Shown: positions 1 to 31,937 of the stretch, one piece after another
Layout of the letters: the number at the start of each line of letters is the position of its first letter
Position numbering within the stretch: the stretch's first letter is position 1
Virus record (IMG/VR): IMGVR_UViG_3300033148_002414
Coordinates: 1 to 31,937 of that record
Direction: 5' to 3' (one strand)
DNA: 31,937 bases
Source of the DNA: a virus
Made by a program: the position numbers and the translations under genes
Notes under the pieces: model-generated
What the model was told of the DNA's origin: nothing
The model's input: only the letters and a program-made list of their open reading frames with translations
Database searches by the model: none

Positions 1-332
1 TTTCTTGTATTTAATATTTTATATCCTTTTAACTTTGTCATTTCAATATAATAACATTCATAATAAGATAATTCATTTTTTACTTGCACATTATAATATT
101 TTTCTATTGTATGAATTACACCAAATTCAAAATCTCTACTTTTTATTAATTGTTCATCTAATAAAAAATTAGTATGTCTGAAGTCTAAAAACTTGTTATG
201 TTCTTCATTAAATTGATATCGTTGGTATAAATTCTTTGTTTTTCCAACATAAGCCATATTACTTTTGTTGTTGATAAACATATAAATACTTGGATAATAA
301 TCTACATTTGTAATAATTTTAACGTTCTTCAT
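1..332 (-). CDS. GIY-YIG family endonuclease, C-terminus cut by window edge
   Basis: The reverse strand is open from the ATG at 332-330 to base 1, giving 110 complete codons. The protein has the GIY-YIG nuclease core: SIYMF near residue 15 in the GIY position, YVGK near residue 28 in the YIG position, an Arg soon after (YQRY), and a late ELSYYECYYIE segment with the expected catalytic Glu. The last visible residues, YKILNTR, match the usual end of a stand-alone GIY-YIG domain, so little is missing. Such proteins nick or cut DNA and are often free-standing homing endonucleases. The start follows an A-rich leader (AAACAAACTAAAATG) like those of the two leftward genes at the other window end. 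It is the first gene leftward of the divergent control region. If the window is circular the frame ends two codons later, directly before the sigma gene. Confidence 0.75.
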   Translation of the reverse strand, partial: MKNVKIITNVDYYPSIYMFINNKSNMAYVGKTKNLYQRYQFNEEHNKFLDFRHTNFLLDEQLIKSRDFEFGVIHTIEKYYNVQVKNELSYYECYYIEMTKLKGYKILNTR

Positions 333-373
333 TTTAGTTTGTTTTTAAAAATTAATTAGTTTAGTTTGTTTAT

Positions 374-400
374 ATATAAGTATAAGAAAAAATAAAAGAA
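374..400 (-). promoter_or_regulatory. Leftward early promoter candidate, arm of 27-bp inverted repeat
   Basis: Read on the reverse strand this arm is identical to 460-486 and ends in TTATACTTATAT. It lies about 40 bases before the GIY-YIG start. Related sequences (TTATAYTTATAY followed by A-rich bases) occur at 474-495, 1245-1266 and, on the reverse strand, at 31334-31354, each upstream of a gene start. It is assigned as a promoter from this recurrence; no transcript is known. Confidence 0.45.
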
Positions 401-401
401 G

Positions 402-450
402 TGTTAAATGAAATGTTAAAAAACATTAAAATATGTTAAAAAATGTTAAA
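402..450 (+). repeat. Four TGTTAAA boxes, operator candidate
   Basis: TGTTAAA occurs at 402-408, 414-420, 434-440 and 444-450, so starts are 12, 20 and 10 bases apart, close to whole helical turns. An opposite-orientation AACATTA lies at 422-428. The block sits between the two promoter-like arms. Such phased direct repeats are typical of operators or initiator-binding iterons. The exact 32-base copy at 1192-1223 keeps two boxes ten bases apart. Confidence 0.5.
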
Positions 451-459
451 ATCTTATAT

Positions 460-495
460 TTCTTTTATTTTTTCTTATACTTATATTAAAGGAAA
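460..495 (+). promoter_or_regulatory. Rightward early promoter candidate, arm of 27-bp inverted repeat
   Basis: The arm 460-486 mirrors 374-400 exactly. Its TTATACTTATATTAAAGG closely matches 1246-1263 (TTATATTTATATTAAAAG), which lies before the primase-helicase leader. It would drive the small early genes beginning at 517. It does not clearly show the Bacteroidetes TTTG / TAnnTTTG pair, so the recognising sigma factor is uncertain. Confidence 0.45.
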
Positions 496-516
496 AACAT
501 TAAAAACAATCATATA

Positions 517-669
517 ATGAAAGAAACAATAAATTTAATTAACTATCATATTTGGGAAATCATTGAAGCAATGCCCCAAAAACTAAAAGAGAAAGAAAAA
601 ATAGAACTATATATTGAATTATGTAAAGTATTAGAAAACAATTCAAATATAATTTTATTACCATTTTAA
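517..669 (+). CDS. Small early protein, 50 aa, unknown
   Basis: An ATG-to-TAA frame of 50 codons begins MKETINLINYHIWEIIEAMP and ends NIILLPF. It is the first rightward gene after the early promoter candidate, only 22 bases after the TTATATTAAAGG segment, and a gene start follows 11 bases after its stop. The composition suggests a short, mostly helical, soluble acidic/basic protein without a signal peptide or cysteine cluster. I do not recognise a family. Its place as first early gene is where phages often keep small host-takeover or regulatory proteins, but that is only positional inference. The A-rich start context matches its neighbours and supports real coding. Confidence 0.55.
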   Translation: MKETINLINYHIWEIIEAMPQKLKEKEKIELYIELCKVLENNSNIILLPF

Positions 670-680
670 CAATTAAACAA

Positions 681-1010
681 ATGAAAAAAGAACAAAAAAA
701 AGCAGTTAAAAAAACAACAAAAAAAGAATCTTCATATGTAACTGCAGGTAAGACTAATGAAGTAAAAAAAGTTAGAAAAAGAAAAACAGTTTTAGATAAA
801 GCTAACGTTTTATATGAAGACTTTGAATTATTCTTAAAAATAAAAGATAATATATTATACAAAAGTCAAACATTATCTAAAAGAGATATAATACACCTTT
901 TAGAATCTATTAAAACACCAAGATTAAAAGATGAATTATGGAATATTGTGTTAAAAGATGGATTTTTAAAACTATTAAAAGAAGAAATTTACTATAATCA
1001 CTTACGTTAA
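681..1010 (+). CDS. Lysine-rich early protein, 109 aa, unknown
   Basis: The ATG at 681 follows AACAATTAAACAA, an A-rich leader typical of this genome. The first about 35 residues are extremely basic (MKKEQKKAVKKTTKKE and later KKVRKRK), followed by a helical region with LYEDFELFLKIKD and a C-terminal segment ending EEIYYNHLR. The basic tail suggests nucleic-acid binding, but no catalytic motif is visible. It lies between two other small early genes on the same strand with gaps of 11 and 7 bases, so it is probably co-transcribed with them from the 460-495 promoter. The function is unknown. Confidence 0.65.
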   Translation: MKKEQKKAVKKTTKKESSYVTAGKTNEVKKVRKRKTVLDKANVLYEDFELFLKIKDNILYKSQTLSKRDIIHLLESIKTPRLKDELWNIVLKDGFLKLLKEEIYYNHLR

Positions 1011-1017
1011 AAATAAA

Positions 1018-1200
1018 ATGAAAAAACAAAACTTTATTACAAAAATGAAAGAATTCTTTGAAAGAAGAGATGTAACATTTGATTTAAAAGAAGAAGAAAA
1101 ATGGTTTAAAGAAGCAGAAAAAATCAAAATGAAAGAATTAGATGATATATATAAAATGTCAAATTCAGCATATGCAGAAAGTAAACTTTATAAACATTAA
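1018..1200 (+). CDS. Small charged early protein, 60 aa, unknown
   Basis: The frame begins MKKQNFITKMKEFFERRD, is very rich in Lys and Glu, and is predicted by eye to be almost entirely helical. It starts 7 bases after the stop of the preceding gene. Its last codons (YKH, stop) lie inside the exact 32-base repeat 1192-1223, so the coding end and the operator-like repeat overlap. No family is recognised. The overlap means the coding sequence end is constrained by, or built from, a regulatory sequence. Confidence 0.55.
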   Translation: MKKQNFITKMKEFFERRDVTFDLKEEEKWFKEAEKIKMKELDDIYKMSNSAYAESKLYKH

Positions 1201-1223
1201 AATATGTTAAAAAATGTTAAAAT
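1192..1223 (+). repeat. Second copy of 32-base TGTTAAA repeat
   Basis: These 32 bases are identical to 421-452 and hold TGTTAAA at 1205-1211 and 1215-1221, one helical turn apart. They begin within the stop region of the 60-aa gene and end about 22 bases before the next promoter-like sequence. The matching position before two rightward promoters supports a shared operator for early transcription. Confidence 0.6.
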
Positions 1224-1244
1224 TAACAACGTTTGAGAAAAAAC

Positions 1245-1266
1245 TTTATATTTATATTAAAAGAAA
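1245..1266 (+). promoter_or_regulatory. Early promoter candidate before the primase-helicase
   Basis: TTATATTTATATTAAAAG at 1246-1263 matches the rightward early promoter candidate (TTATACTTATATTAAAGG) at 16 of 18 positions. A TTTG lies at 1232-1235, about the distance of a Bacteroidetes -33 box, but the matching TAnnTTTG is absent. It would produce a leader of about 120 bases before the ATG at 1394, containing a 15-codon ORF and a hairpin. Confidence 0.45.
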
Positions 1267-1280
1267 CAATAAAAATAACA

Positions 1281-1328
1281 ATGATAAAAAACGTATATAT
1301 AACAATTAATTTACATATTTTTTGGTAA
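1281..1328 (+). CDS. Leader peptide candidate, 15 aa
   Basis: ATG at 1281 starts MIKNVYITINLHIFW followed by TAA at 1326-1328. The start is preceded by AACAATAAAAATAACA, the same kind of A-rich leader as other genes here. The stop lies inside the left outer arm of the hairpin (1322-1332), so a ribosome finishing this peptide would cover the arm. This arrangement resembles translation-coupled attenuation leaders. It could be chance in A+T-rich DNA. Confidence 0.3.
   Translation: MIKNVYITINLHIFW
1290..1302 (+). promoter_or_regulatory. Late-type promoter motif, copy 1
   Basis: AACGTATATATAA is followed by CAAT, so the copy departs from the consensus AACGTATATATAATAAA in its last part. It is the only copy not directly at a gene start: the primase-helicase ATG is 104 bases downstream. 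It falls within the putative leader peptide, so it may give a later or alternative transcript of the same gene. Confidence 0.45.
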
Positions 1329-1375
1329 GTTTATATGGGGGTTTTGCAAGACTCCCATATATTTTAAACTACCAA
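1322..1375 (+). promoter_or_regulatory. Structured leader hairpin before the primase-helicase
   Basis: TATATGGGGGTTTTG (1332-1346) is directly followed by CAAGACTCCCATATA (1347-1361), which pairs with it allowing two G-U pairs, leaving only a tight terminal loop. An outer stem TTGGTAAGTTT (1322-1332) pairs with AAACTACCAA (1366-1375) with one bulged A. The G-rich stem is conspicuous in A+T-rich DNA. There is no T run just after it, so a regulatory leader (translation or attenuation control) fits better than a simple terminator. The gene's ATG is 18 bases after the outer stem. Confidence 0.6.
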
Positions 1376-1393
1376 AAAAACAAACCAAACAAT

Positions 1394-4300
1394 ATGAATA
1401 AAACTTACACCTTAGTTGAAACACAAAAATCTACACACCGAGTTGTTTCAAACTTAACTCCCAAAGATAAAGAGAGTAAAGATATAATAGATGATATTAA
1501 TAATAATAATCATGTATTTAATTTTAATGATAGAGAAAATATAAAAACTATCTTAAATGATTGTTACAATGAAGATTTAATATGGAAAAAAAACATTACA
1601 TTAGAATCACCAAAATTAATCTTTTCTGATGAAATATATAAATATACAAACTTTAAAGATTTATTTTCTCATATTAAAAGAATAAGTGAAGACAAGAGTT
1701 ATTTTTATGTAGCAAAGAAAAACCTGCCTTATCTTGTTACTACAGAAATGAAAGAAGGATTATTTGCTGGACAAACTGGATTAGCAAACTTTGTAATGTT
1801 AGATGTAGATGGAGAAGACAAAAATAATCCTAATCAAATTACAAGAGAAGAAGTAGAAGATATGTTTTCTGAATACGATTTTATAAGTTATTTTACTTTC
1901 AGTCATAGAATTAAAAAAGGAAGTAGCTTCAGAATTATATTAAAAACTAATAGAGGATACACAAAAGAAGAAATAAAAGCTATTAAAAAGTCTATGTTAA
2001 TTAAATATCCTTTTTTAGATCAAGCTTCTTTTAGAGTTAATTCTTTAATGTATTTACCAACAACATATGAAGGAAAAAGAAATCCATATATAAGAACTAA
2101 TTTTACAAATAAAGAGTTTTCATATGAAGAAACACTTAATGAAATTAAAGTTACAGAAGATAAAATACAAAGTGAGATTAAAAATATACCAGAATTAAAA
2201 ATAAAAAATGAAATATTAAAAAACATAAATATAAATGAAGAATTAGATATAGATAAACAAAATAGACTAAGAGAAAAATGGATTAATAAATTAAATAGCA
2301 GAGACTCAGGTCAAACTCACAATCTATTATATAAAGCTATTTGTGCATATAAAAGCGCTAAAATAGAAAACTCAGTTATTATTTCTGATTTGAATGTTTA
2401 TGAAACTTCAGAACATAAAGGTAAAATAACAAGGGATTGTAATAAAATTAATATGCCTTTTTGCACTTATTATCTTAAAAATATATCTCAAATTAACAAT
2501 AAATTAAAAACAGAAGAAAAAGCAGAAATAATAGAGACTACTGTTAAAGATAATAATTTAAAAAAACTTACTCCAGATGTAGTAATAGATAAATATATTC
2601 CAGATGACTTCTTCTTTGATTATATAAAAAAACATCAAAAAACTTTATTTAATGCTTCTACTAATCTTGGTAAAACGTTTTCATTCTTAAAAAATACAGA
2701 TTATAAAATAGTATTAGCTGTTCCTTATACAACTATTGCAACTCAAAGCGAATCTAAAATAATAGGAGAGATTAAAATTAAGTTTGGAATAGATAAAAAA
2801 TGTTCAGTTGTTATGGCAGGTAAAAAACCTAAATTTGATTCTGATATTATAATAACAACTTACGATGGATTAACTAAATTTAAAACTACAGAAGGATATG
2901 AATACATTAAAAAAGCTATATTAGTTGTAGATGAATCACATGAATTAACTATGTCAGGGGATCATTATTTTAGACAAAGAGCTATTAGAGCAATAAAAGA
3001 TTTAGAAGATAGGTTCTGGAGAGTTTCTTATTTAAGTGCAACTCCAATTTATGATTCTAATTTAGATGGATTTAAAGAAGTTGTAATTAGACGAAAGGAA
3101 GAAAGAAAAATGAATATCAAAGTTATTGTTAATTCAAAAGATAAAATGGCAAGTGTTTTAGATATAATTAAAACAGGTGGGAAACATATGATATTTGTCA
3201 ATAATAAAAAGAGAAATGAAAAAATAAAAGTATTGTTAGAAAGTGAAGCAATTGAAACATATTTAAAAACAAAAGGATTAAAATGTAAAGTTGTAAACTC
3301 AGATAAATTAGATGATAAAACAATTAGTAACGAACATAAATACTTTTTAGAAAACGGAAAATGGGAAGAAGATATAGATGTAATGATTGTAACAAGTGTA
3401 ATAGGGGTTGGATTCAGAATTAATTATGATATAGATGCATTACATATATTATCTCCTTTGTCTTCTGAACAAATAACTCAGTTCGTTGGTCGTCCATCAG
3501 GAAACGCAATAAAAACAACTTACATTTATAAAAGTGATGTTAAGATTTCAGATAATAGATACGAATTTTCTAAAATAAAATGCCAAAAAATATTAAGAGA
3601 TTTAGCAGAAGGAATAAAAAAGAATCATATACTTTACTTTAAAGAAAAAGAAAGAATTACAAATAAAGTATTAATAGGTAATCAAGAAGTAAATGTTATA
3701 GATGATTTATTAACACAATACAAAAGAATGACAAAGATAGTTTTTGATACTGGAGATTTTAATTACATTAGAGATGATAATGGTGATATTAATGAAATAG
3801 GATTAAATTATCTAACTTGGAAAAAATATCAGAACTTTGAATGGAATAATTTAGATATTCTTTTATTAAAATTAGAATATTATGGATTTACTTTTAATTC
3901 AGATGATATTATTATAGAAGAAAAAACATTAACAAAAGAAATGAATGTAGCTAAAAGTAAAAGTAACAATAAAATAGATAAAAAATATAAAGATGAATTT
4001 AATAAAAATCTTAAAAAACTAAAAATAAAACTTGAATTAAATAACAAAACATTAATCAGTGAAGTAGAAAAAGAACAAATTAGTAAGGATTTTAAAACAG
4101 ACGCAAATCTTATTAAATTATCTAAAAGATATGAAAAAATAAATGATATACTTAATAAGCCAACTCAGAGTTATTCTATTATTAGTCAAATAGGAGATAA
4201 AACAGAACAATATAATAATACAGTTCATTCTTTAACAATATCTTTTTTAAATGGAAAAGGAGAAAACTTATATCAAGATACTTTTAATCTAATATATGAT

Positions 4301-4627
4301 AAAAGTAAAAAGTATAAAAAATACATTACAGGAGAAGAAATATTTGAATTAATGAAAGAAGTTATTAGAGAGAGTGAAGTATTAAATCATGACTTTAAAA
4401 ATACTGTTATTACTCAATATAAAAGTAATCAAATGTTTAAAAAGTTTATTAATATAACTGATGCGAGTGTTAGAAACAATGATAAAACTATAACTGTTTA
4501 TAAAATTAAAAGTGAAAATGGTTATAATAATTACATTTTAAATAAAGATATAACATTTAAAAAAGACAATGATAATAACAACTTTGATAGATTAAATAGA
4601 ATGATGAGTAAAATGTTTAATTTGTAG
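1394..4627 (+). CDS. Primase-like / superfamily 2 helicase fusion protein
   Basis: The protein has 1077 residues from the ATG at 1394. A TTG at 1322 in the same frame lies inside the leader hairpin and is a less likely start. Residues about 90-240 resemble an archaeo-eukaryotic-type primase: LDVDGED with D137 and D139, FSHR with H171, and DQAS with D209. Residues about 410-720 form an SF2 helicase: STNLGKT (G426-K427-T428, an unusual Walker A), DESH (513-516), SATP (548-551) and QFVGRPSG (696-703), where the usual final Arg of motif VI is absent. The rest is charged and unassigned. This is the only replication protein in the window. It probably unwinds and primes at the phage origin, like origin-binding DEAD/DESH helicases. 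The helicase call is firm; the primase call is from motifs only. Confidence 0.75.
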   Translation: MNKTYTLVETQKSTHRVVSNLTPKDKESKDIIDDINNNNHVFNFNDRENIKTILNDCYNEDLIWKKNITLESPKLIFSDEIYKYTNFKDLFSHIKRISEDKSYFYVAKKNLPYLVTTEMKEGLFAGQTGLANFVMLDVDGEDKNNPNQITREEVEDMFSEYDFISYFTFSHRIKKGSSFRIILKTNRGYTKEEIKAIKKSMLIKYPFLDQASFRVNSLMYLPTTYEGKRNPYIRTNFTNKEFSYEETLNEIKVTEDKIQSEIKNIPELKIKNEILKNININEELDIDKQNRLREKWINKLNSRDSGQTHNLLYKAICAYKSAKIENSVIISDLNVYETSEHKGKITRDCNKINMPFCTYYLKNISQINNKLKTEEKAEIIETTVKDNNLKKLTPDVVIDKYIPDDFFFDYIKKHQKTLFNASTNLGKTFSFLKNTDYKIVLAVPYTTIATQSESKIIGEIKIKFGIDKKCSVVMAGKKPKFDSDIIITTYDGLTKFKTTEGYEYIKKAILVVDESHELTMSGDHYFRQRAIRAIKDLEDRFWRVSYLSATPIYDSNLDGFKEVVIRRKEERKMNIKVIVNSKDKMASVLDIIKTGGKHMIFVNNKKRNEKIKVLLESEAIETYLKTKGLKCKVVNSDKLDDKTISNEHKYFLENGKWEEDIDVMIVTSVIGVGFRINYDIDALHILSPLSSEQITQFVGRPSGNAIKTTYIYKSDVKISDNRYEFSKIKCQKILRDLAEGIKKNHILYFKEKERITNKVLIGNQEVNVIDDLLTQYKRMTKIVFDTGDFNYIRDDNGDINEIGLNYLTWKKYQNFEWNNLDILLLKLEYYGFTFNSDDIIIEEKTLTKEMNVAKSKSNNKIDKKYKDEFNKNLKKLKIKLELNNKTLISEVEKEQISKDFKTDANLIKLSKRYEKINDILNKPTQSYSIISQIGDKTEQYNNTVHSLTISFLNGKGENLYQDTFNLIYDKSKKYKKYITGEEIFELMKEVIRESEVLNHDFKNTVITQYKSNQMFKKFINITDASVRNNDKTITVYKIKSENGYNNYILNKDITFKKDNDNNNFDRLNRMMSKMFNL

Positions 4628-4657
4628 TACTTACTTTTAATTTGTAGTACTTACTTT
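4618..4657 (+). repeat. Tandem 20-bp direct repeat
   Basis: TAATTTGTAGTACTTACTTT occurs twice without a gap (4618-4637 and 4638-4657). The first copy contains the last two codons and stop of the primase-helicase gene. The second copy forms the left arm of the inverted repeat described next. Confidence 0.85.
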
Positions 4658-4713
4658 TTATTATTTTTTAATAGAGAAATAGATTAAAGTTAAAAAGTAA
4701 GTACTACAAATTA
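4638..4713. repeat. 23-bp perfect inverted repeat
   Basis: The arm 4638-4660 is exactly complementary to 4691-4713, with a 30-base spacer of A+T-rich sequence. Each arm contains the small palindrome AGTACT. RNA from here would form a long hairpin just after the primase-helicase stop, so it may terminate or protect the transcript. The extra direct copy and the internal palindromes also fit a protein-binding or origin-like site beside the replication gene. There is no T run immediately after the right arm. Confidence 0.8.
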
Positions 4714-4853
4714 AGATGAAACCTAAAATGACACTGATTACCGCTTAGATCCAATGTATGAACACTTAAAACGTATTTTTGACACTGGTATAAGGTTTTT
4801 TTGATACTTTTAATTTGTAAAGAACACTTAACACTTAACATTTAAACTAAAAA
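4714..4853 (+). promoter_or_regulatory. Intergenic stretch with a sigma70-like promoter candidate
   Basis: This stretch lacks a recognisable gene. TTGACA at 4779-4784 and GATACT at 4803-4808 are 18 bases apart and could form a promoter for the zinc-ribbon, nuclease and lysin genes. The leader that follows has AACACTTAACACTTAACATTTAA-type repeats before the ATG at 4854. A 16-codon frame (4754-4804, MYEHLKRIFDTGIRFF, ending in TGA) looks protein-like but is very short. The bases around 4730-4790 look less A+T-rich than their surroundings, possibly a remnant. Confidence 0.3.
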
Positions 4854-5003
4854 ATGGAAGAAAAAACAACAGTAACTTTTAAATGTATGAAATGTAAACA
4901 TAAATTTAAAATAATAATGGTAAAACCACCTAATGTAGACTTTGATAAATTAGAATGTCCAGAATGTAAACATAATGTAATTTTTATGAAACAACTATCT
5001 TAA
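4854..5003 (+). CDS. Zinc-ribbon protein, 49 aa
   Basis: The frame encodes MEEKTTVTFKCMKCKHKFKI at its start, then LECPECKH. Four cysteines form two CxxC knuckles (C11, C14 and C35, C38) with 20 residues between them, the classic small zinc ribbon. Such proteins bind nucleic acids or partner proteins and often act as small transcription regulators or adaptors. It is directly followed, without any gap, by a second zinc-ribbon gene. The ATG follows an A-rich leader (AAACTAAAAA). The target is unknown. Confidence 0.7.
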   Translation: MEEKTTVTFKCMKCKHKFKIIMVKPPNVDFDKLECPECKHNVIFMKQLS

Positions 5004-5138
5004 ATGAAAACAAAATTTAGATTCAAATGCATGAATTGCAAATATACTTTTAAAAATACAATTGGAACACCATGTCCTAAATGTGGTTCTTTAGATGTAA
5101 GAATAAGAAGAAGAATTAAATTACTTAAAATTAAATAA
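5004..5138 (+). CDS. Zinc-ribbon protein, 44 aa, very basic tail
   Basis: The ATG directly abuts the TAA of the preceding gene, so the two are translationally linked. Cysteines C9, C12, C24 and C27 form FKCMNCKY and PCPKCGS, a zinc ribbon with a short 11-residue spacer. The C-terminus (VRIRRRIKLLKIK) is strongly basic, which fits DNA or RNA contact. The start shares the pattern FKCMxCK with the upstream protein, suggesting duplication and divergence. It ends one base before the next ATG. Confidence 0.65.
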   Translation: MKTKFRFKCMNCKYTFKNTIGTPCPKCGSLDVRIRRRIKLLKIK

Positions 5139-5139
5139 T

Positions 5140-5472
5140 ATGATAAATAGTAAAAATAAAGGAAATACATATGAAAGAAAAATAATGAATGAACTCAAAA
5201 CAATATTAAATAACCCAAGTATTAAAACCAGTAGGAATGAATCTAAAACATTAGACAATAAAAAGGTAGATTTAGCTAATGTAAAACAATATAATATTCA
5301 ATTAAAAAATACAAAAAATTATATGAGTTTAAATAAGATTCAAGAAATATTAGAAGTAATGCCAAAAGACAAACCTAATATTTTATTTAATAAAGCTAAT
5401 TATAAAACTGAATTAGTAATATTAACAAAAGAAGATTTCTACAGAATAATTAATAAATGTATAGATGGATAA
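5140..5472 (+). CDS. PD-(D/E)XK nuclease-like protein, Holliday junction resolvase type
   Basis: The 110-residue protein begins MINSKNKGNTYERKIMNELK. GNTYERKI with E12, a later VDLAN with D44, and IQLKNT with Q54 and K56 form the E...D...(E/Q)xK pattern of PD-(D/E)XK enzymes, in the order seen in archaeal Hjc-like junction resolvases. A Q replacing E in the last motif is tolerated in this superfamily. It would cut branched replication or recombination DNA before packaging. The stop overlaps the start of the lysin gene by 16 bases, and the preceding zinc-ribbon gene ends one base upstream. It could also be a general phage endonuclease. The fold is inferred from motif spacing. Confidence 0.5.
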   Translation: MINSKNKGNTYERKIMNELKTILNNPSIKTSRNESKTLDNKKVDLANVKQYNIQLKNTKNYMSLNKIQEILEVMPKDKPNILFNKANYKTELVILTKEDFYRIINKCIDG

Positions 5473-5924
5473 TAATCATACTATTAATACTAACAACAAA
5501 ACAAACAGAAATAAAAATAAAATCAGTAAATAAACAAATAACAACAGTAACAAATAATAAGTACGTAGATAACTTAAAACAAAAAGCAGTAGGATACATT
5601 GGAATAAAATATAAATATGGAACAAAAAATAAATATAATACAGACTGTTCAGGACTAATATGTATGATATACGATGATAAAATACCAAGAACAACAAAAC
5701 AAATGATTAAAATAGGTAATAAAATAACAATAGATTCATTAGAAACGGGAGACTTATTATTCTTCCAAAATAGAAAAAAAACAAAAGTAGGTCATGTAGC
5801 ATTTTATTACGATAATAACTTAATAATACACGCAACTTCAAAAGGGGTAATTATGGATTCAATAGGAAATAATAACTGGAAACACTATTGGAGTAGTAGA
5901 TATATTGAAACAAGGAGAATATAA
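5457..5924 (+). CDS. NlpC/P60 cysteine peptidase, probable endolysin
   Basis: The 155-residue protein has an N-terminal hydrophobic stretch WIIIILLIL after a single Arg, then a linker and an NlpC/P60 domain: DCSGL with catalytic C64, VGHVAFY with H113, IIHAT with H125. The family cleaves peptide cross-links of peptidoglycan, usually at D-Glu-DAP bonds. The hydrophobic N-terminus looks like a signal-anchor or signal peptide, so the enzyme may be exported by the host secretion system rather than released by a holin. The gene overlaps the nuclease gene by 16 bases and is the last one before a strong terminator hairpin. No holin lies beside it. Confidence 0.8.
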   Translation: MYRWIIIILLILTTKQTEIKIKSVNKQITTVTNNKYVDNLKQKAVGYIGIKYKYGTKNKYNTDCSGLICMIYDDKIPRTTKQMIKIGNKITIDSLETGDLLFFQNRKKTKVGHVAFYYDNNLIIHATSKGVIMDSIGNNNWKHYWSSRYIETRRI

Positions 5925-5941
5925 ATAAATATAACATTAAT

Positions 5942-5987
5942 AAAACATCTTATACTATATTATAACTAAATGAGTATAAGATGTTTT
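5942..5987 (+). terminator. Hairpin terminator after the lysin gene
   Basis: AAAACATCTTATACT (5942-5956) is perfectly complementary to AGTATAAGATGTTTT (5973-5987), a 15-bp stem with a 16-base loop. It lies 18 bases after the lysin stop and 32 bases before the next promoter motif. It separates the early/replication unit from the virion unit. The trailing T run is formed by the stem end itself. Confidence 0.75.
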
Positions 5988-6018
5988 AACTTATATAATA
6001 AAAATACATACAGATTAC

Positions 6019-6035
6019 AACGTATATATAATAAA
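6019..6035 (+). promoter_or_regulatory. Late promoter motif, copy 2 (terminase operon)
   Basis: The sequence is AACGTATATATAATAAA, the full consensus. The small terminase ATG begins 21 bases after the first A. It directly follows a terminator hairpin, the best positional evidence that the motif starts transcription. No conserved -35 box is shared with the other copies. Confidence 0.65.
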
Positions 6036-6039
6036 AACA

Positions 6040-6504
6040 ATGAAATACGAAGCAAAGAAAAACATAGTAATACAGATAGGAGAAGCAATAAGAAATACAG
6101 AATCACCTATCGCAGAAGTTATAGCAGAAATGGGATTAGTTTCAGTTAATTCTTTTTATAAATGGATTAGAACTGATAATGAATTAAAACAATTGTATGA
6201 AAGAGCTAAGACAGAAGCAGCAGCTAATTATAAAGATAAGATTGTAGATTTAGCAAAGAAACAGATCTATAAGAAAGTAGAACAAGGAAGTATTAGAGCA
6301 ATAGAATATGTATTAAACAATTTAAGTATGGAATTCAATCCTGATGTAAGAGAGATAAGAAAAATAATATTTAGTCAATTAATACAAGCATTAACAAATA
6401 CCAATTTAACTCAGACACAATTTGAAACAATAGTAGATAGAATGAAACAAATAGAGTTAGGTATGCCAACAGATATAACAGAAACATTACAAATTGAAGC
6501 ATAA
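6040..6504 (+). CDS. Terminase small subunit
   Basis: The 154-residue protein starts at the ATG just after late motif copy 2. Residues 1-60 contain a helix-turn-helix-like segment (MGLVSVNSFYKWIRTDNE) of the type used by small terminases to bind packaging-site DNA, followed by an amphipathic helical region (YERAKTEAAANYKDKIVDLA) typical of the oligomerisation part. Position directly before the large subunit, with an 11-base overlap, supports the call. It would recognise concatemeric phage DNA and hand it to the large subunit. The sequence resembles Mu-like and Bacteroidetes phage small subunits only in outline. Confidence 0.7.
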   Translation: MKYEAKKNIVIQIGEAIRNTESPIAEVIAEMGLVSVNSFYKWIRTDNELKQLYERAKTEAAANYKDKIVDLAKKQIYKKVEQGSIRAIEYVLNNLSMEFNPDVREIRKIIFSQLIQALTNTNLTQTQFETIVDRMKQIELGMPTDITETLQIEA

Positions 6505-8014
6505 ACAAGACATATATTATACTCAGGAAAGAGAAAATTATTATCAAAGTATAATAGAAGCACGCGTAGTCAGTAAAAGGAAAAAAGATAATCAACAAGT
6601 TATAGATGATAGAAAAGAAAAAGCATTAAAAGATTTCCAATACTTTGTTAGTACATACTTTCGACATTATATCATAAATAAAAAAGGCATTGAAATTAAG
6701 TTAGCACCTTTCCACACTGAATTAGTTCAAAAGATATTTGATAACGATCAGATAGAGATATTAGCTGAATTACCAAGAGGACATGCAAAATCAACAGTCT
6801 TTGGAATATTTCTACCTATTTGGTTAATAATAAATAAGAAGATACATAATATGGTTAGTGTCGGACCAACTGCGGATGCTGCCTCTATACAATTAATTCA
6901 TCTCCAAACAGAATTTGAGACAAATGATTTATTAATAGATGATTTTGGACCATTTAGAAAACAAGGTAATTGGAGTAAAGGTAATTTTATCATTCCAAAG
7001 TATGATGTTAAATGTAGTGCAATAGGAAAAGGTCAAAGTCCACGTGGATTCAGATATAAGAATTATAGAATAGATTTTTGTGTGGTTGATGATATTGATA
7101 CAGATAAAGAATGTAGAAACCCAAAGATAATAAAAGAACAATGGGATTGGGTATTACAATCATTATTTAATGCACTTGAAATCACAGAATATAGATTCAT
7201 CTGGGTAGGTAATAGATATGCTCATAATATGTTATTGGATAAGATGAGTAAGATGGAAGATATAGAACATGTTGTGATAAAAGCAATAGAGAATGAAAAA
7301 CCAGTATGGGAAAATAGATTTACATTAAAAGATTTAGATAGAGTAAGGAAAAAAATAGGCAAGATTAATTTTCTAAGAGAATATATGAACACTCCAATCT
7401 CAGTAGGTTCAGTATTTAAAGAAGAAGAAATAATATTTAATGAAACTTTACCATTTATACAATATGATTATATAATAACATACGTAGATCCAAGTTGGAA
7501 ACCCACTGGAGATTATAAATCATGTATAACATTAGGATTTAAAGATAGAAAGTATCATGTAATAGATGTATTTTTAAAGAAGACAACTATAAAAAAAGTA
7601 ATAGAATATCTATATGAATTAAATGATATATTAGTAGGTAGTGCATTTCGTATGTATTTTGAAGCAAACTTTAATCAAGACTTACATAAATTAGAGTTTG
7701 ATAAAGAAGAAATAATATATGGATATAGTTTACCAATTACATATGATAAATCAAAGAAACCTAACAAATTTGCTCGTATAGAATCTATGTCAGTTATCTT
7801 TGAGAATAACGAAATAACATTCAACAATAAAATTAAAAACTCACCTGATATGAATGAACTCCAAATACAATTATTAGGATTTATGCCAGGTAGTAAATTA
7901 CATGACGATGGACCAGATGCATTACAAAGTGCAAAGGTTAAATTGGACAGTCATGTAAGAAAAACAAAATTTAAACCTATGACAGGACAAAGAGAAAGAA
8001 CAAATCATTATTAA
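6494..8014 (+). CDS. Terminase large subunit
   Basis: The 506-residue packaging motor has an ATPase half with Walker A variant PRGHAKST (residues 94-101) and Walker B FCVVDDID (195-202), then an RNase H-like nuclease half with D332 (YVDPSW), E390 (MYFEAN) and D471/D472/D475 (LHDDGPDA). The ATPase pumps DNA into the prohead and the nuclease trims it. The start is TTG at 6494, because an in-frame stop lies at 6476-6478 and no ATG is available before the ATPase domain. This puts it 11 bases inside the small subunit gene, consistent with coupled translation. A non-ATG start is unusual in this genome. Confidence 0.9.
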   Translation: MKHKQDIYYTQERENYYQSIIEARVVSKRKKDNQQVIDDRKEKALKDFQYFVSTYFRHYIINKKGIEIKLAPFHTELVQKIFDNDQIEILAELPRGHAKSTVFGIFLPIWLIINKKIHNMVSVGPTADAASIQLIHLQTEFETNDLLIDDFGPFRKQGNWSKGNFIIPKYDVKCSAIGKGQSPRGFRYKNYRIDFCVVDDIDTDKECRNPKIIKEQWDWVLQSLFNALEITEYRFIWVGNRYAHNMLLDKMSKMEDIEHVVIKAIENEKPVWENRFTLKDLDRVRKKIGKINFLREYMNTPISVGSVFKEEEIIFNETLPFIQYDYIITYVDPSWKPTGDYKSCITLGFKDRKYHVIDVFLKKTTIKKVIEYLYELNDILVGSAFRMYFEANFNQDLHKLEFDKEEIIYGYSLPITYDKSKKPNKFARIESMSVIFENNEITFNNKIKNSPDMNELQIQLLGFMPGSKLHDDGPDALQSAKVKLDSHVRKTKFKPMTGQRERTNHY

Positions 8015-8017
8015 ACT

Positions 8018-9730
8018 ATGAATAATACTAAACAATCAATACAATTATTATCAGATAAACAACAAGAAATATACTCAAAAATATGTATTGTTAGAAAAAC
8101 TGTTCAATATGTTTTAACTATTGATGTAGAACCTATTGATAGTTATAATTATAATAAAGATGTTCAGAATTATGATAATACAATATATAATGTTCAATTA
8201 GCACCGAGAATAACTGTGTTTGGTAGTGCAGGAACATATAAAAGACCAAAAGTAGACTCATTAGTTATTGTTTCTTTCTTAGATAGAGAGAATGCATTTG
8301 CACATTTATTCAGTGAGTTAGAACAATTCACATTAAAACAAAGTGATATAACATGGAATTTTGGAAGGAATGGTAAAAGTAAAATAATCAACCCTAATAT
8401 ATTTAAAGTTAATGAAACAATAATAATAGAAGATAGAATATTAAAACAAAGTATAATCAATTGTAGTCATATTCATATAGAAAACCTTACTAATTCATAT
8501 ATAGATTTAAACTCTCCCAGTCCAACAAATGATTTAATTATACCATGTAATGATAATGAGAGAATATTTATAGGAAGACAATTAAATACTATACAAACAA
8601 ATCTATATACTGAGAAATTATCTTATTTCAGAAAAAAATGGGGATTATATTATTTATCTGTTTATTTACAAGGATTAAATCTATATATTAATAAACCATT
8701 TTACAACCCATTATTAATAAGATGGCTTTGGGAACAGTTAGCATTTCATCTATATGGAGACAAAAACAGATATGAAGATGCAAGAGATAATTTCTATTCA
8801 GTTTCTGAAGTATCGGTTTTACAAGGAGACTTAGTATGGAAAAAACCAATTGAACATACAGGAGAAGACCCACATGCTTATCTCGTAGAGTTTATTTCAT
8901 ATGCAACTGGAATACCATATCCAGAAGAATCAATAAACACTAATGGATTAGAATTTATTTATGATGATTTAGAAACTTCAATGAGTTGGAGTGAAATGTT
9001 AGATTTAATAGAATATAGAGAAAAAACAGAAGTAGGAATAAATCAAAGTAGAATAATAAATCAAACCCCATTAGTAAATAAAAAAATAACAGATTATAAA
9101 TTAGATTTAGGTTATGAATTAGAATTCTTAAAATTAATAACTAATACTTCTGATTTATATGATCAAGCACTTTATATATTAGACAATGAGAATTTAAACA
9201 TAACTGATATTCCTAAAAATAAACAAGATTCAGCCAACTCCAATTATTTTACTTATATGAATGGAACAGGAGTATATGATTCTAATTCAGTAATAGGATT
9301 TTTAATGTTTAATGGTTTTGATCCAATATCCAATGTAGTAGAATTGTGGGAAGAATACAATATGACATCTTATTATCTTCCATATTATAATCCGTTTTCA
9401 GTTTCTTATGATTCATTTTTTAATAATACAATTTTAAATGGAACTAATATAATTGATTACTTTACAAATTTTAGAGAGTATTTAGAAAGATTATATAATA
9501 GTGCATATGGTTTTCAACAAATAAAAATAACAGAAACAGATGAATATGGAGATAGTTTAAAGAAAATATTAGATGACTTTATAACTATATTACAAGGTTC
9601 AGTATTAACTTGGACAAGTGCTAATCCTTCTCCTCCACCTCCAAATTTTATACATATTTCAATTCCATCTACATCAATGACTCAAAATATGGTAGACATA
9701 AATACTAATACAAATAAAATATTAAAATAA
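8018..9730 (+). CDS. Paralogue of the baseplate spike protein with a replaced central region
   Basis: This 570-residue protein shares its N-terminus with the next gene: QLLSDKQQEIYSKICIVR here against QQLADKQDEIYSKIGIVR there, and VIVSFLDREN against VIVTFLDRER near residue 85. Its C-terminal about 55 residues (LKKILDDFITILQG and later NTNKIL) also resemble the neighbour's end. Between them lie about 330 residues absent from the neighbour, rich in Tyr, Trp and Asn, with no motif I recognise. The N-terminal part is the OB-like start of gpV/Mu gp45-type spikes. It may be an alternative spike, a partner in a mixed trimer, or an enzymatic or adhesin version. Its stop overlaps the next ATG. Confidence 0.55.
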   Translation: MNNTKQSIQLLSDKQQEIYSKICIVRKTVQYVLTIDVEPIDSYNYNKDVQNYDNTIYNVQLAPRITVFGSAGTYKRPKVDSLVIVSFLDRENAFAHLFSELEQFTLKQSDITWNFGRNGKSKIINPNIFKVNETIIIEDRILKQSIINCSHIHIENLTNSYIDLNSPSPTNDLIIPCNDNERIFIGRQLNTIQTNLYTEKLSYFRKKWGLYYLSVYLQGLNLYINKPFYNPLLIRWLWEQLAFHLYGDKNRYEDARDNFYSVSEVSVLQGDLVWKKPIEHTGEDPHAYLVEFISYATGIPYPEESINTNGLEFIYDDLETSMSWSEMLDLIEYREKTEVGINQSRIINQTPLVNKKITDYKLDLGYELEFLKLITNTSDLYDQALYILDNENLNITDIPKNKQDSANSNYFTYMNGTGVYDSNSVIGFLMFNGFDPISNVVELWEEYNMTSYYLPYYNPFSVSYDSFFNNTILNGTNIIDYFTNFREYLERLYNSAYGFQQIKITETDEYGDSLKKILDDFITILQGSVLTWTSANPSPPPPNFIHISIPSTSMTQNMVDINTNTNKILK

Positions 9731-10434
9731 TGAATATAAAACAATTAATTCAACAATTAGCAGATAAACAAGACGAAATATATTCTAAGATTGGTATTGT
9801 CAGAGATTTTAATTCAACAGATAAAACGGTTACTGTAGATTTATTAGAAGGAGGAACAGTATATGATGTAATGTTATCAATCGGAGGGAATAGTTATGCT
9901 AAACCAACAATTGGATCAAATGTTATAGTTACTTTTTTAGATAGAGAACGAGCTTATGTTTCATTAATATCTAATAGTGATTATACAAGAGTTGAAATCG
10001 AACAAACAGATGGAGATACTTCTGGAATAACTGTTGAAAATACAGCTGATGGACCAGTTGTTTCAGTAGATAATGTAAGTGAATTTAATGTTACTACTAA
10101 ACGAGGAGGAACAATGCAAGTATTAGGTGGAGATAATGTGGAAAGTTTTTTATTATATGATTTAGATAAAATATTATTACAGGTTGAATCAGGATCTAAA
10201 TTATTAATAGATGAAGATGGAGTAATAATGAGTGTTCCAAATGAAAGTGGAAAAATAAAAATTGGTTGTGATACATTAACAATCAAAAATATATTAACTC
10301 AGATATTAGATATGATTAAAGTAAGTAATTATATAACTATACCAACATCAGTTCCTGGAACAGCAACATTCAATGCTACATTAATACCAGCATTAGAAGC
10401 ATTACAAACAAGAATAGATAGTTTATTCGATTAA
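9730..10434 (+). CDS. Baseplate assembly protein V / spike (Mu gp45-like)
   Basis: The 234-residue protein has an N-terminal helix, an OB-fold-like domain (GIVRDFNSTDKTVTVDLL to VTFLDRERAYV), a Gly/Val-rich beta region (residues about 95-185: TSGITVENTADGPVVSVDN) that fits the triple-stranded beta-helix of a spike, and a helical C-terminus. In Mu-like phages this trimer forms the tip that pierces the outer membrane. It begins on the last base of the preceding stop. Its place between terminase and portal is unusual: Mu has the spike gene after the hub gene. Confidence 0.65.
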   Translation: MNIKQLIQQLADKQDEIYSKIGIVRDFNSTDKTVTVDLLEGGTVYDVMLSIGGNSYAKPTIGSNVIVTFLDRERAYVSLISNSDYTRVEIEQTDGDTSGITVENTADGPVVSVDNVSEFNVTTKRGGTMQVLGGDNVESFLLYDLDKILLQVESGSKLLIDEDGVIMSVPNESGKIKIGCDTLTIKNILTQILDMIKVSNYITIPTSVPGTATFNATLIPALEALQTRIDSLFD

Positions 10435-10470
10435 AAAATAAATTTAATAAGTAACGTATATATAATAAAA
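10432..10470 (+). repeat. 39-bp direct repeat, copy A
   Basis: These 39 bases are identical to 13083-13121 and include the complete late promoter motif plus about 21 bases upstream. Copy A overlaps the spike stop codon. The identity beyond the motif suggests that the promoter block was duplicated as a unit, or that the upstream bases are also functional. Confidence 0.9.
10453..10469 (+). promoter_or_regulatory. Late promoter motif, copy 3 (connector/portal operon)
   Basis: AACGTATATATAATAAA ends 1 base before the ATG at 10471; the first A is 18 bases from the start codon. Any transcript begun here would have almost no leader. Confidence 0.6.
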
Positions 10471-10896
10471 ATGTTAAAATATATTACATTAGAAGAATTA
10501 AAAGTATTCATCAAAGACAATGTTTTAGGTGATATAACACAAGATAATTATACTTTAGTAGAACAAATGGAAAAGGCATCTATATCAGAAATTGATTCTT
10601 ATATAGGTTTTAAGTACAATACTACTGAAATATTTAATAAGTCAGGTGATAATCGTAATACATTTATGGTTACTACAATAATTGATATGATACTTTTTCA
10701 TTTACATTCTCGTATTTCACCAACAGATATACCAGAAATTAGATTATTAAGGTATCAAAAAGCAATAGATTGGTTGGAACAAGTCTCAAAAGGTAAATTA
10801 ACACCTAATCTTCCAGTAATGGATTTAGAATATAATAACCGTTCTGGTGAAGATAGATTTGGTTCTGCACCAAAAGTAAATAATACATGGTTTTAA
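10471..10896 (+). CDS. Gp36-like head-tail connector (DUF1320 type)
   Basis: The 141-residue protein has the layout of Mu Gp36/DUF1320 proteins: an N-terminal YITLEELKVFI motif, a central helix with ASISEIDSYIGFKY, a hydrophobic helix (TTIIDMILFHLHSRI), and RYQKAIDWLEQVSKGKLTPNLP near the end, a hallmark of the family. These proteins sit at the head-tail interface near the portal. It directly precedes the portal gene, as expected. The ATG follows late promoter copy 3. The family match is by eye. Confidence 0.65.
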   Translation: MLKYITLEELKVFIKDNVLGDITQDNYTLVEQMEKASISEIDSYIGFKYNTTEIFNKSGDNRNTFMVTTIIDMILFHLHSRISPTDIPEIRLLRYQKAIDWLEQVSKGKLTPNLPVMDLEYNNRSGEDRFGSAPKVNNTWF

Positions 10897-10907
10897 AATA
10901 ATAAAGT

Positions 10908-12125
10908 ATGAACGTATTTAAAAAATTATCTGATACAATATTTGATCCAAAAGGAACAAAGAAAGGACGAACTGTAACTACAAAGATAATAGAAAGAAAT
11001 AATTATCGAATAAGAGAATCAATTGCTTCGTGGAGAATAGCATTAGAAAATGCAGAAAGTAAAATACAACCAGACAGAATTCCATTACTAAGAACTTATA
11101 ACGAAATAATATTAGATGGTCATTTATCTGGTATAATAGATTTAAGAATAGAAAATGTAACCGGATTAGATTTCAGTTTACTTTCTAAGAATGGAGATAT
11201 AAATGAAAAAGCAACTAATAAGATTAAAAGTAAATGGTTCTATCAATATTTATATCATGCTATGAATTCTATTTTTTATGGACATTCATTAATGCAGATA
11301 AATGGTATATATAAAAATAATGTTAGTTCACTTACTTTAATACCAAGAGAAAATGTTAAACCTGAATCAGGGGAATATATAGAAGATAGTTATAATATAT
11401 ATGACACTAAAAGTTATATAAAAAATAAATCTTTGTATAGATGGTTAATAGAAGCGTATAAAGAAAGAGATGATTTAGGATTACTCTCAAAAATAGTTCC
11501 ATTAGTTCTTTGGAAACGAAGTGCTCAGTCAGCATGGGCTGAATATACAGAAGTATTTGGAATGCCTATTAGAATAGCTAAGACAAGCACAAATGTAGAA
11601 GAAGACAGAACCAGATTATATAATTTTGTAAGAGATTTAGGTAAAAGTGCATTTGGAGTAATAGATGCATCAGAAGAAATAGAATTTGTTGAAACAAGTA
11701 GTTCAGATGCTTTCAATGTTTATGACAGACTTATTGATTTAATGAATAAGGAAATGTCAAAACTTATATTAGGTTCAACAATGATTGTAGATGATGGAGC
11801 GAGTTATTCTCAATCACAAGTTCACCAATTACAGTTTGATCAAAAGATTAAAAGTGATATAAGATGGATTGAATTCATTACAAATGATTTTCTAATTCCA
11901 AAATTAGTAGAATTAAAAATATTACCAAAAGGATTAACTTTCAAATTTGATAGAAGTGAAAAATTAACATTAACTCAGCAATTTGCTATTGATAATGAAA
12001 TTAGTAAAATGTATCCACTCTCAAAAGATTATTTAGAAACTACTTATAGAGTTGAATTTGCTGAACCTATTGAAACAGAATTAGTAGGAGAAGTAGAAGA
12101 AACAATACCTGAAGAAACAGTATAA
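10908..12125 (+). CDS. Portal protein (DUF935, Mu gp29-like)
   Basis: The 405-residue protein matches the Mu gp29 portal family in its order of segments: LRTYNEIILDGHLSGIIDLR, a FYGHSLMQI segment, LIPRENVKPESGEY, LVLWKRSAQSAWAEYTEVFGMPIRI near residue 200, and KLILGSTMIVDDGASYSQSQVH near residue 290. The portal dodecamer forms the DNA entry vertex, docks the terminase and anchors the connector. Length is slightly shorter than Mu's. The stop shares a base with the next gene's start. There is no fused minor head (gpF-like) domain nearby, which Mu has. Confidence 0.85.
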   Translation: MNVFKKLSDTIFDPKGTKKGRTVTTKIIERNNYRIRESIASWRIALENAESKIQPDRIPLLRTYNEIILDGHLSGIIDLRIENVTGLDFSLLSKNGDINEKATNKIKSKWFYQYLYHAMNSIFYGHSLMQINGIYKNNVSSLTLIPRENVKPESGEYIEDSYNIYDTKSYIKNKSLYRWLIEAYKERDDLGLLSKIVPLVLWKRSAQSAWAEYTEVFGMPIRIAKTSTNVEEDRTRLYNFVRDLGKSAFGVIDASEEIEFVETSSSDAFNVYDRLIDLMNKEMSKLILGSTMIVDDGASYSQSQVHQLQFDQKIKSDIRWIEFITNDFLIPKLVELKILPKGLTFKFDRSEKLTLTQQFAIDNEISKMYPLSKDYLETTYRVEFAEPIETELVGEVEETIPEETV

Positions 12126-12499
12126 TGGAAACACCTGAATTAGATAGAATAATTGCTAAATGGAAACACATAATTATTACTTTACCTAATGATATTAAAA
12201 AGATAGTTGAAGATAAAACAACAAAATCATTTAAAAACAAGTCTTGGGATAGTAAATCTTGGAAGAAAAGTAAAAATACAGGTAAAATACCAAGTTTAAT
12301 TGATACTGGTAAAATGAAATCTCAAACAAAAGTATCAACTTCTAAAAATAAAATAACAGTATTAAGTAACACAGATTATTCAAGCTATCAGAATTATGGA
12401 ACAAATAAGATACCACAAAGACAATTTGTAGTTAATGAAGAAGAATTAGAAGAAATAATTGTTAAGCAAATAGAAAAAGAACTTGACAGATTATTCTAA
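12125..12499 (+). CDS. Phage virion morphogenesis protein (Mu gpG / P2 gpS type)
   Basis: The 124-residue protein has the family pattern: basic middle (KSWKKSKNTGK), LIDTGKMKSQTKV, a short beta pair (KITVLSNTDYSSYQNYGTNKIPQRQFV) and a charged C-terminal helix. The TDYSSYQNYGTNKIPQR segment is the most diagnostic part. Members act in tail completion or head-tail joining. It begins on the last base of the portal gene stop (TAATGG overlap). The alternative description is an HK97 gp10-like protein, which belongs to the same broad fold group. Confidence 0.7.
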   Translation: METPELDRIIAKWKHIIITLPNDIKKIVEDKTTKSFKNKSWDSKSWKKSKNTGKIPSLIDTGKMKSQTKVSTSKNKITVLSNTDYSSYQNYGTNKIPQRQFVVNEEELEEIIVKQIEKELDRLF

Positions 12500-12524
12500 A
12501 TAGTTAAACATTAAACAATTAAAA

Positions 12525-13082
12525 ATGATATCATACATATATAAATTCTTTCAATATATAATCACAGAACACTTATCAGAAGTAAAGTATGTAAATTTAT
12601 ATAATGACCAATTTAACAATTCTCTTAAAGCAAGTGATTTTAATTATCCAGCAATATTAATTGAGTTTCAAACCTTAAATGAATTTGAACAATATGCTCA
12701 AAGAATACAAATGATGGATATGAATGTAATATTACATGTTGGAACTGAATTTTATAGTGGATTAAGAAGAGGAGATAGTCAGCAAGACGAAGCATTAGAA
12801 CATTTAGATATAGTTGATAGTGTATTTAAAGCATTTGAACAAAAGAATTCAACTAATTTACCAGATACATTAGTAGATAGTAGATTTTATATTGGGAATA
12901 TACACAGATTTAATTTTGAAATGTTAAGTGATTATGATGCTGTAAAAGTAACAAAGAATAATTTCCGCTTTAGATTTTTAGATATGAGTGCAATGCCAAT
13001 TTATACAAATGAAACAATTGGATGTGAATTAAACATTGGTTATACAACTGAACAAGCAAAAGTAATAAATCTAATAACATAG
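12525..13082 (+). CDS. Probable tail terminator / tail completion protein
   Basis: The 185-residue protein begins MISYIYKFFQYIITEHLSEV, followed by NYPAILIEFQTLNEFEQYAQ, DMNVILHVGTEF and a dimer-like helix (EHLDIVDSVFKAFEQ). The alternating strand pattern with a central helix and the position between the virion morphogenesis and prohead protease genes fit the tail-terminator ring family (lambda gpU-type, DUF1834-like). Such a ring caps the finished tail and joins it to the head. The sequence is too divergent for a firm family claim. Confidence 0.45.
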   Translation: MISYIYKFFQYIITEHLSEVKYVNLYNDQFNNSLKASDFNYPAILIEFQTLNEFEQYAQRIQMMDMNVILHVGTEFYSGLRRGDSQQDEALEHLDIVDSVFKAFEQKNSTNLPDTLVDSRFYIGNIHRFNFEMLSDYDAVKVTKNNFRFRFLDMSAMPIYTNETIGCELNIGYTTEQAKVINLIT

Positions 13083-13121
13083 TAAAAAATAAATTTAATA
13101 AGTAACGTATATATAATAAAA
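13083..13121 (+). repeat. 39-bp direct repeat, copy B
   Basis: Identical over 39 bases to 10432-10470, ending within the late promoter motif block before the protease gene. It begins at the last bases after the tail terminator stop codon. Confidence 0.9.
13104..13120 (+). promoter_or_regulatory. Late promoter motif, copy 4 (capsid operon)
   Basis: AACGTATATATAATAAA lies 23 bases from first A to the protease ATG at 13127. It heads the protease-scaffold, capsid and sheath genes, which need high expression. Confidence 0.6.
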
Positions 13122-13126
13122 TAACA

Positions 13127-14293
13127 ATGTTTAGATATATTTTAAGTACAAATGACATTAGTTCCCATGGTACAATTGTTGAAACAGCAGGAATAGATTT
13201 AAGTGAATTTGAAGAAAATCCTGTAATGTTATACAATCACAAAATAGATAAAGTTTTGGGCAAATGGAATCAAGTTATTAAAGAAGACAATAAATTATAT
13301 GGTATTGCTGAATTCGATAATACAAATGAAAAAGCAATCGAAATACAAAATCAAGTCACAAAAGATTATGTAGTCGGAGTTTCAATTGGAGCAGAAATTT
13401 TAGATGGTTATATCAGAGAGGAAGATGATGTATTAATCATAACAAAATCACTTCTTAAAGAAGCATCAATTACCGCCCTTCCTGCAAATAAGAAAGCAAG
13501 AGTGATAAAAGACACCGATTATATAATTGATGATGACTTTTATTTACAGTTATCATATGACAATGAAACAAATATTAATAAAATAAAATCCAAAATGAAA
13601 AAAGAAAAAGAAATAAAAAATACAGTATTTCATAATGACCCAAAAACACAAAAAATGAAAGATATTAAAAAAGATATTACTCCTCCTGAAGTAGAAGATA
13701 TTAAGGTAGAAGTAAAACCTCCAGTAGAAGATGTAAAAGTAGAAAAGAAAGAAAAGAAAAAAACTAAATCTACAAAGAAAAAAGTTGAACTTTCAGAAGA
13801 TATTCAAACTCTTCCTGATAGGATAGTTAAAATGCTTAGTATAGAATTAAGTGAAGGTGAAATATTACCAACTAAAATTCTTTTAAGTATTGGAAACCTA
13901 TTAAGTGAACATAAAGTATTAAAAGAAACAATAGAATTAAAAGATGAAACCATTAATAAATTAAAAAATGACATGGCAAATAAAGACATCGAAAGTTTTA
14001 TTGATTCAGCAATTGAAGACGGAAAAATAGAAGAAGAAAGTAAAGATAATTATATCAAACTTGCTAATTCTAATTTTGAAACAGTTAAAGATATTATAAA
14101 TAACATGGAAATGACAGTTAATCCAGAAATAAAATTAACTGATGAAATTAAAACGGAAGATAAAAAACAAAATGCTAAAAAATACTTAGACTACGACCCA
14201 AAAGAATTAAAAGAAATGTCAGAAAGTAATAAAGTTAAATACGATAAATTATTTAACGAACAATATCCAAAAATGGCAAAACACAATAAATAA
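13127..14293 (+). CDS. Prohead protease fused to scaffold
   Basis: The 388-residue protein has an HK97-type (U35) protease domain at residues 1-128: NPVMLYNH with candidate catalytic H38, YVVGVSIGAE with S86, and KEASITALPANKKAR. From about residue 150 it becomes a highly charged Lys/Glu chain (VEKKEKKKTKSTKKKVEL) followed by coiled-coil scaffold (KETIELKDETINKLKNDM) and a conserved-looking end before the capsid gene. The single gene would make protease plus scaffold. An internal ATG at 13594, before MKKEKEIKNT, could give a scaffold-only form, as in lambda and Mu, but this is not shown. The enzyme matures the prohead by removing scaffold. Confidence 0.75.
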   Translation: MFRYILSTNDISSHGTIVETAGIDLSEFEENPVMLYNHKIDKVLGKWNQVIKEDNKLYGIAEFDNTNEKAIEIQNQVTKDYVVGVSIGAEILDGYIREEDDVLIITKSLLKEASITALPANKKARVIKDTDYIIDDDFYLQLSYDNETNINKIKSKMKKEKEIKNTVFHNDPKTQKMKDIKKDITPPEVEDIKVEVKPPVEDVKVEKKEKKKTKSTKKKVELSEDIQTLPDRIVKMLSIELSEGEILPTKILLSIGNLLSEHKVLKETIELKDETINKLKNDMANKDIESFIDSAIEDGKIEEESKDNYIKLANSNFETVKDIINNMEMTVNPEIKLTDEIKTEDKKQNAKKYLDYDPKELKEMSESNKVKYDKLFNEQYPKMAKHNK

Positions 14294-14322
14294 ATTAATA
14301 ATAACAATTAAAATTAAATAAA

Positions 14323-15225
14323 ATGGCTTTAAATAGACAACAATGGATTAGTGAAATACAACCTAATCTTTACCCAACAAATGAATTTTATAACTACGCA
14401 AAAAACCACGATGTATATGTTAATAACAACATTGTACATATTCCGCAAGCAGGAACAATGCCTACTGCATTAATTAATCCACCAGTTCCAATATCAGGTT
14501 CGGTAAAAAGAACAGACGCTGATTTAACTTATTCTTTAGCTACTATTGTTTGTCCTGCAATGTATGTTAATTATATTGAAGAAGTAGAATTTTCATATGA
14601 TATTAGAAGTTCTTACATTAGTGATATTGTAAACACTTTAAATTCAGGAGTAGGTGATTATGTAGCTTATAACTGGGCAAATACTCCAGGAACAAACGTC
14701 GTAAGAACAAGTGGTTCATTGAGAACACCTTATGGTGCAAATCAAACAGGAACAAGACGAGCATTGACCTTAGATAATGTTAGGGAAGCACAACGAACAA
14801 TGGATTATGATGATGTTCCACAAGAAGGAAGAAAAATGTTAGTAGATGCAGGTTTATATTCAGATTTACTTCAAATTGATGAATTCGATAATAGTTATAT
14901 TCTAACAGGTAAGGCTGTAGAACAAGGTGTTGTTGGTAAAATTTGTGGATTTGATGTAATGAAACGAAGTAGAACATTATACTATGACCAAACAGCTGCA
15001 GCTAAAATTGGAGTTGGAGTAACTGTTTCAGCAACAGATAACTTAGCCGCTATTTGCTGGCATCCAAGTTTTGTAAGTCGAGCTAAAACAAATGTTAAAT
15101 TATTTGGTTTAGATAGACCAGACCCATTATATATGGAATATGTTGTTTCAGCAAATGTAAGATATGGTGGAGCTAAAATACGAACAAACGAAGAAGGTGT
15201 AGTAACTATCGTAGAACAAGCATAA
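14323..15225 (+). CDS. Major capsid protein
   Basis: The 300-residue protein directly follows the protease-scaffold gene and precedes the sheath gene, the standard place for the major capsid protein. It has an N-terminal helix (QQWISEIQPNLYP), a strand-rich body (VHIPQAGTMPTALIN, YSLATIVCPAMYVNY), a spine-like helix (YDIRSSYISDIVNTLNSGVGDYV) and a C-terminal domain ending AKIRTNEEGVVTIVEQ, consistent with a HK97-fold shell subunit. Codons and length look normal, and no N-terminal delta domain is seen, matching a scaffold supplied by the previous gene. Identity rests on context plus fold-like pattern. Confidence 0.8.
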   Translation: MALNRQQWISEIQPNLYPTNEFYNYAKNHDVYVNNNIVHIPQAGTMPTALINPPVPISGSVKRTDADLTYSLATIVCPAMYVNYIEEVEFSYDIRSSYISDIVNTLNSGVGDYVAYNWANTPGTNVVRTSGSLRTPYGANQTGTRRALTLDNVREAQRTMDYDDVPQEGRKMLVDAGLYSDLLQIDEFDNSYILTGKAVEQGVVGKICGFDVMKRSRTLYYDQTAAAKIGVGVTVSATDNLAAICWHPSFVSRAKTNVKLFGLDRPDPLYMEYVVSANVRYGGAKIRTNEEGVVTIVEQA

Positions 15226-15240
15226 TAAATAAATAAAGTA

Positions 15241-15272
15241 GATTAAGGAGTTATTAATTTAACTCCTAAATC
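15241..15272 (+). terminator. Hairpin after the major capsid gene
   Basis: GATTAAGGAGTT (15241-15252) pairs with AACTCCTAAATC (15261-15272), with one mismatch and an 8-base loop. It is followed by an A-rich rather than T-rich tract, so it may be an attenuator or RNA-end stabiliser that sets a high capsid:sheath transcript ratio. It lies 15 bases after the capsid stop. Confidence 0.55.
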
Positions 15273-15295
15273 ATAATAATAAAAAATAAAAGACT

Positions 15296-16516
15296 ATGAA
15301 TGATATTATTTTTATAAAAGGAGCTGGAGGACTTGGAAGAGTCGCAGGAGCACAGGATTATCTTTCTGGTTTAGTATTCTACGACGAAGAGTTTGAAACA
15401 ACTTCTCAAATGGTAGCATTAGGAATTTCAACATTTACTGATACATCAAGAATACATGATTACAGTAGCTTATCAGCATTTGAGACAGCAACTGGAATGA
15501 CAGAAACCAACTTACCAACTAAATTATATTGGTATCAAGTAAGAGAATATTTTAGATTAAATCCCACAGGTAAAGTATATATTGGATTGTTTACAGATAC
15601 ATCACAAATTGGTGTTCCAGTAGCAGTTGATTTTGAAGAAATAAATACTTTACAAACATACGCAGACGGAACGTTAAGACAAGTCGGAGTATTATTACAA
15701 TCAAACACATTTGCAACTTCAGATGTAGAATTAATTCAAGGAATATGTGATACATTGGAAGATGAACACATGCCATTGTCAGTTATTTACGGAGCAGATT
15801 CAGACACAATTTCAACTGGAAGTTTTGCTGATTTACGTGATTTATCAACAGTAAGTCCTAATGTATCAGTAATGATTGGTCAAGATGGAGATAATGATGG
15901 AGCAGCTTTATTTACTTCAGGTGGATTTTCGATTCCAGCAATTGGAGCAGGATTAGGAGCTATATCAAGTGCAAAAGTAAATGAAAGTATTGCTTGGGTC
16001 AGTAAATTTAACTTTTCAGGTGGAGGAGAATTAGAAAATCCTGCAATTGGAGATGGAACATTAGTAAAAGATTTAACTACAGCATCTAAAGACGCATTGA
16101 ACACCAAAGGATATATTTTCTTATTGAAACATGTTGGAATAGCTGGAACTTATGTAAATGAGAATAGCACATGTGATGTAGTCACAAGTGATTATGCTTA
16201 TATGGCAGAAGTTAGAACTATTGATAAAGCAATAAGAGGTATTAGAACAGCATTATTACCAGAATTAAACTCTCCAATACAAATTAATCCATCTGATGGA
16301 ACTATTAGTATTTATACGATTAAGAGTTTAGAAAATTTAGCTCAAAAACCATTAACTCAAATGGAAATTGATAAAGAATTAAGTGGTAGTTCAGTAACTA
16401 TTGATCCTGCTCAAGATGTTCTTTCAACTTCAAAAGTAGAAGTAACAGTAAGGTTAGTTCCTTATGCAACTGCAAGAGAAATAGAAGTAACAATTGGTTT
16501 CACAACACAATTATAA
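15296..16516 (+). CDS. Tail sheath protein
   Basis: The 406-residue protein begins MNDIIFIKGAGGLGRVAGAQDYLSG, the usual start of Mu-like/DUF2586 sheath proteins, and contains VYIGLF, DGDNDGAAL, the Gly-rich SIPAIGAGLGAISSAKVNESIAW, and a C-terminal strand region (STSKVEVTVRLVPYATAREIEVTIGF), which matches the sheath C-arm. The sheath contracts to drive the tube through the envelope, so the phage has a myovirus tail. It sits between the capsid and tube genes. Two stem-loops flank it (15241-15272 and 16527-16562). Confidence 0.85.
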   Translation: MNDIIFIKGAGGLGRVAGAQDYLSGLVFYDEEFETTSQMVALGISTFTDTSRIHDYSSLSAFETATGMTETNLPTKLYWYQVREYFRLNPTGKVYIGLFTDTSQIGVPVAVDFEEINTLQTYADGTLRQVGVLLQSNTFATSDVELIQGICDTLEDEHMPLSVIYGADSDTISTGSFADLRDLSTVSPNVSVMIGQDGDNDGAALFTSGGFSIPAIGAGLGAISSAKVNESIAWVSKFNFSGGGELENPAIGDGTLVKDLTTASKDALNTKGYIFLLKHVGIAGTYVNENSTCDVVTSDYAYMAEVRTIDKAIRGIRTALLPELNSPIQINPSDGTISIYTIKSLENLAQKPLTQMEIDKELSGSSVTIDPAQDVLSTSKVEVTVRLVPYATAREIEVTIGFTTQL

Positions 16517-16526
16517 ATAAAAAATA

Positions 16527-16562
16527 AAATTAGGATAAAATATTAAAACTTTATCCTAATTT
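16527..16562 (+). terminator. Hairpin after the sheath gene
   Basis: AAATTAGGATAAA (16527-16539) and TTTATCCTAATTT (16550-16562) form a perfect 13-bp stem with a 10-base loop, 10 bases after the sheath stop. No new late promoter motif follows, so read-through must feed the tube genes. It may be a partial terminator or mRNA end-protecting hairpin. Confidence 0.7.
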
Positions 16563-16575
16563 AAAAAATATAAAA

Positions 16576-16965
16576 ATGGCAGATACAAAATATAGCATAA
16601 GACAAGGAGAATCTATAGAATTAATTATAAATGCTTTAGATGAGAATGGATCACCATTAACCGTTTCTGGAAGTACAATAACGAATATTTTAGTGACAAT
16701 GTCAAATAAAAGTTCGATATTTGGAAAATACTCATTAAGTTCAATGGGTTCAGATTGGGGAGATTTAGAAACATCTGGAAGTGTAATAACAATTCAAGCA
16801 GAAAGAAGTAATACTAAAGATTGGGATTCTGGAGTTGCTGATACAACTGTAACTGTGGAAACATTACCAAGCGGATCAACAGATTATTCAGTATATGATT
16901 ATTTAGTAACTGACTTTTTAGAAATTTATCCTTCAACAAATGCTGGATATTCATTAATTCATTAA
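16576..16965 (+). CDS. Small beta-rich virion protein, 129 aa, unknown
   Basis: The protein starts MADTKYSIRQGESIELIINALDENG and has alternating strand patterns and many Ser/Thr (SGSTITNILVTMSNKSS, VITIQAERSN). It lies between the sheath and tube genes, 13 bases after the hairpin and 12 bases before the next start. Position and composition suggest a virion component, for example a decoration, Ig-like or tube-associated protein. I recognise no family. It contains no cysteine and no membrane segment. Confidence 0.5.
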   Translation: MADTKYSIRQGESIELIINALDENGSPLTVSGSTITNILVTMSNKSSIFGKYSLSSMGSDWGDLETSGSVITIQAERSNTKDWDSGVADTTVTVETLPSGSTDYSVYDYLVTDFLEIYPSTNAGYSLIH

Positions 16966-16977
16966 CAATAAAATAAA

Positions 16978-17415
16978 ATGGCAGATATATTAATAAACGG
17001 TAACGCATATGATTGGGCTTCTATTACACTTCAATTTAATATTGATGGGTTAGATGATAGAGTTATATATGGTATTTCAAAAATAACATATAAAGACAAT
17101 CAATCATTCCAAAACAACTATGGTCAAGGAAGACATCCTGTTTCAAGAGGAAGAGGAAATATAACAGCTGAGGCAAGTGTTACATTGTCAGCTGAAGAAT
17201 TCTTAAAATTACAAGCAGTCGCACCAGATAATGTAGTTCAAGATATTACAGAGTTCGATGTAATTGTAACTTATGCTCCACCAGGACAAGATTCAACAAC
17301 AGATACATTGCATAATTGTTTCTTAGCTGATAATGGTAGAGATGTAAGTCAAAATGATATGAACATTGAAGTAGAAGTAAACTTAAATCCATCTCATATA
17401 ACTTACGATGATTAA
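16978..17415 (+). CDS. Tail tube protein A
   Basis: The 145-residue protein begins MADILINGNAYDWASITL and carries GRGNITAEASVTLSAEEF, VQDITEFDVIVTYAPPG and DVSQNDMNIEVEVNLNPSHI at the end. The strand-rich single domain after the sheath and before the chaperone matches tail tube proteins of Mu-like phages. It forms the rigid inner conduit of the tail. The paralogue immediately downstream shares the same blocks. Its stop overlaps the next start region by 8 bases, so the two are translated in tandem. Confidence 0.65.
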   Translation: MADILINGNAYDWASITLQFNIDGLDDRVIYGISKITYKDNQSFQNNYGQGRHPVSRGRGNITAEASVTLSAEEFLKLQAVAPDNVVQDITEFDVIVTYAPPGQDSTTDTLHNCFLADNGRDVSQNDMNIEVEVNLNPSHITYDD

Positions 17416-17866
17416 GAGAGATATTTTAATAAATGGAAATGCTTATAATTGGGGGTCTATTACGGTTGTAATGGGAGGTAATCCATTATTTGGTATTTCT
17501 AATATAAATTATTCAGAAGAAATGACTGTGGTAAATTATATGAATCACAGTCCATTTCCCTCAAAACAAGGTTATGGTAATATAAATGTTGTAGCATCAG
17601 CTACATTAGATCAATATGAAATATCTATATTAGAATCTGTAGCAACAAATGCAAGAATACAAAATTTACCTCGTTTTGATATTATAGTTATATTTACTCC
17701 TGATAATAATTTATTTAGAACTTTATTTATTAAAAATTGTAAGATTAGTACAAATGGTTTTGATGCTACTCAAAATGATATGAACATTGAAACAGAATTG
17801 AATCTAAATCCAACTCATATTATACATGAATACGAAGAATTAAAATATGCAGTTGCAGAATTTTAA
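17408..17866 (+). CDS. Tail tube protein B (paralogue of the preceding gene)
   Basis: The 152-residue protein begins MIKRDILINGNAYNWGSITV and contains GYGNINVVASATL and DATQNDMNIETELNLNPTHI, matching the upstream protein block by block. The two end regions even share DNA (CAAAATGATATGAACATTGAA in both), suggesting a recent tandem duplication. It has a short extra C-terminus (HEYEELKYAVAEF). Which copy makes the tube and which is a variant, such as a tube-initiator or cap, cannot be told from sequence alone. Confidence 0.6.
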   Translation: MIKRDILINGNAYNWGSITVVMGGNPLFGISNINYSEEMTVVNYMNHSPFPSKQGYGNINVVASATLDQYEISILESVATNARIQNLPRFDIIVIFTPDNNLFRTLFIKNCKISTNGFDATQNDMNIETELNLNPTHIIHEYEELKYAVAEF

Positions 17867-17878
17867 AAACAAAACAAA

Positions 17879-18406
17879 ATGAACAAAACAAAACAGAAAT
17901 TACAGGAAAAAGGAATTAAATTTTTCCATATTATAACAGGTAATAAAAAAGAATGCTTTCTAAAAATATTAGAACGTCCATCTATTAGACGTTATTTACC
18001 TTTGTTAGAAAAAGATATTGTAAAAACAACACAATTAATCTTAAAAGAAAACTGGTTAGGTGGAGATAAAGAAATTCAAACAGACTCAGAAGAGTTTTTA
18101 TCGGCGATGTCAGTAATAAATAAAATGTTTGAGTCTAAAGATGCAACAATTAAAAAAGAAGAAAACTATTATATTATAAAAGTAGATAAATATAGTTGTA
18201 AAGTAAGGAAACCAAATATATCAGAATTGGGAACAATAATTAGTTTATCAGAAAGAGATCCAATTAAATCTAATGAAGTATTTTTAGATAAATGTTGGTT
18301 AAGTGGAGATGAAATAATTAAAACTCAAGATGATTTGTTTTTTGGAGTAAGTGCAGTATTAGGAGAAATTATAACTTTTAAAAATGCAACTTTAAAAAAA
18401 AATTAG
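17879..18406 (+). CDS. Tail assembly chaperone, short (G-type) product
   Basis: The 175-residue frame has two copies of the same unit: LLEKDIVKTTQLILKENWLGGDKEI (about residues 42-66) and ISLSERDPIKSNEVFLDKCW (about 121-140), each followed by a helix ending KDATIKK or KNATLKK. These units resemble tail-assembly chaperone domains. The gene lies directly before the tape-measure module, where phages encode a G/GT pair. The stop (18404-18406) comes just after T TTA AAA / A AAA AAA, a slippery tract, and the -1 frame stays open for 59 codons. The chaperone coats the tape measure and recruits tube subunits. Confidence 0.7.
   Translation: MNKTKQKLQEKGIKFFHIITGNKKECFLKILERPSIRRYLPLLEKDIVKTTQLILKENWLGGDKEIQTDSEEFLSAMSVINKMFESKDATIKKEENYYIIKVDKYSCKVRKPNISELGTIISLSERDPIKSNEVFLDKCWLSGDEIIKTQDDLFFGVSAVLGEIITFKNATLKKN
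18391..18403 (+). other. Slippery site for -1 frameshifting
   Basis: The bases TTTAAAAAAAAAT contain T TTA AAA (18391-18397) and A AAA AAA (18394-18400) in the reading frame, both canonical X XXY YYZ heptamers. A TAG stop in the zero frame follows one codon later. A -1 slip gives the long frame ending at 18579. Confidence 0.75.
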
Positions 18407-18579
18407 ACTTATATGAAGTATCAAAATCTAAAAATAGAGATGTAATAAGGAAAGCCAACATTGCAATAAGAAAATATTTACATATAGATCCTTCAAAATT
18501 AAGTACGGATGAATGGGCAGAAACTTTTACCTCTTTACAATGGTTATTAGAAACAGAAAATCCACAAAACAATGCCTAA
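18400..18579 (+). CDS. Frameshift extension (T-type) of the tail assembly chaperone
   Basis: This frame has no good start codon but stays open for 59 codons from the slippery tract to TAA at 18577-18579. It reads LDLYEVSKSKNRDVIRKANI and then KYLHIDPSKL...DEWAETFTSLQWLLETE, with normal charged/hydrophobic alternation. Fusion with the preceding frame would give about 233 residues. In lambda, P2 and Mu the equivalent extension is made by a -1 frameshift. The coding quality and the position before the tape measure module support a real product. Its stop overlaps the start of the GIY-YIG gene. Confidence 0.7.
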   Translation, partial: KLDLYEVSKSKNRDVIRKANIAIRKYLHIDPSKLSTDEWAETFTSLQWLLETENPQNNA

Positions 18580-19132
18580 GGGAATAATTTACAAAGCAAC
18601 AAATATAAAGAATAATAAAAGTTACATTGGACAAACAATACGAGAGTTAAAAAGTAGAAAAAAAGAACACATAAATAATAATAGTTCAACTAAATTTCAT
18701 AAAGCGTTACAAGAATATAAAGAAGATTTTAAATGGTCTATTTTATATTCTTGTAACGCTTGTTTATTAAATATGATGGAACTATACTTTATTGAAGAAT
18801 ATGATACTTTTGATAATGGTTATAATTCTGCTAATAAGGCAGTGGTAAAAGGATATAAACTTTGTGAAGAAACCAAACAAAAAATGAGTAAAGGTAGTAA
18901 AGGTAAAGGAAATAACATGTATGGTAAGCGTCATTCAGAAGAAACCAAACAAAAAATGAGGGATAAAAAAACAAATAAAACTAAATATAACTTCATACAT
19001 AAATCAGGTAAAATCGAAGATAATATAATTCAAAATGAAATGTGTTTTAAATATAACCTTAATAGAGGAAATATATATAAATTAATAAAAGGAAAAATAA
19101 AACAGTTTAAAGGTTGGAAATTAAAAATATAA
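18572..19132 (+). CDS. GIY-YIG homing endonuclease with NUMOD3 motifs
   Basis: The 186-residue protein has GIIY (residues 4-7), SYIGQT (17-22) and a candidate catalytic E70 (MMELYFIEEY), then two NUMOD3-like DNA-binding units (EETKQKMSKG and SEETKQKMRDK) and a C-terminal helix-turn-helix-like region (FKYNLNRGNIYKLIKG). The two NUMOD3 units share 23 identical bases (18866-18888 and 18938-18960). Such free-standing enzymes copy themselves into homologous sites. It sits between the chaperone frameshift frame and the tape measure gene; its ATG overlaps the last codons of the extension frame. The insertion keeps the downstream gene intact. Confidence 0.85.
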   Translation: MPKGIIYKATNIKNNKSYIGQTIRELKSRKKEHINNNSSTKFHKALQEYKEDFKWSILYSCNACLLNMMELYFIEEYDTFDNGYNSANKAVVKGYKLCEETKQKMSKGSKGKGNNMYGKRHSEETKQKMRDKKTNKTKYNFIHKSGKIEDNIIQNEMCFKYNLNRGNIYKLIKGKIKQFKGWKLKI

Positions 19133-19136
19133 AGAT

Positions 19137-20993
19137 ATGGCACAAATTAAAATAACAGCAGTATTAGATGATAAAATTACTTCTTCATTTAATAAAATAA
19201 AAAATAAGTTTGATAAGTTTGATCCAATGAAGAAAACTCGAGATGGAGTTAAAAAAACAATCATACAAACTAAAAGATTAGAAAACGAAATAGATGATAC
19301 TCGTAGAGCTATCTTAAAACTTCAAAGAACAAATCTCACAGCAAGTAAAGCTCAGCAAAAGAATATTAAAAGAGAAATTTCAGGACATAAACAATTACAA
19401 AGAGAACTAAGAGAAGATTTAAGATTAGAAAAAAGAAGAACAAGAACTCCAGGTGGATTCCAATCACAAATATCTGGTGGAGTAAGTAAAGGTATGGGAG
19501 GTATAGCAACTAAAATGGGTGGTATTGGAATAGCTATCGGAGCAGCAACTGGAGTAATGACAGTTGGAAAAAGTATTTTAGATATAACTATGAAAATGGA
19601 AACTCTAAATGCTGTATTAACAAATACACTTGGTAGTTCAGACGAAGCTGCTAAATCAATGAAAATGCTACAAGATATAGCTACTCAGACACCATTTGAA
19701 ATTGATAAACTTACAGAATCTTATGTTAAATTAGTAAATAGAGGATTCAAACCAACATCAGAAGAAATTGTTAAATTAGGTGATTTAGCTTCTTCTACTG
19801 GTAAAGATTTTGACCAATTAGCAGAAGCATTATTAGATGCACAAACAAATGAATTTGAGAGATTAAAAGAATTTGGAATTAGAGCTAAGAAAGATGGTGA
19901 TATTGTTAAATTTACTTTCAAAGGAGTAACTACAGAAGTTCAAAATAGTGAAAAGGCAATAACTGATTATGTATTAAGTTTGGGAGATGTAGAAGGAGTT
20001 ACTGGTTCAATGGCTGCAATATCAGCTACAATGGAAGGAAGAATAAGTAATTTAAGAGATATATTTACTCAAACAGCAGCTACAATTGGTTCAAAATTTA
20101 GTCCTGTCTTAATAATAGGATTGAATAAGATTATAGATTTATTAAGCAGTGGAGCGTTTAATAATGCCCTGACAAATATATTAGATTGGGGAATGGCATT
20201 TGTGGATAATATTCAAATTGCAATTGATTATTTATCTACAATGATTAGACCATTTACACGAATACTTAAATCGTTATCTGGTATATTTAGTATCTTTGGC
20301 GGTGTTACAGATAAAGCAAATGCGTTAGGAATGATAATGAAAACTGTTTCAATTGTTATGAAAGTAATAACATTTCCAATGAGAGTTATTTCTGAAGTTA
20401 TTTCTATAATTTTATCTGTTGCTATTAGAATTGGAATTGCTATTGCAAAATGGTTATTAAAATTCGAAGGAGTTAGAAAATTTATTAGATGGATTTTAGA
20501 TGCATTCAGTAATATTTCAGATTGGGTAAAAGGTATTGGGGAAAAATTTACAGCTTGGACAGGGGGCATTTCGTTTTTAACTGGTGGCTTAGATGATTTT
20601 AATGGTAGTTTATTACAAACAAAAGAAACAGCAGCGGCAGTTAATACTATTTTTAATGATACGTTTAAAAAAGTAATTGAAACAAATTCAGTTCTAAGAA
20701 GAATACAAAATAGAAAAAGATTAGGAGCTGGGATTGCTGGGGTAGTTAAACCTGAGCCCACATCAACTATGGAAGGTGGACCAGTTACTCCATCCCAAGG
20801 AGTAACTGGAAAAGACACAATATTAAAAACTGATAGAAGTGTTAAAAATATCAGTATTAATATAGCCAAAGTAAATGAAACAGGAGCAATAACTATAACC
20901 ACTCAGAATATTAAAGAATCAGCTATTAGAATACAAGAAATAGTAAATGCTGCATTACAACAAGCATTAGTAAATGCAACTGAATTATTATAA
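19137..20993 (+). CDS. Tail tape measure protein
   Basis: The 618-residue protein has an N-terminal coiled coil rich in Lys/Glu/Gln (LENEIDDTRRAILKLQ), a Gly-rich hydrophobic patch (MGGIATKMGGIGIAIGAATG), the tape-measure core NTLGSSDEAAKSMKMLQDIATQTPFEIDKLTESY, further helical stretches with membrane-like segments (IIDLLSSG and IISIILSVAIRIGIAIAKWLL), and a Ser/Thr-rich end. It sets tail length. At about 0.15 nm per residue it would give a tail of roughly 90 nm at most. The ATG is 4 bases after the GIY-YIG stop. It is short compared with many siphophage tape measures but fits a Mu-like myovirus. Confidence 0.85.
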   Translation: MAQIKITAVLDDKITSSFNKIKNKFDKFDPMKKTRDGVKKTIIQTKRLENEIDDTRRAILKLQRTNLTASKAQQKNIKREISGHKQLQRELREDLRLEKRRTRTPGGFQSQISGGVSKGMGGIATKMGGIGIAIGAATGVMTVGKSILDITMKMETLNAVLTNTLGSSDEAAKSMKMLQDIATQTPFEIDKLTESYVKLVNRGFKPTSEEIVKLGDLASSTGKDFDQLAEALLDAQTNEFERLKEFGIRAKKDGDIVKFTFKGVTTEVQNSEKAITDYVLSLGDVEGVTGSMAAISATMEGRISNLRDIFTQTAATIGSKFSPVLIIGLNKIIDLLSSGAFNNALTNILDWGMAFVDNIQIAIDYLSTMIRPFTRILKSLSGIFSIFGGVTDKANALGMIMKTVSIVMKVITFPMRVISEVISIILSVAIRIGIAIAKWLLKFEGVRKFIRWILDAFSNISDWVKGIGEKFTAWTGGISFLTGGLDDFNGSLLQTKETAAAVNTIFNDTFKKVIETNSVLRRIQNRKRLGAGIAGVVKPEPTSTMEGGPVTPSQGVTGKDTILKTDRSVKNISINIAKVNETGAITITTQNIKESAIRIQEIVNAALQQALVNATELL

Positions 20994-21010
20994 AAAAAAC
21001 ATTAATTTGA

Positions 21011-21027
21011 AACGTATATATATTAAA
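21011..21027 (+). promoter_or_regulatory. Late promoter motif, copy 5 (hub operon)
   Basis: AACGTATATATATTAAA has one difference from the consensus. It lies 27 bases before the ATG at 21038, the longest spacing of the gene-proximal copies, in the gap between the tape measure stop and the adaptor gene. Confidence 0.5.
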
Positions 21028-21037
21028 TACAATTAGA

Positions 21038-21631
21038 ATGGCAAATCCAATACAAACATTAAAACGAGTGAGTGGATTTGGTTTAGGATTGTTCTTAGAC
21101 CAAGACAATATATATCATCCTCAAGATTATTTAGATATTACAACATTATCAAGACAACTTGGAACTCCAATTGGAGATAAGTTTGTTGATTTAGTAATAC
21201 CAGTAGATGATAATACTTTTAATGAAGATATAGAAGGTTTAAAAGATACATTAAGATTAAGATTAGAAGATCCATTAATAAATATTAGTAGAACAAGAAA
21301 CATTATTAAAACTTCTATCAATGGTTTAAATGGAGAAATAATAGAGTTTATGAGCAATGGTAATTATGAATTTACTCTAAAAGGTGTAATAACAAGTGAT
21401 AAAATATGGGAATATAATTGGATTGAAATTAACAGTTTATTACAAATGTGTTCATATGGAGATAAAGCATTAAAATTAGAATCAGAATTATTCAATACTT
21501 TTTATAATATAACAGATGCTGTAATTACAGATTTTAGATTACAACCACAAGCAAACATGTCAAATGTAATAGAATATGATATTGCATTAGTAGACGATAA
21601 AAATCAAAATATATTCTTAGAAAATGTATAG
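21038..21631 (+). CDS. Baseplate/tail adaptor-like protein, DUF6046-like
   Basis: The 197-residue protein starts MANPIQTLKRVSGFGLGLFLDQ and contains a middle segment NIIKTSINGLNGEIIEFMSNGNYEFTL, typical of small Bacteroidetes phage proteins between tape measure and hub (DUF6046-like, from memory). Its position matches Mu gp43, between tape measure and hub. It probably links tail tube and hub. The last codons overlap the start of the hub gene by 8 bases. The family assignment is uncertain. Confidence 0.45.
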   Translation: MANPIQTLKRVSGFGLGLFLDQDNIYHPQDYLDITTLSRQLGTPIGDKFVDLVIPVDDNTFNEDIEGLKDTLRLRLEDPLINISRTRNIIKTSINGLNGEIIEFMSNGNYEFTLKGVITSDKIWEYNWIEINSLLQMCSYGDKALKLESELFNTFYNITDAVITDFRLQPQANMSNVIEYDIALVDDKNQNIFLENV

Positions 21632-22667
21632 ACCACAAGTAAAAATAACAATACAAAAAGGAACAGAACTCAATGTATTTTATATATATCATGTCAATAG
21701 TATTGAAATAGACCATAATATAAATAATTTAACAGATACTTGTCAAATAAAACTACCGAAAAAAGATTCTAATTTAGAAAACAATGATTTATTTTATGAA
21801 TATGCTCTTAATCATTTTATTGAAATTGGAGATAAAATAAAAGTTGAGTTAGGTTATAATGAATATAAAACAGTATTCGAAGGTTATATAAAAAGATTTG
21901 ATTTAGTTAATGATGGAGTGATTTTAGTTTGTGATGATAGTATGTATTTATTAAAGAAAGCAAATAGAAGTTTACACTCTTGGAATGATAATCCGACTTT
22001 ACGTTCTGTCATAGAAGAAATTACAAATGGGTTAGTGACATTAGATAATATATTAACTTTTTCTTTTGATAAATTAAGAGTTAAAGATTTATTGAGTCCA
22101 GCTGAAATAATACAAATGATAAGTGAGCAATATAATTTCTTTTCGTATTTTAGAGATAATAGTTTAAATGTGGGTTTTAAATATCCAACGAACATAGATT
22201 CTAAAAATTATGAATTTGCATATCCTCATGAAATTGACAGAAATCCAATAATTGTTAATAATTTACAAAGACAATATATAAACGAAGAACAATTAGTAAT
22301 AATTGGGAAATCTGTTCAGCCCAGTAATGAAGTAATTACTGCTTATGTTGATATTGATAATTTAGATGGAATAATATCAAATGACATACCTGAAAAAGAT
22401 ACAAAAATAGAATTAAATATACCAGGTTTATCAAATGATAGTATTTTAGAAATGTTAAAAAATAAATGGGAATCATTAAGTAAAACAGGATACAAAGGTA
22501 CATTTACTACATTTGGAAAACCTTATTTAAGAGTAGCTGATAAAGTAGATTTAAACTTACAATATTCTACTAATACAGAAAACGGATTATATTACATTGA
22601 TTCAGTTTATACAACATTAGATTCAAATGGATATAGACAAGAAGTAACATTGGGAAGTAAAATATAA
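21624..22667 (+). CDS. Baseplate hub protein (gpD / Mu gp44-like)
   Basis: The 347-residue protein begins with a strand domain (MYRPQVKITIQKGTELNVFY) then VNSIEIDHNINNLTDTCQIKLP, FIEIGDKIKVELGYNEYKTVFEGYIKRF, LRSVIEEITNGL and, near the end, GKPYLRVADKVDL and GYRQEVTLGSK. This is the pattern of late control gpD-type hubs, which form the trimeric ring between tube and spike. It is preceded by an adaptor-like gene and followed by a gp25-like gene, as in Mu-like modules. The start overlaps the previous gene. Confidence 0.7.
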   Translation: MYRPQVKITIQKGTELNVFYIYHVNSIEIDHNINNLTDTCQIKLPKKDSNLENNDLFYEYALNHFIEIGDKIKVELGYNEYKTVFEGYIKRFDLVNDGVILVCDDSMYLLKKANRSLHSWNDNPTLRSVIEEITNGLVTLDNILTFSFDKLRVKDLLSPAEIIQMISEQYNFFSYFRDNSLNVGFKYPTNIDSKNYEFAYPHEIDRNPIIVNNLQRQYINEEQLVIIGKSVQPSNEVITAYVDIDNLDGIISNDIPEKDTKIELNIPGLSNDSILEMLKNKWESLSKTGYKGTFTTFGKPYLRVADKVDLNLQYSTNTENGLYYIDSVYTTLDSNGYRQEVTLGSKI

Positions 22668-22685
22668 AAAATAACAAAATTTAAA

Positions 22686-22702
22686 AACGTATATATAATA
22701 AA
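22686..22702 (+). promoter_or_regulatory. Late promoter motif, copy 6 (wedge and fibre operon)
   Basis: AACGTATATATAATAAA, with the final A being the first base of the ATG at 22702. If this is a promoter, its transcript must be nearly or fully leaderless, or the motif sits farther upstream of the RNA start than a standard -10 box. Confidence 0.55.
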
Positions 22703-23016
22703 TGATACGACAAGGAATAATATTAGAAAAAGAAACAAATTCTGGATCATTAGATTTAGATTTTTACAATGGAGATTTCATTGTAGATAATACTATATAT
22801 CAGGAAACAGAATTAATATTAAATTATGGTCCCGGTCATTTAAAACAACATCCAGATTTAGGAGTTCACATAATACATTTTAATAATGGAAATTATAATA
22901 TAGCTTTTAAAAGGAAAATTATTAGAGAATTGTTAAAAGATGATTTTATAATAAATAGAATAACTAATGAATCAGAATCAATTTCACTTGAAACTTTAAA
23001 TATAGATGTCAGTTAG
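22702..23016 (+). CDS. gp25-like baseplate wedge protein (Mu gp46 type)
   Basis: The 104-residue protein begins MIRQGIILEKETNSGSLDLD and continues FYNGDFIVDNTIYQETELILNYGPGHLKQHPDLG, then a long helix (FKRKIIRELLKDDF). The pattern of a short strand domain followed by one amphipathic helix resembles the gp25/Mu gp46 wedge proteins, and its place next to the hub supports it. In T4 gp25 joins the sheath to the wedges. Its stop overlaps the next start by 11 bases. Confidence 0.55.
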   Translation: MIRQGIILEKETNSGSLDLDFYNGDFIVDNTIYQETELILNYGPGHLKQHPDLGVHIIHFNNGNYNIAFKRKIIRELLKDDFIINRITNESESISLETLNIDVS

Positions 23017-23284
23017 AAAATACGAATATCAAAATATGTTAGACTTTATATTAACTAATTTAGGTGATATAGAATCAAATTTATTTACTTTTATGGAATC
23101 GCAATTATATACAAGTTATGTTGATTTTGATGATTTAATAGTGAAGAAAATAAATGTAGATCCAAATTCAAATATAATTACAGACTTCTATAAGGAAGAA
23201 AATGAGATCGTAGCAACGAAACATGACCCTCCTGATACAGCTGCAAGTTTTGATTATTCATTTGATTTAAGTTTTGAATCATAA
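23006..23284 (+). CDS. Small acidic tail-region protein, 92 aa, unknown
   Basis: The protein begins MSVRKYEYQNMLDFILTNLG and ends FDYSFDLSFES, with many acidic residues. It overlaps the gp25-like gene by 11 bases, so both are translated together. I do not recognise a family. The position suggests a baseplate component or an assembly helper. It lacks cysteines, membrane segments and repeats. Confidence 0.5.
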   Translation: MSVRKYEYQNMLDFILTNLGDIESNLFTFMESQLYTSYVDFDDLIVKKINVDPNSNIITDFYKEENEIVATKHDPPDTAASFDYSFDLSFES

Positions 23285-23296
23285 AAAAATAAATAT

Positions 23297-24466
23297 ATGT
23301 CAGTAAAAACAAGAACACAATTAAAAAGTCAAAACGACACTGAAATTACACAAAATCCAGACAGATTAGTAACTGGTCAGATATTACATGACAATTTAGA
23401 AGATGTAATTGATAGTGCAGTATTACAAGATGAAAAATATGCAGATGTAACTTCAGCTACTTTTCCTATTGCATCAGATGATTCTTATGCAATAGGGCAA
23501 AAATGGATAGATACAACAACAGATGTAGTTTATGTTTGTGTTGATAATACAGCTTCAACTGCTATATGGAATGCTATGATGAGTAGTAATATTTTAATAT
23601 CAGACGCAGATGAAGATACATTTATTACTACTGATTTAAGTGGAACTGATTCAGATACATTAATTGCACAAGCAAACCAAACTGGATCTGATAAATTGAT
23701 GGGGTGGAGAGACGGAAGTGGAAATGAGTATATACAATTTTTAGCAGATGGAACAATTAAATCAATAGATACTGTTAATCCAGCTAATAGCTCTTGCTCA
23801 GTTAAAGGAAGTCATATTACATTCACAGCACAAGTAGCACAAGGAAGCCGTATAAATGCTGATAAGAGTAGTTATATTGACTTACCCACTACAAATGGAA
23901 TAGATTATTTCAAAATAAAGACGAATCATGTCGATCAATTAGGATTCGTATCTGCATTAGATGTTCATAATGATTTTACGATTAGAGAGAATAGTTTTTC
24001 AATAGGAACTGCTTTGATTGGTAACTTATTAACATTTAACGAATATACAGGAACAAGGAATAGTGTACCAGCAAGAACAATTAATTTAGGCGCACAAACT
24101 TTAGATATAGGAGCTTGGAATCCAATAGATACAAATATTTACGCTCAAGCAGGACGTGCTGTAAATAATCCCGCTTATAAAGGTGGGGATATTAATATTT
24201 TACCAGGCGCAAAAGGACATTCAGGTGCTACTGATGGAGATGTTTTTATAGTATCAACACATGGTAACACAGGATTTAGAACATTAACACCTCAAGAAAT
24301 AATAGATGTAAGTGGAAGCGTTCGAGCAACAGATTTATTTCGAATGCAAGGTTCAACTTCAGGATCTATTGCAGCAATGACTCCAATAGCAGGTGACATT
24401 AGTTACAATACTACTTCAAATAAACACATGGGATATGATGGAACAATTTGGAATAACTTATATTAA
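23297..24466 (+). CDS. Tail fibre-like structural protein
   Basis: The 389-residue protein starts with MSVKTRTQLKSQNDTEITQN and has strand-rich repeats, Asp/Ser/Thr/Gly-rich segments (DLSGTDSDTLIAQANQTGSD, GWRDGSGNEYIQFLADG), and a C-terminal region with SVRATDLFRMQGSTSGSIAA and a final GYDGTIWNNLY. Such composition and the Gly/Asn-rich end are usual for phage fibre or side-structural proteins, in which the C-terminus often carries a chaperone or receptor part. Position in the baseplate block fits. Specificity is unknown. Confidence 0.6.
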   Translation: MSVKTRTQLKSQNDTEITQNPDRLVTGQILHDNLEDVIDSAVLQDEKYADVTSATFPIASDDSYAIGQKWIDTTTDVVYVCVDNTASTAIWNAMMSSNILISDADEDTFITTDLSGTDSDTLIAQANQTGSDKLMGWRDGSGNEYIQFLADGTIKSIDTVNPANSSCSVKGSHITFTAQVAQGSRINADKSSYIDLPTTNGIDYFKIKTNHVDQLGFVSALDVHNDFTIRENSFSIGTALIGNLLTFNEYTGTRNSVPARTINLGAQTLDIGAWNPIDTNIYAQAGRAVNNPAYKGGDINILPGAKGHSGATDGDVFIVSTHGNTGFRTLTPQEIIDVSGSVRATDLFRMQGSTSGSIAAMTPIAGDISYNTTSNKHMGYDGTIWNNLY

Positions 24467-24484
24467 TAATAAAAAATAAAAAAA

Positions 24485-24826
24485 ATGTTAAAAGTAAAAG
24501 CAAATAAATTAAAAACCAATGGGATTCTAATTACAGAACTAACTTATATTAGAATATCATTTACAACAAGATATGGAGAAGTAGATCCAAACAATGAAGA
24601 TAATGTATTAGCATGGATTCAATACAGAGCATGGACAAAAAGTTCATTTGATGAAAGTGGATTAAGTGCTCCAATGTTTACAATAGATGGTATAAATGAT
24701 GAAATTGTTAAATCAATAAATAAAACTGAATCATATGGTTGGGTAGAATTTAATCAATTATTTAAACAATATATGATTGATACACTTGGTTTGGTAGAAA
24801 GTGATTTTGAAATAGTTGGTTTATAA
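24485..24826 (+). CDS. Hypothetical virion-region protein, 113 aa
   Basis: The protein begins MLKVKANKLKTNGILITELT and has a central acidic/beta section (GEVDPNNEDNVLAWIQYRAW) and a helical end. It lies between the fibre gene and a second small gene, with A-rich leader spacing. No family is recognised. It may be a small adaptor of the fibre region, by position only. About 50 bases of sequence without a gene follow its stop. Confidence 0.5.
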   Translation: MLKVKANKLKTNGILITELTYIRISFTTRYGEVDPNNEDNVLAWIQYRAWTKSSFDESGLSAPMFTIDGINDEIVKSINKTESYGWVEFNQLFKQYMIDTLGLVESDFEIVGL

Positions 24827-24877
24827 AATTACATTTAACTACGAATTTCATAGTATTATACAGAAAAATAAATAACA

Positions 24878-25132
24878 ATGACAAAAAGAAATTTTAATTA
24901 CGAAGAACTTAATAAACATATTTACGGAGGATTATTACCGTTCAAATATGATTTTATTGATATTGTAACAAGAAACTTAGCAAACAAACCAACACAAATA
25001 GATTTTTATCAAAACTCAAAAGGAGAAACAAATAGTGTTAAGGCTATGGAATTATATTTAACTTATGATGGTAATAATCTTATTGCAACAATAGAATCTA
25101 AAATACTTATTACAGTAACTGAATCTACATAA
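24878..25132 (+). CDS. Small hypothetical protein, 84 aa
   Basis: The protein reads MTKRNFNYEELNKHIYGGLL at its start and contains QIDFYQNSKGETNSVKAMEL and DGNNLIATIESKIL. Its two-strand, one-loop pattern (residue type QxxFYxNxKGE) resembles small fibre-adaptor proteins of Bacteroidetes phages, but this is a weak impression. It precedes the beta-helix gene by 10 bases and is likely co-translated with it. Confidence 0.45.
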   Translation: MTKRNFNYEELNKHIYGGLLPFKYDFIDIVTRNLANKPTQIDFYQNSKGETNSVKAMELYLTYDGNNLIATIESKILITVTEST

Positions 25133-25142
25133 AATAGAAAAC

Positions 25143-27269
25143 ATGAACGAAAGTAAAAAAATGAATATAGCAGATTATTTAGTCTGGGAATTAATAGATA
25201 TTTTTGATTCTGGAGATGTAAGTTATGATAATACTATAATTGTGGCTAAATCAGGTGCTCAATATAATAGTATTAAAGCTGCATATGATTATGTATTAAC
25301 TCAGTCTCCTTCTTCATCTAATAGATGGGTAATTTTAGTTTATCCAGGAGTTTATACAGAAGATCCAATAACTTTAACTTCTTATGTAGATTTAAAACCA
25401 GTTGGAGAAAGATTTACAACTAAAATAATTGCTAATGATATAAATAATCCGCTTTTTACAACTTTTGGTTTTGGACCAACATCTGTTCAGGATTTTTCAT
25501 TAGAAGGTCCTGCAAGTTCATCTATTTTTTATAATAATACTGCTTCAATAGCATTACAAGTTAATAATTGTCAATTTGCAGATGCTTTATATGCTTTACA
25601 TTGTGATAAAGGTTTAATTGATATTACAAATATTGGAACCACTCCTACTTCTGCAATGGAAAATATGGTAAGAGTTACTGAATCTGGAAGTGTTTCATTG
25701 CATTTCTGTGATATCAGGAGTAGTGCAGCATTTGAAAATTTTATTTATTGTGAAAGTGGTTCTTTGAATTTCGGAGATATATATTTGAATTCTCCAAATG
25801 TAAATGTTGGAATATGTGCAGTTGGTTCTTCTTTGGTTAGTGGGCACAATTTTACTATGTCAGAAGGAACTACAGCTTTAAAATTAGACGGTAGTACACT
25901 ATTTGATAGTAGTACATTAAGATTAGAAGGTAATTTAATAACACACATTGAAATATTAAATAATTCTGTAAAATGTCATGCTTTAAGTGGAGAATTAGAT
26001 ACAGATAAATTTGTTTTTTCGCAAGGTTATGCAAATGATATTATGACCTTCGTAGATACTAAAGAAGATGATGAAGGTTTTAAAATATTTGGTGAATTAG
26101 GAGTAGGAAGGCCAGAGAGAGGTTCTGAGTCTGTATTTGGAGAAGGAGACTCTTATACTCGTGGAATGTTAGTTTATACTTATGATGGTTCAACTTATGT
26201 AGATGTAAGTGAAGAGGCAAGAAGTGCAAGTGAATCTACATTTACATTTCCTAACATTAATTCAGGTAGTGCTATTTATGTAGCAAGTAGTTTACCAAAT
26301 GGAGATTATTTAAAACATTATGGAATAAAAACAAAAGTAAATACTCCAGTGACACTTGGAACAGGAGATATAATTATAGAATATTGGAATGGTAGTATAT
26401 GGGCAGAAATAAATGGGATGGAAACAGATGCAGGAGATAAATACTTACCATATGCAGAAAATTATTTTCACAACTCTGGAAGTTATCAAATTAGATATGA
26501 TTCGGAACTTGCAAATGATAACTGGACCAAAAACAACCCAATGTCAATAAGTAAGAGTTATTATTGGATGCGTTTTAGAATTTCCAGTGATATAACAACA
26601 ACTCCTATATTAGAACAATTCAAATTACATACAAATAGAAAAGAAATAAATTCAGATGGTTATGTAGAATATTTTGGTAGTGCAAGACCTAAAAAAACTT
26701 TACCTTGGTCAATAACAGATGCAATTGCTTGGAGTAGTTCCCCAGGGGACCAAGATTTATTTGTATTAGACAGCGATGATGGCGATGATTATGATATAGG
26801 ATTTGGTAGAACAGAAAACAGTTTTTCAGCCAACGCAAGAGACAGAATAAGTATTGGAATACCAATACCAGAAGATTTTGATACTTCTTCTCCTATTAAA
26901 TTAAATGTTTATTGGATGGGAACAAGTGATACAGCAGGTAATATAAATTGGAAAGTATCAAGTGGTGTTGTAGCAATTGGAGATGGAATTACGACAGCAA
27001 TTGGAGATGCACCAAATTCATTACGCTCTGGCTTCATTAGTGATGGTTTAGAAGCTGTGGGAACAAATGAATCAGACATATTAAAAAGAACAACAATAAC
27101 ATTTTACGTTTCAGAAGGAATAGCAAGTTATACAGATGGATCAGGAGATATATTAGTTATTTCATTAATTTCAGATGGAACAGACGGAACAGATACTTAT
27201 CCTGGAGCTCGTAATGTATTAAATATTAAAGCAACTTATACAGCTTGGAATGAAGGAGCACATGTATAA
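25143..27269 (+). CDS. Right-handed beta-helix tail fibre/spike protein
   Basis: At 708 residues this is among the largest products. Residues 30-120 read like the first turns of a pectate lyase or pectin esterase-type helix (VAKSGAQYNSIKAAYDYVL, RWVILVYPGVYTED, SYVDLKPVGERF), followed by short repeating turns (LQVNNCQFADALYALHCDKG) to about residue 280. The second half has strand-rich domains including EYWNGSIWAEINGMETDAG and YYWMRFRISSD. Beta-helix phage proteins often bind or cut surface polysaccharide. No catalytic residues can be assigned with confidence, so it may be an adhesin. It could be the main host-range protein. Confidence 0.65.
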   Translation: MNESKKMNIADYLVWELIDIFDSGDVSYDNTIIVAKSGAQYNSIKAAYDYVLTQSPSSSNRWVILVYPGVYTEDPITLTSYVDLKPVGERFTTKIIANDINNPLFTTFGFGPTSVQDFSLEGPASSSIFYNNTASIALQVNNCQFADALYALHCDKGLIDITNIGTTPTSAMENMVRVTESGSVSLHFCDIRSSAAFENFIYCESGSLNFGDIYLNSPNVNVGICAVGSSLVSGHNFTMSEGTTALKLDGSTLFDSSTLRLEGNLITHIEILNNSVKCHALSGELDTDKFVFSQGYANDIMTFVDTKEDDEGFKIFGELGVGRPERGSESVFGEGDSYTRGMLVYTYDGSTYVDVSEEARSASESTFTFPNINSGSAIYVASSLPNGDYLKHYGIKTKVNTPVTLGTGDIIIEYWNGSIWAEINGMETDAGDKYLPYAENYFHNSGSYQIRYDSELANDNWTKNNPMSISKSYYWMRFRISSDITTTPILEQFKLHTNRKEINSDGYVEYFGSARPKKTLPWSITDAIAWSSSPGDQDLFVLDSDDGDDYDIGFGRTENSFSANARDRISIGIPIPEDFDTSSPIKLNVYWMGTSDTAGNINWKVSSGVVAIGDGITTAIGDAPNSLRSGFISDGLEAVGTNESDILKRTTITFYVSEGIASYTDGSGDILVISLISDGTDGTDTYPGARNVLNIKATYTAWNEGAHV

Positions 27270-27284
27270 TAAATTAAAAATAAA

Positions 27285-27896
27285 ATGGAATTCTTAGGAA
27301 TAGATATTAATCAATTAAGTCAATGGGGAATTATTATAATAGCAATATTGTATATTTCTTGGGATATAATAAAAAGATTAATAAGTAAGTCAGAAATAAC
27401 AAAATCTGCAACAAAACAAACAAAAGTATTAGAAAAAATAAGTAATAATTTAGATAAACAATCTGAAATAAATTATAAAATATTAGAATATCTAAATACA
27501 ATACAAAAAACTTATTCAGATGAATTAGGAGATGATCAATATCGTATATTCATATTGAGATTAACTTATACTGCTAAATTAAGAATAAGGCATTTTGTAG
27601 TAGAAATCATAGAACAGAACCATTTATTTGAAAACAAAGATAAAGTTAAAGAAAAAATAGAGTCTTTCGTAAATAATTTATATCAGAAAGATTGTATAGA
27701 CTTAAAACAATTCAAATATAAAAATACAGTAATAAACAATTTTATGGAAGAAGTTTGGACTCAAGAAATAGTAGAAGGTTTAATTAATGCTATTTATGGA
27801 AATGAAAAAAAGGAAGACAAAATTAAATATTCTTCTTTCTTCTTAAAAACTAAATTCCAGGATATTTATAATTCATTTTTAAACCATTTGAACTAA
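27285..27896 (+). CDS. Membrane-anchored coiled-coil protein of unknown role
   Basis: The 203-residue protein has one hydrophobic segment near the N-terminus (WGIIIIAILYISWDII, residues about 14-29), then a charged coiled coil (TKVLEKISNNLDKQSEINYKI) and a helical C-terminal half with ENKDKVKEKIESFVNNLYQ. A single membrane anchor plus long helix resembles holin, spanin or exclusion proteins, and the module is otherwise virion genes. I cannot assign it. No holin exists next to the lysin, so this is one candidate. The ATG is 15 bases after the beta-helix gene stop. Confidence 0.45.
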   Translation: MEFLGIDINQLSQWGIIIIAILYISWDIIKRLISKSEITKSATKQTKVLEKISNNLDKQSEINYKILEYLNTIQKTYSDELGDDQYRIFILRLTYTAKLRIRHFVVEIIEQNHLFENKDKVKEKIESFVNNLYQKDCIDLKQFKYKNTVINNFMEEVWTQEIVEGLINAIYGNEKKEDKIKYSSFFLKTKFQDIYNSFLNHLN

Positions 27897-27902
27897 AAAC
27901 TA

Positions 27903-27992
27903 TGAAAGGAGTAATATATCAAGTAATAACAAATAAAAATAAAAACTATGGCCAGAACGATAGACGCAATTTTTCAGGAAATAATAACTGAA
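27903..27992 (+). pseudogene. Possible remnant of a GIY-YIG endonuclease start
   Basis: A 29-codon frame begins MKGVIYQVITNKNKNYGQ. It resembles the start of the intact endonuclease at 18572 (KGIIYKATNIKNNKSYIGQ) but soon loses sense and ends in TGA. It crosses the start of the baseplate J gene in another frame, where YGQ is read from the start of the J gene. It could be a deletion scar of a homing endonuclease or chance. Confidence 0.3.
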
Positions 27993-28811
27993 AAAATAAA
28001 TCAAGCTACATTAAAAGATAAATTATTAAATGAGGACGGAACTTCTTCATTATCAACAGAACAAGATTTATTAGATTCGTTAAAAACGACAAGTAAAGTT
28101 GCTATATGGAAATTATGGGCTTATATCACATCAGTTGTTATATGGGCACATGAAAATCTTTGGGACTTATTTAAAGTTGAAATAGAAACTATTAAAGAAA
28201 GTGCATTTGTTGCTTCTTTATTGTGGTGGACAGAAAAATGTAAGGTGTGGCAATTTGGATATAGCCTAACTATTGATTCAGATGATTATTCAGTTGGTTA
28301 TGATACAATAGATGATACAGTACAATATATTGAACATGCAGCAGCCATTGAATCTGGAGGCAAAGTAATTTTAAAAGTAAGAAGAGAAACATCAGATATA
28401 TTAAGTGCTGAGGAATTAGAAAGTTTTGAATCTTATGTTTTTCAATTAAAATTTGCTGGAACAAGAGTAATAATTTGGAACTTTGAAAGCGATAAATTAA
28501 AATTGTATTATGATGTTTATTATGATCCAATCGTTGGTTTAACTACAATACAAGCTAATGTGGAAACTATTATAGATGATTATTTAGATAACATTGAATT
28601 CAATAGTGAAGTTGATATAACTCAATTAACAGATAATATTCAGACAGTAGAAGGTGTAAAAGCAATAACGTTTACCAGTGGAGAAGGAAGAGCTGATTAT
28701 GCTTCAACATTTACTAATATAGATAATTATTATAGTTCTATTGCAGGTTATTGTAGCATTGATCCGCTTTCCCCATTAAGTACAACTCTTAATTACATAG
28801 CAAAATATTAA
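27948..28811 (+). CDS. Baseplate J-like wedge protein (Mu gp47 type)
   Basis: The 287-residue protein has a basic start (MARTIDAIFQEIITEKI), a Trp-rich helix region (KLWAYITSVVIWAHENLW) and a C-terminal section typical of baseplate J proteins: FAGTRVIIWNFESDKLKLYY, DVYYDPIVGL, then VETIIDDYLDNIEFNSEVDI and LTDNIQTVEGVKAITF. The last blocks match the J/gp6-type domain that closes the wedge ring. The gene is separated from the hub and gp25-like genes by about 5 kb of fibre genes. In Mu, gp46, gp47 and gp48 are adjacent, so the order is rearranged here. Confidence 0.7.
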   Translation: MARTIDAIFQEIITEKINQATLKDKLLNEDGTSSLSTEQDLLDSLKTTSKVAIWKLWAYITSVVIWAHENLWDLFKVEIETIKESAFVASLLWWTEKCKVWQFGYSLTIDSDDYSVGYDTIDDTVQYIEHAAAIESGGKVILKVRRETSDILSAEELESFESYVFQLKFAGTRVIIWNFESDKLKLYYDVYYDPIVGLTTIQANVETIIDDYLDNIEFNSEVDITQLTDNIQTVEGVKAITFTSGEGRADYASTFTNIDNYYSSIAGYCSIDPLSPLSTTLNYIAKY

Positions 28812-28814
28812 AAA

Positions 28815-29621
28815 ATGATACAAATTAGTTTCAATAGAATAATTAAAGATTTATTACCAACAGTATTAAAGATTAAAATTAATACAACAAATAATCTATA
28901 TCAATGGTTAGTAAGTCTTATAGCACCAGTCAAAGCATTATATGTTGATTATTTAGCTTATAGAAGTGATTCTTTATATGAAATAAATCACACAGGACAA
29001 GTATTAAGTTTAGAACATATATTAAATAAAAATTTTGGGACACCATTTCCAATTGACCACTCTGGAAGTATATATATCGGAGATGGTAATTGGTTAGAAG
29101 AAACTTACTTATTTAATAATGTTGATTGGGGGTCTCCATTAAATGATGAACCAGTTTACTTATTTGATAATAGTGAAATGGCATTTGTTAGTGGAAGTAA
29201 TATATTATTAGAAAACTTTCCAAGTGGAGCAACTTACTTAGATGGTGTTTTTGAACCTACATTTGATATCGATGGAAAACAAAGCTATCAACAAGTAGAT
29301 GATAATGATGTAAAATTAGAATGGAGTGGTAGTTGGTATTTATACGATAGTTTAGATACTTATTATACTTCGACAGAAAATAAAGAAGTAAGATGGGTAG
29401 AAACTTTTACTGATTATGCAAGTGGTTCAATTTTATCAGATTGGAATATAAAATATCTTACTTATACATATGAAATGACAGAGTATGATGATGATGATAT
29501 TGATTTTAACGTATATGTACCAATGTCAATATATAGTTTACCAGAAAATGTTAATATAATTAATGCTTATGTAAGTAAATATAAGGTGGCTGGATATACT
29601 TATCAAATAATACCATATTAA
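28815..29621 (+). CDS. Tail protein I-like (Mu gp48 position)
   Basis: The 268-residue protein begins MIQISFNRIIKDLLPTVLKI, with an N-terminal helix pair (YQWLVSLIAPVKALYVDYLA), LYEINHTGQVLSLEHILNKN and IYIGDGNW, then a strand-rich acidic C-terminus. The motif series (Leu-rich start, LAYR, NHTGQVxxLE, YIGDG) recurs in Bacteroidetes Mu-like phages after baseplate J, in the position of Mu gp48/P2 gpI. It probably links wedge and fibres. It starts 3 bases after the J stop. Confidence 0.6.
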   Translation: MIQISFNRIIKDLLPTVLKIKINTTNNLYQWLVSLIAPVKALYVDYLAYRSDSLYEINHTGQVLSLEHILNKNFGTPFPIDHSGSIYIGDGNWLEETYLFNNVDWGSPLNDEPVYLFDNSEMAFVSGSNILLENFPSGATYLDGVFEPTFDIDGKQSYQQVDDNDVKLEWSGSWYLYDSLDTYYTSTENKEVRWVETFTDYASGSILSDWNIKYLTYTYEMTEYDDDDIDFNVYVPMSIYSLPENVNIINAYVSKYKVAGYTYQIIPY

Positions 29622-29642
29622 AAAACTAAAAAATAAAATAAA

Positions 29643-30524
29643 ATGAATAGAATAAAATTCACAGATTATACAGGTGGTCTACCATTAAAAAATAATGACT
29701 TAGAAAGAGTAGAAGAAACTATTAAGGGAAATGATTATGAAGCTCTAAAAGCTATTACTTCTACTACAAATTTCATATTACATGGCATGGTATGGACACT
29801 TGCAACTACAACGGTTGGAAGTGGTGCAATAGTTCATACAGGAGAAATATATACTACAACTAATTTTTTAACATCTGTTTCAGATATAGATAATGTTTGG
29901 GTTGTTAGTGATTATACTTATGATTCAGATGGTTTAAAAGTATATAAAGATGGTGTATCACATGATACATGGCAGAATAGACAATGTAAATATATCGAAC
30001 AAGTAGCTACACCAGTAGGATATGATTGGTATGTCAGCTACAGTAGTTTAGCAAGATATGAAGAAAAACTAATAGATAAAGTGTTTGATGATTATACTCA
30101 TTTCTTTACTGAATTACAGACATTTTATGATTCAGACGTTAAAACTTGGACTGCATTGAGTTATGGAAGTGGATATAATGATGGTAGTACTGCAACACCT
30201 TTAAAATACACATTAGATAGTTTAGGAAATGTTAATATTAGAGGACTTTTAAATACTACTACAATGCCAAAAGCTGGATTTATTGGAGCTAATGTAGCCT
30301 TTGTTTTACCATCTGAAATTAGACCTTCTTATGATTTTGACTTTATAGTTAATATGAATTATATAAAAACTTACGAAGAATCAGCTGTAACATATTATGA
30401 AAATGCAAATGGGATTATTATTGCTCAGACAGGTGGAAATTGTTATTTAACTTGTTATGATACAGTTTCAAATACAGGAACAACTTTTTCTACAATGATA
30501 AACTTATCTTATAAATTAGATTAA
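29643..30524 (+). CDS. Terminal tail fibre protein
   Basis: The 293-residue protein is the last rightward gene. It has an N-terminal attachment-like start (MNRIKFTDYTGGLPLKNNDLE), Gly/Thr-rich strand repeats (ATTTVGSGAIVHTGEIYTTT), a helical knob region (KLIDKVFDDYTHFFTELQ) and a C-terminal beta segment (YSDGLGN-type repeats, NIRGLLNTTTMPKAGF) ending INLSYKLD. The layout fits a tail fibre or tail tip protein. It ends about 24 bases before the terminator at 30549. No receptor-binding motif can be named. Confidence 0.6.
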   Translation: MNRIKFTDYTGGLPLKNNDLERVEETIKGNDYEALKAITSTTNFILHGMVWTLATTTVGSGAIVHTGEIYTTTNFLTSVSDIDNVWVVSDYTYDSDGLKVYKDGVSHDTWQNRQCKYIEQVATPVGYDWYVSYSSLARYEEKLIDKVFDDYTHFFTELQTFYDSDVKTWTALSYGSGYNDGSTATPLKYTLDSLGNVNIRGLLNTTTMPKAGFIGANVAFVLPSEIRPSYDFDFIVNMNYIKTYEESAVTYYENANGIIIAQTGGNCYLTCYDTVSNTGTTFSTMINLSYKLD

Positions 30525-30548
30525 AATATTGTTTTGTTTTTTATAGAG

Positions 30549-30580
30549 AAAGGGCTGTAAATTATTTTACAACCCTTTTT
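30549..30580. terminator. Bidirectional terminator between convergent gene groups
   Basis: AAAGGGCTGTAAA (30549-30561) pairs with TTTACAACCCTTT (30566-30578) with one mismatch and a 4-base loop. The right arm ends in TTTTT (30576-30580). On the reverse strand the stem also ends in T's. It stands between the rightward virion genes and the leftward group, 24 bases after the fibre stop and 12 bases before the leftward gene's stop, so it ends both arms. Confidence 0.75.
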
Positions 30581-30592
30581 CACTAAACTAAA

Positions 30593-31297
30593 CTAATTGA
30601 AGAAACTTGTACCTTCTTTTATTGATTTATTAATATCATTTGTAACTATTTTTCTAAAATTGTCTGCTCTTCTTAAACAGAAACGTGAATTTATAGAACC
30701 CCAATTTATCCCATTATTTGTTTTAAATTCTATTACTTGAAACATTTCTTTAGTTCTATCATTATCATTATATACTTCAAGTAAATCTTCATGTCTCATT
30801 GTTCCTTCTGGATATTTTTTAAATTCAAATACAATCATTACTGCTGTTTCATTGCCAATTAAATGTTTTTCTTTATTTTCATGATAATAATCAGTTAATT
30901 TTCCTAATAAATCTTTCTTTAATTGTTCTCTTCCATCATATATATTTTCATTTTGCTTTTTAACTGTTTTCTTAATTACTTTTGTTTTTACTTTTTTTGG
31001 TTTAACTGTTTTTTCTATTTCGAGAGTTGTATCAATATTATAATCTATTTTGTATTCTTTAATATCTTCTTCTATATTAAATCCTAATTCTTTTTTATTT
31101 ATTATAATATCTAACCTTATTTTTTCAATGTCTTCTTGTAAGCATTTTATATCTAATTCAGTTTTGTATTTAAAGATAGAATCTGTTTCATTCTGACGTT
31201 TAAAGTTATCTACTACATTATTCACATTTGTTAAAAGAATAATTGTTAAGAAGAATACGAATACGATGTTAAAGATGAGTTGGAATTTGTTTTTCAT
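30593..31297 (-). CDS. Membrane-anchored protein of unknown function, 234 aa
   Basis: The leftward protein begins with a hydrophobic segment (residues about 6-24, LIFNIVFVFFLTIILLT) after a few basic residues. A charged helical region follows (LDIKCLQEDIEKIRLDIIIN), then a Lys-rich low-complexity stretch (VKPKKVKTKVIKKTVKKQN) and a soluble C-terminal domain (REQLKKDLLGKLTDYYHENK, RHEDLLEVYND, INWGSINSRFCLRRADNFRK). The topology suggests an anchored protein with the domain outside or inside the cytoplasm. A spanin-like, host-exclusion or envelope-modifying role is possible. No family is recognised. It follows the sigma gene in the same direction. Confidence 0.5.
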   Translation of the reverse strand: MKNKFQLIFNIVFVFFLTIILLTNVNNVVDNFKRQNETDSIFKYKTELDIKCLQEDIEKIRLDIIINKKELGFNIEEDIKEYKIDYNIDTTLEIEKTVKPKKVKTKVIKKTVKKQNENIYDGREQLKKDLLGKLTDYYHENKEKHLIGNETAVMIVFEFKKYPEGTMRHEDLLEVYNDNDRTKEMFQVIEFKTNNGINWGSINSRFCLRRADNFRKIVTNDINKSIKEGTSFFN

Positions 31298-31333
31298 TTT
31301 TAGTTTAGTTTAAATTGTTAGTAATTAGTATTA

Positions 31334-31354
31334 GTTTTTAAAGTATAAATATAA
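31334..31354 (-). promoter_or_regulatory. Leftward early-type promoter candidate
   Basis: Read on the reverse strand the bases form TTATATTTATACTTTAAAAAC, similar to the early promoter candidates near the divergent region. It lies in the 72-base gap between the sigma gene and the membrane-protein gene and could give the latter an extra start point. Confidence 0.4.
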
Positions 31355-31369
31355 CTATAAAAGATATAT

Positions 31370-31918
31370 TTAACAAGTAAAATTACATATTTCTTTATTT
31401 TTTTTTAATTTGTCTCTTAATATTTTTATTCCTTCGGTTCTGTATCTATAATATTGAGTTTTATATTTAATATTCATAAAATCCATAATATATTTATAAC
31501 TTTTATCTTTAATAAATAATAAATATAAGAGAGTATTGTATGGTTTTTCTAAATCTCTAATTATATCTTTTATTAATTCTTTACCATTATTATATGTTAT
31601 TTTATCGTATTTTATTAATATTTTTAAGTTTTTTATTCTTAAATGTTTTTTTTGTTCTCTGAGTTGATCCATAAAAGTATTTTTGTAGATAGCGTTTATC
31701 CAGGTTGTAAACTCATATTTATTATTATACAAATCTATTTTATTCCATATCTTTATAATAGTTTTTGAAATTATTTCTTCTGTTTCATAATTCTTATACT
31801 GAATAGAATATAAATTAAAATGAGTTATTAAATGTGGATACAATTTGTTGAATGTAGTTGTTTTTCTATCTACTTTAAATTGTTTACCATATTTATTAAT
31901 GTAATCGTTGTTTTTCAT
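31370..31918 (-). CDS. ECF-type sigma factor
   Basis: The 182-residue protein has a sigma region 2 at residues about 46-90: TEEIISKTIIKIWNKIDLYN and EFTTWINAIYKNTFMDQLREQKK, the standard pattern (EDxxQxTFxxxW...F..WLxxIARN...D.LR). Region 4 is at about 116-171: LIKDIIRDLEKPYNTLLYLL and KSYKYIMDFMNIKYKTQYYRYRTEGIKILRD. It lacks region 1 and most of region 3, as in ECF sigma factors. Bacteroidetes RNA polymerase would carry it to phage promoters. The late motif in this window is the obvious candidate target. Its start is preceded by AAACTAAAAACAAA. Confidence 0.85.
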   Translation of the reverse strand: MKNNDYINKYGKQFKVDRKTTTFNKLYPHLITHFNLYSIQYKNYETEEIISKTIIKIWNKIDLYNNKYEFTTWINAIYKNTFMDQLREQKKHLRIKNLKILIKYDKITYNNGKELIKDIIRDLEKPYNTLLYLLFIKDKSYKYIMDFMNIKYKTQYYRYRTEGIKILRDKLKKNKEICNFTC

Positions 31919-31937
31919 TTTGTTTTTAGTTTAAATG

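Follow-up and report, generated by a model that had tools for sequence, protein, structure and literature searches.

Gene organization and a repeated intergenic motif

The window, the whole stretch of 31,937 nt of viral DNA analysed here, carries a helicase gene, rightward groups of virion genes and, on the minus strand, a gene for a small sigma-like protein (Table 1). Six copies of a core motif, all on the plus strand, precede the rightward groups.

Table 1. Coordinates of the predicted promoters, gene units and other features of the window
Feature	Coordinates	Strand	Description
Predicted promoter copy 1	1272..1306	+	AAAATAA 1272-1278; core 1290-1306 AACGTATATATAACAAT; before helicase gene (ATG 1394), long structured leader
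Predicted helicase-gene leader	1303..1393	+	long hairpin, -25.9 kcal/mol, z -5.75
Predicted promoter copy 2	6001..6035	+	AAAATAC 6001-6007; core 6019-6035; before TerS-TerL and two genes, 6040-10434
Unit 2	6040..10434	+	TerS, TerL, 570-aa gene of unknown function, 234-aa gene
Predicted promoter copy 3	10435..10469	+	AAAATAA 10435-10441; core 10453-10469; before gp36-portal-neck genes 10471-13082
Predicted promoter copy 4	13086..13120	+	AAAATAA 13086-13092; core 13104-13120; before protease-capsid-sheath-tape measure genes 13127-20993
Unit 4	13127..20993	+	protease, major capsid, sheath, tail genes
Predicted promoter copy 5	20993..21027	+	AAAAAAA 20993-20999; core 21011-21027, one mismatch; before hub genes 21038-22667
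Predicted promoter copy 6	22668..22702	+	AAAATAA 22668-22674; core 22686-22702; ATG 22702; before wedge and distal tail genes to 30524
ECF-like sigma factor, 182 aa	31370..31918	-	sigma region 2 at about residues 5-95; region-4-like residues 111-176

The core is exact in copies 2, 3, 4 and 6, with one mismatch in copy 5 and two in copy 1. Under an order-3 Markov model over both strands of the record, 0.016 occurrences of the common 12-mer AACGTATATATA were expected and six were observed, while the 17-mer core was found four times (0.0001 expected). Every copy falls between genes, in a record of which only 6.8% is non-coding, and each stands at the first gene of its group only. A 35-column matrix, trained on the same six sites that it scores, gave them 35.6-41.2 bits and the next best place 8.2; a minus-strand site at 382 (TACTTATATATAA) lay outside the best matrix matches and was left uncounted. 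From motif start to ATG the five gene-proximal copies measure 16, 18, 21, 23 and 27 nt, and copy 1 lies 104 nt before ATG 1394, which suits the helicase gene better as a start than TTG 1322. The original prediction of six near-identical copies before gene groups, the gene-proximal ones 16-27 bases from the ATG, was borne out in its coordinates and spacing. An exact 17-mer scan of viral contigs returned 13 single matches in unrelated contexts, which carried no information on the motif.

The 570-aa and 234-aa genes of unit 2 are located elsewhere in relatives, and a homing endonuclease is inserted within unit 4 at 18572-19132. Shine-Dalgarno sites were found before no gene of the window, and Rfam and tRNA searches of it were empty. 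The host is probably a Bacteroidota bacterium; a prophage search of genome contigs with the portal found none.

An upstream element in register with the core

The copies had been thought to share no -35 box and to function without -35 contact, as in T4. Our analysis contradicts the first point and does not support the second, since AAAATAA begins exactly 18 nt 5′ of the motif in 6/6 copies (one mismatch each in copies 2 and 5), a register significant in a rotation test (p = 0.0007 with all six copies, p = 0.0012 without copy 4), and the predicted structure of the sigma has a region-4-like C-terminal domain. For these two reasons, the predicted window promoters are two-part and differ from T4 late promoters, which lack an upstream element and are read by gp55, a protein without region 4. 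The upstream element fits neither of two familiar promoter types: a TTGACA-like hexamer at 15-19 nt from TATAAT gave only 2-4/6 matches, which is not the sigma-70 -35 pattern, and the typical ECF arrangement (GGAAC-like -35, CGTC-like -10) was not found, the upstream sequence being AAAATAA and the C of the core being unconserved in relatives.

An ECF-like sigma factor

The minus-strand gene predicted to encode an ECF-type sigma factor is real, with Pfam, PHROG, NCBIfam and Foldseek in agreement. Its product matched Pfam Sigma70_r2 (E 1.1e-6), the PHROG sigma factor family (7.5e-8) and NCBIfam ECF models (down to 1.4e-9, with alignments reaching residues 154-175). In a structure model of low confidence (pLDDT 60), the leading Foldseek matches were all ECF sigmas, sigma-E region 2 superposed with Z ~10 (2.5-3.9 A over 85-93 residues) and SigR region 4 (5fgm) with a middling Z of 6.5 (65 residues, 2.8 A). 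Sigma region 2 is thus indicated by both the Pfam match and the sigma-E fold, and region 4 with moderate strength, since the pLDDT is low; the protein is also short, at 182 aa (162-188 aa in the relatives), and lacks regions 1.1 and 3. By profile and predicted fold, it is an ECF-like sigma factor. The own promoter of its gene falls beyond the end of the record.

Related phages carry homologous sigmas and different motifs

Six related phages (G001, G003, G008, G009, G010 and G011; terminase 49-53% identical) all encode a homologous sigma. No sigma turned up in single-sequence searches of viral contigs, phages and the relatives, and profiles were needed to recover the relatives' sigmas; with leave-one-out profiles, the sigma was the top match in each genome (E 1.2e-10 to 9.9e-19), and no runner-up had an E-value below 0.004. 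The G001 sigma is assigned on profiles alone, because its Foldseek-ranked matches included no convincing sigma fold; a helix-turn-helix was not predicted at its end, a region of low confidence.

Five of the six relatives have their own repeated intergenic motif before comparable operons, and its sequence differs in each. In G001, AAAAGTATATATAATATAA stands at TerS, the protease, a wedge-region gene and a leftward gene; in G003, GCATTT...GTGTGTAATAGGTA stands at TerS, the capsid and a wedge-region gene. The G010 motif, TTTAGT...TTAATATATAAA, stands before the terminase genes, a gene of capsid size and further units, that of G008 (AAAATAATTTT...AAACACCTTATATAAATATAA) before the terminase region as well as a 386-aa gene, and that of G011 (AAAATAATTTTTTGAATAAACAGTATATAATAT) before a 411-aa gene. 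Upstream elements were significant in the window, G003 and G010 (p 0.001 or less) and undetectable in G001 (p 0.415). G009 has the sigma gene but yielded no promoter-like motif; a repeat there, CCCCTGTAATAA, initially read as its promoter, was dropped since it lies largely within inverted repeats. A further genome, G023 (portal 45%), was tried as a sigma-less control and set aside: neither a convincing sigma homologue nor a repeated motif could be found in it, host-type promoters showed no significant enrichment, and the record is perhaps a fragment.

These comparisons also bear on how the motif had been described. The proposed likeness of CGTATA to the CGTC core of ECF promoters finds no support in the relatives, as the C is absent from the G001 motif and G003, G008 and G010 have other cores, GTATA too being missing in some. 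Nor is a strictly late class, as had been proposed, supported: one of the window copies lies ahead of the gene for the replication helicase, and the fourth G001 copy ahead of a leftward non-virion gene.

Discussion

Our analysis suggests that the six copies probably form one promoter class which is read by the phage sigma and redirects the host polymerase to the helicase and virion operons. The pairing of sigma and motif is suggested by their co-occurrence in a small clade. We infer that the sigma reads this motif, as well as where and when transcription starts: the ECF-like sigma would join the host RNA polymerase core and recognise a promoter composed of the upstream AAAATAA and, starting 18 nt further on, the core AACGTATATATAATA. 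Region 2 would read and melt the GTATATA part of the core, while region 4 would probably touch the A-rich upstream element. Transcripts would begin some 10-12 nt past the conserved G; their leaders would then be about 1-14 nt long for the five gene-proximal copies and about 90 nt for the helicase copy, and host polymerase would thereby be redirected to the replication helicase and virion operons. Start-codon spacing is compatible at all sites with an RNA start 6-9 bp past the core element. In flavobacteria the median leader is 24 nt and 5.5% of transcripts are leaderless (PMC9723704); by this standard, the 1-5 nt predicted for two of the copies is short.

A different reader of the core has to be weighed. 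The motif could be a strong host-type promoter with TATAAT as its -10, used by the host primary sigma, the phage sigma having another role. TATAAT is present in four window copies (TATAAC and TATATT in the other two), and G003 has a separate motif, TTTTTTGAATATATAATATAAA, before leftward genes, so that TATAAT-like promoters may be a general feature. However, two start codons with homologue-matching N-termini, at 22702 and in the G001 wedge-region gene, lie only two bases after TATAAT, so a normal start would land inside the ATG; for this reason the start-site register near GTATAT, preferred over a standard -10 in the original prediction, is favoured here as well. Further points against host use are the poor TTGACA-like matches at the correct spacing and the differing cores of the relatives at comparable places, though their host sigma is presumably alike. 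TAnnTTTG, the -7 box of Bacteroidota, is also absent before the window operons (0 in 14 upstream regions); the two-box Bacteroidota pattern showed no genome-wide excess, and TTTG/TAnnTTTG was enriched in no clade member. We therefore consider this explanation unlikely, although the primary sigma may make some use of the core, because it contains TATAAT.

Considerably less probable is that the motif serves another phage transcription activator or acts at the RNA level, as a translation enhancer or processing site. Its nearness to the ATG would suit such a role, and in the absence of Shine-Dalgarno sites an A-rich sequence before the ATG could aid translation, as one report describes for Bacteroidetes (PMC6847099). 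The distance to the ATG nevertheless varies from 16 to 104 nt, the copies are confined to the first genes of groups, and the spacing of the upstream element is fixed; a translation signal would moreover not explain differing sequences at comparable positions in sister phages. A T4-type late system, in which a sigma lacking region 4 would recognise one -10-like element with the aid of a clamp, would fit the AT-rich block near the gene start and the G001 data on upstream element and sigma end, but is very improbable given the significant upstream element and region-4-like sigma end of the window, where no clamp-like gene was noticed in a non-systematic search.

The window and the T4 late system (gp55, gp33 and gp45; see PMC2988020) both have a sigma-family protein encoded by the phage, and in both, virion genes are preceded by short AT-rich promoters; the window differs in its upstream element and its region-4-like sigma end. 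Closer to our preferred reading, promoters recognised by the phage's own sigma, is the arrangement that a few phages of E. coli and Salmonella are known to have: as in phiEco32 and 7-11, a multi-copy phage-specific motif precedes virion operons and a sigma is encoded in the same genome, promoter here meaning a sequence motif. Salmonella phage 7-11 has the sigma SaPh711_gp47 and late promoters GTAAtg-(16)-aCTA (PMC8948821). Like the window, it combines a sigma with a region 4 homologue and two-part, multi-copy promoters before late operons, and its promoters diverge from those of its sister phage at similar genome positions; unlike the window, it is an enterobacterial phage of another virion type with a larger genome, and the sequences are unrelated. 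E. coli phage phiEco32, with the sigma phi32_gp36 and promoters tAATGTAtA (PMC8948821), likewise has a small sigma and multi-copy promoters, in its case before middle and late genes. AATGTATA resembles AACGTATA, and the phiEco32 start sites lie 6-8 bp past the element, a spacing that would suit the window start codons. In contrast, its promoters are single-element, gp36 lacks region 4, and gp79 is known to act as a co-regulator. Winoviridae phages of Flavobacterium (lotta8-1, FPSV-S1 and fF4) resemble the window in portal (30-32% identical) and, broadly, in virion gene order; the clade motifs were not found in these three phages, and a single-sequence search recovered no sigma gene there.

Divergent phage sigmas and different promoters at similar genome positions have been described for phiEco32 and 7-11 (PMC8948821), and the clade with its differing motifs parallels them. 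Tentatively, this clade, with virion proteins about 50% identical, may have evolved six or more sigma-promoter specificities at comparable operons, with G001 possibly having lost the upstream element together with region 4.

Few phages have been shown to encode a sigma that has its own promoters, and in the open-access literature we found no case among Bacteroidota phages. With seven related genomes, divergent sigmas and an identified motif in six, it is directly testable how a phage sigma alters its specificity when several promoters have to follow. If the clade has indeed diversified in this way, it would provide a natural series for the joint change of a sigma and all its promoters. Moreover, the sigma-promoter pairs could act as independent promoters in Bacteroidota, where tools are few.

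A two-part motif ahead of six gene groups

The window spans an entire IMG/VR virus record of 31,937 bp and is AT-rich (26% GC). Its genes are those of a contractile-tailed phage and include a Mu-type portal and gp36 as well as TerL, a sheath, a tape measure and a baseplate hub. Since the named phages closest to it are Winoviridae of Flavobacterium (portal 30–32% identical) and a Shine-Dalgarno-like site was found in none of its 35 genes, a Bacteroidota host is probable. No terminal repeat was found in the record, which may be incomplete. The NlpC/P60 hydrolase listed in the table possibly serves in lysis; its homologue in the related phage genome G001 lies between TerS and TerL.

The repeated motif is intergenic and on the coding strand in all six places, each time heading a gene group (table); taken together, the six units account for almost every rightward gene between 1394 and 30524. 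A 12-mer shared by the copies was seen six times against 0.016 expected. The original prediction had denied a common −35 box, which proved wrong, since an upstream element is significant and a two-part matrix separates the six sites. AAAATAA opens the 18 nt preceding the motif in every copy, though copies 2 and 5 each deviate from it at one base. AT-rich sequence of this sort finds matches readily, so the upstream stretches were each subjected to random rotation and the best block was scored for conservation; the observed conservation was reached in 0.07% of trials with all six copies, and in 0.12% when copy 4, which has a longer flank in common with copy 3, was omitted. A matrix spanning both parts, trained on these same sites, gave them 35.6–41.2 bits and everything else at most 8.2 bits.

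Two genes between TerL and gp36, one of them wedge-region, have a homologous block after the hub genes in G001 and in a second relative, G003, indicating a block move. A promoter may have been copied along with the block, because copy 3 is identical to copy 4 over about 38 bases. For the predicted helicase leader, folding gave a long hairpin of −25.9 kcal/mol (z −5.75), more stable than any of 200 shuffles. Some structure is also present in the leader of one leftward G001 gene (z −2.4), and structure was not significant in leaders from other relatives (n = 3).

Putative promoters and associated features in the window and related phages
Genome	Feature	Position	Context	Upstream element
Window	AACGTATATATAATAAA, copy 1, two changes	1290	helicase
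Window	copy 2, exact	6019	TerS-TerL
Window	copy 3, exact	10453	gp36-portal-neck
Window	copy 4, exact	13104	protease-capsid-sheath-tape measure
Window	copy 5, one change	21011	hub
Window	copy 6, exact	22686	wedge and distal tail
Window	helicase leader	1303–1394
Window	NlpC/P60 hydrolase gene	5457–5924
Window	two-gene block	8018–10434
G001	two-gene block	18035–20375
G003	two-gene block	18979–21388
Window	GIY-YIG-type homing endonuclease gene	18572–19132	between tail genes
G003	weak homologue of the endonuclease	12370–12855	different location
G001	AAAAGTATATATAATATAA		TerS, protease, wedge-region gene, a leftward gene
G003	GTGTGTAATAGGTA		TerS, capsid, wedge-region gene	GCATTT, 19 nt upstream at each
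G010	TTAATATATAAA		before terminase genes, capsid-sized gene, other units	TTTAGT, 20 nt upstream in most
G008	AAACACCTTATATAAATATAA		ahead of terminase region; before 386-aa gene	AAAATAATTTT (few sites)
G011	AAACAGTATATAATAT		before 411-aa gene; plus partial second site	AAAATAATTTT (few sites)
G003 (L033/L034)	TTTTTTGAATATATAATATAAA	oriented 33473 and 31024 (−)	before leftward genes
G009 (L133)	CCCCTGTAATAA, about 10 times	around 885–1067, 4067–4165, others	gaps; mostly intergenic, often inverted pairs
G001 (L008)	~410-aa protein	416–1663(−)	behind a copy of G001's own putative promoter
G003	apparent ~410-aa homologue	oriented 32100–33329 (−)
G005 (L178/L179)	ECF sigma gene	29617–30276(−)

A divergent sigma factor throughout the clade

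The window's sigma gene, at 31370–31918(−), has a 182-aa product. Pfam gave a match to sigma region 2 (1.1e-6), PHROGs one to a phage sigma family (7.5e-8), and NCBIfam several to ECF models (down to 1.4e-9); as none of the latter reached its curated cut-off, the sequence is that of a divergent ECF member. Confidence in the structure predicted for it is low (pLDDT 60), and the leading Foldseek matches of this model were ECF sigmas without exception. Region 2 of E. coli sigma-E aligned to it with Z about 10, and SigR region 4 aligned to residues 111–176 with Z 6.5, a middling score.

A clade gathered by portal, sheath and terminase profiles, with TerL 49–53% identical to that of the window, provided six complete or long relatives (G001, G003 and G009, and G008, G010 and G011 with near copies). 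Terminal repeats measure 303 bp in G001 and 141 bp in G003 and G009, and virion gene order is largely syntenic with the window in G001 and G003, the two compared in full. All six encode a sigma-like protein of 162–188 aa, only 13–31% identical to the window sigma. When profiles built without a genome's own protein were run on all of its ORFs, that protein ranked first every time (1e-10 to 1e-18), with no runner-up below 0.004; judged by this sequence ranking, the family is therefore real and present in seven of seven genomes. In the record of the more distant G005 (portal 30%) an ECF sigma gene is clear, scoring above the cut-off of NCBIfam.

Different motifs at comparable places

Five of the six relatives have a repeated intergenic motif ahead of comparable genes, its sequence different in each. 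Upstream blocks passed the rotation test in the window, G003 and G010; none was found by this test in G001 (p 0.415). No promoter-like motif was found in G009, where CCCCTGTAATAA is an interspersed palindromic repeat. The second motif of G003, TTTTTTGAATATATAATATAAA, is possibly a separate early promoter class. The ~410-aa protein of G001 has family-A-polymerase-like stretches by eye, and no Pfam or PHROG matches.

Predicted start sites and probable mode of action

In a wedge-region gene of G001 and at window 22702 the ATG lies two bases past TATAAT, and the N-termini from both ATGs align with homologues. Read as a standard −10, TATAAT would place the RNA start within these codons. The start-site register originally proposed is thus favoured by the two ATGs; its rationale, an ECF-like CGTATA core, fell, the C being absent from G001 and the cores of other relatives being different. 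In phiEco32, 6–8 bp separate promoter element and start site (PMC8948821). With GTATATA as the region-2 element and this distance, RNA would start 10–12 nt past the G; the ATG would follow after 1–3 nt at copy 6 and after 3–14 nt at copies 2–5.

The sequences show the motif, its upstream element, the homology of the sigma and the comparable placement of motifs in relatives. We infer that the sigma factor reads the motif: it would join host core polymerase and guide this to the two-part sites that precede the replication and virion operons, which is probably its mode of action. As to timing, the copy ahead of the helicase gene argues against the purely late class that had been suggested, and, judged by the two features tested, the window's system is not a T4-type late one.

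The system would instead work as the sigmas of phages phiEco32 and 7-11 do. These two are distantly related (about 15% identical), and the promoters they read differ, though they occupy similar places in the genome; the sigma of 7-11, with region 4, uses a two-part promoter and that of phiEco32, without it, a single element (PMC8948821). The window, with a region-4-like sigma end and a two-part putative promoter, resembles 7-11. For G001 the likeness may be to phiEco32, its sigma having no predicted C-terminal helix-turn-helix in what is a low-confidence part of the model. A phage sigma factor with its own promoters is an already known kind of system, as in phiEco32 and 7-11; what is more interesting is that the clade has six or more putative promoter sequences.
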